A DNA stretch of 64,000 bases, from contig NZ_JALZ01000005.1 of the NCBI RefSeq assembly GCF_000521785.1, positions 124,001 to 188,000 of the forward strand, in the 5' to 3' direction. A program made the position numbers and the translations under genes. Position 1 is the stretch's first letter. Every line of letters starts with the position of its first letter. Of the stretch, positions 1-64,000 are shown piece after piece. The stretch is from Roseivivax halodurans JCM 10272. Lineage in GTDB: Bacteria > Pseudomonadota > Alphaproteobacteria > Rhodobacterales > Rhodobacteraceae. Below the pieces are notes generated by a model. The model was given only the letters and a program-made list of their open reading frames with translations. It was not told where the DNA came from and did no database searches.

Positions 1-867
1 GACGAGCTTCAGCGCATGGGCCAGCTCTCCTCCTGCCGTGACGCCGGGATGCGCGCCGAGGATGCGCTCGGCAAGGGTCGTGCCGGAGCGGGGCGGCCCG
101 ATGACGAAGACCGGGCGCGGGTCCGACATGCCGGGGAGGGGCGACAGGTCGGCATCGGCCTGCGCCGCGCGGAAGGCGGCGTGCTCGCGCAGGGTGGCCG
201 CGTGATCGTAGGGCGCCGCGGCGCCCTGGAGGTCGTTGGCGGTATCGAGGTTGGCAAAGACCTCGCCGTGCCGGCCCATATCCTCGAGCGCCTTGGCCAT
301 GGCGAAATGTGCGTTGAGCCGAGACTGATCCGGGGCGTCGCTGCGCGCCAGCAGACGTTCGAGCCGCGGCAGAGTCGGATCGTCCTCGCTGACGCGGAGC
401 GTCGCGTAGAGCGTCCGGTAGAGGACACCCTCGCACGGGTTCCTGTCGATGAGGTCTCGCACAAGCTCCTCGGCCTCGGCGAACCGACCGGTGTGCTGGA
501 GGTAGAGTGCCTTGTCGGTGGCGGCGTGGAGCGGAGTTTTCGCAACGGCAATGCGCCTGTCATGCAGCGCGAGGACAGCCCCATGATCTCCCGCCACAGA
601 ATGCGCGGCGATGGCGGCGTCGAGCAGGGCGGGCTCCGACGGCTTCAGGGCCAACGCCCGGTCGGTAAAGCGTATCCGGGCTGCGGTGTCGCCGGCATAA
701 CCCGCGAGGCGGGCGAGCTGGACCGGGATCTCGGGTGATTTCGGAGCTTCCATGGCAAGGCGGGTGAGCATGGCGCGCGCCTCGTCCCAGCGACCGGCGT
801 CGATCAGGCGCAGCGCCTCGCGGTAGCGGGCGTCAAGGTCGGCGGCATTCTGGGGGCGTGCGCGCAT
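1..867 (-). CDS. TPR-containing sulfotransferase family protein (partial, 3' end off the window)
   Basis: The first 289 codons are present and the gene runs off the left edge. The N-terminal ~220 residues are alanine/leucine-rich helical repeats of TPR type (for example EALRLIDAGRWDEARAML near residues 16-33). They are followed by the sulfotransferase 5'-PSB P-loop seen as VIGPPRSGTTLAERIL, which binds the phosphosulfate of PAPS. Family members transfer sulfate from PAPS to a small molecule, glycan or protein; the acceptor cannot be told here. The start was chosen for an AAGGAG ribosome site about 7 nt upstream. It is convergent with nothing and is separated from the porin by a strong hairpin. 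Confidence 0.85.
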   Translation of the reverse strand, partial: MRARPQNAADLDARYREALRLIDAGRWDEARAMLTRLAMEAPKSPEIPVQLARLAGYAGDTAARIRFTDRALALKPSEPALLDAAIAAHSVAGDHGAVLALHDRRIAVAKTPLHAATDKALYLQHTGRFAEAEELVRDLIDRNPCEGVLYRTLYATLRVSEDDPTLPRLERLLARSDAPDQSRLNAHFAMAKALEDMGRHGEVFANLDTANDLQGAAAPYDHAATLREHAAFRAAQADADLSPLPGMSDPRPVFVIGPPRSGTTLAERILGAHPGVTAGGELAHALKLV

Positions 868-919
868 CGGCTTGCTCCTTGCTCGATGGCGAGGACTAGG
901 CAAGGTCCGCACAAAAGAA

Positions 920-944
920 AAGAGCGGGCGTTATGCCCGCTCTT
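920..944 (-). terminator. Strong hairpin terminator downstream of the porin gene
   Basis: A perfect 10-bp stem (AAGAGCGGGC / GCCCGCTCTT) with a 5-nt loop lies 25 nt after the porin stop codon. It sits between the porin and the sulfotransferase, both on the minus strand, so it should insulate the highly expressed porin from the gene behind it. The run of T's after the stem in the minus direction is short. Confidence 0.75.
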
Positions 945-969
945 CCCTGAAATCCGATCTCGGGAGAGA

Positions 970-2004
970 TCAGAAGGACATCGACAGACCGATCGAGTAG
1001 GTGTCGAAGCCGTCGTCGTCGAACAGGTCGTCGTCGGCTTCGGTGTTGCCGTAGCCTGCCTGCATCTCGAGGCCGCCGCCGAAGTCATAGGAGGCTGCGA
1101 GGCCGTAGCCGGAAACCTCGTAGTCGTCCGACTCGTACTTGCCGTAGTTCACGCCGATCTCGAACTGGTTCATCTCGTAGCCGAGGCCCAGGCCGTAGTG
1201 ATCGATCGAGTCATCGCTGAGGCCAGCAACGGTCACGACGTCATCTTCGAGGTTGGTCTTCGAGTAGGTCGCACCGAAGGACACGCCGCTGGCGAGGCCG
1301 GCGGTGGCCGCGATGCCGTAGGTGTCGGCGAAGTCGGAGATCGTCTGCCAGCCGAGGCCTGCCTCAACAGCAACGCCGGAGAAGTCGCCTGCGTAGGACA
1401 CGCCGAGACCGTAGACCGAGTCACCGCTGTCGACGCCGAGGTAGTCGATGCCGTCGCCGTTGTTCAGCTGCTCAGCGGAGACCGAGAAGGTGAAGGCGGA
1501 GTAGCTGTAGTCGAAGCGAGCGATCTGACCGTCGCCGGCGCCGTCGAACGACAGACCGGAGTCGGTGCCGAGGAGGATGTGGCCGTCCTGGTCGTCGAAG
1601 CCGCCGTGTGCGGTTTCGTCATCTGCCAGCGAGCCGCCTGCGAGCGCCATTTCGGGCATCACGGCGTCCATTGCACCGTCGGTGTCACCCATGGTCAGGG
1701 TTGCGCCGCCGTACGACACGAACATGTTCTCGCCGCCCTGAACGTCGGGGCTTTCGAAACGGCCCGGCTCGCCGCGGTCGGCAGCTTCGTCGAGGTCGAT
1801 CGTGGCGCCAAACGACAGGCCGTTGTCGGTTTCACCGGTCATGGTGAACGTCACGTCCAGGTCGGTGAAGAACTGGCTGTTGTCGTTGCCGTTGTCGAAG
1901 ATACCCATCTCAGCGGAGCCGGAGAGCGCAACGCCGAGGTCCTGGGCCGATGCGACGCCTGCAGTTGCAACCAGGGCAGTGGATGCAAGAAGAATCTTTT
2001 TCAT
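970..2004 (-). CDS. Outer-membrane porin (alphaproteobacterial general porin type)
   Basis: 344 residues. The protein has a classical signal peptide (MKKILLASTALVATAGVASA, cleavage before Q21). It continues as an acidic, glycine/aromatic-rich beta-barrel sequence with alternating strands and ends in the C-terminal SMSF. A terminal phenylalanine is the typical signal for BAM-assisted outer-membrane insertion. It probably forms a trimeric diffusion pore. The start at 2004 is supported by an AGGGA ribosome site; a Met four codons upstream is possible but spoils the signal peptide. Codon choice is more uniform (gcc, ctg, gtc) than in neighbours, as expected of an abundant protein. Confidence 0.9.
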   Translation of the reverse strand: MKKILLASTALVATAGVASAQDLGVALSGSAEMGIFDNGNDNSQFFTDLDVTFTMTGETDNGLSFGATIDLDEAADRGEPGRFESPDVQGGENMFVSYGGATLTMGDTDGAMDAVMPEMALAGGSLADDETAHGGFDDQDGHILLGTDSGLSFDGAGDGQIARFDYSYSAFTFSVSAEQLNNGDGIDYLGVDSGDSVYGLGVSYAGDFSGVAVEAGLGWQTISDFADTYGIAATAGLASGVSFGATYSKTNLEDDVVTVAGLSDDSIDHYGLGLGYEMNQFEIGVNYGKYESDDYEVSGYGLAASYDFGGGLEMQAGYGNTEADDDLFDDDGFDTYSIGLSMSF

Positions 2005-2288
2005 GTGTTCCCTCATGTGTCTTAAGGCACGTACCAATCCGGAAGCCCGGCCTTGATGGGATTGTCTATGCGCTGCGACCCCGGGGCCATGCAAGGCAGA
2101 GCCCCTGCGGCCACGGAACAAGCCATTTGATGATGCACAATTGCCACAAAGGGTTTTGGGGCGCCGGAGGGGGTTATACCCTGCCGACATGGCGCGGGCA
2201 GGCGGCTTGTCGCGGCGGTCCGGGGCTTGTAAGGACGGTAATCGGAACCACTGCTTGAGACCGGCACCGGCCGGCGGGAACGGGGACG

Positions 2289-2783
2289 ATGACGAGCATT
2301 CGGGTGCGGACCATTCTGGGCCTTGCAGGCGCCGTGATCGTCGCGGCGTGCGGTGGCGAGGGCACACGCCCGCCGGTCGATACGCGCCCCGCGCAGGAGA
2401 TCGCCGATCAGGAGATCTACGGCGAGCGCGGCCCGCCGCGATCCACGATCTGGGACGCCTTTCGCGGGCGGCAGGACCCCGCGGAGATCGGGTCGGTGAA
2501 CCGCTACATCTGGAACGCCTCGCTCGAGACGCTGAGCTTCCTTCCGGTCGAGTCGGTCGATCCCTTCACCGGCGTGATCAGCACGGGCTACGGCACGCCC
2601 CCGGGCGGCGGCACCGCCTATCGCGCGACGATCTACGTGTCGGACCCGGCGCTCGACGCACGTTCGCTGAACGTCGCGCTGGCGACGCGGAGCGGTCCGG
2701 TGGCGGCCTCGACCGTGCGGGCGGTGGAGGACGCGATCCTCACCCGTGCCCGCCAGCTGCGCGCCTCCGACGACCGGTTCTGA
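2289..2783 (+). CDS. DUF3576 family lipoprotein
   Basis: 164 residues with a lipoprotein signal peptide: hydrophobic segment 8-20 and lipobox VAAC with the acylated cysteine at 21. The rest is a soluble periplasmic domain (about residues 50-164). It matches the conserved alphaproteobacterial DUF3576 family, which usually stands directly before leuS. Here a minus-strand glycosyltransferase separates the two. The function of the family is unknown; the position next to leuS-lptE suggests a cell-envelope role, but that is only inference. Confidence 0.8.
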   Translation: MTSIRVRTILGLAGAVIVAACGGEGTRPPVDTRPAQEIADQEIYGERGPPRSTIWDAFRGRQDPAEIGSVNRYIWNASLETLSFLPVESVDPFTGVISTGYGTPPGGGTAYRATIYVSDPALDARSLNVALATRSGPVAASTVRAVEDAILTRARQLRASDDRF

Positions 2784-2802
2784 GGCGATCTAGGCGCAGA
2801 CT

Positions 2803-4062
2803 TCAGTCGCGCGGCGCGCGCGGCTCCATCCCGGCGAGTTCCTCCACCCAGGCGATCTGCCGGGGAAGGCAGACCGTCCTCAGGTCATAATGTTCGATGA
2901 CATGCGCCCGCGCGGCGCGGCCGAGCCGCGCACGCGTCCCGGGATCGTCGAGCAGCGCGCAGAGCCGGTCGACCAGAGCGTCCCGGTCGAAGAAGTCCAC
3001 CATCCACCCGGTCTCGTCCTCGCTCAGCACCTCGCGCACGGGCCGCGTGTCCGAGGCGAGGATCGCGCATTCGGCGCTCATCGCCTCGATCAGCGACCAG
3101 GACAGAACGAACGGGTAGGTCAGGTAGACGTGCACGCGGCTGACCTGCATCATCGCAAGGAAGCGCTCGTAGGGCACCCGCCCCAGAAAGTGCACGCGGC
3201 GCCAGTCGTCGTCCGCGATCTGCCCGCGCACCTCGTCGACGAAGATCTGCTTCCACGTCTTGCCGTCCGGCGCCTTGGCCCCGTAGCTGACCTCGTCGCC
3301 GCCGATCAGCACGACTTCAGCGTTCGGGCGCCGCCGCAGGATGTCCGGCAGCGCGCGCATGAAGACGTGATAGCCCCGATAGGGTTCGAGGTTGCGGTTG
3401 ATGAAGGTCACGACCTCGTCCTCGCGGGTCAGCACGCGGCCATCCGTGACCTCGAGCCTGGCATCCGGATCGGGCTTCACCTGGTCGGTGAGAATGCCGT
3501 CATGGGCGACGGTTATCCGGTCCTGCCAGCTTTCCGGAAAGGTCGAGGCCTGGAACCGTGTCGGGCTGATGCCGGCATCCATGACCTCTTCGTGGAGCCG
3601 GTTGTTGAGGTTCTTGAGGCGGAGGCGCAGCCGGTCGGTCTCGGGCGGACGGGCATCGAACTCGGGATCGAAGCGGGTGAATTCCCCAGTCGTGAGGTGG
3701 TAGAGTTCGCAATAGAGCCCGAGCCGCGCCTCCGGCCACACATCCTTGAGAAAGAGGCTCTCGCCCCAGCCGTGATGGGCGAGGATGACGTCAGGCGCGA
3801 AGCCATCCTCCCGGAGCGCGAGCGCGCCCTGATAGCAGGACGTGCCGCGGAGCAGCTTGGTCTCGAAATCCTGCAGCCAGGGGTGGATGCCCTTCGTCGA
3901 GGCGCCGCGGATCCGGTAGGGCACGACCCTGACGCCGTTCCACGTCGCGGGCTTGTCGACCTTCGGCGTCAGCGCCACGACCTCGTGGCCGAGCCGCGCC
4001 AGCGCCGGCGCGAGATGCTTGTACTGTCCCGGAAAGTTCTGGTGGATGATGAGTATCTTCAC
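2803..4062 (-). CDS. Glycosyltransferase family 4 (GT-B fold, group 1)
   Basis: 419 residues with no signal peptide or membrane segment. The N-terminus [20 protein letters not shown] and the following GHEVVALTP are the first Rossmann strands of a GT-B enzyme. The C-terminal half has the nucleotide-sugar domain with [20 protein letters not shown] (around 220-240) and the [19 protein letters not shown] stretch, whose E is the usual retaining-GT acid position. It should transfer a sugar from an NDP-sugar to an envelope glycan or lipid acceptor, which is unknown. It stands alone, opposite in strand to the flanking DUF3576 and leuS genes that are normally adjacent, so it looks like an insertion. 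Confidence 0.85.
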
Positions 4063-4291
4063 GCGGTCCTCCGGCTCTTTCGCCCGTCATGGCATATCGC
4101 GCCGAGACGTGGAACGCGGGCGCCGTTGGGACGGCATCGGCCGGGCCTTTCCCGTCGGCTCGGACGGCATTTCCGGCCGGTCCGGCTGCGGACTCGCGCC
4201 CCTTCCTCGCGGGCAGGCACTGGACGCGCCCGCGGCCGCGGCCTATCACCCGGGCCTGACAGCATATCCGCACGAACCGATAGGAGCGCCC

Positions 4292-6880
4292 ATGTCGCGC
4301 TACGCGCCCGCCGAGATCGAGCCGAAATGGCAGAAGGCCTGGGACGAGGCCCTGACCTTCCGCGCGGAGCGGAAGGACGGCAAGCCGAAGTATTACGTCC
4401 TCGAGATGTTCCCCTATCCATCGGGGCGCATCCATATCGGCCATGTGCGCAACTACACGATGGGTGACGTCGTGGCCCGCTACAAGCGCGCGACCGGTCA
4501 CAACGTGCTGCACCCGATGGGCTTCGACGCCTTCGGCATGCCCGCCGAGAACGCGGCGATGGCGAGCGACGGCCATCCCAAGGACTGGACCTACGGCAAC
4601 ATCGACACGATGGTCGAGCAGATGAAGCCGCTCGGCCTCTCGATCGACTGGAGCCGGATGTTCGCCACCTGCGATCCGGACTATTACGGCCAGCAGCAGG
4701 CGCTCTTTCTCGACTTCCTCGAACAGGGCCTCGTCTACCGCAAGAACGCGGTGGTGAACTGGGACCCGGTCGACATGACCGTTCTCGCCAACGAGCAGGT
4801 CGAGGACGGCCGCGGCTGGCGGTCGGGCGCCCTGGTCGAGCGGCGCGAGCTGACGCAGTGGTTCTTCCGCATCTCCGATTTTGCCGAGGATCTGCTCGAG
4901 GCGCTGGACGGGCTCGACGACTGGCCCGCCAAGGTCAAGACGATGCAGGCCAACTGGATCGGACGGTCGCGCGGGCTTCAGTTCGCCTTCTCGACGATCG
5001 ACGCCCCGGAAGGCCATGACCGGATCGAGGTCTACACGACCCGCCCCGACACGCTGCTCGGCGCGTCCTTCGTCGGCATCTCTCCCGACCATCCGCTGGC
5101 CAAGCAGCTCGAGCGCGAGAACGAGGAGGTCGCCGCCTTCAACGCCGAATGCCGCCGCATGGGCACCTCGGAGGAAGAGCTGGAGACGGCCGAGAAGAAG
5201 GGCTTCGATACCGGCATCACCGTGCGCCATCCGTTCGACACGAGCTGGGAGCTGCCGGTCTACATCGCCAACTTCATCCTGATGGATTACGGCACGGGCG
5301 CGATCTTCGGCTGCCCGGCGCACGATCCGCGCGACCTCGAATTCGCGCGCAAGTACGAGCTGCCGGTGCAGACCGTCTTCGCCCCCGCGATGGGCGAGGA
5401 AGGCACCTTCATCCTCCCCGAGGACGGCGGGCCCGCCTACGTGCCGCCGAAGGTCGAGACCGTGCGCTACCTCAAGCCCTTCGCGGGCGAGGAGGCGATG
5501 ACCGGAGATGTCGCCATCGATGCCGCCATCGCCTTCTGCGAGGAGAACGGCGTCGGGCAGGGCGTGACCAAGTTCCGCCTGCGCGACTGGGGCCTCTCAC
5601 GCCAGCGCTACTGGGGCTGCCCGATCCCGGTCATCCATTGCGAGACCTGCGGCGTTGTCCCCGAGAAGAAGGAGAACCTGCCGGTCACGCTGCCCTACGA
5701 CGAGGACGGCAAGCCGATCGACTTCTCCGTCCCGGGCAACCCGCTCGACCGCCATCCCTCGTGGCGCGACGTGTCCTGTCCGAGCTGCGGCGCGGCCGCC
5801 CGGCGCGAGACCGACACGATGGACACGTTTGTCGATTCGTCTTGGTACTTCGCGCGTTTCACCGCGCCGAAGGCCGAGACGCCCACCGACATGGCCGATG
5901 CCGAGTACTGGATGAACGTCGACCAGTATATCGGCGGGATCGAGCACGCGATCCTGCACCTGCTCTACGCGCGCTTCTTCTCCCGTGCGATGCACCTGAC
6001 CGGACACCTACCGGAGAAGAGCCGGGAGCCCTTCGATGCGCTCTTCACGCAAGGCATGGTCACCCACGCGATCTTCCAGACCAAGGACAAGGCGGGCCGT
6101 CCGGTCTTCCACTTCCCCGAGGACGTGGAGCTGCGCGACAATTCCGCGTTCCTGAAGGACGGTACCGAGGTCGAGATCGTGCCCTCGGCCAAGATGTCGA
6201 AGTCCAAGAAGAATGTCGTCGATCCGGTGGAGATCGTCACGCAATACGGCGCCGACACCGCGCGCTGGTTCGTCCTCTCCGACAGCCCGCCCGAGCGCGA
6301 CGTCGAATGGACCGCCGCGGGCGCGGAGGCCGCCTCCAAGCATCTCGGCCGCGTCTGGCGCATCGCTTCCGAGGCGGCCGCGTCGGAAGCGGCATCGGGC
6401 GAGGGCGACGAGCCGCTCCTGCGCGAGATGCACAAGACGATCCACGACGTGACGCAAGGCATCGACAGCTTCGGCTTTAACGCCGCCATCGCTCGGCTCT
6501 ACGGCTTCACCTCGACGCTCTCGAAGTCGGATGCCGGCGCGGACGCCAAGCGCCAGGCCGCGCGCACGCTCGCGCAGCTCATGTCGCCGATGACGCCGCA
6601 CCTCGCCGAGGAGATGTGGGCGACTCTCGGCGGAGAGGGCCTCGTCGCCGACGCGCCATGGCCGGTGGCCGACGAAAGCATGATGGTCGAGGACACGGTG
6701 ACCATGCCGATCCAGATCAACGGCAAGCGCCGCGGCGAGGTCGTGGTCCCGAAGGAGATGGAGAAGGCCGAGGTCGAAGAGCTCGCGCTCTCGCACCACG
6801 CCGTTCTCAAGGCGCTGGATGGCGCATCGCCGAAGAAGGTGATCGTCGTGCCTGGACGGATCGTCAATGTCGTGGTGTGA
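4292..6880 (+). CDS. leuS: Leucyl-tRNA synthetase
   Basis: 862 residues, the usual length. This class Ia synthetase charges tRNA-Leu. The HIGH motif is at 48-51 (preceded by FPYPSG), and KMSKS is at 634-638. The editing domain (CP1) with [12 protein letters not shown] lies near residues 249-261, and the C-terminal anticodon-binding region ([11 protein letters not shown]) is intact. The start was chosen for the TAGGAGCG ribosome site 5-6 nt upstream; in-frame sequence further upstream is non-conserved and proline/arginine-rich. The 3' end overlaps lptE by 14 nt, so leuS, lptE and holA are probably co-transcribed. Confidence 0.97.
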
Positions 6881-7355
6881 CCGCAGGACCCTGCTGTGGG
6901 CGCTCGCCGCGCTCCCGGCCTGCGGTTTCACGCCGGCCTACGGGCCGTCGGGCTCGGCCAGCCGCCTGCAGGGACAGCTCGCGCTGTCGGACCCCGAGGG
7001 CGAGCCCGGGTACCTGCTGAACCGCCGGATCGAGGACCGCCTCGGCTATGCCCCGGGCGGCACCTACCGGCTCTATACGGACATCACGACGAACCAGACC
7101 GATCTCGGGACCACCTCGACCGGCGCGACCACCCGCTACCGGATCATCGGCTCGGTCGGCATCCGGCTGACGGACACCGCGACAGGACAGGTCCTGCTGT
7201 CCGACACCGTCGACAGCTTCACCAGCTATTCCGCGACGGGTTCCTCCGTCGCGACCCTGGCCTCCGAACGCGACGCGCTCGAGCGGCTGATGACCATTCT
7301 CGCGGACCGGATCGTCGACCGCCTGATCCTCGCCGCCGGCAACCTGCCCGCCTGA
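6867..7355 (+). CDS. lptE: LPS-assembly lipoprotein LptE
   Basis: 162 residues. Lipobox LPAC with the acylated Cys at 19, then [10 protein letters not shown], the typical LptE opening. LptE plugs the LptD barrel and takes part in the last step of lipopolysaccharide export to the cell surface. The body alternates beta-strand and helix ([15 protein letters not shown], then an amphipathic C-terminal helix). It starts inside the 3' end of leuS and is followed 7 nt later by holA. This leuS-lptE-holA order is standard in proteobacteria and supports the call despite the low sequence conservation of LptE. Confidence 0.85.
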
Positions 7356-7362
7356 GGCGCGC

Positions 7363-8388
7363 ATGAAGCTCTCTCCCCGCGACGCCCCGGCCTATTTCGC
7401 CAGACCCGACCCCGAGAAGGCGGGCCTTCTGATCTACGGCGAGGACGCGATGCGCGTCGCGCTGCGCCGTCAGGAGGTGATCGCGGCACTGATCGGCCCC
7501 GCGGGCGAGGAGGAGATGCGCCTGACCCGCCTCTCCGGCGGCGATCTGAGGAAAGAGCCTGCACTCCTGATGGACGCGATCAAGGCGCAGGGCTTCTTTC
7601 CGGGCCCCCGCGTCGCCTTCGTCGAAGAGGCGACCGACAGCGCTTTCCCGGCGATCGAGGTGGCGCTCACGGACTGGCGCCCCGGCGACGCGCAGATCGT
7701 CGTGACCGCCGGAGCGCTCAAGGCCTCCTCGAAGCTCCGCAAGCTCTTCGAGGGGCACCGGGAGGCCTACGCCACCGGCATCTACAACGATCCGCCCGGC
7801 CGCGCCGAGATCGAGGAGACGCTCAAGAAGGCGGGCCTCGCGCGGATCGACCAGGCCGCGTCCGAAGCGCTCTTCGCGCTGGCCCGCGCGCTCGATCCCG
7901 GCGATTTCCGCCAGACGGTCGAGAAGATCTCGCTCTACAAGCACGGCGACGACAGCGCCCTCACCGCCGAGGAGGTCGCGCTCAACGCGCCCGCCACCTC
8001 GGATGCGGACATCGACGACGTCCTCAACGTCGTCGCCGAGGGCCGCGTCGGCGAGGTCGGACCCGTCATGCAGCGCCTCGAGGGGCAAGGGGTGGCGGCC
8101 GTCACGCTCGTCATCTTCGCCCTGCGGCATTTCCGCATCCTGCACGCCGCCGCCTCCGATCCCGGCGGCCCGGGTCAGGGGATCGGACGTGTGAAGCCCC
8201 CGGTCTTCGGGCCGCGCCGCGACGCGATGCTGCGGCAGGCGCAGGGCTGGGGCATGCACCGGCTCGAACAGGCGCTGCGGGTGCTGACCGAGACCGACCT
8301 CACGCTCCGCTCCGCCGGGCAGCGCGGCCCGCAGATGGCCCTCGTCGAGCGCGCGATGATCCGCCTCGCCATGCTCGCGCGCCGCTAG
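7363..8388 (+). CDS. holA: DNA polymerase III, delta subunit
   Basis: 341 residues. HolA is the clamp-loader subunit that opens the beta sliding clamp. Visible are the N-terminal domain with GLLIYGEDAMRVALRRQEVI and the AAA+-like core (PRVAFVEEATDS, then DAQIVVTAGAL). The C-terminal helical collar contains LVIFALRHFRILHAAA and ends with RAMIRLAMLARR. As in the family, no functional Walker A is seen. It follows lptE in the same operon, and the length matches alphaproteobacterial HolA. Confidence 0.9.
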   Translation: MKLSPRDAPAYFARPDPEKAGLLIYGEDAMRVALRRQEVIAALIGPAGEEEMRLTRLSGGDLRKEPALLMDAIKAQGFFPGPRVAFVEEATDSAFPAIEVALTDWRPGDAQIVVTAGALKASSKLRKLFEGHREAYATGIYNDPPGRAEIEETLKKAGLARIDQAASEALFALARALDPGDFRQTVEKISLYKHGDDSALTAEEVALNAPATSDADIDDVLNVVAEGRVGEVGPVMQRLEGQGVAAVTLVIFALRHFRILHAAASDPGGPGQGIGRVKPPVFGPRRDAMLRQAQGWGMHRLEQALRVLTETDLTLRSAGQRGPQMALVERAMIRLAMLARR

Positions 8389-8443
8389 GGGCCCTTGCCG
8401 CCCGGCTGCCGCTCCGCCAGTGTCGCGCCCGAGGAGGACCCCC

Positions 8444-9034
8444 ATGAGCTACACCCTGATCGGCTCCGGCCGCACCCGTGCCTTCCGCGCGCTCTGGATG
8501 CTGGAGGAGCTCGGCGCCGACTACACCCACGTCCCCGCGGCGCCCCGCGCGGCCGAGGTCACGCAGGTCTCGCCGCTCGGCAAGGTGCCGGTGCTCATCG
8601 ACGGCGATCACGTCATTCCCGATTCAGGGGCGATCCTGCACTACCTCGCCGACCGGCACGGCGCGCTCACCTATCCCGCCGGCACGCCCGAGCGCGCGCG
8701 CCAGGACGCCTGGACCTTCAGGATCCTCGACGAGCTCGACGCTCTGCTCTGGACCGCCGCGCGGCACAGCTTCGTCCTCCCCGAGGCCGAGCGCGTGCCC
8801 GAGATAAAGGACGCCGTGAAACACGAGGTCGCGCGCAACTTCACCCGGATCGCGGCCGAGATCCCCGGACCCTTCGTCATGGGCGAGACGATGACCGTGG
8901 CCGACATCCTGCTCTGCCATTGCGGCTCCTGGGCGGTGGCGGCCAAGGTCCCCGACCTGCCGCCGGCGATGCGCGACTGGTCGAAGCCGCTCCGCGACCG
9001 CCCCGCCTTCAAGCGCGCCGCCGAAAAGGCCTGA
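8444..9034 (+). CDS. Glutathione S-transferase family protein
   Basis: 196 residues. The N-terminal thioredoxin-like domain (1-78) has SRTRAFRALWMLEELG-like sequence and the cis-proline GSH-binding motif GKVPVLIDG followed by DSGAIL. The C-terminal all-helical domain (85-196) is complete. It probably conjugates or reduces electrophiles with glutathione; the substrate is not readable. The catalytic Ser/Cys position near residue 8-11 is in SGRTRA. The start at 8444 follows a GAGGAGG ribosome site, in preference to an upstream in-frame GTG at 8420. Confidence 0.88.
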   Translation: MSYTLIGSGRTRAFRALWMLEELGADYTHVPAAPRAAEVTQVSPLGKVPVLIDGDHVIPDSGAILHYLADRHGALTYPAGTPERARQDAWTFRILDELDALLWTAARHSFVLPEAERVPEIKDAVKHEVARNFTRIAAEIPGPFVMGETMTVADILLCHCGSWAVAAKVPDLPPAMRDWSKPLRDRPAFKRAAEKA

Positions 9035-9045
9035 CACGTCCGGGC

Positions 9046-9108
9046 TTCTTCTTGGGAAAAATACTCCGGGGTGAATTGGCCGAATGGCCAAGAGGGGCAG
9101 CGCCCCTC
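9046..9108 (+). repeat. Dispersed TTCTTCTTG element, copy 1, with two hairpins
   Basis: TTCTTCTTG at 9046-9054, an AAATACTCC core, then CGGGG to 9071. A small hairpin TTGGCC-GAAT-GGCCAA (9076-9091) and a strong one GAGGGGC-AGC-GCCCCTC (9092-9108) follow. The element begins 12 nt after the GST stop codon, in the same sense, in the convergent gap with the flavoprotein gene. Six related copies occur at 23827, 35261, 39690, 51871, 60142 and 62743. Confidence 0.75.
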
Positions 9109-10300
9109 ACCCGTCGTGCAGGGCAGCGTGACGCCCGGCCCAGAGCCCGGTCGCGAGACAGGCGGTGAGGAGGTAGCCGCCTGTCGGAGCCTCCCAGTCC
9201 AGCATCTCGCCCGCGGCGAAGGTGCCCGGCCGCGCGGCGAGTTCGAGCCCTTCGGTGAGACCGTCCCACCGGAGCCCGCCCGCCACCGAGATCGCCTCGT
9301 CGAGCGGCGCGAGCCCCCGGTGCGGCACCGACAGCGCCTTCAGGAGCGAAGCCAGCGCCTCCGGCTCGCGCGTCAGCGGCCGGGCGCACTCCATGACCAG
9401 CGCCCGCGCCGCCGGCGGGAGCCGCGCCGCCTTGCGCAGCCGGTTCGACGCGCTGTCCTTGGCCGGTCCCTTGCGAAGCCGCGCCTCGAGCATCTGCACC
9501 TCGACATCCGGCGCGAGATCGAGCTCCAGCGGGGCGCCTTCTCGGAGCGCGGGCGAGAGCGGATAGAGCCCGCCTCCCTCGAGCCCGCGCTCCGAGATCA
9601 CCACCTCGCCGCGAGAGGCGAGCGCGCCGGCGCGCAGGCCGATGTTCTTCAGCGGCGACCCGAGATGCGGCTCCATATGCGGCGACCACTCCACCCGCAG
9701 CCCGGCATTGGCCGGGGTGAAGGGCGCGACCGGCGCGCCGAGATCGCCGACCGGACCGGTCCAGTGCCCGTCCGATCCAAGCCGCGCCCAGCTCGCCCCG
9801 CCGCAGGCAAGGACCGTCACGCGCGGGGCGATCCGGCACTCCCCGTCCGGCGTCTCGAAGCGGGCGAGATCCCCGTCCCAGCCGCTCCAGCTCCAGCGCG
9901 TCCGGGTCTCGAGCCCGAGCCCTGCGAGCCGCGCGAGCCATGCGCGCAGCAGGGGCGAGGCCTTCATCGCCTCCGGAAAGACGCGGCCCGTCGAGCCTGC
10001 GAAGACGGGCTGACCGAGCCCCTCCGCCCAGGTCGCGACCGCCTCCGGCGGCAGCGCCTCGATCATCGGGCGCAGGCAGGGCGCGGCCTCACCGTAGGCG
10101 GCAAGGCAGGTCTCGACGTCCTCGGCCTTGGTCAGGTTCAGCCCCGACTTGCCCGCCATCAGGAATTTCCGCGCGAGGCTCGGCTTCTGCTCGGTCAGCA
10201 GCACCTTGCGGCCCGCGGAAAGCAGCGCGTCCGCGGCCATCAGCCCGGCCGGTCCTCCGCCGATCACCAGCGCATCGACGCTCTCTCGGGTGTCGGTCAT
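9107..10300 (-). CDS. NAD(P)/FAD-dependent oxidoreductase, HI0933 / TIGR03862 flavoprotein family
   Basis: 397 residues. The N-terminal FAD-binding Rossmann motif DALVIGGGPAGLMAADAL (residues 9-26) is followed by KSGLNLT, a family hallmark. The C-terminal FAD motif GTFAAGEMLDWEAPTGGYLL lies around 360-380. The family is conserved but of unproven reaction. The start at 10300 gives the complete GxGxxG strand. Its start codon overlaps the region upstream of the divergent HNH gene. The stop codon lies inside the hairpin of the dispersed element. Confidence 0.88.
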   Translation of the reverse strand: MTDTRESVDALVIGGGPAGLMAADALLSAGRKVLLTEQKPSLARKFLMAGKSGLNLTKAEDVETCLAAYGEAAPCLRPMIEALPPEAVATWAEGLGQPVFAGSTGRVFPEAMKASPLLRAWLARLAGLGLETRTRWSWSGWDGDLARFETPDGECRIAPRVTVLACGGASWARLGSDGHWTGPVGDLGAPVAPFTPANAGLRVEWSPHMEPHLGSPLKNIGLRAGALASRGEVVISERGLEGGGLYPLSPALREGAPLELDLAPDVEVQMLEARLRKGPAKDSASNRLRKAARLPPAARALVMECARPLTREPEALASLLKALSVPHRGLAPLDEAISVAGGLRWDGLTEGLELAARPGTFAAGEMLDWEAPTGGYLLTACLATGLWAGRHAALHDG

Positions 10301-10343
10301 GGGCGGCTTGATCTCCGGTCGGATTGAGCCACCCTCATCTCCC

Positions 10344-10667
10344 GTGAGCGAGACAAGTGCAACGGCAGCGAAGGACGGCAATCCCGTCTGCGCGCTCTGC
10401 GGTCGAGAGATCCCGCCGCACGTGCGGCAGAGCTGGCACCATCTCGTCCCCAAGCTCAAGGGCGGCAAGGGCGGACCGGTCGTCCTGCTGCACCAGATCT
10501 GCCACAACGAGATCCACACGACCTTCACGGAAGGAGAGCTCGCGCGAGAGTTCAACACGGTCGAGGCTCTCCGTGCCCATCCGCGCATGGCGGGGTTCCT
10601 GGCCTGGGTCGCCAAGCGCCCCCCGGGCTTTCACAAGCGCAGCGCCGGCGGCCGGCGCAAGCGCTGA
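10344..10667 (+). CDS. Small HNH endonuclease-like protein
   Basis: 107 residues if the GTG at 10344 is the start; an ATG at 10299 would add 15 residues but overlaps the divergent neighbour's start. The sequence has CALCGREIPP (zinc-knuckle half), WHHLVPKLKGGK (catalytic HH) and LLHQICHNEIH (N...H of HNH, with further zinc ligands). The tail is basic (KRSAGGRRKR), as in DNA-binding HNH proteins. It is a stand-alone domain without a phage or toxin context. Function unknown beyond probable nuclease activity on nucleic acid. Confidence 0.75.
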   Translation: MSETSATAAKDGNPVCALCGREIPPHVRQSWHHLVPKLKGGKGGPVVLLHQICHNEIHTTFTEGELAREFNTVEALRAHPRMAGFLAWVAKRPPGFHKRSAGGRRKR

Positions 10668-10682
10668 GCGCGCGTCGGTGGG

Positions 10683-12920
10683 TCAGGCGAAGGTCACGAA
10701 CCGGTCGAAAGGCATCTCGCGAAGCCGCTGCCCGGTCGCGGCGAAGATCGCATTGGCAAGCGCCGGCGCCGCGGGCGGGACCGGCGGCTCTCCGATGCCA
10801 CGGATCGCAGGGCCGTTCTCGAGCCCGCGCACGTCCATTCGCGGCGCCTGATGCAGGCGCATGCCCGGCGCGTTGTCGTAGTTGCGTTGCCGAGCCATGC
10901 CGCCCGCATAGGTGATCTCGGAATTCATGGCGTGGCCAAGACCCCAGATCACCCCGCCCTGCACCTGGTTCTCGAAATTCACGGGATCGACGATCCGCCC
11001 CACATCCGCGGCGACCCAGACCGTCTCGATGCGGATCCCGGCCTCGGTCATCGCGACCTCCACGATCTCGGCGCAGGGCACCCCGAAGCTCTCGACCAGC
11101 GCGACGCCTCGCCCGCGCCCGTTCCCGCCCGGACCGGTCCAGTCCGACATCTCGCCCACGGCCTCGAGCACTTTTCGGTGATGGTCGACGCGGCACATCG
11201 AGAGGCGGGCCTCGAGCGGGTCGAGCCCGGCCGCGTGGATCAGCTCGTCGAGAAAGGCCTCCCCGAAGAAACCCGCCGTCGAGGCGCCGACGGACCGCCA
11301 CGAGGACACCGGCGCGAGCCCCGGCACCGCATAGGCCCGCACCCGCATGTTCCCGATCCCGTAGCTCGCGTTCCAGAGACCGGCGGGCAGTTGCAGGTCG
11401 GGTCCCGGCAGCGGCATCCCGAGCCGCGAGAATTGCGAGGCGGTGGGCTAGGGCGCGGCGATCTGCACGTCGAGCACGTCGATCCGTCCGTCCCGGATCG
11501 CCCCCCGCGCCCGCGCCATGGCGATCTGGCGGGGAAAATCGAGCGCGAAATCCTCCTCGCGCGAGAAGGTCAGCTTCACCGGCGTGCCCGGCACCTGCGC
11601 CGCGATCTCGGCCACCGCGCGGATGTTCTCGAATTCGAGGCGATGCCCGAAACTGCCGCCTGCTGCGACGTTGTGGAAGATCACGTCCTCCGCAGATACG
11701 TCAGCCGCCTCGGCCGCGACGTCCTGCAGGAAGCGCGGCATCTGGTGCGCCGCCCAGATCTTGAGCGTTCCGTCCTCCATGAGGGCGGTGGCGTTGAGCG
11801 GCTCCAGCGGCTGGTGCGCCACGTAAGGCGCGCGGTACTCCGCCTCGATCGTTTCGGCGCCGTCGGGGGCCGCCTCCACGTCGCCGTCGTGCCGCCACTC
11901 CTTGTCGAGCAGATCCTCGGTGAACGCCTCGGAAAGCGCCGCCCAATGCCCTTCCTGCTCGGCGGGGTAGGGCGCGGCCTCCCACTCGCAGGTCACGGCG
12001 TGGGCCGCCTTCATCGCGGTCCAGCTGTTGTTCGCAACGACCGCCAATCCGCCGCCGATCTCGAGCACATGCGTGACGCCCGGCATCGCCTCGGCGGCAC
12101 TCGCGTCATAGCTTGCCAGCCCCGCGCGGGTCGGGCTCAGACGCACCGCCGCATGCACCATGCCCGGCAGCGTGACGTCGATCCCGTATTCCTGCGTGCC
12201 GGTGGACTTCGCCACGATGTCGAGCCGCTGCATGGGCGTGCCGATCAGCCGCCATTCGGACGGCGCCTTCAACGCCACATCGGTCACGGGCTCCATCACC
12301 GCCGCGCGTGCCGCGAGCGCGGTATAGGGCCGCCTCTCGCCACCGGGCAGGATCACCGCGCCCGCCTCGGTGGAAAGGTCCGCGCGCGCGACACCCGCCT
12401 CTTTCGCCGCCGCTTCCTTCAGCGTCTCACGCGCCACCGCGCCGGCGACGCGCAGCTTCTCCCAGCTGTCGGGCACGGAAGAGGAGCCGCCAGTGACCTG
12501 CACGCCGAGCATCTTGATCGCGCCCGACATCACGTCGCGCACGGTCTCGGCCATCAGGCTGCGATCGGTGGAGCGGAAGGGCGCGCTCTCGTCCGAAAGA
12601 GCGCGATTCCAGTAGGCGGGGGAGGGCGGGCCGAAGGCGGTCTCGAACCCGTCCATCCCGAGGTCCATCTCCTCGGCGATCAGCAGCGCCTGCATCGAGG
12701 TCGCGCCCTGTCCGAGATCGGCATGGGGCGTGATCAGGGTGATCCGCTCCGGCCCGACGATGACCCACGGGTTGAACGTGGCCTCTCCCTCCGCCAGCCC
12801 GTCTTTCAGCGGATTCGCGTCCGGGCGCCGCACCGCCCAGGTGCCGAAAGCGACGCCGCCCGCCAAAGCCGCCGCGCCGACCATAAGCGCGCGGCGGGTG
12901 ATCCGACCCGCCCGGCTCAT
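10683..12920 (-). pseudogene. iorB: Isoquinoline 1-oxidoreductase-type molybdopterin subunit, interrupted by one in-frame TAG
   Basis: The reading frame is continuous for 745 codons except for a single TAG at 11448-11450 (codon 491). Sequence on both sides belongs to the same family: before it, GGSFGHRLEFENIRAVAEI and similar; after it, DPLEARL and IRGIGEPPVPPAAPALANA. The N-terminus has a twin-arginine-like signal (ITRRALMVGAAALAGG), so the enzyme would be exported with its Mo cofactor. Intact relatives hydroxylate N-heterocycles or oxidise aldehydes together with the [2Fe-2S] subunit encoded just upstream. With the stop, the C-terminal third, including Mo-site residues, is lost unless the base is a sequencing error or is read through. 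Confidence 0.85.
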
Positions 12921-13387
12921 CCCTCCGCCTCCCGCAGGCGACTGGCGGCGTCCCGGACCGCCGCGCGGATGCGCGGATAGGTCCCGCAGCGGCAGAGGTT
13001 GCCGGTCATCGCGGCATCGATCTCGGCCTTGCTCGGGGCGGGGCGCAAATCCAGAAGCGCCGCGGCCTGCATGATCTGTCCCGACTGGCAATAGCCGCAC
13101 TGCGCCACCTGCGCCTCGATCCAGGCCGCCTGCACGGGATGCGGTTCTGCCGGTGAGCCGAGCCCCTCGATCGTCGTGACGCGTGCGCCGCCCAGCTGTC
13201 CGACGGGGCGCAGGCAGGACCGCACCGCCATCCCGTCGACATGGACGGTGCAGGCGCCGCATTGCCCGATGCCGCAGCCGTATTTCGTGCCCGTGAGCCC
13301 GAGAATGTCCCGCAGCACCCACAGGAGCGGCATGTCTGCCGGAGCATCCACCTGCCGCGCCGCGCCGTTCACCTCGATCTCGATCAT
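12917..13387 (-). CDS. iorA: [2Fe-2S] small subunit of an isoquinoline 1-oxidoreductase-type enzyme
   Basis: 156 residues. The plant-type [2Fe-2S] cluster motif is seen as [14 protein letters not shown] plus a later Cys (RSCLRP). The C-terminal four-helix [2Fe-2S] domain has [10 protein letters not shown] and [12 protein letters not shown]. It carries electrons from the molybdopterin subunit to the acceptor, usually a membrane cytochrome. Its stop overlaps the start of the large-subunit gene by 4 nt (ATGA), indicating translational coupling. The gene itself is intact while its partner carries a nonsense codon. Confidence 0.93.
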
Positions 13388-13570
13388 CGCCGAACCCTCC
13401 CAGACCGGAAGGAGGGGCAGCGGCTTCGCTTGTCAAGCAAGCCCGTGCGTCGAAGCCGCGAACGCTTCGAATCCGAGCAAATTCGAGCGTCCGAGCCGTC
13501 GCGGATTAAACCTTTGGGAACGCGTTGGCCGTAGGACCTGAAGCGGACAGAAATGTGCGGGGATTGCACA

Positions 13571-16534
13571 ATGCAGGCGTTCAATCGGGTCCGGCTCGCG
13601 TTCAAGCTGCCGATCATCATGTCGCTCCTCGTCGCCATCGCCGTGGCGGTGACTGCGACTGTCGGCTTTCAGCGGGCCAACCACGCCGCCGTCGAAAGCG
13701 CGCGCTCGCAGCTCGCTTCGGTCTCGCATCTCACCGGCCGGCGCGTTCAGTCGCTGCTCGATGCGATCGGCCGGGAGCTTGAGGTCCAGGCCGACAGCAC
13801 CATGGCGGCCGACGCGCTCCGCGATTTCACGCGGTCCTTCGATGCGCTGGACGATCCGCTCGCCGAATTGACCCAAGCGTTCGTCACGGCGAATCCGAAT
13901 CCTGTCGGCGAGCGGGACAAGCTCCTGCGCGCCAATACCGGGACGCTCTACGACGCGGTGCACGCCCGGTATCACCAGAGCTACGATAGCCTTCAGAACA
14001 GGTCCGGGTATTACGATGTCTTCCTGATCACGCCGGGCGGGGACGTCGTCTATTCGGTCTTCAAGGAAAGCGATTTCGCAACCAACCTCAATTCCGGGCA
14101 ATGGAAGGACACCGGGCTCGCCCGCGCCTTCCGCGGCGCGATCGAGGCGGAGGAGGGCGGAATGGCCTTCGACGATTTCGCGCCCTACGGACCGAGCGCC
14201 GACGCGCCAGCCGCCTTCATCGCGCGGCGCGTCTATGACGGAGGCGGGCAGGTTCTCGGAGTGCTGGCCTTCCAGATGCCGATCGAGAATCTGAACGCGA
14301 CCACACAGAACCTGACCGGCCTGCGCGACTCCGCCGCGGCCTATATCGTCGGTCCCAACGGCTATCTGCGCTCGGATCTCGAAGACACGCCCGAGGTGGA
14401 TATCCTCGTGCGGCGGATGGACGATGTGGCGGTGACTTCGGCACTCGCGGGGCAGGCCGGCCTCGCCGAAATCCCCGGCGTCACCGGAGAGCCGGCGCTG
14501 GCCGCCTACGAGCCCGTCGACGCGTTCGGCACGCGCTGGGCGGTTGTGACGGTCGAAAGCCAGGCCTCGATACTCTCGAGCGTCACGGCCTTGCGCACTG
14601 CGTTCGTTCTGATCGGCCTTGGTGTCACGGCCGTCGCGCTTCTCGTCTCGGCGCTTCTTTCGAGCTCGATCTCCCGCCCCATCGACCGGGTGCGCCGGGC
14701 GATGTCCGCGATCCGCGCAAAGGACTTCTCGCACGTGGTTCCCGCCACCGGCCGCGGCGACGAGATCGGCGAGATGGCCCGCACGCTCGAGGGCTTCCGC
14801 GACGAACTCGCGCGGGGCGACGAGCTTGCCCGCGAGGCCGCGTTCAAGGGCAACGCCTTCGGAAAGAGCGGCTCTGCCATGATGATGGTCAACGAGCAGC
14901 TCGACCTTATCTACGCCAATGACGCGGTGGTCGAGATGCTGAACACCGTTTCCGCCGGCTTCGAAGCCCTGACCGGGATCCGGACGCCCGAGGATCTCGT
15001 CGGAATCGGCATCGATCGGGTGCATCCGGGCCTCGCGGAGTACCGCAGCATCCTCGGAGACCCGGGGCGCCTTCCGCATCGGATCGTGCTGCCGGTCGGA
15101 CATTCCTTCTTCGAGGTCAATCTCAACGCCGTGCTCGACGAGGACGGCAAGCAGATCGGCGCCTTGCTCGAATGGCGCAACCAGACAAAGTCGGTGCGCG
15201 ACGGGGCCATGATCGCCGCGCTCGATTCCTCGTCCATCCGGATCGAGGTCGGGAAGGACGGCAAGGTCCGCTGGGCCAACGACAATGCCGTCCGCGTGCT
15301 CGGCGTCTCGCGACAGGAGGCGATCGGTCGCCCCATCGACACGCTGGTGGAGCCCGACCCGGGGGCGTCAGCCCAGATCGCGGCCCTCTCGGAGATCGTC
15401 CGGACCTCGTCCGCAGCCGACGGCGCGATGCGCGTAACCGGAAAGTCGATCCTTCTCGAGGGACAGATCACGCCGATGACCGATCCTTTCGGAAAGCCCT
15501 CCGGCATCGTGCTGATCGCCCAGAATGTCACCACGGAACGCTCCGCGGCTCGCAGGGCGGAGGCCGCCCGCGAAGAGGCGGAGGCCGATCAGGCGCAGGT
15601 CGTCGAGGCGCTCGGCGAAGGTCTCGTCCGTCTTTCCGAGGGCGATCTCACCTGCCAGATCGACACGCCGTTCAGCGAAAGCTACGAATCGCTGCGCGAG
15701 ACCTTCAACGCCGCCACACTGAAGCTGCGCGACGCCATCGTCAGCATCTTCGAGAGCGCCTCTTCCATGCGCGGCGACACCGAGCAGATCAGCACCGCGG
15801 CCCAGGATCTTTCGCGGCGCACCGAGGCACAGGCGGCGACGCTCGAGCAGACGGCGTCCGAACTCGATCACATCACGAACTCCGTGCAATCCTCGGCCGA
15901 AAGCGCGCGCAGCGCGGCGGATTCGGTTGCCAAGACACGCGACGACGTCGAAACCAGCGGCAGTGTCGTGCACGATGCGATCACCGCGATGGGCGAGATC
16001 GAATCCTTCTCCAAGAAGATCGCCACGATCATCGGCGTGATCGACCAGATCGCCTTCCAGACGAACCTGCTGGCCCTCAACGCCGGCGTCGAGGCAGCGC
16101 GGGCGGGGGAGGCGGGCCGCGGTTTCGCCGTCGTCGCCTCCGAGGTGCGGGCGCTGGCGCAGAATTCCTCCCAGGCGGCGCGCGAGATCAACGGGCTCAT
16201 CACGTCCTCTTCGGCCCAGATCGAGAGCGGCGTGTCGCTGGTCAGCGCGACCGGCGAGTTCCTCGAGCGGATCATGGCGTCGGTCTCGGCGATCTCCGAG
16301 GACATCCGCGCCATCGCGGCGAGCTCCGGCGAGCAATCGGCCGGCCTGCGGAAGATCAACGAGGCGGTGACCAAGCTCGATCAGGTGACGCAGCAGAACG
16401 CGGCGATGTTCGAACAGACCAGCGCCTCGACTGTCGCGCTGGCGCAGGAGGCCGGCGGCCTGATCAGTGGCATGCGCCAGTTCCGCGTCGGAGCGCACAG
16501 CGAGATGCAGGGAGAGGCTCGGGCGGCCTCCTAA
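13571..16534 (+). CDS. Methyl-accepting chemotaxis protein with periplasmic sensor and two PAS domains
   Basis: 987 residues, long for the family. Order: TM1 (about 14-34), a large periplasmic Cache-like sensor (35-340), TM2 (about 343-366) and HAMP (366-418). Then come PAS 1 (about 425-540), PAS 2 (about 545-665) and a second HAMP-like segment (from ~676, [16 protein letters not shown]). The signalling helical hairpin (about 730-960) has the conserved tip [20 protein letters not shown] near 823-842. It should control a CheA kinase, sensing a periplasmic ligand plus a cytoplasmic cue through PAS. No C-terminal CheR pentapeptide is present. The start at 13571 was chosen for a GGGGA upstream; a Met six codons earlier is possible. 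No che genes are nearby. Confidence 0.93.
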
Positions 16535-16570
16535 GAGCTGCCAGTGATCGGCCGATGCAATGGAAGGAAG

Positions 16571-16654
16571 TGGTGGGCGACCCTGGAATCGAACCAGGCG
16601 TGGGTCTCCCCGGCGGATTTACAGTCCGCTGCCGCACCTTGCAGCTCGTCGCCC
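16571..16654 (-). tRNA. tRNA-Tyr (GTA)
   Basis: 84 nt including an encoded CCA. The acceptor stem GGGCGAC pairs with GTCGCCC, the discriminator is A, the T-arm is CCTGG-TTCGATT-CCAGG, and the anticodon loop CTGTAAA gives GTA. It has the long variable arm of a class II tRNA, as expected for bacterial tRNA-Tyr. It lies between the chemoreceptor and rlmB on the opposite strand. Confidence 0.95.
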
Positions 16655-16696
16655 ATCGCGTCTCCGGGCGATGAGCCCGGCGCCGACGTGCGGGCG

Positions 16697-16725
16697 TCTC
16701 TAAACGCGCCCCCGGGGAGGGTCAA
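16697..16725 (-). promoter_or_regulatory. Likely sigma-70-type promoter of tRNA-Tyr
   Basis: On the minus strand TTGACC (16720-16725) and TAGAGA (16697-16702) are separated by 17 nt, placing transcription start about 35 nt before the tRNA. The -35 matches consensus at 5 of 6 bases; the -10 is weak, as is common in this group. Confidence 0.5.
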
Positions 16726-16795
16726 CAGGAAAATCCCGAGCCTCTTGTGCCCCGCCGCCCCTGGTGTCAGAGGGAGCCTCAAAGGGGATGACGGC

Positions 16796-17578
16796 ATGGC
16801 GAAGAAACCGGATTGGGTGGTCCGCAAGGAGCAGGCGGCGCGGCAGCGGGGACAGGAGGAGGTCTGGTTCTTCGGCCTGCATGCGGTCCGCGACGCGCTG
16901 CTCAATCCCCGCCGCGAGAAGCTGCGCCTGATCGTCACGCCGAACGCCGAGGCGAAGCTTGCGGATGCCATCGCCGCGGCAGGCATTGCGCCCGAAGTTT
17001 CCGACCCTCGGAAGTTCGCTGCACCGCTCGATCCGGGGTCCGTGCATCAGGGCGCAGCGCTCGCCGTGCATCCGCTCGACTGGGGGAGGCTCTCGGACAT
17101 CGCCGTGCCGGAGACCGATCTGCCTGCCCGCGTCCTGCTGCTCGACAGGGTCAGCGATCCGCACAATGTCGGCGCGATCCTGCGATCGGCTGAGGTTTTC
17201 GGGGCCCGCGCGGTGGTCGGCACGCTGCATCATTCGGCGCCCGAAACAGGTGCGCTCGCCAAGACGGCCAGCGGCGCGCTCGAGCGGCAGCCCTACCTGC
17301 GCGAGACCAACCTCTCGCGCGCCATGACGCAGCTTCAGGACGTCGGATACACGCTGATTGGCCTCGACGGCGAGGCGGAACGGACCCTGGACGAGGCCGT
17401 CGCGCCGATCCGGGACCGTCCGATCGGTCTTGTCCTCGGTGCCGAGGGGCCGGGACTCCGACCGAAGACCAAGGACACCTGCGACATCCTCGCAAGGATC
17501 GATGCCGCCGGGGCGTTCGGCTCCCTCAACGTCTCGAACGCCGCGGCCGTCGCGCTCTACGCGGCGACGCGGCGCTAG
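16796..17578 (+). CDS. rlmB: 23S rRNA 2'-O-ribose methyltransferase RlmB/TrmH family (SPOUT)
   Basis: 260 residues. The N-terminal substrate-binding domain has WFFGLHAVRDALLNP. The C-terminal SPOUT knot domain carries motif 1 (LLLDRVSDPHNVGAILRSAE, with the N and R typical of TrmH enzymes), motif 2 (LVLGAEGPGL) and motif 3 (GSLNVSNAAAVALY). It uses AdoMet to methylate a ribose in 23S rRNA (Gm2251 in the E. coli enzyme). Exact target is inferred from the RlmB-like N-terminus; a tRNA target is less likely. The gene is monocistronic and convergent with nusB. Confidence 0.88.
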   Translation: MAKKPDWVVRKEQAARQRGQEEVWFFGLHAVRDALLNPRREKLRLIVTPNAEAKLADAIAAAGIAPEVSDPRKFAAPLDPGSVHQGAALAVHPLDWGRLSDIAVPETDLPARVLLLDRVSDPHNVGAILRSAEVFGARAVVGTLHHSAPETGALAKTASGALERQPYLRETNLSRAMTQLQDVGYTLIGLDGEAERTLDEAVAPIRDRPIGLVLGAEGPGLRPKTKDTCDILARIDAAGAFGSLNVSNAAAVALYAATRR

Positions 17579-17627
17579 AGCCACCGGGCCGGCCGAAGCC
17601 CAGCGTGTCCAAGGGCGCTTCCCGGGC

Positions 17628-18128
17628 TCAGAATGCCTCGGGTTTGGCCTCGCGCGCCATGTGGTCGAGCACGGCGTTCACGAAGCGGGCCTCGCGGCCT
17701 TCTGGATAGAAGTCCTTGGCGATGTCGACATACTCGACGATCACCACCTTGGGGGGCGCGTCGGTCGCCACGAGCTCGGCGCCCGCCGCTCGGAAGAGCG
17801 CGCGCAGGGTCGGGTCGATCCGATCGATCGGCCATTTCGCCACCAGCGCACGGTCGGTCATCTGGTCGATGCGCGCCTGCCAGTTCACCGCCTGGTCGAT
17901 CACCATGCGGAAATGGTCGATGTCGCCGTCGATCATCTCCTCGCCCTCGATCAGCTCAAGTCCGAAGCGGTGGGCCAGGAACTCCTCGCGCACCTGGTCC
18001 GCGGAGAGCGAGGAATGCTCCATTTGGAACAGGGCCTGGACCGCATGCAGCCGTGCCGCCGAGCGGCGCAGCTTCTTCATCTGACGCGGATCAAGCCGGG
18101 CGGCGTCGGAGGCGGGATCGGGGCTCAT
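17628..18128 (-). CDS. nusB: Transcription antitermination factor NusB
   Basis: 166 residues, all helical. Seen are RRSAARLHAVQALFQME at the N-terminus and IDRIDPTLRALFRAAGAEL plus PKVVIVEYVDIAKDFYPEG with REARFVNAVLDHMAR at the C-terminus, the standard NusB signature. With NusE (S10) it binds boxA in rRNA transcripts to prevent premature termination. It follows ribH by 25 nt; ribH-nusB coupling is common in proteobacteria. Slightly extended N-terminus (about 20 residues) relative to E. coli NusB. Confidence 0.93.
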   Translation of the reverse strand: MSPDPASDAARLDPRQMKKLRRSAARLHAVQALFQMEHSSLSADQVREEFLAHRFGLELIEGEEMIDGDIDHFRMVIDQAVNWQARIDQMTDRALVAKWPIDRIDPTLRALFRAAGAELVATDAPPKVVIVEYVDIAKDFYPEGREARFVNAVLDHMAREAKPEAF

Positions 18129-18153
18129 GAGGGGTCGTGGTCCTTGGCGAAGG

Positions 18154-18675
18154 TCAGGAAGAGGCAGCGTCGTCGCGCATGGTCGCGAATCCGATGCCCT
18201 TGCGCGAAGACCCCCATGTGCGCCCGAGCGCGATCAGATGCAAGGCCGCGGCCGCCGCGCCGGCGCCCTTGTTCTGACCGGCGGGATCGGCGCGGACCTG
18301 CGCCTGCTCCATGGTCTCAACCGTCAGGATGCCGTTGCCGATGCAGAGCCCCTGCAGCCCGAGCAGCGTGATCCCGCGCGAGCTGTCGTTGCAGACGGTC
18401 TCGTAATGCGTGGTCTCGCCGCGGATCACGCAGCCGAGCGCGACGTAGCCGTCAAAATCCTTCATCCGGCCGGCGATGCCGATCGCGGTCGGGATTTCGA
18501 GCGCGCCCGGCACCTCGATCGTCTCGTGGGTGCCGCCCACCGCCTCGATCTCGGCGCGCGCGCCGGCGATCAGGTCGTCGGCGATGGCGCGGTAGAAGGG
18601 CGCGACGACGATGAGGAGCTTCGGCCCCTCGTCGAAGGTCGCGCGGGGCATCTCGTAGTGATCCGTCGAGGCCAT
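18154..18675 (-). CDS. ribH: 6,7-dimethyl-8-ribityllumazine synthase
   Basis: 173 residues. RibH condenses 5-amino-6-ribitylamino-uracil with 3,4-dihydroxy-2-butanone 4-phosphate in riboflavin synthesis. Seen are VPGALEIP, the substrate loop ALGCVIRGETTHYETVCNDSS (split around the catalytic His) and NGILTVETMEQA. Its start overlaps the ribB-fusion stop by 1 nt, so the two steps that make and use the four-carbon unit are translationally coupled. C-terminal tail slightly longer than in the icosahedral enzymes of other phyla. Confidence 0.95.
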   Translation of the reverse strand: MASTDHYEMPRATFDEGPKLLIVVAPFYRAIADDLIAGARAEIEAVGGTHETIEVPGALEIPTAIGIAGRMKDFDGYVALGCVIRGETTHYETVCNDSSRGITLLGLQGLCIGNGILTVETMEQAQVRADPAGQNKGAGAAAAALHLIALGRTWGSSRKGIGFATMRDDAASS

Positions 18676-19802
18676 CAGCCAAGCTCCGATATCTTGCGGG
18701 TGCCGACGATCTCGAGGCCGTAGGCCTCGAGGCCCACAACCTTTGGCGTCGGCGAATTGGTCAGGAGGGTGAGCTTCGAGAGCCCGAGCGAGGAGAGGAT
18801 TTGCGCGCCGAGCCCGTATTGCCGCAGCGTCTTGGGGGTGACGCTGTCCGGCACGTCGAGCTTCATTGCGGTGTCGCGCAGCAGCACGACGGCGCCGCGG
18901 CCCTCGTCCGCCACGGCGCGCATCGCGTCGCGGAACTCGTCGGCGCGCCCCTTGGGGCCCGACCCGACGATGTCGAGCATCGGGTCCATCGCGTGCATCC
19001 GCACCAGTACCGGCTCGTCGCCCGAGAGATCGCCCTTGGAGAGGACGATATGCTCGTCGCCATGGGTGGTGTCGGTGTAGATCCGCATGTCCCATTCGCC
19101 GCCGAATTCGGACGCGATCACCTCGTGCTTCTGAACCGAGACGAGGTTGTCGTTGCGCCGGCGGTAGCCGATCAGGTCCGAGATCGTGCCGATCTTGAGC
19201 CCGTGGCGCTGCGCGAAGGCGATGAGCTCGGGCAGGCGCGCCATCGTGCCGTCCTCGTTCATGATCTCGCAGATCACGCCGGCGGCGTTGAGCCCCGCGA
19301 GGCGGGCGATGTCGACCGCCGCCTCGGTGTGGCCGGCGCGCACGAGCGTGCCGCCGTCCTTGGCGCGCAACGGAAAGACGTGGCCCGGAGTGGCGATGTC
19401 GGCCGCGCCCTTCGAGGAATCGATCGCCACCTGGATCGTGCGCGCCCGGTCGGCGGCCGAGATGCCGGTGGTCACGCCCTCGCGCGCCTCGATCGACACG
19501 GTGAACGCGGTCTCGTGTCGCGAGGAATTGTTTGAGGACATGAGGCTCAGCCCGAGCTCCTCGATCCGGTCGCTGGTCATGGCGAGGCAGATGAGGCCGC
19601 GTCCATGCGTCGCCATGAAATTGATGACGTCGGGGGTCGCGTATTGCGCCGGGATCACGAGGTCGCCCTCGTTCTCGCGGTCCTCGTGGTCGACGAGGAT
19701 CACCATGTGTCCGTTGCGCGCATCCTCGAGGATCTCGTCCACGCTCGAGATGGCGTCGCTCCAGTCGGTCTCGACCGGGCCGGGTGTTTCGAAGTCGGTC
19801 AT
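18675..19802 (-). CDS. ribB: 3,4-dihydroxy-2-butanone 4-phosphate synthase fused to a degenerate GTP cyclohydrolase II domain
   Basis: 375 residues. Residues ~20-215 form a complete RibB domain: DHEDRENEGDLV acidic loop, FMATHGRGLICLAM, and GHVFPLRAKDGG with RAGHTEAAVD. Residues ~230-375 align with GTP cyclohydrolase II (VLSKGDLSGDEPVLVRMH, LGLSKLTLLTNSPTPKV). The three zinc cysteines of the C-(10)-C-x-C motif are absent: the region reads MHAMDPMLDIVGSG. The EGR(N)IGL substrate loop is also missing and the C-terminus is short. The C-terminal part is therefore unlikely to hydrolyse GTP and may be structural or regulatory. It heads the ribB-ribH-nusB operon. Confidence 0.92.
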   Translation of the reverse strand: MTDFETPGPVETDWSDAISSVDEILEDARNGHMVILVDHEDRENEGDLVIPAQYATPDVINFMATHGRGLICLAMTSDRIEELGLSLMSSNNSSRHETAFTVSIEAREGVTTGISAADRARTIQVAIDSSKGAADIATPGHVFPLRAKDGGTLVRAGHTEAAVDIARLAGLNAAGVICEIMNEDGTMARLPELIAFAQRHGLKIGTISDLIGYRRRNDNLVSVQKHEVIASEFGGEWDMRIYTDTTHGDEHIVLSKGDLSGDEPVLVRMHAMDPMLDIVGSGPKGRADEFRDAMRAVADEGRGAVVLLRDTAMKLDVPDSVTPKTLRQYGLGAQILSSLGLSKLTLLTNSPTPKVVGLEAYGLEIVGTRKISELG

Positions 19803-20185
19803 GCGGCTCCCTCGGATCTGCCCGGGCCAGATAAGGCACCGGTGGCCCGAAGGCCAGAGGCATGACGTCGAAGGGGGATGGGCGGCGGGACCACCACAAC
19901 CGTGTGGTTATCTCATTCCCGAGGACCTGTATATACAGGTGGGCGCCGGAAGTACTCAGACCAGGGCCTGAGCAGAGCCAACTCCCTCGGAATTGCTTAA
20001 GGCCACCGGAATGCAACCGTGTCACGAGAAGGGTAGACCGCCTGCCAATCGAATTAGGAACGGCGCGGCGGCGTGACAAGGGCGCGGCGCTGCGATTTGC
20101 GCGCATTTCGTGACAGATGCGAAGATCGGCGATCAGCACGAAGTCGCCCGCGACAGCCCGATCGGTGGGAGCACCCGCCGCGGAG
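19803..20185 (-). promoter_or_regulatory. 383-bp gap: long ribB leader with a 16-bp palindrome and a possible promoter
   Basis: The only gap over 300 bp. On the minus strand TTGTCA (20074-20079) with a 17-nt spacer and a weak TAATTC (20051-20056) could start a leader of about 240 nt before ribB. Within it, ACCTGTATATACAGGT (19925-19940) is a perfect palindrome, able to be an operator or an RNA hairpin. No FMN riboswitch (RFN) consensus was recognised. No convincing gene is present; an 83-codon plus-strand frame at 19862 lacks a ribosome site and protein-like sequence. Confidence 0.4.
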
Positions 20186-20935
20186 TCACTCGGGAGAGGT
20201 GAAACCGTAACGCTCAAGCTCCTCGGGCAGGAGCACGTAGATCTCGTCCGGCGGCGTCGCGAGGGCGTGGGTCATGACCAGTGGGTCGATCCCCATGTCC
20301 TCGAGATAGGTCATCACCTCGGCCTGACCGCGCTGGATGTCTTCGACGGCGAAGCGCGCGGGAAAGAGGGTGTTCTCGCCGAAGTAATGCTGGTGCACAC
20401 CGACGCTGGCCTCAGCATCGACCGTGCGGCTCGCCCCGCCAGCGAGCAGGTAGGGACAAGCCGAGAAGCAGTATTCGCCCGCCAGCATCTCGGTCCCGAT
20501 CCCCTCGCGCCGCAGATGCCGGCCGAGCCGCAGCGCCTCCTGCACCGCACCTCCCGGAGATTGCAGCACCAGCGTCTCGGGGGCGGGCTGCACCTCCGCG
20601 AGGCGCGCGATGATCCGGTCCGCGTCGCCCTCGGCGATGCCGCCCTCGAGCCGCCAGCGCGCGCCCTCGACCTGCGTGAGCGTCAGCCGCCCGGGCAGAT
20701 CGCCCGGATCGCGCGCGGGTTCGGTCGCCGGACGGGAGCGCGAGGGATCGAAGGTGCGCCGCTGGTCGCCGGGGCGCACGGGCTCGGTCAGTTCCGGCGC
20801 CGACGGCCCGAAGCCGGGCATCGACAGACCGCCCTGGCCGATATCCATGTCGCCGATCACGAGGAGCGCGCCGATCCCGACCTGGAACGCGAGGACACCC
20901 TTCAGCACCCGTCCGATCGAGGTGCCGCCGCTCAC
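20186..20935 (-). CDS. COG3904-type periplasmic protein with a ClpP/crotonase-like fold
   Basis: 249 residues. An N-terminal hydrophobic segment (about 10-28, VLKGVLAFQVGIGALLVI) suggests a signal anchor. A proline/arginine-rich linker (to ~80) follows, then a domain with TLVLQSPGGAVQEALRLGRHLR and YCFSACPYLLAGG. The latter patterns resemble the Gly-rich and Ser-containing loops of ClpP-like proteases, as in COG3904. It starts in a 4-nt overlap with the end of the large membrane protein upstream, so the two are coupled. Catalytic activity is not established; Ser in CFSAC is the candidate nucleophile. Confidence 0.7.
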   Translation of the reverse strand: MSGGTSIGRVLKGVLAFQVGIGALLVIGDMDIGQGGLSMPGFGPSAPELTEPVRPGDQRRTFDPSRSRPATEPARDPGDLPGRLTLTQVEGARWRLEGGIAEGDADRIIARLAEVQPAPETLVLQSPGGAVQEALRLGRHLRREGIGTEMLAGEYCFSACPYLLAGGASRTVDAEASVGVHQHYFGENTLFPARFAVEDIQRGQAEVMTYLEDMGIDPLVMTHALATPPDEIYVLLPEELERYGFTSPE

Positions 20936-22269
20936 GTGCGCCCCTTGAACGGCGCGACGCCGGAAACCGGGCGCTCGTCCTGGGTGGCGTCGGGCGCATC
21001 CGGCGCCTCTTCGGGTGGCGCGGGCGGAGCGTGCCGGTGGTCAAGGTCGTGGACCGCGCCCTCGACGTCGCGCACTGCTTGGAGCGCCGCGCGCAGCTCT
21101 GCCAGCGTGAGCGTGTCCTCGACGCCAGCGCCCTCGCGACCCGTGCGGATCGCGGCCTGCGTGATGGCGAGGATGAAGACGAGCACGGCGGGCAGGAGGT
21201 CAATCGCGATCGCCCCGGCCCAGGATGGCACGAAGTTGCGGGCGTAGAGGATTACCGCATCCGCCGAGGAGACCGGCGTGTAGGTCACCTCCTCGGCGGG
21301 CGCCATGTCCTGCACGTTCTGCGCCGCGCGCTCGAGCGTCTGGGCCCGGCTCGCGAGCACGTCGAGCACCGAGGTGATCGCCGCCTGCTGGCTGCCGCGG
21401 CCCTCCTCGGTCGCGCCGTCGAGCTCGGGCAGCACCACCGAGGCCGAGAGATCCTGCGCCGCCCGCTCCACCAGCGAGGCGACCGAGAGCTGCCGCAGCC
21501 GGGTGATCAGCCCCTGTAGCTGCACCGCCGCTTCGGAAAACTCGACCGACCGCGCCTCGACCGGCCCCTGCTCGACTGTCAGTGCGCGCATCCGGCTGAG
21601 GATCGCGTTGCCCTCCGAGAAGGCCTGCTCGACGAGCGGCGTCTGGCTCGCAATCTGGTCTTCGAGCGCGGCGAGCTCCTCGGATTTCTGAGTGAGGACG
21701 CGAAAGACCGCACCCCGCCCGGCGAGACCCGACAGCGATCCCGCTGCTTCCTGCTCCGAGAGGTCCTGGAACGATTGCCGTACCCGCGCGACGTCACGCT
21801 CGAGCGCCTGACCCGACAGCGCCACCTCGTGCGCGCGTTCGAGGCTCGTCTGGTAATCCTGCACGGTCACAGCGAGGTGCTGCTCCACCGCCGCCGATCC
21901 GGCGAGCGCCGCGGCGTTCAGCCACGACGACATCGCGACGATGGCGAGCGAGCCCACGCCCATCGCCGCAAAGAGCCCGGCCCGCGCGCCCGAGGACCGC
22001 ACAGCGGGAAAGAGCCGCAGCATGTATGACCAGAAAACGAAGATCCCGACCGACACCGCCGTCGCATAGGCGATGGCGGCGAAGACCGTCATCGCGCCGT
22101 TGTCCTCGAGCAAGGACGAGACGCCGAGATAGGTGTAGATGCCGGAGGCCACCGACAGGACGCCGAGCGCGGTGCCCGAGAAGGTCTCGAGCCAGCCGAC
22201 ATGACCTTCGAGTTCGCGCGAATACCGCACCCCGCGCGCCTCGGCCCGGCTCATTCGCTGCTCTGACAT
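20932..22269 (-). CDS. Conserved membrane protein with a long helical extracytoplasmic domain
   Basis: 445 residues, not recognised. Predicted membrane segments lie at about 30-50, 60-82, 95-115 and 345-368. Between the third and fourth sits a ~225-residue, charged, coiled-coil-like region (residues ~120-340) rich in A, E, Q, L and R. The C-terminal tail is cytoplasmic, acidic and proline-rich (APPAPPEEAPDAPDA). The topology resembles a membrane-anchored sensor or scaffold. It is translationally coupled (ATGA) to the COG3904 protein, which suggests a joint envelope function. An ACACTC-rich stretch, with no clear ribosome site, precedes the start. Confidence 0.7.
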   Translation of the reverse strand: MSEQRMSRAEARGVRYSRELEGHVGWLETFSGTALGVLSVASGIYTYLGVSSLLEDNGAMTVFAAIAYATAVSVGIFVFWSYMLRLFPAVRSSGARAGLFAAMGVGSLAIVAMSSWLNAAALAGSAAVEQHLAVTVQDYQTSLERAHEVALSGQALERDVARVRQSFQDLSEQEAAGSLSGLAGRGAVFRVLTQKSEELAALEDQIASQTPLVEQAFSEGNAILSRMRALTVEQGPVEARSVEFSEAAVQLQGLITRLRQLSVASLVERAAQDLSASVVLPELDGATEEGRGSQQAAITSVLDVLASRAQTLERAAQNVQDMAPAEEVTYTPVSSADAVILYARNFVPSWAGAIAIDLLPAVLVFILAITQAAIRTGREGAGVEDTLTLAELRAALQAVRDVEGAVHDLDHRHAPPAPPEEAPDAPDATQDERPVSGVAPFKGRT

Positions 22270-22357
22270 CTTACACTCCCACCACTCGGCTCCTTAAACT
22301 ATGTACGAACGGCGCCCCGGCAAAGTCAGCACACACCCGCGCGAGGGTCTTGCGCAT

Positions 22358-22372
22358 GTTCGCCCATTGTTC
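22358..22372 (+). promoter_or_regulatory. LexA-binding SOS box upstream of mmcB
   Basis: GTTC-GCCCATT-GTTC matches exactly the alphaproteobacterial LexA direct repeat GTTC-N7-GTTC. It ends 13 nt before the mmcB start codon, a position that would block initiation. mmcB of Caulobacter is known as SOS-regulated, which fits. Confidence 0.8.
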
Positions 22373-22385
22373 CTAAATTCGCTTC

Positions 22386-22853
22386 ATGCCTTTCGATCCC
22401 GACCCGATTCTCATGCCCGGTCAGCTTCTCGCCCGCGGTGTCTGCCGCCACCTTTCGGGCGCGCTCGGCTTTGCCTGCGTCGAGGAATTCGTGCCCGAGC
22501 GGGGCAAGCGCGTCGACGTGATGGCGCTCGGCCCCAAGGGCGAGATCTGGGTGGTGGAATGCAAGTCGAGCCGGGCCGACTTCATGTCCGACGGCAAGTG
22601 GGAGGGGTATCTCGACTGGTGCGACCGGTATTTCTGGGCGGTGGATGAGGCCTTCCCGACCGACCTGCTGCCGGACGGGACAGGCCTCATCGTCGCGGAC
22701 GCCTACGACGCCGAGGTGCTGCGCATGGCGCCCGAGCACAAGCTCGCCGGCGCCCGGCGCAATGCGCTGATCCGCAAGTTCGCCTTCCACGCCGCGCGCC
22801 GCCTGCAGGCCGCGCGCGATCCCGAGGCGATCAGCGTTTGGACTTCGGTTTGA
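22386..22853 (+). CDS. mmcB: MmcB family DNA repair protein (PD-(D/E)XK nuclease-like)
   Basis: 155 residues. The core RVDVMALGPKGEIWVVECKSS gives the D...E-x-K signature of the restriction-endonuclease fold (D at ~45, ECK at ~58-60), followed by SDGKWEGYLDWCDRYFWAV. MmcB relatives protect alphaproteobacteria against mitomycin C damage. The LexA box directly upstream supports SOS induction. Its 3' end overlaps the convergent DUF6324 gene by 23 bp. Confidence 0.88.
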   Translation: MPFDPDPILMPGQLLARGVCRHLSGALGFACVEEFVPERGKRVDVMALGPKGEIWVVECKSSRADFMSDGKWEGYLDWCDRYFWAVDEAFPTDLLPDGTGLIVADAYDAEVLRMAPEHKLAGARRNALIRKFAFHAARRLQAARDPEAISVWTSV

Positions 22854-23031
22854 CCCTGGCCGCGGCCTCGGCGGCGCCGGTGAGTTCCTCGGCGATCTCG
22901 CGCGCCTCGTCGGGAGAGAAATCCATCGGGACCTCGACCCCGTCGGCACTGATGTAGAGCCGCACCATCCCCTGATCGGTCGGCCCGATCTGCAGGTTGG
23001 CTTCCATGTCGCGTTCGTCGTTGATGCCCAT
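22831..23031 (-). CDS. Small DUF6324-type protein
   Basis: 66 residues from the ATG at 23031, which has a GGAGGAC ribosome site; a longer in-frame start at 23079 is less likely. The sequence is acidic with a conserved NLQIGPTDQGMVRLYISADG then EVPMDF and an EEL-rich helix, ending in a basic KPKSKR tail. It matches a small family found beside mmcB in Rhodobacteraceae; function unknown. Its last 23 bp overlap the end of mmcB on the other strand, so SOS transcription of mmcB would run antisense into it. Confidence 0.75.
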   Translation of the reverse strand: MGINDERDMEANLQIGPTDQGMVRLYISADGVEVPMDFSPDEAREIAEELTGAAEAAARVKPKSKR

Positions 23032-23141
23032 CGGGTCCTCCGTCCGGCGGCGCGCGCCGGGCATGTCTGCTGAATTCAAGGTGCAGCGAAATACGCGCTG
23101 GGGCGTTGAAAATCAAGCCGCGGCATGTCTCTGATACCCTC

Positions 23142-23621
23142 ATGGACGTCCGTTTGAGAGAATTCGGACCCGCCGACGCCGACTGGCTGGTCGAGGCTCA
23201 CGGCACGCATTACGCGGCCGAAGAGGGGTTCGATGCGAGCTTCGCCCGTCTCGTGCGCCGGATCGTCGACGACTTTCTCGCGTCGCACGACCCAGGCTGC
23301 GAACGCGGCTGGATCGCCGAGGCGGACGGCACCCGGCTCGGCTGCATCTTCTGCGTGAACGCCGGGGAGGGCGCCGCGAAGCTGCGGCTCTTCCTGCTGA
23401 TGCCGGAGGCGCGCGGGCAGGGGCTCGGCCGGCACCTGCTGCAGACCTGCATGGGCTGGGCGCGGGAGCGGGGTTATACCCGGATGGTGCTCTGGACCCA
23501 CGAGAGCCACCGCGCGGCCTGCGCGCTTTATGCCCGCACCGGCTGGAGCTGCGTTTCCTCGCGCCCGGTGCACAGCTTCGGGCAGGACCTTGTCGAGCTG
23601 CACTGGGAAATCGCGCTCTGA
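23142..23621 (+). CDS. GNAT family N-acetyltransferase
   Basis: 159 residues. The acetyl-CoA binding motif A is seen as LFLLMPEARGQGLGRHLLQT (about 84-103), followed by motif B with HRAACALYARTGWSCVSS. The protein transfers an acetyl group to an amine of unknown identity. The start at 23142 gives the normal GNAT N-terminal strand (DVRLREFGPADADWLVEAH). It stands alone upstream of tRNA-His. Confidence 0.85.
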   Translation: MDVRLREFGPADADWLVEAHGTHYAAEEGFDASFARLVRRIVDDFLASHDPGCERGWIAEADGTRLGCIFCVNAGEGAAKLRLFLLMPEARGQGLGRHLLQTCMGWARERGYTRMVLWTHESHRAACALYARTGWSCVSSRPVHSFGQDLVELHWEIAL

Positions 23622-23648
23622 CGCGGCGCGAGATCGCCGCAAGCGGGG

Positions 23649-23676
23649 TTGCATCACTTTCGATGAGGCGCTAAAT
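23649..23676 (+). promoter_or_regulatory. Possible promoter of tRNA-His
   Basis: TTGCAT (23649-23654), a 16-nt spacer and CTAAAT (23671-23676) lie 12 nt before the tRNA 5' end. Both boxes are partial matches only. Confidence 0.35.
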
Positions 23677-23688
23677 GCCCGCTCCAGT

Positions 23689-23765
23689 GCCGCCTTAGCT
23701 CAGTAGGTTAGAGCGCTAGATTGTGGATCTAGAGGTCCCCCGTTCGAGCCGGGGAGGCGGTACCA
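23689..23765 (+). tRNA. tRNA-His (GTG), alphaproteobacterial A73 type
   Basis: 77 nt with encoded CCA. The acceptor GCCGCCT pairs with AGGCGGT, giving a G1-U72 wobble. The discriminator is A73 and the base before G1 is T, so there is no genomic G-1. Anticodon stem CTAGA/TCTAG encloses TTGTGGA, giving GTG. These departures from the universal G-1:C73 rule are known for an alphaproteobacterial subgroup with a matching divergent histidyl-tRNA synthetase. Confidence 0.95.
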
Positions 23766-23826
23766 TTCCTTCAGACGGAAACCCGACCGGGCAGGGGCTC
23801 CGCGCCGCCGCGCGTTCCGCGCGTCT

Positions 23827-23852
23827 CCCCGGGATATTTACGTCAAGAAGAA
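23827..23852 (-). repeat. Dispersed TTCTTCTTG element, copy 4
   Basis: On the minus strand TTCTTCTTG, ACGT, AAATATCCC, GGGG. It begins 2 nt after the stop codon of the DUF6476 gene and is in the same sense. The sequence after it (GACGCGCGGAACGCGCGG) can form a short GC hairpin. The tRNA-His gene lies on the other side. Confidence 0.75.
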
Positions 23853-23854
23853 GA

Positions 23855-24157
23855 TCACGGCGCGGTCTCGATCGCCACGCGCTGGCGGATCTCGCCGGTC
23901 AGGCGGTCGAAGATCAGGATCTCGTCGGCATCCGTCACGACGGCGTACCATTCCTCGCCCTGCGTCAGTGCCGTGGCGCGGGCGCCGCCCGGCAGGGAAA
24001 TCTCCGCGGGGAGCGGCATCGAGGGCGCGCGCAGGCGGATGACAAGCGCGGCCGCCACCGTTAGAACCCCGCCGATCATCACGATCGTCAGCACCGTCAC
24101 CAGCGCCTTGATGAACCGCAGATCTGGGGCGCCGGGCTCTTTTGGAGTTTCGTCCAT
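23855..24157 (-). CDS. DUF6476 family single-pass membrane protein
   Basis: 100 residues from the ATG at 24157. One transmembrane helix at about 18-40 (ALVTVLTIVMIGGVLTVAAA) is followed by a periplasmic beta-rich domain with LPGGARATALTQGEEWYAVV and ILIFDRLTGEIRQRV, which resembles a single PQQ/WD-like blade. The family is restricted to Rhodobacteraceae and relatives; function unknown. Its start codon overlaps the divergent rluD start within a shared CATG. Confidence 0.72.
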   Translation of the reverse strand: MDETPKEPGAPDLRFIKALVTVLTIVMIGGVLTVAAALVIRLRAPSMPLPAEISLPGGARATALTQGEEWYAVVTDADEILIFDRLTGEIRQRVAIETAP

Positions 24158-25211
24158 GTCCACCCGCACCTTCCGCGTCACGATTCAGGCGGCGCCGCCC
24201 GCCCGCCTTGATAAGGCGCTGGCCCGCGATGTGCCAGAGGAGGCCGGCCTGTCGCGCACGCGACTCGCGCGGCTCATCGCGGACGGGGCGGTGACGCGGG
24301 CGGGGGCGGCGCTGACCGATGCCAAAGGGGCTGTCGCGGAGGGCGACGAGATCGAGATCGCCGTCCCCGAGGCCGCCGAGGTCGAGACCGCGCCGGAGGA
24401 CATCCCGCTGCGGATCCTGCACGAGGACGACGACCTCTGCGTCGTGATGAAACCCGCGGGCATGGTGGTGCATCCCGCGCCGGGCAGTCCGTCGGGGACG
24501 CTAGTGAACGCGCTCCTGCACCATTTCGGGGAAGACCTTTCGGGCATCGGCGGCGAGAAGCGGCCCGGCATCGTGCACCGGATCGACAAGGATACGAGCG
24601 GGCTTCTGGTAGTGGCGAAAACCGACCGCGCGCATCACGGGCTCGCCGAGCAGTTCGAGGCGCATACGGTCGAGCGGCGCTACCTCGCGCTCTGCCACGG
24701 CGTTCCTGATACCGGCGATCCGCGCTTGCGCGGCACCCGCGGCGTGTCGATCGAGCCGGGCGCGGTCGTGAAGGTCACGAGCGGCATCGGGCGCCACCGC
24801 ACCGACCGGCAGCGGCAGGCGGTCTATTTCGGCACCGGACGCCGCGCGGTGACGCGGGCGCAGGTGATCGAGAGCTTCGGTGCGCCGCCCGCCGTGGCGC
24901 TCATCGAGTGCCGGCTCGAGACCGGGCGCACGCACCAGATCCGCGTACATCTGACCCATGCGGGGCACGCCCTCGTGGGTGACCCGGTCTACGGCACCAA
25001 CCGCAAGGTGCCGCAGAAGGCTCTGCCCAGCCCCGCCGCCGCGGCGCTGAGAGCGTTTCCCAGACAGGCGCTCCATGCCGCCTCGCTCGGTTTCGAACAC
25101 CCCGTCACCGGCGAAACGATGCGGTTCGAGGCCGAGCTTCCGCAGGACATGGCCGAGCTGATCACGCTTCTGCGAACAGGTGGGCTCGAAACACACAGCA
25201 CGAGTGCTTGA
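24156..25211 (+). CDS. rluD: 23S rRNA pseudouridine synthase, RluD/RluA family
   Basis: 351 residues. An N-terminal S4-like RNA-binding domain (LDKALARDVPEEAGLSRTRL) precedes the catalytic domain with VVMKPAGMVVHP and the nucleophile motif GIVHRIDKDTSGLLVVAKTD (D in RIDKDT). TGRTHQIRVHL, a family signature, is present. It isomerises uridines in 23S rRNA helix 69 or a related site; the RluD assignment is by length and S4 domain. The start at 24156 has GGAG 9 nt upstream. Confidence 0.92.
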   Translation: MSTRTFRVTIQAAPPARLDKALARDVPEEAGLSRTRLARLIADGAVTRAGAALTDAKGAVAEGDEIEIAVPEAAEVETAPEDIPLRILHEDDDLCVVMKPAGMVVHPAPGSPSGTLVNALLHHFGEDLSGIGGEKRPGIVHRIDKDTSGLLVVAKTDRAHHGLAEQFEAHTVERRYLALCHGVPDTGDPRLRGTRGVSIEPGAVVKVTSGIGRHRTDRQRQAVYFGTGRRAVTRAQVIESFGAPPAVALIECRLETGRTHQIRVHLTHAGHALVGDPVYGTNRKVPQKALPSPAAAALRAFPRQALHAASLGFEHPVTGETMRFEAELPQDMAELITLLRTGGLETHSTSA

Positions 25212-25284
25212 GCGCACTGACATCCGGGATCACCTCGGGCACCGACGGCGTTATAGATTTGAAAACGAGTCGAGAGCAGTCTCG

Positions 25285-25313
25285 CTTGAAACCCCTCGGG
25301 CGCCTCCCCACAT
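25285..25313 (+). promoter_or_regulatory. RpoH (sigma-32)-type promoter before rpoH
   Basis: CTTGAAA (25285-25291), a 14-nt spacer and CCCCACAT (25306-25313) match the sigma-32 consensus CTTGAAA-N13-17-CCCCATNT with one mismatch. It lies 46 nt before the rpoH start, implying autoregulation or control by a second RpoH. Confidence 0.6.
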
Positions 25314-25359
25314 ACCGTCAAAAGGTATGTTAAGCCCATAAACATCTGGAGGGATGGTC

Positions 25360-26256
25360 ATGAGCAATTACGGCAACCTCCCGGCGCCGTCCCCGGAAGC
25401 CGGGCTGAGCAAGTACCTCTCCGAGATCCGGAAGTTCCCGCTTTTGGAGCCGGAAGAGGAATACATGCTCGCCAAGCGTTGGGTCGAGGACCAGGACACC
25501 CAGTCCGCGCACCGGCTTGTCACCTCGCATCTGCGCCTCGCGGCGAAGATCGCGATGGGATATCGCGGCTACGGGCTGCCGCAGGCAGAGGTCATCTCCG
25601 AAGCCAATGTGGGCCTCATGCAGGCGGTGAAGCGTTTCGATCCCGAGAAGGGCTTCCGTCTTGCGACATACGCGATGTGGTGGATTCGCGCCTCGATCCA
25701 GGAATACATCCTTCGCTCCTGGAGCCTCGTGAAACTCGGCACGACCTCGGCGCAGAAGAAGCTGTTCTTCAATCTCCGCAAGGCCAAGAGCCGCATCGGC
25801 GCGCTGGAGGACGGCGATCTGCGGCCCGAACACGTGCAGAAGATCGCGACGGACCTCGGCGTGACCGAGGACGAGGTGATCTCGATGAACCGGCGCCTGT
25901 CGGGCTCGGACGCCTCGCTCAACGCCCAGGTCGGGCAGGAGGGCGAGGGCTCGATGCAGTGGCAGGACTGGCTCGAGGACGAAGACGCCAACCAGGCCGA
26001 CGATTACGAGGCCAAGGACGAGTTGGAGCAGCGCCGCGCGCTTCTCGCCGACGCGATGGATGTGCTCAATGGCCGCGAGCGCGACATCCTCACAAAGCGG
26101 CGTCTCTCCGAGCAGCCGATGACGCTCGAGGACCTGTCGGGCGAATACGACGTCAGCCGCGAGCGTATCCGCCAAATCGAGGTGCGTGCCTTCGAGAAGC
26201 TCCAGAAGCGCATGACCGAGCTTGCCAAGGAGCAGGGGATGATGGCCTCAGCCTGA
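25360..26256 (+). CDS. rpoH: RNA polymerase heat-shock sigma factor RpoH
   Basis: 298 residues, the size of RpoH in this group. Regions 2.1-2.4 (HRLVTSHLRLAAKIAMGYRG, ATYAMWWIRASIQEYILRSW) are followed by the RpoH box QKKLFFNLRKAK, which separates heat-shock sigmas from others, and region 4.2 with EYDVSRERIRQIEVRAFEKL. It directs polymerase to chaperone and protease promoters. The ATG at 25360 is preferred over 25354 because the TGGAGGG ribosome site would be too close to the first. A hairpin terminator follows. Confidence 0.95.
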   Translation: MSNYGNLPAPSPEAGLSKYLSEIRKFPLLEPEEEYMLAKRWVEDQDTQSAHRLVTSHLRLAAKIAMGYRGYGLPQAEVISEANVGLMQAVKRFDPEKGFRLATYAMWWIRASIQEYILRSWSLVKLGTTSAQKKLFFNLRKAKSRIGALEDGDLRPEHVQKIATDLGVTEDEVISMNRRLSGSDASLNAQVGQEGEGSMQWQDWLEDEDANQADDYEAKDELEQRRALLADAMDVLNGRERDILTKRRLSEQPMTLEDLSGEYDVSRERIRQIEVRAFEKLQKRMTELAKEQGMMASA

Positions 26257-26277
26257 GTTCCACTTCGACAAGGACAG

Positions 26278-26305
26278 AACGCCGGGCCCCTTCGGGTCCG
26301 GCGTT
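26278..26305 (+). terminator. Rho-independent terminator of rpoH
   Basis: AACGCCGG and CGGCGTT arms enclose a GCCC-CTTC-GGGT inner stem, followed by a T-containing tail. It starts 21 nt after the rpoH stop. Confidence 0.8.
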
Positions 26306-26369
26306 TCCGTTTGCGCATTCTCGCCCTGCGCCGGAGGATGCCGCGAAGACGAAAATAAGGAGCGCAGAC

Positions 26370-27338
26370 ATGACAGATCCGGTTCGATGGGGCATTCTCG
26401 GTGCCGCGAATTTTGCCCGTACTCACATGGGTCCCGCGATTCACGCGGCGCGGGGCGGCACTCTGGTGGCGATCGCCACCTCCTCGGCGGATAAGGCGCG
26501 GCCCTTCGCGGAGTTCGCTCCCGGGTTGCGGGTCCACGAGGATTACGAAGCGCTTGTGGCCGATCCCGAGATCGATGCGATCTACATCCCTCTGCCGAAC
26601 CACATGCATGTCGACTGGGCGATCCGCGCGCTCGAGTCGGGCAAACCGGTGCTCTGCGAGAAGCCGCTCGCGATGAATGTCGAGAGCTTCGACAAGGTCA
26701 TCGCGGCCCGCGACCGGACCGGGCTGCTCGCGGCCGAGGCCTACATGATCGTGCACCACCCGCAATGGCAGCGGGCGAAGCAGCTCTACGAGGAGCGCGC
26801 GATCGGCGATCTCGTCTCGGTCACGGCGATGTTCAGCTTCAACAATCCCGACATGACCAACATCCGCAACAAGGCCGAGACCGGCGGCGGCAGCATTCCC
26901 GACATCGGGGTCTACATCTACGGCTCGGCACGCTTCGTCACCGGAGAGGAGCCGGCCGAGATCCTGCGCGCGGACATTACCTGGGAGAACGGCGTCGACA
27001 CGCGCGCCCACGTCATGGCGCGCTTTCCGTCCTTCACCTACCAGGGCTACACATCGACGCGCATGGCGCCGTTCCAGGAAGTCGTGTTCCACGGGACGGA
27101 CGGTATCCTGAAACTAAGCGCGCCCTTCAACGCGGGCGTCTACGGCATGGCCGAGGTCATCGTTCAGGACGGAAAACAGGTGGTCACCAGCGAGCGCTTC
27201 CCGGGTGTCAATCAGTACGTCGCTCAGGTCGAGGCGTTCAATGCGAGCCTGCGCGAGGGCAAACCCTACGCCTGCCCGCTAGAATTCTCGCGGGGCACGC
27301 AGGCGATGATCGACATGGTCTACGCCGCCGCAGAATAA
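26370..27338 (+). CDS. Gfo/Idh/MocA family NAD(P)-dependent oxidoreductase
   Basis: 322 residues. Rossmann start VRWGILGAANFARTHMGPAI (residues 4-23), then IYIPLPNHMH and the family motif EKPLAMN with the conserved lysine. The C-terminal alpha/beta substrate domain contains GGGSIPDIGVYIYGSARFV, where D and the equivalent of the catalytic histidine region (GVYIY) lie. It probably oxidises or reduces a sugar or cyclitol; no sugar-transport genes are nearby to narrow the substrate. An AAGGAG ribosome site precedes 26370. Confidence 0.88.
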   Translation: MTDPVRWGILGAANFARTHMGPAIHAARGGTLVAIATSSADKARPFAEFAPGLRVHEDYEALVADPEIDAIYIPLPNHMHVDWAIRALESGKPVLCEKPLAMNVESFDKVIAARDRTGLLAAEAYMIVHHPQWQRAKQLYEERAIGDLVSVTAMFSFNNPDMTNIRNKAETGGGSIPDIGVYIYGSARFVTGEEPAEILRADITWENGVDTRAHVMARFPSFTYQGYTSTRMAPFQEVVFHGTDGILKLSAPFNAGVYGMAEVIVQDGKQVVTSERFPGVNQYVAQVEAFNASLREGKPYACPLEFSRGTQAMIDMVYAAAE

Positions 27339-27350
27339 GCGGAACGAAAA

Positions 27351-27371
27351 GGGGCGCCCGTTGGGCGCCCC
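27351..27371. terminator. Bidirectional terminator between the oxidoreductase and phaZ
   Basis: Perfect 9-bp stem GGGGCGCCC / GGGCGCCCC with a 3-nt loop in the 61-bp convergent gap. An A-run precedes it, so on the minus strand the hairpin is followed by T's and ends the phaZ transcript well. Confidence 0.8.
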
Positions 27372-27399
27372 TCATCCAGACAGCAGCAGGCTTTTCGGG

Positions 27400-28668
27400 T
27401 CAGTTCACGACCGAGAGTTCGGGAGCCGCCGCCGGAGCGGACGAGTTCTGGTCGATGAAGTCGAGCACGAGCGGGCGGATGTTCTGACGCCACGACCGGC
27501 CGGCGAAGATGCCGTAATGGCCGGCACCCGGCTCGAGATGGCTCGCCTTTTTCTCGGGGGGCAGGCCGGTGAGCAGGTCGAGCGCCGCAACGCACTGACC
27601 GGGCGCGGAGATGTCGTCGTTCGCGCCCTCGACCGTCTTCACCGCGACCGTGGTGATCTTGCCGATATCCACGGGTTTGCCCTCGACGGTGAATTCGTTC
27701 TTGGCGATCTCGCGTTCCTTGAAGATGCGCTCGACCGTCGAGAGATAGAATTCCGCCGGCATGTCCATCACGGCGAGGTATTCGTCGTAGAAGCGGTTGT
27801 GGGCATCGTGATCCGAGGCCTCGCCGCGCGCGACCCGCATGATCTGCTCCTGGAAGGCGTTCGAATGCCGGTCCATGTTCATCGACACGAAGGAGGACAG
27901 CTGCAGCAGCCCGGGATAGACGCGTCGCCCGACGCCCGCATACTTGAAGCCGACGCGCTGGCACATCGTCTCCTCGAGCTGGCCCATGGTCACCCGATGA
28001 CCGAAATCGGTGACGTCGGTCGGCGTCGCGTCGGGATCGATCGGCCCGCCGATCAGCGTCAGCGAACGGGGCTGCGCATCGGGATCTTCCTCGGCGAGAT
28101 AGGCTGTGGCCGCCAGCGTCAGCGGTGCCGGCTGGCAGACCGCGATGACATGCGTGTCGGGACCGAGGTGGCGCATGAAGTCCGCTAGATAGAGGGTGTA
28201 GTCCTCGACGTCGAACTTGCCCGCGGAAACCGGGATGTCCCTCGCGTTGTGCCAGTCGGTGACATAGACTTCGCAGTTGGTTAAGAGTGATTTGACGGTC
28301 GAGCGGAGGAGCGTCGCGTAATGGCCGGACATGGGCGCCACGAGAAGGATCTTGCGCGGCTGCGTCTCGCGCCCCGTGACTTCGAAGTGAAGCAGATTGC
28401 CGAAAGGCTTCTCCACTTCGGTCCGGACATGGACGAGATGGTCGCGCCCGTCGTCGCAGGTCATCGAATCGATACCCCAGTCGGGTTTCGCGACCATCCG
28501 CTCGAAGCTGCGCTCCGTGACCTCGCCCCAGGCTGCCATCCAGCTGATCGCGGGGTTGGGCAGCGCGGCCATGTAAGGGTAGGAGGCGAACGTGCGGGCC
28601 GTGGCCCCGAGCCACTGGCTCGTGTTCCGCATGGCCTCCATCGGGTCGTAGGTCATCATGTAGCGCAT
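27400..28668 (-). CDS. phaZ: Intracellular poly(3-hydroxyalkanoate) depolymerase
   Basis: 422 residues, no signal peptide. An alpha/beta-hydrolase with the cysteine-type active site AVCQPAPLTL (C178), as in intracellular PhaZ1. The conserved KILLVAPMSGHYATLLRSTV and VYVTDWHNARDIP stretches are present, and HLEPGAGHYGIFAGRSWR holds the catalytic His. It mobilises stored polyhydroxybutyrate. The start follows an AAAGGAGA ribosome site. Divergent from phaC with a 112-bp gap, forming a storage/mobilisation pair. Confidence 0.95.
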   Translation of the reverse strand: MRYMMTYDPMEAMRNTSQWLGATARTFASYPYMAALPNPAISWMAAWGEVTERSFERMVAKPDWGIDSMTCDDGRDHLVHVRTEVEKPFGNLLHFEVTGRETQPRKILLVAPMSGHYATLLRSTVKSLLTNCEVYVTDWHNARDIPVSAGKFDVEDYTLYLADFMRHLGPDTHVIAVCQPAPLTLAATAYLAEEDPDAQPRSLTLIGGPIDPDATPTDVTDFGHRVTMGQLEETMCQRVGFKYAGVGRRVYPGLLQLSSFVSMNMDRHSNAFQEQIMRVARGEASDHDAHNRFYDEYLAVMDMPAEFYLSTVERIFKEREIAKNEFTVEGKPVDIGKITTVAVKTVEGANDDISAPGQCVAALDLLTGLPPEKKASHLEPGAGHYGIFAGRSWRQNIRPLVLDFIDQNSSAPAAAPELSVVN

Positions 28669-28780
28669 GATCTGCGTCTCCTTTCGCCGAAGCGGGGTGC
28701 GCATGAGTGTCCCCGCGTCACGCTGCATGCGCTCGGCGAATAATGCTGCACCGCGGAGAATCTAGGGGGGAATACGCCGG

Positions 28781-30586
28781 ATGACAACTGAGACGAACGC
28801 CGCACGGGAACCGAATGTCGTGCGCCTTAACGAAAATCTGGCCAAGGTCGAGGAACTTTCGCAGCGCCTGATCTCTGCCATGACGCAGAAAAAGACGGTG
28901 AATCCGGCACTTTCGGGCCCCGACCAGAAGCTCTATGCGCAGGCCGTGACCGCCTATTGGCAGGAATGGTTGCAGAACCCAGCCAAGGTCATGGAGCACC
29001 AGATCGAATACTGGGGCAAGTCGGTGAAGCATTATCTCGAGGCGCAGCAGGCGCTGGCCTCGGGCAAGCTGCAGGCGCCCGAGGATCCCGGCCCCTCCGA
29101 CAAGCGCTTCCAGAATCCGCTCTGGGAGAGCCACCCCTATTTCAACTTCATCAAGCGGCAGTACCTCATCAACTCCGAGGCGCTCCAGCAGGCCGTCGCC
29201 GACATCGAGGACATGGATCCGAAGGAAAAGCGGCGGCTGAACTACTTCGCGCGGCAGATCGTCGACATGATGGCGCCGACGAACTTCCTGCAGACAAACC
29301 CCGACGCGCTCGAGAAGGCGCTCGAGACCGAGGGCGAGAGCCTCGTGAAGGGGCTCGAGAACCTGATTGCCGATCTCGAGGCCAATGACGGCGAGCTGGT
29401 GGTGCGGCTTGCCGACGAGGAGGCCTTCAAGATCGGCGAGAACATCGCGACCGCCGACGGCGAGGTGGTCTACCGCAATCGCATGATGGAGCTGATCCAG
29501 TACGCGCCGACCACCGACAAGGTGAAGGAGACGCCGATCGTCCTCTTCCCGCCCTGGATCAACAAGTTCTACATCCTCGACCTGAAGGAGAAGAACAGCT
29601 TCATCCGATGGGTGGTCGAACAGGGCTACACGCTCTTCGTGGTCAGCTGGGTGAACCCCGACGAGGAGTACCGGGACGTCACGCTGGACGACTATATCGA
29701 GGACGGATTCCTGGCCGCGATCGAGCAGGTCAAGGAGATCACCAAGCAGGACCGCATCAACGCGATCGGCTATTGCATCGCCGGCACGACGCTGTCCCTG
29801 ACCCTGTCGCTCATGAAGAAGCGGGGCGACAAGTCGCTGAAATCCGCGACCTTCTTCACCACGCTCACCGATTTCAGCGAGCAGGGGGAGTTCACGCCGT
29901 TCCTGCAGGACGATTTCATCGACGGGATCGAGCAGGAGGTGAACCGCGAAGGCGTGCTGCGGTCGTTCATCCTCTCGCGCACCATGTCGTTCCTGCGGTC
30001 GAACGATCTGGTCTACGGGCCCGCGATCAAATCCTACATGATGGGCGAGACGCCGCCCGCCTTCGATCTGCTTTACTGGAACGGCGACGGATCGAACCTT
30101 CCCGGAGCGATGGCGGTGCAGTACCTGCGCCGCCTCTGTCAGGACAACGCCTTCTGCGATGAGGGAATGGAGATCCTCGGCGAGATCGTCCACATCAAGG
30201 ACGTCGACCTGCCGATCTGCGCCATCACCTGCGAGACCGACCACATCGCCGCGTGGAAGGATTGCTACCGCGGCATGTCAAAGACCGGCTCGCGCAACCG
30301 GACCTTCATCCTGTCGGAATCGGGGCACATCGCCGGCATCGTGAACCCGCCGTCGAAGAAGAAGTACGGCCATTACATCAACGACGATCTTACGGGCACC
30401 GCCGAGGAGTGGAAGGACGGTGCCAAGTATCACGAAGGGTCCTGGTGGCCGGTCTGGGAGAGCTGGATCTCGAAGCGCTCGGGCAAATGGGTGGAGCCGC
30501 GCACGCCGGGTGATTCGGACCATCCGCCGCTCTGCCCGGCGCCCGGAACCTACGTGAAGGTCAAAGCGCGTCAGGCAGAACATTGA
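28781..30586 (+). CDS. phaC: Class I poly(R)-hydroxyalkanoic acid synthase
   Basis: 601 residues. It polymerises (R)-3-hydroxyacyl-CoA into PHA on granule surfaces. The lipase-box-like GYCIAGT carries nucleophile C332; the triad is completed by D487 (ITCETDHIAAW) and H516 (SESGHIAGIV). The tryptophan-rich WWPVWESWI near the C-terminus is typical. Length and the lack of a PhaE/PhaR-type partner gene place it in class I. No perfect PhaR box was found in the phaZ-phaC gap, unlike the phasin genes behind it. Confidence 0.96.
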   Translation: MTTETNAAREPNVVRLNENLAKVEELSQRLISAMTQKKTVNPALSGPDQKLYAQAVTAYWQEWLQNPAKVMEHQIEYWGKSVKHYLEAQQALASGKLQAPEDPGPSDKRFQNPLWESHPYFNFIKRQYLINSEALQQAVADIEDMDPKEKRRLNYFARQIVDMMAPTNFLQTNPDALEKALETEGESLVKGLENLIADLEANDGELVVRLADEEAFKIGENIATADGEVVYRNRMMELIQYAPTTDKVKETPIVLFPPWINKFYILDLKEKNSFIRWVVEQGYTLFVVSWVNPDEEYRDVTLDDYIEDGFLAAIEQVKEITKQDRINAIGYCIAGTTLSLTLSLMKKRGDKSLKSATFFTTLTDFSEQGEFTPFLQDDFIDGIEQEVNREGVLRSFILSRTMSFLRSNDLVYGPAIKSYMMGETPPAFDLLYWNGDGSNLPGAMAVQYLRRLCQDNAFCDEGMEILGEIVHIKDVDLPICAITCETDHIAAWKDCYRGMSKTGSRNRTFILSESGHIAGIVNPPSKKKYGHYINDDLTGTAEEWKDGAKYHEGSWWPVWESWISKRSGKWVEPRTPGDSDHPPLCPAPGTYVKVKARQAEH

Positions 30587-30621
30587 CTTAGCGGAAACTT
30601 TCTGCGCTGCAGCAAAAATTC

Positions 30622-30650
30622 TTGAAATGCTGCAGTGCAGCGTTCATATT
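30622..30650 (+). promoter_or_regulatory. Promoter of the first phasin gene with an embedded PhaR operator
   Basis: TTGAAA (30622-30627), a 17-nt spacer and CATATT (30645-30650). The spacer contains CTGC-AGT-GCAG (30630-30640), an exact match to the CTGC-N3-GCAG site reported for PhaR of Rhodobacter/Paracoccus. Bound PhaR would block polymerase. A second GCTGCAGC lies at 30606-30613. Confidence 0.75.
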
Positions 30651-30716
30651 CGTGTCAGCAATTTAAGCGACGCGGGGTCGGCCCGCGCCCCCAGGTAGCT
30701 GACAGAGGTGAATGCA

Positions 30717-31172
30717 ATGGCCGCCAAGACCCAAGACTTCCAGACGATGATGAAAGACATGATGGGTGCCTTCCCGGTGGACACCGCCGCGATGGAAGAC
30801 GCCTTCAAGACCACCGCGACGCTGAACGAGAAGCTCTCGGGCGTGGCGCTCGAGGCGGCCGAGAAGTCGACCGAGCTGTCGGCCAAGTGGACCAAGGACA
30901 CGCTCGAGAAGATGTCCGAGATGTCGAAGGCCAAGAGCGAGCCCGCCGACTACGCCAAGGCGATGAGCGACTTCGCCACCGCGCAGGCCGAGATGACCGC
31001 CGAGCACATGGCCGCCTTTGCCGAGATCGCGAAGAAGGTCCAGATGGACACGGTCGAGCTGATGATGGCCGCCGGCAAGGACATGTCCGAGGACGCGTCC
31101 GCTGCCATGAAGAAGGCCACCGAGGACATGACCGCCAACGCCAAGAAGGCGACGTCCACCGGCTCCAAGTAA
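30717..31172 (+). CDS. phaP: Phasin (PHA granule-associated protein), first copy
   Basis: 151 residues, almost entirely amphipathic helix, rich in A, K, E, M and T, with no cysteine. MMKDMMGAFPVD opens the conserved phasin domain. The protein coats PHB granules and controls their number and size. It has the same length as the second copy 292 bp downstream and shares MMxDMMxAFPV, LNEKL and the ATVDVM/DTVELM stretch, so the two arose by duplication. The start follows AGAGGTGA. It is repressed by PhaR, judging by the operator upstream. Confidence 0.9.
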   Translation: MAAKTQDFQTMMKDMMGAFPVDTAAMEDAFKTTATLNEKLSGVALEAAEKSTELSAKWTKDTLEKMSEMSKAKSEPADYAKAMSDFATAQAEMTAEHMAAFAEIAKKVQMDTVELMMAAGKDMSEDASAAMKKATEDMTANAKKATSTGSK

Positions 31173-31221
31173 GAGTTTCGAACTCGCGTCACTCCTCCTC
31201 CCATCCGTGACGCGACCCTCT

Positions 31222-31248
31222 GGCGGGCTGTCAAAGCCCGCCATTTTT
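31222..31248 (+). terminator. Rho-independent terminator after the first phasin
   Basis: GGCGGGCT-GTCAA-AGCCCGCC followed by ATTTTTG; an 8-bp stem with a clear T run. Confidence 0.88.
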
Positions 31249-31343
31249 GTGTCCGAACCGCTATTATGCAGGTGCCGCAACGACTTCGGGGAAATCGGCG
31301 AATTGTCGCTGTAAGCCTCTGAAAACCATGCCGAGAAAAAATG

Positions 31344-31354
31344 CTGCAATGCAG
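31344..31354 (+). promoter_or_regulatory. PhaR operator upstream of the second phasin
   Basis: CTGC-AAT-GCAG, again an exact CTGC-N3-GCAG site, flanked by A-runs. It lies 110 nt before the start codon and 10 nt upstream of a TTGAAG that may be the -35. Position relative to the promoter thus differs from copy one. Confidence 0.7.
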
Positions 31355-31464
31355 CAAAAACCTCTTGAAGACCCGACGTCAGTTCCCACATAGAGATCAC
31401 AGCAGGCGGGAAGGCATCCCCACCGCCCGCCCCGAGACACGAGACACCGAGAGGAGGCGCCGAC

Positions 31465-31920
31465 ATGGCCACTCAGCAGAACCAGAACTTCGACACCATG
31501 ATGCGCGACATGATGAACGCATTTCCCGTGAACGCCGAGAGCTTCGAAGACGGCTTCAAGCGTGGCGCCGAGCTCAACGAGAAGCTCGCGAGCATCGCCG
31601 TGGACGCTGCCGGCCAGAGCACCGACCTCAGCGCCGACTTCACCCGCAAGACGCTCGAGCGCATGAGCGAGCTGACCAAGGCGAAGGCAGAGCCGCAGGC
31701 TTATGCCCAGTCCATGGCAGACTTCGGCCAGAAGCAGACCGAAGCGACCGTGCAGATGATGCAGCGCTTTGCCGAGATCGCTCAGTCGACCTCGACCGCG
31801 ACCGTCGACGTGATGTCGAGCTTCGGCAAGACCGCGCAGGAAAAAGCGGCCAACACCGCCAAGAAGAGCGCAGCCAACGCCAAGAGCGCCGCGTCCACCG
31901 CAGCCTCGAACGCAGCGTAA
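31465..31920 (+). CDS. phaP: Phasin (PHA granule-associated protein), second copy
   Basis: 151 residues, helical, rich in A, S, T, E and K. MMRDMMNAFPVNAESF matches the opening of the first phasin; the C-terminal tail is alanine/serine/lysine-rich (NAKSAASTAASNAA). A GAGAGGAGG ribosome site precedes it. It has its own PhaR box and its own terminator, so it can be expressed separately from the first copy. It may have a different affinity for granules or a different growth-phase role, but the sequence does not show which. Confidence 0.88.
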   Translation: MATQQNQNFDTMMRDMMNAFPVNAESFEDGFKRGAELNEKLASIAVDAAGQSTDLSADFTRKTLERMSELTKAKAEPQAYAQSMADFGQKQTEATVQMMQRFAEIAQSTSTATVDVMSSFGKTAQEKAANTAKKSAANAKSAASTAASNAA

Positions 31921-31955
31921 ATCGCGCCGCCCCCGACGGGGCGCAGAAGATACTC

Positions 31956-31990
31956 ACGGCAGGCTCCGGATCCGGGGCCTGCCGTTTTTC
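31956..31990 (+). terminator. Rho-independent terminator after the second phasin
   Basis: ACGGCAGGC and GCCTGCCGT arms around a CCGGATCCGG inner stem, followed by TTTTTC. Confidence 0.88.
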
Positions 31991-32080
31991 GTTCTGTCCT
32001 CACGGCATCAGGAGGCTTGCTCCCGCGGCAAGCCTCGGCCTAGAGTTTGCTGCACCTGCGCAATCCGAGGGGAGCCCGCC

Positions 32081-32629
32081 TTGTCCGATCAAGAAAACCC
32101 GCTTCTGATCAAGCGTTACGCCAGCCGTCGTCTCTACAACACGGAGACCAGCGATTACGTGACGCTCGAGGATATCGCGGGCTTCATCCGGGATGGGCGC
32201 GACGTGAAGATCATCGACCTCAAATCCGGCGACGATCTCACGCGGCAATATCTCCTCCAGATCGTGGCCGAGCACGAGAGCCGCGGCGAGAGCGTCCTGC
32301 CGATCAACGTGCTGACGGACCTCGTCCGCAGTTATACCACGCAGGCGACCTCCATGGTCCCGCAATTCCTCGCCGCCTCCTTCGACGCCTTCCGTCAGGG
32401 CCAGGAGAAGTGGGTCGAGAACATGAACTCCATGAACCCGATCACCAAGATGCCGGGCTTCGAGGCGATGCAGGCTCAGCAGGAAGCGTTCCTCAAGGCA
32501 ATGACCGGCGGCGCCAAACCCGGCTGGCCGAGCGGCCCGCAGGCGGAAGGCGAGGAAGAGGAGAGCCTCGAGGACATCCGCAAGCAGCTCGCGACGCTTC
32601 AGGCCAAGCTCTCGAAGATGGACAAGTAG
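32081..32629 (+). CDS. phaR: PHA synthesis repressor PhaR
   Basis: 182 residues from a TTG start with an AGGGGAG ribosome site. The N-terminal PHB/PHA accumulation-regulator DNA-binding domain reads LIKRYASRRLYNTETSDYVT, then IIDLKSGDDLTRQYLLQI. The C-terminal part is amphipathic helix (KWVENMNSMNPITKMPGF, then a charged helix) that binds granules. When polymer is present PhaR leaves DNA for the granule and phasin genes are switched on. TTGC-N9-GCAA at 32047-32063 just upstream is a weak candidate for autoregulation. Confidence 0.95.
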   Translation: MSDQENPLLIKRYASRRLYNTETSDYVTLEDIAGFIRDGRDVKIIDLKSGDDLTRQYLLQIVAEHESRGESVLPINVLTDLVRSYTTQATSMVPQFLAASFDAFRQGQEKWVENMNSMNPITKMPGFEAMQAQQEAFLKAMTGGAKPGWPSGPQAEGEEEESLEDIRKQLATLQAKLSKMDK

Positions 32630-32656
32630 GGCAGGGGGCGTCCCCGCCCCGCCGCC

Positions 32657-33844
32657 TCAGGTGCCGTAGGCGCGGGCCGGGCTCATGACATGGGCCGCGG
32701 CGGCGACGAGAACGTCGGCCACCGCCTCGCACTCGTCCTCGGTCAGCCGCGCCGGCAGCCGCGTGTCGCAGGCCCGCATCAGCATCGCGCGCGTCTTCGG
32801 CAGATCCGGCACCTCGCCGAGGAAATTCCAGTTCCAGAAGGCCCGCGCGTTGTCGGCGCTCATCCCGAAGACCTGCACCTTGACGCCTGCCGCCTCCGCT
32901 GCCGCGGCAAAGGCGAGAACCTCGTCGTCGCTCATGTCCGAGAGGTTGAACTGCAGGGAATCCGGGGCGCGCTCCTCCGGGGCAAGCTTCTCCGGCACCG
33001 AGATCCACGGGCTGAGGGACAGCCGCTCCGCGACGAGGTCGTGGTTGCGTCGCCCCCGCGCCACCCGCTCGTCGATGAGCGGGATCTGCGGCCGGATGAT
33101 CGCCGCCGAGAGGTTCGAGAGCCGCTGGTTGTAGAGCGGCAGGCGGTTCTGCCAACGGGCAAAGGCCGAATGCAGGACCGGGTGCTTCTTCCAATTGTGC
33201 TCGTAGGCGCCCGACATGATGACCGCCCGCGCGATCACGTCCGGATCGTCCGACACCAAGAGACCGCCTTCGCCCGCGTTCACGAGCTTGTAGCTCTGGA
33301 AGCTGAAGCAGCCGATCTTGCCGATCGTGCCGATGTTGCGTCCGTGCCAGCGCGTGCCGAGCGAATGCGCCGCGTCCTCGATGACCGGCACGTCCGCGGC
33401 GTCGCAGAGCGCCATGATCCGGTCCATGTCCGAGGTGTGCCCGCGCATGTGGCTGATGATGACGGCCTCGACGCCCGGCAGCTTGGCCGCAAAATCCTCC
33501 ATGTCGATCCGGTAATCGGCGCCCACCTCGCAGAGCACCGGCACGCATTCGGCGTGCAGCACCGAGGAAGGCACCGCGGCGAAGGTAAAGCCCGGCAGCA
33601 TGACGCGGGCGTCCCGCGGCAGACCGAGCGCCTTCAGCGACAGGAACAGTGCGGCCGAGCAGCTCGACACCGCCAGAGCGTAGGCCGAGCCGAGATGCGC
33701 CGCGAACTCCTCCTCGAGCAGCGTCACCGGGCTGTCCTCGGAGGTGTAGCGAAAGAGGTCCCCCGAGGCGAGCAGCCGGTCGATCTCCGCCTGGGCCTCG
33801 GCCGGGATCGGTTCGGCCTGGTTCATGTCGGGGATCTGGGTCAT
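32657..33844 (-). CDS. DegT/DnrJ/EryC1/StrS family PLP-dependent aminotransferase
   Basis: 395 residues. The PLP-binding lysine is in CFSFQSYKLVNAGEGG, and PVIEDAAHSLGTRWHG carries the cofactor-contacting D. The fold-type I N-terminus GSAYALAVSSCSAALFLSLK is complete. Family members aminate nucleotide-linked keto sugars, though several act on other ketones. No sugar-nucleotide genes are adjacent; the nearest upstream gene is the PuuB-type oxidase (103-bp gap), so a link to amine metabolism is possible but unproven. The ATG at 33844 is preferred over a GTG at 33859. Confidence 0.85.
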   Translation of the reverse strand: MTQIPDMNQAEPIPAEAQAEIDRLLASGDLFRYTSEDSPVTLLEEEFAAHLGSAYALAVSSCSAALFLSLKALGLPRDARVMLPGFTFAAVPSSVLHAECVPVLCEVGADYRIDMEDFAAKLPGVEAVIISHMRGHTSDMDRIMALCDAADVPVIEDAAHSLGTRWHGRNIGTIGKIGCFSFQSYKLVNAGEGGLLVSDDPDVIARAVIMSGAYEHNWKKHPVLHSAFARWQNRLPLYNQRLSNLSAAIIRPQIPLIDERVARGRRNHDLVAERLSLSPWISVPEKLAPEERAPDSLQFNLSDMSDDEVLAFAAAAEAAGVKVQVFGMSADNARAFWNWNFLGEVPDLPKTRAMLMRACDTRLPARLTEDECEAVADVLVAAAAHVMSPARAYGT

Positions 33845-33947
33845 GGCGCCGGTCCTCACGTTGATCTTTCAGGTTCTTAGACCGGGGCTCCGCCACGCGC
33901 CAAGCACTATCGGATTTTGGGGCGCACGTGACGCAGGGCCCGTGGCG

Positions 33948-35249
33948 TCAGAACCCCAGACGATCGCGCATCGCATACCATGTCATTGCAAGCGCAAGCA
34001 GCGGCGTGCGGCCGCGCGCACCTCCGGGAAAGGTCGGGGTCGAAACGGCGGCCATCGCGTCGAACCCGTCGGTCTCTCCCGCAACAGCCCGCGCCATCAG
34101 CTGGCCCGCATGGACCGCCGTGCCGACGCCGTGCCCCGAATATCCGCCCGCTGACAGGATGCGCGGCGCGGGCCTGCAGAGATGCGGCATCCGGCTCATG
34201 GTGATCCCGAGGGTGCCGCCCCAAGCATAGTCGAGCCGGACGTCCCGGAGCGACGGGAAAACCTTCAGCATGGGCTTCGACACCGTCCTGCGGATGTCCG
34301 GAAAGCGGTAGCCGTAGCTCTCGCCGCCGCCGAAAAGCAGCCGCTTGTCGTGGCTCAGCCGGAAGTAGTTCACTACGAAGCGCGCATCCGCGACCGCGAT
34401 GTCGCGGGTCATGACCTCCGCCGCGCGGTCGCCCAGCGGCTCGGTCGCCACGATGAAGTTGTTGATCGGCATGACCCGCCGCGCGACCTCGGGCTGCAAC
34501 CCGCCGAGATAGCCGTTCCCGGCGAGGATCACGTGCTCGGCCTCGACGACGCCGTCCTCGGTGACGACCCGGTTCGGCGTACCCGGCTCGACGCCGGTCA
34601 CGTGGCTGCCCTCGCAGATCGACGCGCCCGCATCCCGTGCCGCGCGCGCCAGCCCGAGCGCGAAGCGCAAGGGGTGCAGGTGGCCCGCATCCATGTCCAC
34701 GATCCCGCCGCGGTAATCGGGAGAGGGGCAGATCCCCTGCCAGCTCTCGCGCCCGTGCACTTCGATCGCATCGTAGCCGTAGCGCGACGACAGGTGCTCC
34801 GCGTAATCGTGCAGCTCGTGCACGTCGCGGTCCGACGAGGCCGTCCAGGCGACGCCCGGCTTCAGGCCGCATTCGATGTTGTGCCGCGCGATCAGCTCCT
34901 TCACGAGGCCCTTGGCCTCCTCGGCAAGCTCCCAGAGCCGCCGCGCATCCGCCTCGCCGACGCTCTTCTCGAGCTTCAGCTGATCGGCGCGCTGCCCCGA
35001 CCCGAGCTGCCCGCCGTTGCGGCCCGAAGCGCCGAAGCCGACGCGCTGCGCCTCGAGCAGCACCACGTCGCGCCCGGCCTCGGCGAGGTGCAGCGCCGCC
35101 GAGAGCCCGGTATATCCGCCGCCCACGACGCAGACATCCGCCTTGCGCGTGCCCTTTAGGGGCGCGAACCGCGCCAGCGGCTCGGCCGTCGCTGCATACC
35201 AGCTTTCGGGGTACTCGCCCCGCCGATCGTTCGCGAAGAGCAGATCCAC
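33948..35249 (-). CDS. puuB: FAD-dependent oxidoreductase, gamma-glutamylputrescine oxidase (PuuB/OrdL) type
   Basis: 433 residues. ADVCVVGGGYTGLSAALHLAEAG (split at the GxGxxG) is the FAD-binding start and VGFGASGRNGGQLGSGQR is the flavin loop typical of OrdL/PuuB. The C-terminus holds SAGGYSGHGVGTAVHAGQLM. In the Puu pathway this enzyme oxidises the gamma-glutamylated amine to an aldehyde. It lies 76 bp after a PuuA-type ligase, separated by an inverted copy of the dispersed element. No PuuC aldehyde dehydrogenase is present in the window. Confidence 0.87.
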   Translation of the reverse strand: MDLLFANDRRGEYPESWYAATAEPLARFAPLKGTRKADVCVVGGGYTGLSAALHLAEAGRDVVLLEAQRVGFGASGRNGGQLGSGQRADQLKLEKSVGEADARRLWELAEEAKGLVKELIARHNIECGLKPGVAWTASSDRDVHELHDYAEHLSSRYGYDAIEVHGRESWQGICPSPDYRGGIVDMDAGHLHPLRFALGLARAARDAGASICEGSHVTGVEPGTPNRVVTEDGVVEAEHVILAGNGYLGGLQPEVARRVMPINNFIVATEPLGDRAAEVMTRDIAVADARFVVNYFRLSHDKRLLFGGGESYGYRFPDIRRTVSKPMLKVFPSLRDVRLDYAWGGTLGITMSRMPHLCRPAPRILSAGGYSGHGVGTAVHAGQLMARAVAGETDGFDAMAAVSTPTFPGGARGRTPLLALAMTWYAMRDRLGF

Positions 35250-35260
35250 GCGGCCCGTCC

Positions 35261-35309
35261 TTCTTCTTGACGAAAATATCCCGGGGAGCGCGAGGGGCTG
35301 GCCCCTCGC
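35261..35309 (+). repeat. Dispersed TTCTTCTTG element, copy 3 (opposite sense to flanking genes)
   Basis: TTCTTCTTG (35261-35269), ACGA, AAATATCCC, GGGG, then a hairpin GCGAGGGG-CTGG-CCCCTCGC (35290-35309 region). It sits between the ligase and PuuB genes, which read in the other direction; the only one of seven copies that is antisense to its upstream gene. Confidence 0.72.
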
Positions 35310-35325
35310 TTGCGGCGCGCCCCGC

Positions 35326-36690
35326 TCAGACGTTCAGAAGCAGATGCTCCCGCTCCCACGGGCTGATAACCTGCAGGAATTCCTCGTATTCGGCCCGCTT
35401 CACGATCGAGTAGACGCGCGCGAATTCCGGCCCCAGCACCTCGTGCAGCGCGGCCGCCCCGTCGAAGAGGTCGAGCGCCTGGCCGAGGACCCGCGGGATG
35501 TCGCCCTCGCCCTCGTAGGCGTCCCCCTTGAACTGCTTGGAGGGCCAGCGCTCCTCCATCAGCCCGAGATAGCCGCAGGCGAGCGACGCCGCGATGCCGA
35601 GATAGGGATTGCAATCCATGCCCGCGAGGCGGTTCTCGATCCGGCGGCTCTCGGGGCCCGAGAGCGGCACGCGGATGCCCGTGGTGCGGTTGTCCCGCGC
35701 CCATTCGAGGTTGATTGGGGCGGCGTGGTCGCGCACGTAGCGGCGGTAGGAATTGACGTAGGGCGCAAGCACCGCGATCGCCGAGGGCAGGTGCGTCTGC
35801 ATCCCCCCGATGAAGTGGAAGAACGCGTCGGTCTCGCCGCCTTGCGGGCCCGAGAAGATCGACTTTCCAGTCTCGATGTCGTTGATCGAGTGGTGGATGT
35901 GCATCGCCGATCCCGGCTCGTCCGCGATCGGCTTGGCCATGAAGGTCGCGAAGCATTCGTGCCGGAGCGCCGCCTCGCGGATCAGCCGCTTGAAGAAGAA
36001 CACCTCGTCGGCGAGCTTCACCGGATCTCCGTGCCGCAGGTTGATCTCGAGCTGGCCGGCGCCGCCCTCCTGCGTGATGCCGTCGATCTCGAAACCCTGT
36101 GCCTCGGCGAAATCGTAGATGTCGTCGATCACCGGGCCGAACTCGTCCACCGCGGTCATCGAATAAGCCTGACGCGCCGCCGCGGGCCGGCCCGAGCGGC
36201 CCATCATCGGCTTGATGTCCTGGGCTGGATCGGTGTTGCGCGCGACGAGGTAGAATTCCATCTCGGGCGCCACGACCGGCTGCCAGCCCTGCTGGCGGTA
36301 GAGGTCGACCACGCGCTTCAGCACGTTGCGCGGCGCGCATTCCACCGGCCGGCCCTTGCGGTCAAAGGCATCGTGGATCACCTGCAGCGTCCAGTCCCCG
36401 GTCCAGGGGGCGGCGGTCGTCGTCGCCATGTCCGGATAGAGGATCATGTCGCGCTCGATGAAGCCCTCTTCCTCGTCCGCCGCCTCGCCCCAGTCGCCGG
36501 TGATGGTCTGGTAGAAGATCGAATCCGGCAGGTGGAAATACTTCATGCGCGCGAATTTCGACGCGGGCACCGCCTTGCCCCGGGCGATCCCGGGCAGGTC
36601 CGAGATGATGCATTCGACCTCGTCGAGCCGGCGCCCCTCGAGATAGGCGCGTGCCGCCTCGGGAAGGGCCACTGTCCAGTCCTCGCTCAT
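35326..36690 (-). CDS. Glutamine synthetase family protein (PuuA-type gamma-glutamyl-amine ligase)
   Basis: 454 residues. The glutamine-synthetase catalytic domain is seen as QEGGAGQLEINLRHGDPVKL (metal-ligand E residues), then GSAMHIHHSI (GxxMHxHxS) and ESRRIENRLAGMDCNPYLGI (R residues for phosphate/glutamate). GS relatives of this type join glutamate to an amine such as putrescine, using ATP. Overlaps the amidotransferase upstream by 4 nt. It shares the fold but little sequence with the second ligase at 37491. Confidence 0.88.
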   Translation of the reverse strand: MSEDWTVALPEAARAYLEGRRLDEVECIISDLPGIARGKAVPASKFARMKYFHLPDSIFYQTITGDWGEAADEEEGFIERDMILYPDMATTTAAPWTGDWTLQVIHDAFDRKGRPVECAPRNVLKRVVDLYRQQGWQPVVAPEMEFYLVARNTDPAQDIKPMMGRSGRPAAARQAYSMTAVDEFGPVIDDIYDFAEAQGFEIDGITQEGGAGQLEINLRHGDPVKLADEVFFFKRLIREAALRHECFATFMAKPIADEPGSAMHIHHSINDIETGKSIFSGPQGGETDAFFHFIGGMQTHLPSAIAVLAPYVNSYRRYVRDHAAPINLEWARDNRTTGIRVPLSGPESRRIENRLAGMDCNPYLGIAASLACGYLGLMEERWPSKQFKGDAYEGEGDIPRVLGQALDLFDGAAALHEVLGPEFARVYSIVKRAEYEEFLQVISPWEREHLLLNV

Positions 36691-37370
36691 GTCAGGGTGC
36701 CTTCCCGGAAGAACCGTTCGAACTGGGTCCAGATCGCCTCGCGGTCGTTCGGCGAGCCGAGCTTGGCGCGCGCCCCTTCGAGCAGCGCGTCGGGCACGAT
36801 CCCGGGACCGCGCGTATCGATCAGCGCCTCGGTAAAGGCGTCGTCGAACTCGGGATGGGCCTGCACCGAGAAGATCCTGCCGTCGTAGAGCAGCGCCGCG
36901 TTCTCGCAAAACGGGTTCGAGGCGATGGACTTGGCGCCATCGGGCGCCTCGACGACCTGATCCTGGTGCCAGGCGTTCATCGTCTTCGGTCCGTCCGGGA
37001 ACTGGTAGGTATGCGAACCCACGGCCCAGCCGTCGCGATACTTCTCGACCCGGCCGCCGAGCGCCTGCGCGATGATCTGGTGGCCGAAGCAGACCCCGAT
37101 GAGGGGGCGGCCGCTGTCACGGATGTCTCGCACGAGCTCTTCGAGCGGCGGGATCCAGGGATGATCCTCGTAGGCGCCGTGCTTCGAGCCGGTGATGATC
37201 CAGCCGTCCGCCGCCTCGGGGCCGGGCGGAAAGTCGTTCTCCAACACCGACCAGGCCTCTGTGTCGAAACCGCGCGCCTGAAGATGCGCGGCGAACATGT
37301 CGGAATATTGCCCCCACCGCGCGGAGAGGCTGTCGGGCAGAAGCCCGGTCTGAAGGATGCCGATCTTCAT
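36687..37370 (-). CDS. Class I glutamine amidotransferase-like protein
   Basis: 227 residues. GVCFGHQIIAQALGG contains the catalytic cysteine in the class I GATase elbow; SVQAHPEFDD holds the H-x-E pair. The domain resembles the stand-alone GMP-synthase-type amidotransferase group rather than the PuuD (peptidase C26) type. Placed between two gamma-glutamyl ligases, it may hydrolyse gamma-glutamyl products, replacing PuuD. Stop overlaps the ligase start by 4 nt (translational coupling). Confidence 0.85.
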   Translation of the reverse strand: MKIGILQTGLLPDSLSARWGQYSDMFAAHLQARGFDTEAWSVLENDFPPGPEAADGWIITGSKHGAYEDHPWIPPLEELVRDIRDSGRPLIGVCFGHQIIAQALGGRVEKYRDGWAVGSHTYQFPDGPKTMNAWHQDQVVEAPDGAKSIASNPFCENAALLYDGRIFSVQAHPEFDDAFTEALIDTRGPGIVPDALLEGARAKLGSPNDREAIWTQFERFFREGTLT

Positions 37371-37453
37371 GAAACACCGTTGAGGGGGCTGTCGTCCGCG
37401 ACCCTAGACGCCGGGGCAGCGGCGGGCAAGGCGGTCTCTCGGACCCGGCACCA

Positions 37454-37479
37454 TGTCCGGAGGCGCGCACCTCCGGACA
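37454..37479 (-). terminator. Hairpin after the second ligase gene
   Basis: TGTCCGGAGG-CGCGCA-CCTCCGGACA, a perfect 10-bp stem 12 nt after the minus-strand ligase stop. No T run follows, so termination may be partial and read-through into the amidotransferase possible. Confidence 0.6.
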
Positions 37480-37490
37480 CCGTTCGCGGC

Positions 37491-38843
37491 TCAGACCGTG
37501 TCGAGATAGATCGTGACCTGCTCGGCCGGCGAGAGCTCGTTCATGTAGTAGACCTCCTGCCGCTTGGTGAGTAGCAGGTTGCGGATGAGCTCCGGCGGCA
37601 GGAACCGCGGAACGATCTCGCTCGCCTCGAACGCGTCGATCGCCGACGTCCAGTCGCCCGGGATCTGCCCCAGCCCCTGCGCGTAGGCGTTGCCGGTGAT
37701 CGGCTCGGGCGGCTCCACGCCCGCCTCGATGCCCTCGAGCGCTGTGCCGAGGATCGTCGCGAGCAGCAGGTAGGGGTTCACGTCGCCCCCGGCGACGCGG
37801 TGTTCGATCCGCCGTGCCTTGGGGTTGCCCGACGGGATCCGGATCGCCGAGGTGCGGTTCTCGTAGGCCCAGGAGATGCCCGTCGGTGCGTGCGCGTCCG
37901 GCACCAGCCGGTCGTAGCTGTTGAGATGCGGCGCGAAGATCAGCGTCGAATCGTGCATCGCCGCAAGGCACCCCTGCACCGCGTGGCGCAGCGTGTCGGT
38001 GCCCCGCGGGCCCCCGTCGTCGAAGATGTTCTGGCCGTTCTCGTCGAGGACCGAGAAATGCGTGTGCAGTCCGGAGCCCGGGTAATCCTCGTAGGGTTTG
38101 GCCATGAACGAGGCAGCGAAGCCGTGCCGCCGCGCCATCCCCTTCACCAGCATCTTGAAGAACCACGCATCGTCCGCGGCCCTGAGCGCGTCGTCGCCAT
38201 GCATGAGGTTAATCTCGAACTGGCCGAGCCCCGCCTCCGAGATCGCCGTGTCGGCGGGAATGTCCATCTCCTCGCAGGCGTCGTAGAGGTCGGTGAAGAA
38301 GGCATCGAACTGGTCGAGCGTGCGGATCGACATGGTCTCGGCCGCCTTGCGACGCTTCCCCGACCGCGGGCTGACCGGCACTTCGAGATTGCGCCCCGAA
38401 TCGTCGATCAGGAAGAACTCGAGCTCGCAGGCCACGACCGGCGTCAGCCCCTTCGCCCGGTATCTCTCGAGCACGGCGCGCAGCGCGTGCCGCGGATCGC
38501 CAGCGAAGGGCCGCCCGTCCTCGCGGAACATCCAGATCGGCAGGAGCGCGGTCGGCGCCTCGAGCCACGGCATCGGGATGAAGCCGCGCTCGGTCGGCCA
38601 GAGGATTCCGTCGCGGTCGCCGCTCTCGAAGACCAGCGGGCTGTCGTCGATGTCCTCGCCCCAGATGTCGAGGTTCAGCACCGACATCGGAAAGCGAGTG
38701 CCGTCGTCGATCACCTTGTCGGCGAAACGCGAGGGCACGCGCTTGCCGCGCGGCTGGGCGTTGAGGTCCGCCGCCGCCGCCCGGATCGTCCGGATCTGCG
38801 GATTGCGGCGCAGGAAGGTCTTCATGTGGTCGCGGGGCGCCAT
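37491..38843 (-). CDS. Glutamine synthetase family protein, second gamma-glutamyl ligase
   Basis: 450 residues. Active-site stretches are VVACELEFFLID (first metal ligands), EAGLGQFEINLMHGDD, GSGLHTHFSVLDENG and KARRIEHRVAGGDVNPYLLL. The full set of ATP/metal residues appears intact. Compared with the first ligase it has a different N-terminus (DLNAQPRGKRVPSRFADKV) and substrate loop, so it may use a different amine. It directly follows the ABC permease gene (28 bp). Confidence 0.88.
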   Translation of the reverse strand: MAPRDHMKTFLRRNPQIRTIRAAAADLNAQPRGKRVPSRFADKVIDDGTRFPMSVLNLDIWGEDIDDSPLVFESGDRDGILWPTERGFIPMPWLEAPTALLPIWMFREDGRPFAGDPRHALRAVLERYRAKGLTPVVACELEFFLIDDSGRNLEVPVSPRSGKRRKAAETMSIRTLDQFDAFFTDLYDACEEMDIPADTAISEAGLGQFEINLMHGDDALRAADDAWFFKMLVKGMARRHGFAASFMAKPYEDYPGSGLHTHFSVLDENGQNIFDDGGPRGTDTLRHAVQGCLAAMHDSTLIFAPHLNSYDRLVPDAHAPTGISWAYENRTSAIRIPSGNPKARRIEHRVAGGDVNPYLLLATILGTALEGIEAGVEPPEPITGNAYAQGLGQIPGDWTSAIDAFEASEIVPRFLPPELIRNLLLTKRQEVYYMNELSPAEQVTIYLDTV

Positions 38844-38871
38844 TCGGGGCCTTTCCGGGATGCTTCTGTCG

Positions 38872-39678
38872 TCAGCGCACGAGGATCGGACGGATCCGCA
38901 GCCTCGCGCGCCGGGTTTGCGGAAGATGACGGTTGAGCCGCCGGTTCGCCAGCCCGAAGAGGCCGATCACCGTGAGCGTCAGCAGGATGAAGTATCCCGC
39001 TAGGATCGGGTAAGGCACGAACGGATTGAACGTCTTGTCGGCGAAGTAGCTCGCGTAATAGAGCGCGTCGCCCTTCTGCTGCCGCGCCGGGAAGCCCGAG
39101 AAGAAGACGAGCGCGGTGGCGTGGAAGAGGAAGATCGCCTCGTTGGTATAGGCGGGCCAGGCGAGCCGCAGCATCGTCGGCCAGGTGATGCGCCGGAACT
39201 TGCTCCAGCCGTGGAAGCCGTAGGCGTCCGCCGCCTCCATGTCGCCCTTCGGCACCGAGAGGACCGCACCGTGGAAGATCTCGCCCGAATAGGCGGCGGT
39301 GTTCAGGAAGAGGACGATCGTCGCCCCGAGCCAGGCCGCGGTGAAGGGGTCGAAGAACGGGTAGGCCGATTTCAGCGACAGGAAGGCGAAATAGGCGAAG
39401 AAGAACTGGATGAAGAGCGGCGAGCCCCGGAAGACGAAGATGAACCATTCGGACGGCTTGCGCAGCCACGGGTTCCGCGCCGCCTTGCCGAGCGCGACGG
39501 CGGTGGCGAGCAGGAACCCCGAGGCGAGCGCGAGCGTGCCGAAATAGATGTTCCAGATCATGCCCGACCCGATCAGCGTGACCTGCTGGCACAGCGTGAA
39601 GTCCGAGCGCGGCAGCAGCCGCTCCCCGATCCCGAGGCTGCGCAGGCCGTAATCGGCGATGGTCTCCCAGCAGCTCAT
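38872..39678 (-). CDS. Polar amino-acid ABC transporter permease (HisM/ArtM type)
   Basis: 268 residues with about five transmembrane helices. The cytoplasmic EAA loop reads AADAYGFHGWSKFRRITWPTM, which contacts the ATPase. The start at 39678 (MSCWETIADYG) follows the dispersed-element copy; earlier in-frame Met codons lie inside that element and give a non-family N-terminus. Acts with the permease, binding protein and ATPase upstream in the same direction. Confidence 0.87.
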   Translation of the reverse strand: MSCWETIADYGLRSLGIGERLLPRSDFTLCQQVTLIGSGMIWNIYFGTLALASGFLLATAVALGKAARNPWLRKPSEWFIFVFRGSPLFIQFFFAYFAFLSLKSAYPFFDPFTAAWLGATIVLFLNTAAYSGEIFHGAVLSVPKGDMEAADAYGFHGWSKFRRITWPTMLRLAWPAYTNEAIFLFHATALVFFSGFPARQQKGDALYYASYFADKTFNPFVPYPILAGYFILLTLTVIGLFGLANRRLNRHLPQTRRARLRIRPILVR

Positions 39679-39689
39679 GCGCGCACGCT

Positions 39690-39729
39690 CCGGTGGCCGC
39701 CGGCGCATGAGTGTTTTTGCCAAGAAGAA
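39690..39729 (-). repeat. Dispersed TTCTTCTTG element, copy 7 (degenerate)
   Basis: On the minus strand TTCTTCTTG (39729-39721), GCAA, AAACACTCA, then a weak CCGG...CCGG hairpin. It lies between the two permease genes of one ABC transporter, sense to both. Confidence 0.6.
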
Positions 39730-39769
39730 GCAGGGGCGGGGGCGCGCCGAATATGGCCGGGTTGCGTGG

Positions 39770-40654
39770 TCATGCCGCCGCCTTTCTTTGCGCCTCGCCC
39801 GCGACGGTCGCCTGCCCGTGGGTCAGGCGCGTCATCAGGCGCGCGAGCGCGATCTCGGAGACCCTCGTGAAGGCGAGGTAGAAGACCAGGAGCGCGAGGA
39901 AGTACCACATCCGCCAGTCACCGTGCGGATAGTCTGTGAATTGCGGCGTCTTCGTCCCGCCGAGCTCGCGCGCCCAGTAGACGATGTCCTCGACGCCGAG
40001 CAGGAACAGGAGCGGCGTCGCCTTGATCAGCACCATCCAGAGGTTCGACAGGCCCGGCAGGGCGTAGACCCACATCTGCGGCACGAGGATGCGCCGGAAG
40101 GTCTGGCGCGGGGTCATGCCGTAGGCTTCCGCGGTCTCGATCTGCGCGTGCGGGACCGCGCGCATGGCGCCGAAGAGCACGTTCGCCGCGAAGGCGCCGA
40201 AGACGATGGCGAAGGTCAGCACCGCAAGTCCGAAGCCGTAGCTCTCGTGCACCCATTGCGGCGCCGAGGAGAGCGGCAGCTTGGCTTCGTTGCAGACCAC
40301 GAAGTCGTTGCCCTGCCAGATCGGCTGGTTCCAGCCCGGGCAGAGCGCCTTGTGGCGCAGGAACTCGAACGCCTGGTCGAGCGCGATCACGAAAAAGAGG
40401 AAGAAGGCGATGTCCGGAACACCCCGGACGATCGCGATGTAGCCCTTGCCGAGCCACGAGAGCGGCGCGATCTGGCTGCGCGCCAGCACCGCCCCGCCGA
40501 AGCCGAAGGCGAGTGCAGCCGGCGCGGTGATGGCGAGCAGCAGCAGCACCGTGCCGAAGGCACCGTAGAACGCCATGTGCTTGCCCGTCGTCAGGTAACA
40601 GGCAAGCCAGGCGAGGCCGTCGAGCGCGGCGGGATCTGAGCAGGAGCCAAGCAT
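39770..40654 (-). CDS. Polar amino-acid ABC transporter permease (HisQ/ArtQ type)
   Basis: 294 residues. Transmembrane helices at about 28-52, 70-92, 140-165, 195-215 and 255-275 and an EAA loop ETAEAYGMTPRQTFRRILVP. An insertion of ~45 residues between helices 2 and 3 (ALCPGWNQPIWQGNDFVVCN, with two cysteines) is longer than in E. coli HisQ and probably periplasmic; the pair could form a disulfide. 44 bp after the binding-protein gene. Confidence 0.85.
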   Translation of the reverse strand: MLGSCSDPAALDGLAWLACYLTTGKHMAFYGAFGTVLLLLAITAPAALAFGFGGAVLARSQIAPLSWLGKGYIAIVRGVPDIAFFLFFVIALDQAFEFLRHKALCPGWNQPIWQGNDFVVCNEAKLPLSSAPQWVHESYGFGLAVLTFAIVFGAFAANVLFGAMRAVPHAQIETAEAYGMTPRQTFRRILVPQMWVYALPGLSNLWMVLIKATPLLFLLGVEDIVYWARELGGTKTPQFTDYPHGDWRMWYFLALLVFYLAFTRVSEIALARLMTRLTHGQATVAGEAQRKAAA

Positions 40655-40698
40655 CGCATCTGGCGGGAGCGGGCGGGATCACCCGCCCCCGTCACGGC

Positions 40699-41424
40699 TC
40701 AGTACTGGCCGATCTCGTCGCCGAACCACTTCACGAGCATCTCGTTCAGCGTGCCGTCCTCCTTCATCGAGGTGATCGCCTCGTCGAAGGTGGTCTGCAG
40801 TTCGTCGTCGCTCTCGCGCAGGCCCATGCCGATGCCGCCGCCGAGCGGGACGGGATCGCCCACGAACATCAGCTCGCCGCCAGAGGCGTCGACGATCGGC
40901 TTGAGGAAGTCGTAATCGGCGAAGACCGCGTCCGCCTCGCCGTTGCGCACCGCCGCGACGGTTTCCTCGGGGTTGGCGTATTCCAGAAGCGCGGCCTCGC
41001 TCTCGGCCACATGCCCCGCCTGGATCGTCGCGGCCTGCGCGGCCACCACGCCGGCTTCGAAATCCGCGTCCTCGGAGAGGGCGACATAGGCGCTCTCGGT
41101 CGGCGGGTAGTAATCCTGCGTGAAGTCGATGACCTCGTCACGCTCGTCGGTGATCGACATGCCGGCCATGATCGTGTCGTAGTTCGAGGAGACGAGGTTG
41201 GGGATGATCGAATCCCACTCGTTCGACACCCATTCGCAGTTCAGCTCGGCCCGTTCGCACAGCTCGTTGCCGAGCTCGATCTCGAAACCGTCGAGTTCGC
41301 CCGCGTCGTTGATGAAGTTGTACGGAGGGTAGGCGCCCTCGGTGCCCATGCGGATCACGTCCTGGGCGAGGGCGGCCGAGGCCGACAGCGCCAGGACGGC
41401 GGCCGATGCGAGAATGGATTTCAT
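40699..41424 (-). CDS. Periplasmic amino-acid-binding protein (family 3)
   Basis: 241 residues with signal peptide 1-20 (MKSILASAAVLALSASAALA). The SBP_bac_3 signature GTEGAYPPYNFINDAGELDG and DTIMAGMSITDERDEVIDFT holds the R/D residues that bind the alpha-amino and carboxyl groups. It is acidic, as common in marine roseobacters. Four cysteine-free stretches surround one close pair (ELCERAELNCEW). It delivers substrate to the two permeases downstream. The linked ligases suggest an amine or basic amino acid such as ornithine, lysine or agmatine, by inference. Confidence 0.88.
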   Translation of the reverse strand: MKSILASAAVLALSASAALAQDVIRMGTEGAYPPYNFINDAGELDGFEIELGNELCERAELNCEWVSNEWDSIIPNLVSSNYDTIMAGMSITDERDEVIDFTQDYYPPTESAYVALSEDADFEAGVVAAQAATIQAGHVAESEAALLEYANPEETVAAVRNGEADAVFADYDFLKPIVDASGGELMFVGDPVPLGGGIGMGLRESDDELQTTFDEAITSMKEDGTLNEMLVKWFGDEIGQY

Positions 41425-41460
41425 GTCATACTCCCTGTTTTTGGTCGTCTTTTGAGGGGC

Positions 41461-42261
41461 TCAATGGCCCATGGTCGAACTGAGAAAGCCGCGCAGCCGC
41501 TCGGATTTCGGGTTCCCGAAGAGCGTGTCGGGGTCGCCTTCCTCCTCGATGAGGCCGCGGTGCAGGAACACGACATGGGTCGAGACGTCGCGCGCCATCT
41601 TCATGTCGTGGGTCACGATGATCATGGTCCGGCCCTCGTCCGCAAGCGCCCGGATCACCCGCACCACCTCCTGCTCGAGTTCCGGATCGAGCGCCGAGGT
41701 CGGCTCGTCGAAGAGGATCGCCTCGGGCTCCATGCAGAGCGCCCGCGCGATCGCGGCGCGTTGCTGCTGACCGCCGGAGAGCTGCGCGGGGTAGACGTCG
41801 CACTTGTCGCCGATGCCGACCTTGCCGAGATAGTGGCGCGCGCGCTCCTCGACCTCGGCGCGGTCGCGGCCCATCACGGTGACGGGCGCCTCCATCACGT
41901 TCTGCAGGATCGTCATGTGGGCCCAGAGATTGAACTGCTGGAACACCATCGAGAGGTTCGTGCGGATGCGGATGACCTGTTTGAGGTCCGCGGGGTGCCG
42001 GTGATGCCCCTCGCCGCGCCAGCGCACCGGCTCGCCCTTGAAGAGGATCTCGCCCTGCTGGCTGTCCTCGAGCAGGTTCGCGCAGCGCAGGAGCGTCGAC
42101 TTGCCCGAGCCCGAGGATCCGATCAGCGACACGACCTCGCCCTTCCGGGCCGAGATGTCGATGCCCTTCAGCACCTCCAGCGCCCCGTAGCTCTTGTGGA
42201 GGTCGCGGATTGCGATGACGGTCTCGCTGCCGGGGCTCTGTGCAGGGGCGGTTTCGGTCAC
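41461..42261 (-). CDS. Amino-acid ABC transporter ATP-binding protein
   Basis: 266 residues from a GTG start. Walker A IGSSGSGKSTLLR, Q-loop MVFQQFNLWAHMT, signature LSGGQQQR, Walker B AILFDEPTSALD and switch histidine VTHDM are all intact. The GTG at 42261 gives the usual length; an upstream TTG at 42339 would add an unlikely 26 residues. First gene of the transporter-ligase cluster on the minus strand. Confidence 0.92.
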   Translation of the reverse strand: MTETAPAQSPGSETVIAIRDLHKSYGALEVLKGIDISARKGEVVSLIGSSGSGKSTLLRCANLLEDSQQGEILFKGEPVRWRGEGHHRHPADLKQVIRIRTNLSMVFQQFNLWAHMTILQNVMEAPVTVMGRDRAEVEERARHYLGKVGIGDKCDVYPAQLSGGQQQRAAIARALCMEPEAILFDEPTSALDPELEQEVVRVIRALADEGRTMIIVTHDMKMARDVSTHVVFLHRGLIEEEGDPDTLFGNPKSERLRGFLSSTMGH

Positions 42262-42326
42262 TTTGAGGGCGTCGCGCTTCTTTGCCAGATCAGGTCCGGC
42301 AGAGCATGGTCCGAAGAAACGCCGGT

Positions 42327-42339
42327 TTGCAACGTGCAA
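42327..42339 (-). promoter_or_regulatory. Palindrome upstream of the ABC transporter operon
   Basis: TTGCA-ACG-TGCAA, a perfect 5-3-5 inverted repeat 66 bp before the ATPase start. It is a plausible operator for a LacI/GntR-like regulator; no regulator gene is adjacent. Confidence 0.35.
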
Positions 42340-42411
42340 TCCGGGCGATGTGGGGGCCGATTGCCCGGAATGACGGCAGGTCAGCCCAATTCGGAGGCGG
42401 TTGGCCCGGGC

Positions 42412-42852
42412 TCACTCTTTCGCCTCGACCCTCTGGCGTGCCATCGCGCTGTCCCGGTCGGTGATGCCGAGCATGTTCGACACGAGCCGCAGGAGCGAAT
42501 CCTCTTCCGGGTCCCGCACCCCGTCGGCGAGCACGACCGACCACAGCGCCTCGATCACGCCCATCCGCTGCTCGTAGGGCACCGCATCCTTGATCGCGCG
42601 GGTGAAGCGCACGGTGTCGGGCGCCTCGGACTCGAGGGCCTCGGCATCGGCGCGCAACCGGTTGGCATCGTCCTCGGTAAGCCCGTAGCGGGTGCGGGCG
42701 ATGCGGTCGATGCGCGCGCGCTCGTCATGATCGTATTCGCCGTCCGAGCGGGCGACGCGGACGAGCAGCGCCGTCAGCGCCAGCCGTGCGTCGGTGTCGG
42801 GCAGGGTCTCCGGGGCGGGGGCCGTCAGGCGCTTGAGCAGGTCTGCGAACAT
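42412..42852 (-). CDS. TerB-like (COG4103) protein
   Basis: 146 residues, helical. It has the acidic metal-binding turn VARSDGEYDHDERARID (about 32-48) and a second, LADGVRDPEEDSLLRL, as in TerB/DjlA-N domains. Family members are found with tellurite or stress systems but act in unknown ways. The second acidic site is intact (D, D, EED). A related but altered protein is encoded 36 bp upstream in the same direction, so the two are probably co-transcribed. Confidence 0.75.
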   Translation of the reverse strand: MFADLLKRLTAPAPETLPDTDARLALTALLVRVARSDGEYDHDERARIDRIARTRYGLTEDDANRLRADAEALESEAPDTVRFTRAIKDAVPYEQRMGVIEALWSVVLADGVRDPEEDSLLRLVSNMLGITDRDSAMARQRVEAKE

Positions 42853-42887
42853 GGGCTCCGATATAGACCGCCTGCGCGCCGGCGCAA

Positions 42888-43301
42888 TCAGGCGCGTCTC
42901 GCGTGGGGGAGCGCGACATCCGGCAAGCCGAAAGCCCGTGCGACCGATGCCGCGGTCCATGGGTCGGTCCGTCCTTCCGCCGCGACGTGCAGGAGGCTCT
43001 CGGCGAAGGCGCGGCGTTCCTCGGCCGGCACGTTCTCCGTCACCAGTCGCGCGTAGGTGCGCCCGCACGGCACGGCCGAGGCCACGTGCTCGCAGACGCG
43101 CCGCATCTCGGCGGCCTCGGTCGCGGTCAGATCGTACCGCCGGGCCAGGACCGCGTCGATGTGCTCGGCCTCGGGCAGCAGGTCGGCCAGTTCGCCTGAC
43201 GCCGCTCGTACCGTCAGCGTTCCGAGCGCCACGGGCGTATCGGCCGGGTCGAGCCAGGCCATTTCAGGCATCGTCGCCCAGTAGATCAGACGAGAGGACA
43301 T
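42888..43301 (-). CDS. Degenerate TerB-like paralogue
   Basis: 137 residues from the ATG at 43301 (GGAGG ribosome site). It aligns with its neighbour over ~90 residues: AEHIDAVLARRYDLTATEAAE corresponds to RIDRIARTRYGLTEDDANR. Most acidic metal ligands are lost (SGELADLLPEAEHID in place of SDGEYDHDERARID; AAEGRTDPWTAASV in place of LADGVRDPEEDSLL). It may be a structural partner of the intact copy. I know of no function. Confidence 0.6.
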   Translation of the reverse strand: MSSRLIYWATMPEMAWLDPADTPVALGTLTVRAASGELADLLPEAEHIDAVLARRYDLTATEAAEMRRVCEHVASAVPCGRTYARLVTENVPAEERRAFAESLLHVAAEGRTDPWTAASVARAFGLPDVALPHARRA

Positions 43302-43423
43302 GACGCCGCCTCCGCTCCCGCATGCCCGCGGCCCCCTCTCCGGACCGGGATCGCCATTCGCGGCACGCCCGCAGGCGCACCGGTCACATTCGGAAAAAGC
43401 GTGGCCTGACGGACGGGGTTTGT

Positions 43424-44215
43424 CTAGCGCGACATGCGTGTCAGGGTGGCAAAGGCGCTCGTCAGCCGGGCGAGCTCGGCATCGAGCCCCCAGGGCGGGT
43501 TCACCGTGAAGAGGCCCGAGCCGACCATCCGGTGCCCCTCGCGCACGGGCGGGAAGTGCACCTCGTGGCGCAGACCCTCCGGAAACCGCTCCTCCAGCGC
43601 CCGCACCATGCCCCGATGCCGGGCGTCGTCGAGGATCGGGTACCACAGCATCAGGATGCCGACGTTCCACTTGTCGCCGAGCTTGGCCAGCGCCTTCGGG
43701 ATCGCGGCGTAATCCGCCTTCACCTCCCAGGAGGGATCGCAGAGCAGGAGCCCGCGACGCGGCTCGGGCGGGCAGAGCGACTGCGCGAGCGCGATCCCGT
43801 CCTGCCAGTGCACGCGCACGTTCGGCCCCCGCGCCGCCGCCTCGAGCGCGTCATGCTCGGCCGGGTGCAATTCGGCGAGGTCGATCCGGTCGCAGGGGCG
43901 CAGCAGCTCGCGCGCGATCAGCGGCGAGCCCGGATAGGCCTCCGCCCCGTGCGCCGCACGCACCGCCGCCAGCGCCCGCGCATAGGGATGGCCTTCGTCG
44001 AACCAGCCCGAGGCGCGCGCGATCCCGCCCGCCGCCTCGCCGGTCTTCGCCGCCTCCGCGCCCGACAGATCGTAGAGCCCGCGGCCCGCGTGGGTCTCGA
44101 TATAGCTGAGCGGCTTGTCCTTGCGGGTCAGGTAGCCCAGCACCCACGCCAGCGCGGCGTGCTTGTGCACGTCGGCGAGGTTCCCGGCATGATAGGCGTG
44201 CTGGTAGGAAAGCAT
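43424..44215 (-). CDS. rlmJ: 23S rRNA (adenine-2030-N6)-methyltransferase
   Basis: 263 residues. The N-terminus LSYQHAYHAGNLADVHKHAAL is the RlmJ hallmark, followed by IETHAGRGLYDL (AdoMet site). The catalytic motif IV that reads DPPYE in E. coli RlmJ reads DPSWE here. Length is near the family norm (280). It methylates adenine N6 in 23S rRNA helix 72; the changed motif may affect turnover. Stands alone upstream of the TerB genes. Confidence 0.88.
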   Translation of the reverse strand: MLSYQHAYHAGNLADVHKHAALAWVLGYLTRKDKPLSYIETHAGRGLYDLSGAEAAKTGEAAGGIARASGWFDEGHPYARALAAVRAAHGAEAYPGSPLIARELLRPCDRIDLAELHPAEHDALEAAARGPNVRVHWQDGIALAQSLCPPEPRRGLLLCDPSWEVKADYAAIPKALAKLGDKWNVGILMLWYPILDDARHRGMVRALEERFPEGLRHEVHFPPVREGHRMVGSGLFTVNPPWGLDAELARLTSAFATLTRMSR

Positions 44216-44255
44216 GGGCGCTCTTCTGACGCCCGCGCGGCCCGCTGTCCAGCCG

Positions 44256-44591
44256 TCAGGCGGGGCCGGGGTCCGAGCCGTCCGGCTCGGTCTCTAGGTC
44301 GATCCAGTTGAGATAGCTCTTCGAGCCGCCCTCGATCCGGTAGGCCCAGAGCGCGGGCTCGTCGTAGGGATGCTCCCCGAGGATCAGGTGCGTGAGACCC
44401 TCGTAGGCGGAATCGGAGGTCTTGAAGAGCAGGCGCCATTCCTTGCCCTCCTCGACCTTTCCCTTCCAGCTGTAGATCGAGGTGACTTCGTTGATCTGGA
44501 CGCAGGCGGCGAGGCCGCGGTCCACGGCAGTGCGCGCGATCTCCCGTGCCGCCTTGTGGTCGTCGAGGGTCGTGAAAACTGCAAGTGTCAT
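44256..44591 (-). CDS. cutA: Divalent-cation tolerance protein CutA
   Basis: 111 residues. The PII-like CutA fold is seen in AVFTTLDDHKAAREIARTAV, LAACVQINEVTSIYSWKGKV and HPYDEPALWAYRIEGGSKSY. Forms trimers; role in copper tolerance or signalling is uncertain even in model organisms. The C-terminal ETEPDGSDPGPA tail is extra. Followed by rlmJ at 40 bp. Confidence 0.93.
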   Translation of the reverse strand: MTLAVFTTLDDHKAAREIARTAVDRGLAACVQINEVTSIYSWKGKVEEGKEWRLLFKTSDSAYEGLTHLILGEHPYDEPALWAYRIEGGSKSYLNWIDLETEPDGSDPGPA

Positions 44592-44613
44592 TTATCAACC
44601 GTAACAACGCACC

Positions 44614-45249
44614 TCAGCGAAACAAGGGGCGGCGGAGGACGAACTCGAGAATGATGAGGTACGGTAGGTAGAAGGCGATGAAGTTCACGACGTCGAAGGG
44701 CCCGGTGAACGCCTCGTTAGATCCCGCGCCCCCGGTCGCGGCGTACCAGACCCAGTAATGCAGCCGGTAGAGGAACGATCCCAGCGCCAGCACGGCGAGC
44801 CGCAACGCCCACGCCCGGTGCCTGGGCCGATTCTTGTCGAGCGCATGATACGCCGTGTTCGCCGCCGCGATCAGCAGGAGCGCGCCGTAGAGCGCGAACC
44901 CCGCCGACATCAGCGGCCCGCCGATCGTGCCCCTGAGGGCGATGTAGAGGAGCCCGAAGATCCCCGTCACCGCAGCTGCCGTGAGCGTCACATATCCGAG
45001 CGTCCGGTGCACCCGCGGGTTCCGGGCCCGCGTGACCGGCAGAAGCTGCACCGGCGCCAGCAGCGTCACCAGCGCTCCCGCCGCCATATGCCCGAAGATC
45101 AGCACGTTCGCCGCGGGCGTCGTGAAGAACCGCGTCTCCCCGGACAGATCCGCCGTGAGCCCCCGCAGCCCGAACCCGCCCGAATAGAGAATGAACGGCA
45201 TTCCGAGGAGCAGCACGGCAAGGATCGCAAATGAGGCGCGGCTGGGCAT
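44614..45249 (-). CDS. DUF2306-like integral membrane protein
   Basis: 211 residues with about six transmembrane helices and short loops. The motif RARNPRVHRTLGYVTL resembles the H-x3-G-x-x-Y of DUF2306 membrane proteins, which may bind haem or quinone-like groups. An alternative TTG at 45285 would add 12 residues; neither start has a good ribosome site. Gap to pyrG of 166 bp holds nothing recognised. Function unknown. Confidence 0.6.
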   Translation of the reverse strand: MPSRASFAILAVLLLGMPFILYSGGFGLRGLTADLSGETRFFTTPAANVLIFGHMAAGALVTLLAPVQLLPVTRARNPRVHRTLGYVTLTAAAVTGIFGLLYIALRGTIGGPLMSAGFALYGALLLIAAANTAYHALDKNRPRHRAWALRLAVLALGSFLYRLHYWVWYAATGGAGSNEAFTGPFDVVNFIAFYLPYLIILEFVLRRPLFR

Positions 45250-45415
45250 GTCGGGAAGGATGCGGCGTGGCAGGGCGTCCGGCAAGCGTCACGCCGCCGC
45301 ATATTCACCCCCAAAACCGACGAGGGAGGGAAGCCCAAGCGCGCCACCCGGACACGCACCGCCGGGAGCGGAGCCCCGGCGCGGACTCAAGGGCGCAGCC
45401 CACCGAGTCCAGTCC

Positions 45416-47059
45416 TCAAACCAACCTCGACACCTCTTTGGCCGCCCGCACAAAATCCCGGAACAAGGGATGCGGGTCGAACGGCTTCGACTTCAGCTCG
45501 GGGTGGAACTGGACGCCGATGAACCACGGATGGTCGCTCCATTCGACGATCTCCGGCAGCTTGCCGTCCGGCGACATGCCCGAGAAGGTGAGGCCCGCCT
45601 TCTCCAGAGCCTGTTTGTAGGTGATGTCCACCTCGTAGCGGTGGCGGTGACGCTCGTCGATCGCGGTGGAGCCGTAGACCTCGGCGACGCGGCTGCCTTC
45701 GGTCAGCACCGCGTCGTAGGCGCCCAGGCGCATCGTGCCGCCCTTGTCGTCGTCGGGGCGCCGGTTGACCTTGGCGTTGCCCTGCACCCATTCCTTGAGG
45801 TGATAGACGACCGGCTCGAAGCGCTTCTTGCCGGCCTCGTGGTCGAACTCCTCGGAGCCTGCGCGCGCGACGCCCGCGACGTTCCGCGCCGCCTCGATCA
45901 CCGCCATCTGCATCCCGAGACAGATCCCGAGGTACGGCACCTTGTGCTCGCGCGCGAATTGCGCCGCCTTGATCTTGCCTTCGGTGCCGCGCTCGCCGAA
46001 GCCGCCGGGCACGAGGATCGCGTGGTAGCCCTGCAGGTGCGGGGCGGGGTCCTCGCGGTCGAAGACCTCGGCATCCACCCACTCGATGTTCACCTTCACG
46101 CGGTTCGAGAGCCCGCCATGGGTCAGCGCCTCGGCGATGGACTTGTAGGCGTCCTCGAGCTGCGTGTACTTGCCGACGATGGCGACGTTCACCTCGCCTT
46201 CGGGGTTGTGGATACGGTCCGACACATCCTCCCAGCGGGTGAGGTTCGGCTTCGGCGCGGGCGTGATCTGGAACGCGTCGAGCACCGCCTGGTCGAGCCC
46301 TTCGCGGTGATAGGCGAGCGGCGCGTCGTAGATCGACGGCAGGTCCTGCGCCGCGATCACGCTGTCGGGCCGGACGTTGCAGAAGAGCGCCAGCTTCTCG
46401 CGCTCCTTCTGCGGGATCGGCATCTCGGAGCGGCAGACCAGCACGTCGGGTGCGATGCCGATCGAGCGCAGCTCCTTGACCGAGTGCTGAGTCGGCTTGG
46501 TCTTGAGCTCTCCGCTGGCCTTGATCCACGGCAGCAGCGTCAGGTGCATGAAGATGCACTGTCCACGCGGCTTGTCCTGGCTGAACTGGCGGATCGCCTC
46601 GAAGAAGGGCAGGCCCTCGATGTCGCCGACCGTGCCGCCGATCTCACAGAGCATGAAATCCACCTCGTCCTCGCCGATCGAGATGAAATCCTTGATCTCG
46701 TTGGTGACGTGCGGAATGACCTGGATCGTCTTGCCGAGATAGTCGCCGCGGCGCTCCTTCTCGAGCACGTTGGTGTAGATCCGCCCCGACGAGATGGAAT
46801 CGGTCTTGCGGGCGGGCACGCCGGTGAAGCGTTCGTAATGGCCGAGGTCGAGATCGGTCTCGGCACCGTCGTCGGTCACGAAGACCTCGCCGTGCTCGAA
46901 GGGCGACATCGTGCCCGGATCGACGTTCAGGTAGGGATCGAGCTTGCGCAGCCGGACGGAAAAGCCGCGCGCCTGAAGGAGCGCGCCGAGCGCCGCCGAG
47001 GCGAGGCCCTTGCCGAGCGAAGAGACCACACCGCCGGTGATGAAGATGAAACGTGCCAT
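45416..47059 (-). CDS. pyrG: CTP synthase
   Basis: 547 residues. The N-terminal synthase domain opens with [20 protein letters not shown] (P-loop). The glutaminase domain has the class I elbow [16 protein letters not shown] (catalytic Cys) and [15 protein letters not shown]. It makes CTP from UTP, ATP and glutamine. The start at 47059 is set by the invariant N-terminus. It follows secG after 212 bp, a common order in this family. Confidence 0.97.
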
Positions 47060-47178
47060 GTGCCCGAGGCTCCCGTGATCCTGCCTGCGATCCTTCGCGG
47101 GGGCCGAAGCGCCGGACCCACGCAATCCTGATGCGTCCGCGGGGCGTCTCGCGCCGCGGTATCACGGGATTTAAGAAT

Positions 47179-47198
47179 AGCCGGATTCGCAGCCGGCT
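47179..47198 (-). terminator. Possible secG terminator
   Basis: On the minus strand AGCCGG-CTGCGAAT-CCGGCT followed by ATTCTTAAAT, 73 nt after secG. The stem is only 6 bp. Confidence 0.45.
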
Positions 47199-47271
47199 GG
47201 CAACCGGGCAACAAGATGCTGTAAGCCCGCTGTTCTAATCCCGCAACGTGTGGTGGTGACGTACCGCGCGG

Positions 47272-47670
47272 TCAGTCCGCGCGCGGCACCAGCGGCGCGT
47301 CGTTGTCCGGAGCGCTCTCGCCATCGCCCGTGCCCGCCGACGGCGGCGGCAGCAGGGAGTCCGTGTCGAGGCCGTCGCCGGAGCCGTCCTCGGCCGCCGG
47401 AGCGCTGCCCTGACCGGTCAGCCGGTCCATGATCGACCCGCTCGACGTGTCCGCCGCGGCGAGGATGGTCAGCACCAGAGAGGTGCAGATGAAGGCCGTC
47501 GCGAGGATCCAGGTCAGCTTGTTGAGCGCCGTCGCCGCGCCGCGGGCGCTCATCGCGCCGCCGCCGCCGCCACCCATTCCGAGCCCGCCGCCTTCGGATC
47601 GCTGCATCAGCACGACGCCGATCAGCGAGAGGGCGAGCAGAAGGTGGACGATGAGGATGACGTTTTCCAT
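47272..47670 (-). CDS. secG: Preprotein translocase subunit SecG
   Basis: 132 residues. First transmembrane helix VILIVHLLLALSLIGVVLMQ (3-22), then the SecG glycine loop RSEGGGLGMGGGGGG, and a second helix LTWILATAFICTSLVLTILA. The long acidic, proline-rich C-terminal tail (about 55 residues) is typical of alphaproteobacteria. SecG helps SecYEG protein export across the inner membrane. Confidence 0.93.
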   Translation of the reverse strand: MENVILIVHLLLALSLIGVVLMQRSEGGGLGMGGGGGGAMSARGAATALNKLTWILATAFICTSLVLTILAAADTSSGSIMDRLTGQGSAPAAEDGSGDGLDTDSLLPPPSAGTGDGESAPDNDAPLVPRAD

Positions 47671-47749
47671 TGCGGGGGCGGCCTCGTGTTTGCTCGCGCG
47701 CCTCTCTAGAGAAGAAGGCGCGCAGCCGCAAGCGGTGGCAGGGCCGGCG

Positions 47750-47968
47750 TCAGGACTGCGAGCCGCCGGGCAGCCGTCCCCAGCCGATCCGGGCCCAGAG
47801 CCGTTCGTAGAGGACATAGGTGCAGAGGCCGAGCGCGGTCGAGGCGAGGGCGAGTGTACCGCCCGCACTGACCGAACCGGTGAAGAGCACCCCCAGAAGG
47901 GTCATCGTGACCAGTCCCAGGCTCTGCCAGCCGATCGCCTTCACCCATGTGCGTGCCCGCGTCTCCAT
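47750..47968 (-). CDS. DUF2061 family small membrane protein
   Basis: 72 residues with two transmembrane helices (GLVTMTLLGVLFTGSVSAGG and LALASTALGLCTYVLYERLW). The N-terminal RTWVKAIGWQSLG and the LYERLWARIGWGR motif match DUF2061, short bacterial membrane proteins of unknown role. Ribosome site GGAGACGA is close to the start. Confidence 0.78.
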   Translation of the reverse strand: METRARTWVKAIGWQSLGLVTMTLLGVLFTGSVSAGGTLALASTALGLCTYVLYERLWARIGWGRLPGGSQS

Positions 47969-48088
47969 GCTCGTCGTCTCCTCTTGCCGGGAAATGATTA
48001 TGGATCATCACCTATCCCGGCCGTGGAGCGCCGACTATTCGGCATCTTGTCGACATTAACCATGATGTGGTGATAATAGTGAACGACG

Positions 48089-48943
48089 ATGCCCGAACTC
48101 GACAAGCGCACCCGCGCAGCCCTTTTCCGAGACCGCCTGACCTCCGCCATCGCCACGGCCGGAGCCAACCGCAGCTCGCTGGCCCGCGAGACCGGCGTGA
48201 ACCGCTCGACCATCTCGCAGCTCCTCGACGAGGGCGCGGCGCGGCTGCCGAACGCCCATCTCGCCGCCGAATGCGCCCGCGCGCTCGGGGTCAGCACCGA
48301 CTGGCTGCTCGGCCTCACCGACCGGCCGGAACGTCCCGGCGACGTCGTCGCCGCGGCGGTGCAGATGACCAAGGCCGCGCGCACCGCCTCCGACGACCAG
48401 ATCATCGACTGGCACCGCGAATCGGCGGGCTTCAAGATCCGCCACGTCCCCGCGACGCTGCCCGACCTCTTCAAGACCGAGGCGGTGCTGCGCTGGGAAT
48501 ACGACGCCTTCCTCGGAAAGACGCCGGATCAGGCGATCCGGGCCATGCGCGACCGTCTGGTTCTGCTGCAGGAGGGGCTGTCCGATTACGAGATCGCGCT
48601 GCCGCTGCACGAGCTCGGCGCGCTGGCCGCCGGCACCGGCTACTACCAGAGCCTTCCCGTCGCGGACCGGCGCGACCAGATCGACCGGCTGGCCGAGGCC
48701 TGCGCCGAGTTCTATCCGGCGCTGCGGCTCTTCCTCTTCGATGCGCGCCGGGTCTTCTCGGCGCCGGTCACCGTCTTCGGGCCGCGGATCGGGGTCATCT
48801 ATGTGGGCCGCTTCTACCTCGCCTTCCGCGAAAGCGCGCGGGTCCGGCTGCTGACCGAGCATTTCGACGGCCTCGTGCGCGAGGCGGCGGTCGATGCCCG
48901 CCACGCGGCGGAGCATCTGCGCTCGCTCGAGGTCGCAGGATAG
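48089..48943 (+). CDS. XRE-family transcriptional regulator
   Basis: 284 residues. The helix-turn-helix sits at about 22-75: SSLARETGVNRSTISQLLDE (turn and recognition helix) then LAAECARALGVSTDWLLGL. The remaining ~200 residues form a helical/beta domain of unknown specificity with VFGPRIGVIYVGRFYLAFRE. Upstream, ACCA-TGATG-TGGT (48059-48071), next to a GATAAT -10-like box, may be an autoregulatory operator. Target genes unknown; the DcaP-like porin is convergent. Confidence 0.82.
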   Translation: MPELDKRTRAALFRDRLTSAIATAGANRSSLARETGVNRSTISQLLDEGAARLPNAHLAAECARALGVSTDWLLGLTDRPERPGDVVAAAVQMTKAARTASDDQIIDWHRESAGFKIRHVPATLPDLFKTEAVLRWEYDAFLGKTPDQAIRAMRDRLVLLQEGLSDYEIALPLHELGALAAGTGYYQSLPVADRRDQIDRLAEACAEFYPALRLFLFDARRVFSAPVTVFGPRIGVIYVGRFYLAFRESARVRLLTEHFDGLVREAAVDARHAAEHLRSLEVAG

Positions 48944-48946
48944 GGA

Positions 48947-48962
48947 CGGCCCCCGCGGGCCG
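48947..48962. terminator. Hairpin between the XRE regulator and the DcaP-like porin
   Basis: CGGCCC-CCGC-GGGCCG in the 31-bp convergent gap, no T run. Confidence 0.4.
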
Positions 48963-48974
48963 CCCCGCCGCGCC

Positions 48975-50114
48975 TCAGAAGTCGATCTGGATCGACGTCT
49001 GGATGCGGTTCGCGTCGTAGCTGCCGCCGCCGAACGTGTCGCGCTTGCCGTGGAAATACTCGACCCCCGCGGTCGCGCGTTCGGTGAAGGCGTATTCGGC
49101 GTTCACATGCACCGATTGCAGGCGCTCGGTGCCGTCCGACAGGCCCGACCCGTTCTCGCGCCAGCCGTAGATCGCGCGGAAGGTCCAGTCCTCGCCCACC
49201 TCCTGTGTGAGACCCGCATAGGCGGACTGCACCTCGATCGGATCGCCGTTGGCATCGAGATCGTCGCCAAGGAAGACGAGGTAGGACGCGATTCCCTCAC
49301 CATAGGTATAGGCGGCGTCGAGCGAAGCGCCCTGCCAGAGCGATGCCGTGGTCGAGAGGTTCACGCCCCAGACGCCCTGGCCGTCGCCGCCCTCGTCCTC
49401 GACCTCGCCGCCGATGACCGAGCCGCGCAGCAGCAGCGGATCGGTGTCGTAGGCGAGCGCGGCGATCGCGACCGGCGTGTCGCTGTCGGCGTTCGAATCC
49501 TCGATCGCGAAGGACGTGCTCAGCGCGTCGCTGAAGTCGTAGGTGTAGCGCACCTGCTCCTGCCGCGCGAAGGGAATGCCCGCAAAACCCTGGAAGTCGA
49601 GCGTCGGGGGATAGGAGTCCAGCGGCATGAACGTCGTCCAGTACTTGCCAAACCGCCAGCCGCCGATCGTCGCGGTCGCGTGCCGCAGCCGCGGCTCGGG
49701 CCCGCCGTCCGAGAACGCGTCCGAGGCGCCGTAGAAGTCGAGTTCCACCTGCGTGCCGAGCTCGCCCATGCCGGTCTGCGTGGTCGTGCGGAAGCCGAGT
49801 CGCGTCTGGTTGACCGTGCCGGTGAACGCCCCGTCGTCGTCGCTGTCCGGCCCGATCAAGGCGAGGCCGAAGGTGGTGTTGCCGAGTTTCGGGCCGAAAT
49901 CGTAGATCGCGTCGCTTTTCAAATAGCCGTAGAACTCGACAACCGTGCCGCTCTCGGTGCCGAAGGTCAGCGGGGTCTTCTGGTCGGATTCGAGTTCGCT
50001 CACCCGCGCCTCGAGGGCCGCGATGCGCTGTGCGTCCGACTGCGCGACCGCCGCGCCTGCAAGGGAGGTGGCCGCAAGTGCGACCGCGATGCCGGATGTC
50101 GTCGTGTTCTTCAT
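48975..50114 (-). CDS. DcaP-like trimeric outer-membrane porin
   Basis: 379 residues with signal peptide 1-23 (KNTTTSGIAVALAATSLAGA, cleavage near AVAQ). A short coiled-coil (SDAQRIAALEARVSELESD, 24-42) is typical of DcaP-type trimers and sits at the periplasmic side. The rest is a 16-stranded-barrel-like sequence with GTVVEFYGYLKSDAIYDFG and the C-terminal TSIQIDF. Related porins carry dicarboxylates or phthalates; substrate here is not shown. Confidence 0.82.
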   Translation of the reverse strand: MKNTTTSGIAVALAATSLAGAAVAQSDAQRIAALEARVSELESDQKTPLTFGTESGTVVEFYGYLKSDAIYDFGPKLGNTTFGLALIGPDSDDDGAFTGTVNQTRLGFRTTTQTGMGELGTQVELDFYGASDAFSDGGPEPRLRHATATIGGWRFGKYWTTFMPLDSYPPTLDFQGFAGIPFARQEQVRYTYDFSDALSTSFAIEDSNADSDTPVAIAALAYDTDPLLLRGSVIGGEVEDEGGDGQGVWGVNLSTTASLWQGASLDAAYTYGEGIASYLVFLGDDLDANGDPIEVQSAYAGLTQEVGEDWTFRAIYGWRENGSGLSDGTERLQSVHVNAEYAFTERATAGVEYFHGKRDTFGGGSYDANRIQTSIQIDF

Positions 50115-50273
50115 GTCACCTCGATGGGAATGTGGTGGTGGGAGAGCGCCGGGCGAAAACCCGCGCATCCTGCCCGATGTGGCCCGCGGTGCCGCGAGAT
50201 CGCGTCAGGTCAACATATCGTGACATTTGCGTGTATCTTATCGCTTGCCGCCACGCACGGCACCGTTCAGCCC

Positions 50274-50286
50274 GAAAACGGTTTTC
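50274..50286 (+). promoter_or_regulatory. Palindrome upstream of purA
   Basis: GAAAAC-G-GTTTTC, perfect 6-1-6 inverted repeat 57 bp before purA, just upstream of a TATAAG (-10-like) box. Possible operator; no regulator known to me binds it in this group. Confidence 0.3.
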
Positions 50287-50343
50287 CCTTCCGCCCGCTG
50301 TCTATAAGAGGGCATCGGTTCAACACGTGGGAACGAGGCAGGC

Positions 50344-51636
50344 ATGGCAAACGTGGTCGTCGTGGGCGCTCAGTGGGGCGACGAAGGCAAGGGCAAGATC
50401 GTCGATTGGCTGTCCGAACGCGCGGACGTGATCGCCCGCTTCCAGGGCGGGCACAACGCGGGTCACACGCTCGTCGTTGGCGGCGAGGTCTACAAGCTGC
50501 ACGCGCTGCCCTCGGGCGTGGTGCGCTCGGGCAAGCTCAGCGTCATCGGAAACGGCGTCGTCCTCGATCCCTGGCATCTCGTGAAGGAGATCGAGGGCAT
50601 TCGCGGGCAGGGGGTCGAGATCACCCCCGAGACGCTGATGATCGCCGAGAACACGCCGCTCATCCTGCCCTTCCACGGCGAGCTCGACCGCGCCCGCGAA
50701 GCGCAGAACTCCGTCGCCAAGATCGGCACGACGGGACGCGGTATCGGCCCCGCCTACGAGGACAAGGTCGGTCGCCGGGTGATCCGCGTCTCCGACCTGT
50801 CGGACGACCGCACGCTCGAGGTCCGCGTCGACCGGGCGCTGGTGCACCACAACGCGCTCCGCGCCGGGCTCGGCCTCGATCCCGTCGACCGCGACGCGCT
50901 GATCGCCGAGCTGCGCGCCATCGCGCCCGAGATCCTGCAATACGCCGCGCCCGTCTGGAAGGTGCTGAACGAAAAGCGCCGCGCCGGCCGCCGTATCCTC
51001 TTCGAGGGCGCGCAGGGCGCGCTCCTCGACATCGATTTCGGCACCTATCCCTATGTCACCTCCTCGAACGTGATTGCGGGGCAGGCGGCCACGGGCACCG
51101 GCATCGGCCCCTCGTCGATCGATTTCTGCCTCGGCATCGTGAAGGCCTACACGACCCGCGTCGGCGAGGGGCCGTTCCCGACCGAGCTTCACGACGAGGA
51201 CGGCAACAGGCTCGGCGAGAGGGGCCACGAATTCGGCACCACCACTGGCCGCAAGCGCCGCTGCGGCTGGTTCGACGCCTGCCTCGTCAAGCAGAGCTGC
51301 GCGATCTCGGGCGTCACCGGCATCGCCCTGACCAAGCTCGACGTGCTCGACGGCTTCGACACGCTGAAGATCTGCACCGGCTACGAACTCGACGGCAAGC
51401 ACATGGATTACCTGCCTACTGCCGCCGACCAGCAGGCCCGCTGCACGCCGATCTACGAGGAGCTGCCCGGCTGGTCGCAATCGACCGAAGGCGCGCGCTC
51501 CTGGGCCGACCTTCCCGCCGAGGCGATCAAGTACGTCCGCCGCGTCGAGGAGCTCATCGAATGCCCCGTGGCGCTGCTCTCGACCTCACCCGAACGTGAC
51601 GACACGATTCTCGTCACGGACCCATTTGCCGATTGA
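50344..51636 (+). CDS. purA: Adenylosuccinate synthase
   Basis: 430 residues. [20 protein letters not shown] (GTP P-loop, catalytic D and K), [25 protein letters not shown] and [13 protein letters not shown] are intact. It converts IMP, aspartate and GTP to adenylosuccinate, the committed AMP step. Stop and the following DUF2842 start share one base (TGATG). Confidence 0.97.
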
Positions 51637-51860
51637 TGGCAGAGCTTTCGCACAAGTCCCGCCGGCGTCTCTCGCTGCTCGTCCTGATCGTGGGGCTGCC
51701 GGTCTACATCGTGGTGGCCTCCTCGGTCGTCACCGCCTTCGGCCGCCCCCCGATCCTCGTCGAGCTGCTGATCTACGTCGTCCTCGGCCTGCTCTGGGCC
51801 CTTCCGCTGAAATTCGTCTTCAAGGGCGTCGGCCGCGAGCAGCCGCAGGACAGGGACTGA
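51636..51860 (+). CDS. DUF2842 family small membrane protein
   Basis: 74 residues, two transmembrane helices (LSLLVLIVGLPVYIVVASSV and LVELLIYVVLGLLWALPLKF). Basic N-terminus SHKSRRR, cytoplasmic tail FKGVGREQPQDRD. Conserved downstream of purA in this family; function unknown. Translationally coupled to purA by the TGATG overlap. Confidence 0.8.
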   Translation: MAELSHKSRRRLSLLVLIVGLPVYIVVASSVVTAFGRPPILVELLIYVVLGLLWALPLKFVFKGVGREQPQDRD

Positions 51861-51870
51861 GCCGCGTCCC

Positions 51871-51916
51871 TTCTTCTTGAGGGAAATATCCTGGGGGTGC
51901 GGGGGCGGAGCCCCCG
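51871..51916 (+). repeat. Dispersed TTCTTCTTG element, copy 2, with hairpin
   Basis: TTCTTCTTG (51871-51879), AGGG, AAATATCCT, GGGG, then CGGGGGC-GGA-GCCCCCG (51900-51916). Begins 11 nt after the DUF2842 stop, same sense. Confidence 0.75.
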
Positions 51917-52016
51917 TTCTCCGGCTCGCATCCCCCGCGAACGCGCCCCTTTCGGCGGGCTCGAATATGCCGTAGACACCCGCGCAACCCGACATTCCCG
52001 ACAACGGAGCGCGACA

Positions 52017-53672
<1,656 letters not shown>

Positions 53673-53675
53673 GGC

Positions 53676-54206
53676 ATGGCCGCGTTCCTGGGTGCGGTCG
53701 TCGGAATGGTGCTCGGCATCGTCGCCGGCATCTTTCTGGCTCCGGTCTCCGACCGCATCACGGAAGTCCGGAAACGCCGCAACCTGATCCGGCACATCCG
53801 GTACGACCTCGAGAACGCGGCACGCCATTTCGGCTACGTGTCCGGTGAGCTGCACTCCATCTGGACCGAACCCAGCTGGAAGCGATATGCGCGCTTCCAG
53901 TGGATGAAGTTCTCGTCACGGGGTTTTCTCACCTCATCCAGGGTGGATCTCTACGCCCTCGACGATGCCGAGGCGGATCTCTTCATGGAACTGCTCGTCC
54001 TCTTCGAGAATTTCGACGAGCTCTGTGGGGTCGGCTATGCGCTCTCGCTGCATGACAGCACGCGGGCCGAGCCGCTTGACGATGCGGAGATGCAGGCATT
54101 GGTGGCCGAGATCGAACGGCGCAGCTCGGAAATCACCACCAAGATCGATCGTTTGCGGGGCGTCGTGGCCAAAGCCATGGAGGAGTGGCGGTGGTGGCAC
54201 CTCTGA
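53676..54206 (+). CDS. Hypothetical protein, single N-terminal membrane helix
   Basis: 176 residues, not recognised. One transmembrane helix at 3-22 (AFLGAVVGMVLGIVAGIFLA), then a cytoplasmic helical domain with RKRRNLIRHIRYDLENAARH, a tryptophan-rich WTEPSWKRYARFQWMKFSS stretch and a C-terminal amphipathic helix ending WRWWHL. It starts 3 nt after the ettA stop. Codon use is less GC-rich at third positions than ettA, suggesting recent arrival or low expression. Confidence 0.65.
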   Translation: MAAFLGAVVGMVLGIVAGIFLAPVSDRITEVRKRRNLIRHIRYDLENAARHFGYVSGELHSIWTEPSWKRYARFQWMKFSSRGFLTSSRVDLYALDDAEADLFMELLVLFENFDELCGVGYALSLHDSTRAEPLDDAEMQALVAEIERRSSEITTKIDRLRGVVAKAMEEWRWWHL

Positions 54207-54229
54207 GGCGCGCATTTTCGCCGGCGCTA

Positions 54230-54257
54230 CTTGCTTGCCTCCCGTTTCACCCCATTT
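54230..54257 (+). promoter_or_regulatory. RpoH-type promoter before a 77-residue gene
   Basis: CTTGCTT (54230-54236), a 13-nt spacer and CCCCATTT (54250-54257), the latter a perfect sigma-32 -10 box. Start codon 43 nt further on. Confidence 0.5.
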
Positions 54258-54300
54258 CTCACGATGTGGCCCCTGCCCAACAACATCGGAATCCTCAAAC

Positions 54301-54534
54301 ATGTCTTCGTTAGAAGAGACCTTCGCTGCCCTCGATCAGCGCATGAAGGCTCATCGCACGCGGATTGCGGGAAATGTCCCCGCACCGCAGGCCACCAAGG
54401 CGGACGCCACAACGGATGCCGCACGGGAAATCATCGAGACCGAGACGCGCGCCCGCTCCGAACGCACGGCAAAACTGCGGGAACAGCGTCTCGCCCGGCT
54501 GAATGCGGGCATGGCCGATCCCAAAGGCACCTGA
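54301..54534 (+). CDS. Small charged helical protein, unknown function
   Basis: 77 residues. Entirely helical with many A, E, R, T and K; MSSLEETFAALDQRMKAHRT, then an alanine/threonine stretch and ETETRARSERTAKLREQRLA, which should be coiled coil. No membrane helix or cysteine. It has its own sigma-32-like promoter and a strong terminator, so it is a stand-alone unit, perhaps stress-induced. Ribosome site is weak (AATCCTCAAAC). Confidence 0.6.
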   Translation: MSSLEETFAALDQRMKAHRTRIAGNVPAPQATKADATTDAAREIIETETRARSERTAKLREQRLARLNAGMADPKGT

Positions 54535-54549
54535 CGGTCCGAGCAGCAA

Positions 54550-54579
54550 AAAGGCCGCCCCGGATCAGGGGCGGCCTTT
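54550..54579 (+). terminator. Strong terminator after the 77-residue gene
   Basis: AAAGGCCGCCCC and GGGGCGGCCTTT arms, 12-bp stem with 6-nt loop, A's before and T's after: works in both directions and also ends the small minus-strand gene at 54605. Confidence 0.88.
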
Positions 54580-54604
54580 GTCATCTCCGGGCTACAGGGC
54601 CCGT

Positions 54605-54733
54605 TTAGAGTTTCTTCTTCGCCGTGCGGATGGCACCGCGCGCCAACTGCTCCTCGGAGGAGCGGCGGCGACGCATGGGGCTGCGGGTCCGGCTGAACGA
54701 GGACATGGCGCGGCGGATGATGCGTCCGAGCAT
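54605..54733 (-). CDS. Very small basic protein, unknown function
   Basis: 42 residues, with about 16 Arg/Lys. MLGRIIRRAMSSFSRTRSP, an arginine run (MRRRRSS), a short helix and a terminal AKKKL. A GGGAGA ribosome site precedes the ATG at 54733. It could bind RNA, DNA or anionic membrane. It is followed closely by a bidirectional terminator, which argues that it is real. Confidence 0.5.
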   Translation of the reverse strand: MLGRIIRRAMSSFSRTRSPMRRRRSSEEQLARGAIRTAKKKL

Positions 54734-54842
54734 GTGTGTGTCTCCCAAGTCTGTGGCGATCCGTTTCGCCTTCTGAGCGTCCAACGACGCGCCTGGGGAA
54801 CCGGTTCCGCAAGGGCAGGGACCCGCGCCGCTTTTCCGCCGA

Positions 54843-55535
54843 TCAGCGGTCCCTCCCGTCCCGAGGCCAGCTTTTCGCATCGTTTAATCCGGTCTCGAGC
54901 CGGCCGGCCTCGGCCACAGGGACGATTACCAGCATGCGGGGCGCGTCGACGTCCAGAGTGACGGGCCCCGTCGCCTCGTTCGACGTCCCCACGGTATCGG
55001 CGGGGCTGAACGCGAGTCCGTCGACCGGCCAGCGCAGCCCCCCTGAGCGTCCACCGACCGGTCCCAGCGGATAGAGCGAAACGCGCGTGCCGGGAGGCAG
55101 GTCGAGCGAAATCCTTGGCGGAAGGAGAGCCACCGCGTCCTCGGGTCCGATCAGCATGCATCTCTGAAAGGAGCGCCTCGCCAGAACCGTCATGGCCGCG
55201 AGCGCGTGGTCGAACCGTGCGCCGAGGAACCCGTGCCCGAGGACGAGGGGCGCGCGAATGCTGCGCAGGCACTTGTCGAAATCGGTGCTGTCCTGCTCGG
55301 CGATCTCGTGCACGCGCTTCGCGGGGATCCGTGCGCGGATCGCCTCGGGGAGGGAATCCATGTCTCCGATGACGGCATCTGGCATCAGTCCCGCGGACAG
55401 GCAGGCCACTGCCCCACCGTCGGCGCCGACGATCGCGGAACTCCGCGCGGCGTCCCGCTTCAGACGTTCGGGATCCACGGGCCCGCCGCCCACCAGAAGT
55501 ACCGGACCGTCCCGGTCGATGATAACGTCACTCAT
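54843..55535 (-). CDS. Thiamine pyrophosphokinase
   Basis: 230 residues. The TPK N-terminal nucleotide domain has VLLVGGGPVDPERL, AIVGADGGAVACL, DAVIGDMDSLP and EQDSTDFDKCLRSI, the conserved acidic metal and thiamine residues. The C-terminal beta-sandwich (VSLYPLGPVGGRSGGLRWPV and AFSPADTVGTSNEATG) binds thiamine. It makes thiamine diphosphate from thiamine and ATP. Divergent from the 535-residue gene with a 141-bp gap. Confidence 0.9.
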   Translation of the reverse strand: MSDVIIDRDGPVLLVGGGPVDPERLKRDAARSSAIVGADGGAVACLSAGLMPDAVIGDMDSLPEAIRARIPAKRVHEIAEQDSTDFDKCLRSIRAPLVLGHGFLGARFDHALAAMTVLARRSFQRCMLIGPEDAVALLPPRISLDLPPGTRVSLYPLGPVGGRSGGLRWPVDGLAFSPADTVGTSNEATGPVTLDVDAPRMLVIVPVAEAGRLETGLNDAKSWPRDGRDR

Positions 55536-55676
55536 GACGGTGAGAGATGGCGCCACAGGCACCGGAACACAATGTCGTCATGAAATGATACGTTACTTGG
55601 CACAGAGTCGTTGTTCTTTGGTCCTTCCGACAATGGTAAGCGACAATAGGGTGACGTTAAGGAAAGTAATGGCGGC

Positions 55677-57284
55677 ATGGTCAGTGCGAGCAAGATCCTC
55701 TCTGTGTCCTACGGGACGTTCTCATGCCGCCTCGAAGGATTCGATGATTCCGTGGGGACGCTGAAAGCCGTCGTCGAGTATTTCCGCGATGTCGCGCGCG
55801 AGGACCGCTATTTCGCGGTCGATCAGTCGGACATCGATACCGATGCGTTGGCGCGTACAGTCCAAGGCGACGTGCGGGGACGTGTCGAGGTGAGCATGGA
55901 GGAGGGTGGCGTCGTGCTGCGCGCCTCACCCTCCGGAGCGACCGAGCATTCCAATGGCGACGTGACTCCGGCAAACAGCCCGCTTCCGCTCGCGCCCTAT
56001 GCCACGGGCGGCGAGGTGCCGGACGGTGACGGGACCGAGGACGGTCGGAGCCTCGGCGATCACATCGCTGCCGCGCTTGCGGAGATCGACGCGCGAAATG
56101 AAGATGCCGTCGCGGGACCTTCCGAGGATGGGGATGGTGCAGACGTGGCGGCCCGCGTCGTTCCCGTCGAGCAAGCTCCGGCGGAGCTCCGTCGAAATTC
56201 AGACGACCATTCCGGACCGTCCGCCCCGAACGGGTCGAACCACGTGGACGAGGAAGACCTTGCCTCTGATATCGCCGAACTCGAAGCGGAATTCGCCGGA
56301 AGGCCGCTGGATCACGCCCGAAATGGGAGCTCGGATTCCGACTCGGGCGGGCTCGGTGATGGAATGGCATCCGGACGCAAGATCGGCGGCGCATCGAGAG
56401 ATGTCGAAGTCGAAGAGCGCGCGGGCCAGGCGCAAGATCGCCGTCATGCACCGAACGAGGCCGAAACCGCGATGCATTCATCCGGTGACGACCATGACGA
56501 CGATACGTATTACCTCGGCAAGGCTCGACGAGCGGTCAAGCTGGCCAGCCCTGGCCGCGCCATGCTCACCGAGACGCGGGTCGAGGAGGATGGAGAGAGC
56601 GTCTCGCGTCTCATGGACGAGACCCAGAAGGAATTCGAGGAGCCGGAGGGCAACCGTCGGCGCTCGGCCATTGCGCATCTGCGCGCGGCCGTCGCAGCCA
56701 CCCGTGCGGATCGGCTGATCGGCCGCCGCCGGAGCGATGCCGACGAGACGGAGGCTTACCGCGAAGATCTCGCCAATGTCGTTCAGCCGCGCCGTCCCAA
56801 AGCCTTGGAGGCGAAAGAGGCTGGCACCGAGCGCCCCGCAGCCACAGCGCCTGAGGCGACTGAGCGTCCCGCCCCCCTAACACTCGTCGCCGAGCAGCGT
56901 GTCGTTCCGGGCATTCCCAATCTGTCCGGTCGGCCGGCCGGGATGATCCAGCCGCGGCGGGTGCACCGCCGCGAAGCCGACGGCGTGGCCGGTGAGGGGA
57001 CCGAAAGTTTCGCCGACTTCGCCCGCAGCATGGGTGCCCGCGAATTGCCCGAGCTGCTGGAGGCGGCCGCAGCCTATCTCTGTTACGTCGAGCGCCTCTC
57101 GCATTTCTCGCGCCCGCAACTGACGGCCAAGCTGAGCGAGGTCGAAAATCGCGAATCGAGCCGCGAGGATCGCTTGCAGAGCTTCGGCCAGCTCCTGCGC
57201 GAGGGGAAGATCACCAAGCTCGAGGGCGGGACCTTCACCGCGTCCGACCGGATCGCCTACAAGCCCAGTCGCGCCACCGGCTGA
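55677..57284 (+). CDS. Conserved Rhodobacteraceae protein with ordered ends and a disordered middle
   Basis: 535 residues, not recognised as a known family. An N-terminal ~65-residue domain (ASKILSVSYGTFSCRLEGFD, then LKAVVEYFRDVAREDRYFAV) and a C-terminal ~95-residue helical domain (SFADFARSMGARELPELLEA, then KITKLEGGTFTASDRIAYKP) are folded-looking. Between them about 370 residues are low-complexity and acidic (many E, D, R, A, S), predicted disordered. No membrane helix. I recall similar proteins in roseobacters, sometimes mislabelled as chemotaxis proteins. It has the look of a scaffold or adaptor. No operon partner. Confidence 0.7.
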   Translation: MVSASKILSVSYGTFSCRLEGFDDSVGTLKAVVEYFRDVAREDRYFAVDQSDIDTDALARTVQGDVRGRVEVSMEEGGVVLRASPSGATEHSNGDVTPANSPLPLAPYATGGEVPDGDGTEDGRSLGDHIAAALAEIDARNEDAVAGPSEDGDGADVAARVVPVEQAPAELRRNSDDHSGPSAPNGSNHVDEEDLASDIAELEAEFAGRPLDHARNGSSDSDSGGLGDGMASGRKIGGASRDVEVEERAGQAQDRRHAPNEAETAMHSSGDDHDDDTYYLGKARRAVKLASPGRAMLTETRVEEDGESVSRLMDETQKEFEEPEGNRRRSAIAHLRAAVAATRADRLIGRRRSDADETEAYREDLANVVQPRRPKALEAKEAGTERPAATAPEATERPAPLTLVAEQRVVPGIPNLSGRPAGMIQPRRVHRREADGVAGEGTESFADFARSMGARELPELLEAAAAYLCYVERLSHFSRPQLTAKLSEVENRESSREDRLQSFGQLLREGKITKLEGGTFTASDRIAYKPSRATG

Positions 57285-57348
57285 TCAACAGCCGGCCGGA
57301 GGCGTGACGCTCGGGGACCACGCGCCTGCTGCTTGGGATACGCCGCGC

Positions 57349-58023
57349 TCAGGCGGCCAGCGTGTCTATCGCGGTGCGGATGGCTCTGATGTTCTCGCCG
57401 TAGGGCGACGGGTTCGAGACGGACCCGCCCTTGAACACCGCCGATCCCGCCACGAGCACGTCCGCCCCGGCATCGACGCAAGGCTTCGCCGTCTTCGGAC
57501 CGACCCCGCCGTCGATTTCGATATGGAGTCCCGGGCCGCCCCATTCGCGGAGTTGGGAAATCTTGGGCAGGCAGCTCTCGATGAAGCTCTGCCCGCCGAA
57601 GCCGGGATTCACCGTCATCACGCAGACGAGGTCGACGAGATCGAGAACGGGCCGAACCGCCTCGGCCGGCGTGCCTGGATTGAGGGCGACACCGGCGCGG
57701 CAGCCCGCCGCACGGATTGCCTGAAGCGTGCGGTGGATATGCGGGCCCGCCTCCACATGCGCGGTGATGATGTCGGCGCCCGCCTTGGCGAAGGCCTCGA
57801 TATAGGGATCGACGGGCGCGATCATCAGGTGCACGTCCATCAGCGTCTTCACGTGAGGACGGATGGCGGCGCAGGTCTCGGGGCCGAAGGTGATGTTCGG
57901 GACGAAATGCCCGTCCATGACGTCGACATGGATCCAGTCGGCGCCTTGCGCTTCGACGGCTTCGATCTCGGCGCCGAAATTGGCGAAGTCCGAGGCGAGG
58001 ATGGAGGGGGCTATCTTGACCAT
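57349..58023 (-). CDS. rpe: Ribulose-phosphate 3-epimerase
   Basis: 224 residues, TIM barrel. [34 protein letters not shown] (metal H and D), MDVHLMI and [14 protein letters not shown] are intact. It interconverts ribulose-5-P and xylulose-5-P in the pentose phosphate and Calvin routes. Last gene of the mre-rodA-ghrA-rpe series, 11 bp after ghrA. Confidence 0.95.
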
Positions 58024-58033
58024 GGGGGCTCCT

Positions 58034-58969
58034 TCAGTAGCCGGCGTCCCGGTCGACGCGGCCGACCAGCGGCGCGCCGGCCTCGCACCGGGCGATGTTG
58101 TCGGCGATGGCCTGCGAGGCGGTGGAAACCCGCGTCTCGGAGGCGATATGGGGAGTGACCGTGACCTTCGGATGCGCCCAGAACGGGTGCTCCGCGGGCA
58201 GCGGCTCGGTGCGGAAGACGTCGAGCGTCGCATGTCCAAGCCGCCCGTCATCGAGCGCCGCGAGCAGCGCGTCGTCGTCGATCAGCGGCCCGCGGCCCGG
58301 ATTGATGACGACCGCGCCGGGGGCGAGCTTCGAGATCGTCTCGGCATTGAGGACGTTCTCGGTCTCGGGCGTGTTCGGCAGCAGCATCACCACGATCTCG
58401 GCCCCGTCGAGCGCCGGCATCAGACCTTCGGGCCCCGCGTGGCAGGCGATCCCGGCGAGATCCTTCGGGCTCCGGCTCCAGCCGCTGAGGTCGAAGTCGA
58501 ACCGCGCGAGCGCCTCGGCGCAGGCACTGCCGAGCGCGCCGAGCCCGAGGATCGTGACCCGTCGCTCGGGTGCCAGCGGCGGCGGACGGTGATCCCAGAC
58601 GTGATCGGGGTTCACGATATGTGCGTCCATCCCGAGATGATGGCGCAGGACGTGCCCCGCGACCCATTCGACCATGCCACGGGTCAGCCCCTCGTCGTCG
58701 ACCATCCGGACGAGCGGGGCCTTCAGGGTGTCGTTGCCGACGATGGTCTCGACCCCGGCCCAGAGGTTCAGAACCGCCTTCAGCCGCGTGTAGGGCGTGA
58801 AGTCCTGCAGCGGGCTCTTCGGCGCGTAGATGACGTAGTCGACCTCTGCGGGATCAGCCTCGGTCACGAGCCGCGTCTCGGGCGCGACCTTCGCCAGCGC
58901 GTCGCGCAGCGGGCGTTCGTACTCGGCCCACATGTCGGGACCGGCGGCGAAGAGGATCGTGAGGGTCAT
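58034..58969 (-). CDS. ghrA: Glyoxylate/hydroxypyruvate reductase A (2-hydroxyacid dehydrogenase)
   Basis: 311 residues. NAD(P) Rossmann motif [19 protein letters not shown], substrate arginine region [16 protein letters not shown], catalytic E and H in [15 protein letters not shown] and [11 protein letters not shown]. It reduces glyoxylate or hydroxypyruvate with NADPH. Starts in a 4-nt overlap with the rodA stop, so it is likely read from the mre operon. Confidence 0.9.
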
Positions 58970-60105
58970 CGGGGCCTGTGGATATGCGCGCTCTGGACGA
59001 GGCCGAAGGCGACCATGAGGACGAGCATCGCCGAGCCACCGTAGCTCACGAGCGGCAGCGGCACGCCCACCACGGGGGCGAGGCCCATCACCATCGACAT
59101 GTTCACCGCGAAGAACAGGAAGAAGGTCAGCCCGATCCCGAGCGTCAGGAGGGAGGAATAGCGATCGCGGTTCTGGATCGCCGAGATGATGCAGAAGAGC
59201 AGGACCAGCACGTAGAGGGTCAGGAGCGATAGCCCGCCGACGAAGCCGAACTCCTCGGCGAGGGTATTGAAGATGAAGTCGGTGTGCTTTTCCGGCAGGA
59301 AGTTCAGCCGCGACTGCGTGCCCTGCATGAAGCCGCGCCCGGTCCAGCCGCCCGATCCCATGGCGATCTTGGCCTGAGTGATGTGATAGCCCGCGCCGAG
59401 CGGATCCGAGGAGGGGTCGAGGAAGGTGTCGATGCGCCGGAACTGGTAATCCTTCAGGAGCTGCCAGTCTGTGCCGCGCGACTTGAAGACGGTCGAGATC
59501 CCGCCGATCCCGGCCGCGATCACAGCGCCGAAATAAGCCCAGTGCACTCCGGCGAGGAACATCATGAGGCCGCCGCCGGCGACAAGCAGGATCGCCGTGC
59601 CGAGATCTGGCTGCGTCAGGACGAGCCCGGTCGGCACGAGAATGATCAGCACCGGCAGGATCACCCAGAGCGGCCGGGAGGTCTTCTTCATCGGCAGCCA
59701 GTCGTAATAGGCGGCGAGCACCATCACGAGCGCGATCTTCATGAGCTCGGAAGGTTGCAGCCTCATGAAGCCGAGATCGATCCAGCGCTGCGCGCCCATC
59801 CCGACCGTTCCGAAGAACTCCACCATCACGAGCAGCCCGAGGCTGACGAGATAGGCGACGACGGACATGTTGCGCCAGAACCAGATCGGCACCAGAGCGA
59901 CGATGAACATCAGCGTGACTCCGAGCACGTAGCGCTTCATCTGCGGCTCGGCCCAGGGGGTCATGGACCCTCCCGCGACCGAATAGAGCATGACGAACCC
60001 GACGCCCGCGACCGCGCTGAGCAGCACGACCAGCGGCCAGTTGAGGTAGAGCACCTTGCGCCACCCGCCCGGCACCGTCTTCACGGTGTATTCGAGATAG
60101 CTCAT
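58966..60105 (-). CDS. rodA: Rod shape-determining peptidoglycan glycosyltransferase RodA
   Basis: 379 residues, ten transmembrane helices. SEDS family signatures QRWIDLGFMRLQPSELMKIA (around 115-134), PDLGTAILLVAGG with the conserved D near 170s, and GLAPVVGVPLPLVSYGGSAM near the C-terminus. It polymerises lipid II glycan strands with PBP2. 133 bp after mrdA, a gap that holds dispersed-element copy 5. Confidence 0.95.
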   Translation of the reverse strand: MSYLEYTVKTVPGGWRKVLYLNWPLVVLLSAVAGVGFVMLYSVAGGSMTPWAEPQMKRYVLGVTLMFIVALVPIWFWRNMSVVAYLVSLGLLVMVEFFGTVGMGAQRWIDLGFMRLQPSELMKIALVMVLAAYYDWLPMKKTSRPLWVILPVLIILVPTGLVLTQPDLGTAILLVAGGGLMMFLAGVHWAYFGAVIAAGIGGISTVFKSRGTDWQLLKDYQFRRIDTFLDPSSDPLGAGYHITQAKIAMGSGGWTGRGFMQGTQSRLNFLPEKHTDFIFNTLAEEFGFVGGLSLLTLYVLVLLFCIISAIQNRDRYSSLLTLGIGLTFFLFFAVNMSMVMGLAPVVGVPLPLVSYGGSAMLVLMVAFGLVQSAHIHRPR

Positions 60106-60141
60106 CGCCACCCCTCGCGGAGCATCGCGCGGGCTGCGGGT

Positions 60142-60179
60142 GCCGGAGCTTCCGGCGGGGATATTTCCGTCAAGAAGAA
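60142..60179 (-). repeat. Dispersed TTCTTCTTG element, copy 5, in the mre operon
   Basis: On the minus strand TTCTTCTTG (60179-60171), ACGG, AAATATCCC, then hairpin GCCGGA-AGC-TCCGGC (60156-60142). Between mrdA and rodA, same sense. Confidence 0.75.
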
Positions 60180-60238
60180 GGCCGGGCGCGGGGTGGGGCG
60201 CGTCACCGAAGCGGGGTGGGGCAGGACTGTCGCTCTGG

Positions 60239-62182
60239 TCATGCGCGGCTCGTACCGCTGGCGAGAGGCATCGAGCGGCGCTCGCGCAGCCGCTTCTGCA
60301 ACTCCTCGATCTGGCCACGATCTGCGCTCGGATAGGCCTCGAGCGGCGGGTCGCCCTCGTAGAGTGCCTGCAGGGTCACGTCCCGCGCGATCGGCGCCGC
60401 GGCCGAGGAGCCGCCGCCGCCATGCTCGACGATGGTCGCGACCGCGATGCGCGGATTGTCGTAGGGCGCGAAATTGACGAAGAGCCCGTGGTCGCGGCGC
60501 TTCCACGGCAGGTCCTCGTTGCGCGTCACACCGCGCGCGCGCTCCGCCGCGGTGATGTTGCGCACTTGGCTCGTGCCGGTCTTGCCCGCCATGCGCATTT
60601 CCTCGGCTTCGATGCGTGACCGGTAGGCGGTGCCGCGAGTGCTGTTGGAGACGTCGAACATCGCCTTCTGCATCCAGCGCAGATGCGTCGGATCGATGTC
60701 GAGCGGCTCGCCGCCGCGCGAGGGCTCCTCGACACCGTCGATGGACTTCACCAGCCGCGGCGAGATCGTGCGCCCGGTGGCGAGCCGCGCCGCCATCACC
60801 GCGAGCTGCAGCGGCGAGGTCAGCACGTCGCCCTGGCCGATCGAACAGTTCACCGTATCGCCGATGCGCCATTCCTGCCCCCAGCGCTCGCGCTTCCAGG
60901 CCTTGTCGGGCATGATCCCTTCGCCCACCGCCGACATGGGCACGTCGTGCGCCATGCCGAGCCCAAGCTTGCGGCCCATCTCGGCGATCTGGTCGATGCC
61001 GACCCGCAGCGCGATCTCGTAGAAATAGACGTCGCAGGACTGCATCAGGGCATCCTCGACATTCATGTGCCCGTGCCCTGCGCGTTTCCAGCAATGGAAG
61101 CGGCGCGAGCCGACCTTGAGATGACCGGGGCACCAGACGGTGTTGCCGGGTCCGGTGACCCCGGCCTCGAGCGCGGCGAGCGCGGTCACCATCTTGAAGC
61201 ACGAGCCGGGCGGGTAGAAGCCCTGCACCGTCTTCGACACCAGCGGCGCGCGCTCGTCGGCCTGCAGCGCGCCGTAATCGTCGTAGGAGATGCCCCGGAC
61301 GAACTTGTTCGGATCGTAGCCCGGGGCCGAGACCATGGCCTTCAGGTCGCCATGCTCGAGATCCATGACCACGACCGATGCGCTCTCGTCGCCGAGCCGG
61401 GCATGGATGTAGTCCTGCAGATCGGAATCGACCGAGAGCTGCAGATCGGCGCCCGCCTCGCCCTCGCGGCGGTCGAGCTCGCGCATGATGCGGCCCGCGG
61501 CGTTGACCTCGACCCGCTTGGAGCCCGCGCGGCCGCGCAGGATGTCCTCGTATTTGGTTTCGACGCCGATCTTGCCGAACTGGAACCGCGGGATCCGCAG
61601 CACCGGGTCGGGATCCTCGTAACGGGCAAGGTCGCTTTCGGACACTGGCTGCACGTAGCCCACCACATGGGCGAAGATCTCGCCGTGCGGGTAGTGCCGC
61701 GAGAGTCCGACCTCGGGGTTCACCCCCGGCAGGGCCGGCGCATTGGCGGCGACGCGGCTCACCGCCTCCCAGCTCACCTGGTCGGCGACCGCGATGGGCA
61801 GGAACGGGGCGGATCGGCGCATCTCCGCGACCGCACGCTCGACCTCGCCGGGGTCGAGATCCACGAGCTCGGCCAGCCGCGCCAGCGTGTCGTCGAGATC
61901 GCCGGCATCCTCGCGGACCACGGTGATGCGATAGGCCGGCGTATTGGCGGCGATCACGACGCCCTTGCGGTCGAAGATCTGCCCCCGCGCCGGCGGGATG
62001 AGCCGGACGTTGATCCGGTTCTCCTCGGCCAGCAGTCGGAACTCCTCGCCCTGGTCGATCTGCATGTACCGCATGCGCATGCCGAGCACCGTGGCGAAGC
62101 CGAGCTGCATGCCGCCGAGCATCAGCCCGCGCCGCGTGATGCGGCGGGCGCTGTCGGTGTTGTCCTTGGGTGTCCGTCTCAT
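60239..62182 (-). CDS. mrdA: Penicillin-binding protein 2 (elongasome transpeptidase)
   Basis: 647 residues. One N-terminal membrane helix (about 22-40), the pedestal domain with PARGQIFDRKGVVIAANTPA, and the transpeptidase domain: nucleophile S327 in PPGSCFKMVTAL (K330), and K534 in MAGKTGTSQVR. It cross-links new peptidoglycan in the lateral wall, paired with RodA. The residue after the nucleophile is Cys instead of the more usual Thr. Start overlaps the mreD stop by 4 nt. Confidence 0.95.
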   Translation of the reverse strand: MRRTPKDNTDSARRITRRGLMLGGMQLGFATVLGMRMRYMQIDQGEEFRLLAEENRINVRLIPPARGQIFDRKGVVIAANTPAYRITVVREDAGDLDDTLARLAELVDLDPGEVERAVAEMRRSAPFLPIAVADQVSWEAVSRVAANAPALPGVNPEVGLSRHYPHGEIFAHVVGYVQPVSESDLARYEDPDPVLRIPRFQFGKIGVETKYEDILRGRAGSKRVEVNAAGRIMRELDRREGEAGADLQLSVDSDLQDYIHARLGDESASVVVMDLEHGDLKAMVSAPGYDPNKFVRGISYDDYGALQADERAPLVSKTVQGFYPPGSCFKMVTALAALEAGVTGPGNTVWCPGHLKVGSRRFHCWKRAGHGHMNVEDALMQSCDVYFYEIALRVGIDQIAEMGRKLGLGMAHDVPMSAVGEGIMPDKAWKRERWGQEWRIGDTVNCSIGQGDVLTSPLQLAVMAARLATGRTISPRLVKSIDGVEEPSRGGEPLDIDPTHLRWMQKAMFDVSNSTRGTAYRSRIEAEEMRMAGKTGTSQVRNITAAERARGVTRNEDLPWKRRDHGLFVNFAPYDNPRIAVATIVEHGGGGSSAAAPIARDVTLQALYEGDPPLEAYPSADRGQIEELQKRLRERRSMPLASGTSRA

Positions 62183-62718
62183 AAGCCCAGTCCGAACCTT
62201 CCCTCCTCGCCCCGGCGCGTGCGCTTGAGCCCGAAGACGAGGTGGGTGACCGCCACGACGAGGGGATAGACGAGTATCGTCGCCGCGGTCTGCGTGAAGA
62301 GGAGCGTTGCGTTCGCGGTTGGTATTATAAGAAGAAGTTGCACGAGTTGATAGATCAGGGCCATCACGATCAGTGCGGTGGCGACCCGCGTCCATTCCAT
62401 CAGGAAGGCGGACTCGCCGCTTTGGCGCTGGCGGGTCTTGAGGCTTTCGATCGTCACGAGCGTGAGCGCCGCCCAGAGGCCGGGCGGCCGCTGCAGGACG
62501 AGATCCGCCATCAGCGCGGCCGCGGCGACCGAGAGCGCCGGGACGATCTCGGGCCGACGGAGCGCCAGAGCGAAGGTCAAAGCGGTGATGAGTTCCGGCC
62601 CGGCGATGCGCGACGGCGACATGTCCACCGGCAGAAGGCTGAAGAACATGACCGCAAGGCAGAGCCCGAAATAGAGCGCCCGCATCAGCCAGAGCTGCAG
62701 GATCGCCGCATCGATCAT
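62179..62718 (-). CDS. mreD: Rod shape-determining protein MreD
   Basis: 179 residues with about five transmembrane helices (LWLMRALYFGLCLAVMFFSL at the N-terminus; LIVMALIYQLVQLLLIIPTA near 120-140). Poorly conserved family, but position between mreC and mrdA and the length fix the call. Part of the MreCD-RodA-PBP2 complex. Preceded by dispersed-element copy 6. Confidence 0.88.
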   Translation of the reverse strand: MIDAAILQLWLMRALYFGLCLAVMFFSLLPVDMSPSRIAGPELITALTFALALRRPEIVPALSVAAAALMADLVLQRPPGLWAALTLVTIESLKTRQRQSGESAFLMEWTRVATALIVMALIYQLVQLLLIIPTANATLLFTQTAATILVYPLVVAVTHLVFGLKRTRRGEEGRFGLGL

Positions 62719-62742
62719 GGCGTCGCCCCGCGGATGTCGGTG

Positions 62743-62780
62743 GCCGGCGCCTCCGGCGGGAGTATTTCCGCCAAGAAGAA
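62743..62780 (-). repeat. Dispersed TTCTTCTTG element, copy 6, in the mre operon
   Basis: On the minus strand TTCTTCTTG (62780-62772), GCGG, AAATACTCC, then hairpin GCCGG-AGGCG-CCGGC (62757-62743). Between mreC and mreD, same sense. Confidence 0.75.
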
Positions 62781-62808
62781 GCAGAGGCGCAGGCGACGGG
62801 CGCAGGTG

Positions 62809-63741
62809 TCAGCCATCGGCAGCCTCGGGCGTCGGGATCACCGACGGGAAGGCGCCTGCTCCGGGCATTGGCGCGACCTGGGGCTCGGCCGGCGTGATCA
62901 GGCCCGAAGGGGCAGTGACGCGGCGCGCGCCGTGATCCCGCAGCACCCGCAGGAATTCCAGCCGCTCGTAATCGGCGGCGAGGCGTACGCGGAGCCGCCC
63001 GCCCGAATCCTCGGCGACCTGTCCGATCAGCAGCCCCGGGGGAAATACGTCGCCGTCTCCGCTCGTGACGATGCGGTCGCCCGGGCGCACGAGGTCGGGG
63101 TTCTCGAGGAAATCGATCGGCGGGGCCGAGGAATTGTCGCCGGTGATCAGCGCCCGCTGCCCCGAGGGTTGGATCAGCGCAGGGATGCGGCTGGTGGCGT
63201 CGGTCAGCAGGATCACCCGGGACGTGTTCGCCCCGACGCCCGAGATGCGTCCCACGAGCCCGATCCCGTCCATCGTCGCCCAGCCGTCGACGATCCCGTC
63301 GCGGCTGCCGAGGTTGATCAGGACCGACTGGCGGAAGGGCGAGCCGGAATCGGCCAGAACCACCCCGGTGATGTAGGTGAGTTTCGGATCGAGCTGCACG
63401 TTGTTGAGGTCGCGCAGGCGCGCGTTCTCCTGCTCGAGCTGCAGCGCCGCTTCCTTCCACGCCGTCATCTGGCGCAGCTCGCGGCGCAGCTCGCGGTTCT
63501 GGTCGTAGATGTTGCGGTAGCTCTCGAAGTCGCGGGCGATCTGGACCGTCGCCGTCACCGGCGCCATGGCCCAGTCCATGTTCGGCACGACCCGGTCGAT
63601 GACCTGCGCGCGGAACCGCTCGACCCGCGGGGAGTCGATGCGCCAGACGAGGAAGAGGGCGATCAGGCAGAAGAGCAGGACCGCCAGAAGCAGGCGCTTC
63701 AGCGGGCCGGTGAATTCGTCACTGGAGCGGTCTTTCGCCAA
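62809..63741 (-). CDS. mreC: Rod shape-determining protein MreC
   Basis: 310 residues. One membrane helix (LLLAVLLFCLIALFLVWRID, about 16-35), a coiled coil (ELRRELRQMTAWKEAALQLE, then ENARLRDLNN), and the beta-barrel tandem with VVLADSGSPFRQSVLINLGS and the central GLVGRISGVGANTSRVILLTD. Periplasmic scaffold linking MreB to PBP2. C-terminal tail is proline/alanine-rich. 29 bp after mreB. Confidence 0.95.
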   Translation of the reverse strand: MAKDRSSDEFTGPLKRLLLAVLLFCLIALFLVWRIDSPRVERFRAQVIDRVVPNMDWAMAPVTATVQIARDFESYRNIYDQNRELRRELRQMTAWKEAALQLEQENARLRDLNNVQLDPKLTYITGVVLADSGSPFRQSVLINLGSRDGIVDGWATMDGIGLVGRISGVGANTSRVILLTDATSRIPALIQPSGQRALITGDNSSAPPIDFLENPDLVRPGDRIVTSGDGDVFPPGLLIGQVAEDSGGRLRVRLAADYERLEFLRVLRDHGARRVTAPSGLITPAEPQVAPMPGAGAFPSVIPTPEAADG

Positions 63742-63770
63742 CTTCTACCCTCGCGCCCATCGTCGCGACG

Positions 63771-64000
63771 TCAGCTGTCGTAGTCAATCGCGTGGCGCAG
63801 CTGCTTTTCGTATTCAAGCGCCTTGCCGGTGCCGAGCGCCACGCAGTTGAGGCTCTCGTCCGCGATCGACACGGCGAGCCCGGTCTGTTCGCGCAGCGCG
63901 AGGTCGAGATCTCCGAGCAGCGCGCCGCCACCGGTCAGCATCACGCCGCGGTCGACGATGTCGGCGGCGAGATCCGGTGGGGTCGCCTCGAGCGCTGTCA
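63771..64000 (-). CDS. mreB: Rod shape-determining protein MreB (partial, 3' end only)
   Basis: The last ~76 residues are in the window; the gene continues past the right edge. Visible are [20 protein letters not shown] (phosphate-2 / adenosine loop of the actin fold), [20 protein letters not shown] and the C-terminal [15 protein letters not shown]. MreB filaments organise lateral wall synthesis. First gene of the operon that follows on the minus strand. Confidence 0.95.

What the first reader, a model, noticed from the sequence alone, without database searches (positions are those of the whole stretch)
9046..62780. Seven copies of a dispersed intergenic element: TTCTTCTTG, 4 nt, AAATAYYCC, then a GC hairpin
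Copies at 9046(+), 23827(-), 35261(+), 39690(-), 51871(+), 60142(-), 62743(-). The TTCTTCTTG part is identical in all seven and the AAATAYYCC core nearly so (copies 1-6), while the following hairpin keeps its structure but not its sequence in most copies (GGGGC-NNN-GCCCC, GCCGG-N-CCGGC), a sign of selection on RNA or DNA structure. Six of seven are sense to the gene before them, several begin 2-12 nt after a stop codon, and three lie inside operons. Unlike a Rho-independent terminator, the T-rich part precedes the hairpin. It could be an RNase E-type processing site with a protective stem, an attenuator, or a REP-like mobile repeat.
Basis: partly seen in the sequence, partly recalled or inferred. 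Interest (0 to 1): 0.75.

Follow-up and report, generated by a model that had tools for sequence, protein, structure and literature searches.

The report
Rhodobacteraceae intergenic repeats with genome-specific spelling
About 136 near-identical short DNA repeats sit just behind genes in this bacterium; its relatives carry them too, sometimes at the very same places, but each genome spells the repeat in its own uniform way, which suggests that something in each cell reads it.

Summary
Real. All seven copies exist (shuffles none); the genome holds 136 (reversed control 0). It is a family-wide repeat: 114 of 149 family genomes match, 74 with ten or more copies; no Rfam match in the window. Copies are intergenic, hug stop codons in both orientations and are rare between divergent genes, so "six of seven sense" is small-sample chance; hairpin-bodied copies lean antisense (87 v 43): stop, hairpin, RTATTT, box. 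The surprise: the box is a genome-wide dialect (TTCTTCTTG here, TTCTTCTCG in congener G006), and 15 of 30 fetched G006 copies sit at sites occupied here, body class kept 15 of 15, far flanks diverged, spelling following the genome. That fits a REP-like element read by a genome-specific factor, plus turnover. The REP transposase family (Y1) is missing from G000 and from 69 of those 74 genomes. REP tags are not enriched in hairpin bodies; CGTC is somewhat over chance in A bodies. No description turned up in nine open-literature searches. Reader and function are inferred.

The parts
9046..9067 (+). copy 1, box + core (TTCTTCTTGG..AAATACTCC subtype)
   Evidence: 11 nt after the stop of a GST-like gene, convergent with the HI0933-like gene 9107-10300(-)
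9068..9108 (+). copy 1 body, type D (two hairpins); same body in other G000 copies, G006 and a Roseovarius MAG
23831..23852 (-). copy 2, box + core (GA/ATCCC subtype)
   Evidence: 2 nt after the stop of 23855-24181(-); on the + strand it lies downstream of tRNA-His 23689-23765; not seen in the stretches after tRNA-His printed for eight congeners (not the whole gap in each)
23794..23830 (-). copy 2 body
35261..35282 (+). copy 3, box + core; antisense, downstream of glnA (35326-36690, -)
   Evidence: same site occupied in G002, G003, G005, G006, not in G001 or G008; a cousin in G004 and G007
35283..35309 (+). copy 3 body, type B hairpin
39708..39729 (-). copy 4, degenerate box + core (2 mismatches), between two ABC permease genes
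   Evidence: same site occupied in G002, G006 and, with 4 mismatches, G005; genes abut in G001, G003, G004, G007; G008 has other DNA there
51871..51892 (+). copy 5, box + core (1 mismatch)
   Evidence: 10 nt after the stop of 51636-51860(+)
51893..51916 (+). copy 5 body, type C hairpin
60158..60179 (-). copy 6, box + core, between PBP2 and rodA genes
   Evidence: not present there in G003 or G005
60142..60157 (-). copy 6 body, A-like short hairpin
62759..62780 (-). copy 7, box + core, between mreC and the following gene (mreD by position)
   Evidence: G006 L154 has a copy at the orthologous site; G005 has two other copies in this gap and G003 none
62743..62758 (-). copy 7 body, type A (CGCCGGAGGC) extended

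Best explanation
It is a REP-like, modular intergenic repeat of about 40-65 bp: an asymmetric 22-bp box (TTCTTC, a 4-base genome-specific dialect, 3 free bases, AAATAYYCC; a C stands before it in this genome) followed by one of a few G+C palindromic bodies. Shown: high copy number, intergenic position hugging stop codons, both orientations, avoidance of divergent gaps, coherent dialects, retention of many sites between congeners with respelled boxes, and gain or loss of others. Inferred: a sequence-specific factor encoded by each genome reads the box (as DNA, since orientation is free); when its specificity drifts, the sites it uses follow. Inferred: it acts at the ends of transcription units. 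In the preferred orientation of hairpin copies (stop, hairpin, RTATTT, box) the hairpin would give a stable mRNA 3' end, made by a pause or roadblock at the bound box or by RNase E at RU/AUUU, while the palindrome on DNA separates neighbouring units. How copies move is not known; the usual REP transposase is not there.
For: 136 copies, control 0. 114 of 149 family genomes match; 74 of 149 have at least 10 copies; other families of the class 0-7 per genome, reversed control 0-4. Dialects: G000 box 1 is TTCTTCTTG in 105 of 106 copies read, the other differing in its first base; in G006 52 of 53 matches are TTCTTCTCG; 29 of 30 G059 matches are TTCATTCTGG..ATCCC; among the places listed G150 24 of 26 TTCTTCTGTT, G049 16 of 16 TTCATCTTGC, G018 four spellings of 16, 4, 4 and 2. 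Orthologous sites: 15 of 30 fetched G006 loci and 7 of 30 G005 loci pair with G000 copies; body class kept 15 of 15 and 7 of 7 (random 0.53 and 0.66); body identity 0.66 and 0.70 v 0.51 for random same-class pairs; far flank 0.35 and 0.31 v 0.30 and 0.29. Position: convergent 38, antisense tandem 33, sense tandem 28, divergent 4, inside ORF, of 106; over all samples divergent 16 of 320 placed copies, while 66 of 275 background gaps are divergent. Hairpin copies sense 43, antisense 87, p=1.4e-4; same direction in G000 (15:29), congeners (8:22) and named genomes (18:35), not in the three of G011 (2:1). Close pairs within 300 bases: 17 with boxes facing, 2 tandem, 0 with hairpins facing; one of the last kind within 600.
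Against: No reader gene, binding datum or transcript end is in hand. G005 carries a second, decayed TTGG/ATCCC-like family next to its mostly uniform TCGT/TCGG one, which looks like successive mobile waves rather than one co-evolving set. Two of seven hairpin pairs with G006 carry different body types (L132/L037, L152/L032), so re-insertion at hot sites is possible. Only part of the window's copies are shared with the congeners compared. Within the genus four of nine genomes have only 0-7 matches, and a wider pattern left 30 of 32 low or zero family genomes at 0-2: either they lack it or spell it beyond my patterns. Canonical terminators are only weakly rarer at gene ends with a copy (23 of 187 v 82 of 433; no class significant alone). 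On the antisense strand the RTATTT lies several bases after the hairpin in types B-D, poor for an intrinsic terminator. Sense RNA folds are not exceptional. Copies 6 and 7 sit inside a cell-wall gene cluster that is probably one operon, so at least that body should let transcription pass.
Confidence: 0.45

Rival explanations
1. A purely selfish REP/MITE-like repeat: successive waves of a non-autonomous mobile element, each with its own dialect set by the transposase of the day; position at 3' ends only reflects purging from genes and promoters.
For: Presence/absence differences between congeners; several dialects in one genome (G018, G136; G011); decayed old family in G005; about 130-nt composite copies between unrelated genes; head-to-head pairs, the commonest dimer type of CGTC REPs (PMC3733652 section 6).
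Against: Sites shared by G000 and G006 keep body class (15 of 15) while the boxes differ by dialect, hard for independent insertions. No Y1/RAYT gene in G000 or in 69 of the 74 genomes with at least 10 copies. Few partly decayed copies in G000: at least 100 of 136 exact. Antisense bias of hairpin copies.
Confidence: 0.33
2. A transcription terminator (bidirectional, or a roadblock type) peculiar to this family, read mainly on the strand opposite to the one the first reader read: stop, hairpin, RTATTT.
For: Hugs stop codons on both sides; convergent gaps favoured, divergent avoided; hairpin copies antisense 87 v sense 43; canonical terminators somewhat rarer beside copies, not significantly in any class.
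Against: U-run short and set off from the stem; canonical hairpin+T terminator-like sites exist in the same window, 15 found v 10.0 +- 2.8 in shuffles of 20 kb; A-body copies inside likely operons (beside mreC, between PBP2 and rodA) should not end transcription; the conserved box beyond the release point has no known role in intrinsic termination.
Confidence: 0.15
3. RNase E processing site with protective stem: on the antisense-oriented transcript RU/AUUU follows the hairpin and would be cut to leave a hairpin-capped mRNA.
For: AAATAY is nearly invariant, i.e. RUAUUU on the other strand; R. sphaeroides RNase E sites are AU-rich, and A/U at +1 and U at +2 is the E. coli preference quoted there (PMC6238624 passages).
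Against: Would not need the dialect box; sense-oriented copies (43 hairpin-bodied in tandem gaps) lack the arrangement; no G-U signature in stems.
Confidence: 0.07

Closest known systems
REP / BIME / REPIN elements (E. coli, Pseudomonas; GTAG and CGTC superfamilies)
   Same: Short extragenic palindromes, many copies, near stop codons, several classes per genome, head-to-head pairs (passages of PMC3116915 and PMC3733652; 3'-end and convergent placing of REPs recalled).
   Different: Asymmetric 22-bp box in front of an interchangeable palindrome; GTAG not enriched and CGTC only somewhat in the A bodies; Y1/RAYT transposase missing in 69 of 74 bearers; mostly singlets; box dialect differs genome-wide at retained sites.
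DUS dialects of Neisseriaceae (recalled, no call)
   Same: Short motif, often paired at gene ends, spelled uniformly within and differently between relatives, as if read by a co-evolving receptor.
   Different: Far fewer copies, hardly found inside genes, carries a palindromic body, no link to uptake shown.
Intercistronic hairpin of the R. capsulatus puf operon (mRNA decay terminator; recalled, and seen only as a reference-list entry)
   Same: Stem at gene ends in the same family, candidate mRNA 3' protector.
   Different: A single-locus element; relation to this box not tested.

Membership tests
REP (GTAG/CGTC) superfamily | short palindrome in extragenic space, many copies | tested here: met
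   136 copies in G000; 6 of 348 copies in all samples (viral contigs included) lie inside ORF calls
REP (GTAG/CGTC) superfamily | GTAG or CGTC tag, hairpin bodies | tested here: not met
   CGTC 30 of 229 (shuffled mean 39), GTAG 5 of 229 (17); presence anywhere in the first 40 bases, mononucleotide shuffles, a crude test
REP (GTAG/CGTC) superfamily | GTAG or CGTC tag, A bodies | tested here: inconclusive
   CGTC 33 of 119 (shuffled mean 22), commonest form CGCCGGAGGCGTCC; GTAG 1 of 119 (8); the stem is far shorter than the 8-9 bp given for CGTC REPs; the paper's consensus figures were not available
REPIN | partner RAYT (Y1) transposase in the genome | tested here: not met
   PF01797 in 15 of 149 family genomes; in 5 of the 74 with at least 10 copies (G015, G052, G097, G134, G141); not in G000, G010, G014, G018 or G024, which have 53-141 copies
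REPIN | inverted doublets predominate | tested here: not met
   close pairs are head to head (17 of 19) but few beside the singlets
Intrinsic terminator | hairpin immediately followed by a U run | tested here: not met
   sense strand: no U run after the hairpins read; antisense strand: RTATTT several bases past the stem in types B-D
Rfam family | match at gathering score | tested here: not met
   only tRNA in the window
REP-like repeat in the wide sense | dispersed copies between unrelated genes | tested here: met

The most novel reading that the evidence does not exclude
A family-wide bacterial punctuation mark: a site read at transcription-unit ends by an undescribed sequence-specific factor whose specificity drifts, respelling dozens of sites in place, so that each genome has its own dialect while the palindromic body class and location are inherited.
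Probability: 0.3. Interest if true: 0.8.

Novelty: new variant of a known kind. Interest (0 to 1): 0.6.

Why it matters
How short palindromic repeats spread and why cells keep them is an old open question, usually tied to RAYT transposases. Here is an abundant, family-wide case mostly without RAYT in which congeners share sites but not spelling, so gain, loss, respelling and a co-evolving reader can be separated by comparative genomics. It would also give Rhodobacteraceae annotation a missing class of gene-end marks.

Tried and rejected
RAYT-driven REPIN: Y1 transposases are absent from 69 of 74 bearers with at least 10 copies. GTAG/CGTC REP: tags not enriched in hairpin bodies; CGTC somewhat over shuffled in A bodies, 33 v 22 of 119. 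Chromosome-polarity motif (KOPS/Chi-like): 60 matches in the one-contig genome G011 show no clear strand switch by eye, though 14 of 16 between 1.44 and 2.11 Mb are on one strand. Phage element: none in 50,697 phage records for the A-body copy 7; 11 viral contigs matched, 7 of them AT-rich without a body (chance) and 4 G+C-rich with the A body, not followed up. RNA-strand signature: G.T 7 v A.C 9 among 56 mismatches in 1,326 stem positions of 148 copies; 92 A-body and 55 unscored copies left out, and the stem search itself favours Watson-Crick pairs. Sense bias of the A body in G000 (12:4) did not repeat elsewhere (34:34 over all). Known Rfam RNA: none. Papers: the nine searches listed nothing that names such a repeat in Rhodobacteraceae; only the best-ranked rows with titles and abstract starts were seen (for example 10 of 117, 12 of 87), and a R. 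capsulatus paper that holds the string TTCTTCTTG once (PMC9143464) was not opened. Of four papers I saw passages (PMC3116915, PMC6238624, PMC12306157, PMC3733652) and of the last also section 6. The library lacks most subscription journals, so a prior description may exist.

Limits. Genes were called by my own codon-usage script, not a standard annotator. Of 136 own-genome matches the tool listed 100, all exact; I read 106 distinct copies in the stretches taken plus the window (100 exact, 5 with one and 1 with two mismatches), so invariance is overstated by ascertainment and about 30 copies were not read. G006 loci were fetched with its own spelling, so the dialect difference in those pairs is by construction; that its other spelling is rare follows from comparing. 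Orthologous pairs were chosen by eye; ambiguous pairings (L141, L149, L150, L155, L156 and several G005 loci) were dropped. Congener sites overlap with G000 sites, so the sample groups are not fully independent. Pair counts use typed coordinates of listed places; G000 and G002 were entered in part, the omitted ones having no listed neighbour within 600 bases by inspection; further facing pairs in L028, L062 and G059 are not in the count. In one search one of eleven folds was a repeat by mistake.

Full report
Observation. In the whole genome (4.49 Mb) the pattern with up to two mismatches occurs 136 times, 61 and 75 by strand, against 0 for the reversed control. Rfam has no matching family in the window.

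Anatomy. I read 106 own-genome copies. Position -1 is C in 97% and the seven bases before the box are C-rich with almost no A; TTCTTCTTG and AAATA do not vary, apart from one first base and one T. Two linked subtypes exist: G at base 10 with ACTCC (56 copies) and A with ATCCC (39); the other 11 are mixed or changed. Three bases before AAATA vary more freely. After the box comes one of a few bodies: A, CGCCGGAGGC (28 of 106 by the rule), or hairpins B (GGGAGCGCGAGGGCAGAGCCCTCGC and compensated forms), C (GGGGTCCGGGGCAGAGCCCCGG and longer forms), D and E. Bodies A to D recur in other genera. Box subtype and body combine freely, so the element is a mosaic. Stem mismatches show no excess of G.T (7) over A.C (9), so neither strand is marked as the RNA.

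Distribution. 114 of 149 genomes of the family match; 74 have at least 10 copies and 27 at least 50. Within the genus five of nine genomes have 56-136 matches and four have 0-7; a wider pattern found 30 copies in G059 and 5 in G055 but 0-2 in 30 other low or zero genomes. Outside the family the search gives 0 to 7 per genome, control 0 to 4. Named bearers include Rhodovulum, Actibacterium, Roseovarius, Mameliella, Nioella, Defluviimonas and Roseivivax; of 80 titles shown, 71 name Rhodobacterales taxa, 6 are MAGs labelled only Alphaproteobacteria or Proteobacteria, and 3 carry other labels (Sphingobacteriaceae, Sphingomonadales, Bacteroidetes MAGs), two of these with no body after the core. Blastn finds similar sequences on plasmids of Leisingera, Ruegeria, Tritonibacter and Paracoccus; the Ruegeria one, the only one read, is spelled TTCTTCTAAC..AAATATCCC with body B; a Rhodovastum (Acetobacteraceae) plasmid carries core and body B without the box.

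Place and orientation. In G000 38 copies lie between convergent genes, 33 antisense and 28 sense between tandem genes, 4 between divergent genes, and 3 fall inside called ORFs, of 106. Background gaps of at least 60 bases in the named loci: 66 divergent, 47 convergent, 162 tandem of 275. Copies hug the stop codon on whichever side faces them: sense hairpin copies in tandem gaps start a median 13.5 bases after the stop; antisense ones leave 47 bases from box end to stop, including the hairpin. Over all samples hairpin-bodied copies in tandem gaps are 43 sense and 87 antisense (p=1.4e-4; G000 15:29, congeners 8:22, named genomes 18:35, G011 2:1; some congener sites are orthologous to G000 sites, so the groups are not fully independent); A-bodied copies are 34:34. 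Close pairs within 300 bases are 17 facing, 2 tandem, 0 the other way; one of the last kind appears within 600.

Dialects and orthology. Within a genome the box is uniform or falls into a few uniform spellings; between genomes it differs. At the glnA site five genomes of the genus carry the element, four (G000, G002, G003, G005) spelled TTCTTCTTG and one (G006) TTCTTCTCG; G004 and G007 have a further cousin (TCGGACCAAAAATACCTC), and G001 and G008 have nothing similar. Of 30 G006 loci fetched (of 53 matches) 15 are at G000 sites; of 30 G005 loci (of 72) 7 are. Body class agrees in all 22 pairs, body sequence is closer than in random same-class pairs, far flanks are near random, and the spelling is the genome's. 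A respelled box at an inherited site is what a co-evolving reader would leave; conversion between 22-bp boxes with unrelated flanks and bodies seems unlikely (inference). Against a simple story, the copy near tRNA-His was not seen in eight congeners, the copy between PBP2 and rodA is absent from the two congeners compared, the permease-gap copy is absent from four congeners whose genes abut there, and G005 holds a decayed second family. So copies are both gained or lost and kept.

Mechanism. I put most weight on a REP-like element with a DNA-level reader and a role at gene ends, less on pure selfishness, and less again on a terminator or RNase E site alone. The terminator test was weak: canonical hairpin-T signals follow 23 of 187 gene ends with a copy and 82 of 433 without. 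Copies between PBP2 and rodA and beside mreC suggest that not all copies stop transcription.

Known kinds. REPs share place and form, but the transposase test fails and the tag test fails for hairpin bodies, with CGTC somewhat over chance in A bodies (passages of PMC3733652 and PMC3116915). The main texts of the GTAG/CGTC and RepRanger papers hold no mention of Rhodobacter, Paracoccus or Ruegeria, though the former says that CGTC families occur in all alphaproteobacterial orders; their figures and supplements were not available. I therefore file it as a new variant of a known kind.

Noticed in passing
L043, L059, L072, L087 (own genome): About 130-nt composite repeats: the box, a C- or B-type hairpin, a second hairpin and a GAGCGCGC..GCGCGCTC palindrome, between unrelated genes, in L059 and L072 shared up to the next gene's stop codon.
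   Followed up: partly
G005: A scattered, decaying TTGG/ATCCC-like family beside a mostly uniform TCGT/TCGG family: looks like a retired dialect.
   Followed up: partly
L307 1501-1536: Acetobacteraceae plasmid (Rhodovastum) with the AAATATCCC core and body B, identical over 36 bases, but without the TTCTTC box.
   Followed up: no
L192, L194, L196, L198: Four G+C-rich viral-collection contigs of 10-14 kb carry an A-body copy, two of them (L194, L198) within 1.5 kb of a contig end; could be prophage, gene transfer agent or host DNA.
   Followed up: no
window 39676-39790: Permease gene pair: genes abut with overlapping ATGA in G001, G003, G004 and G007, but are about 86-101 bases apart with the element in G000, G002, G005 and G006, an ATGA standing at both ends of the added stretch.
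   Followed up: partly
window 31956-31985 and 31221-31243: Ordinary hairpin+T terminator-like sites are present in the same window.
   Followed up: no
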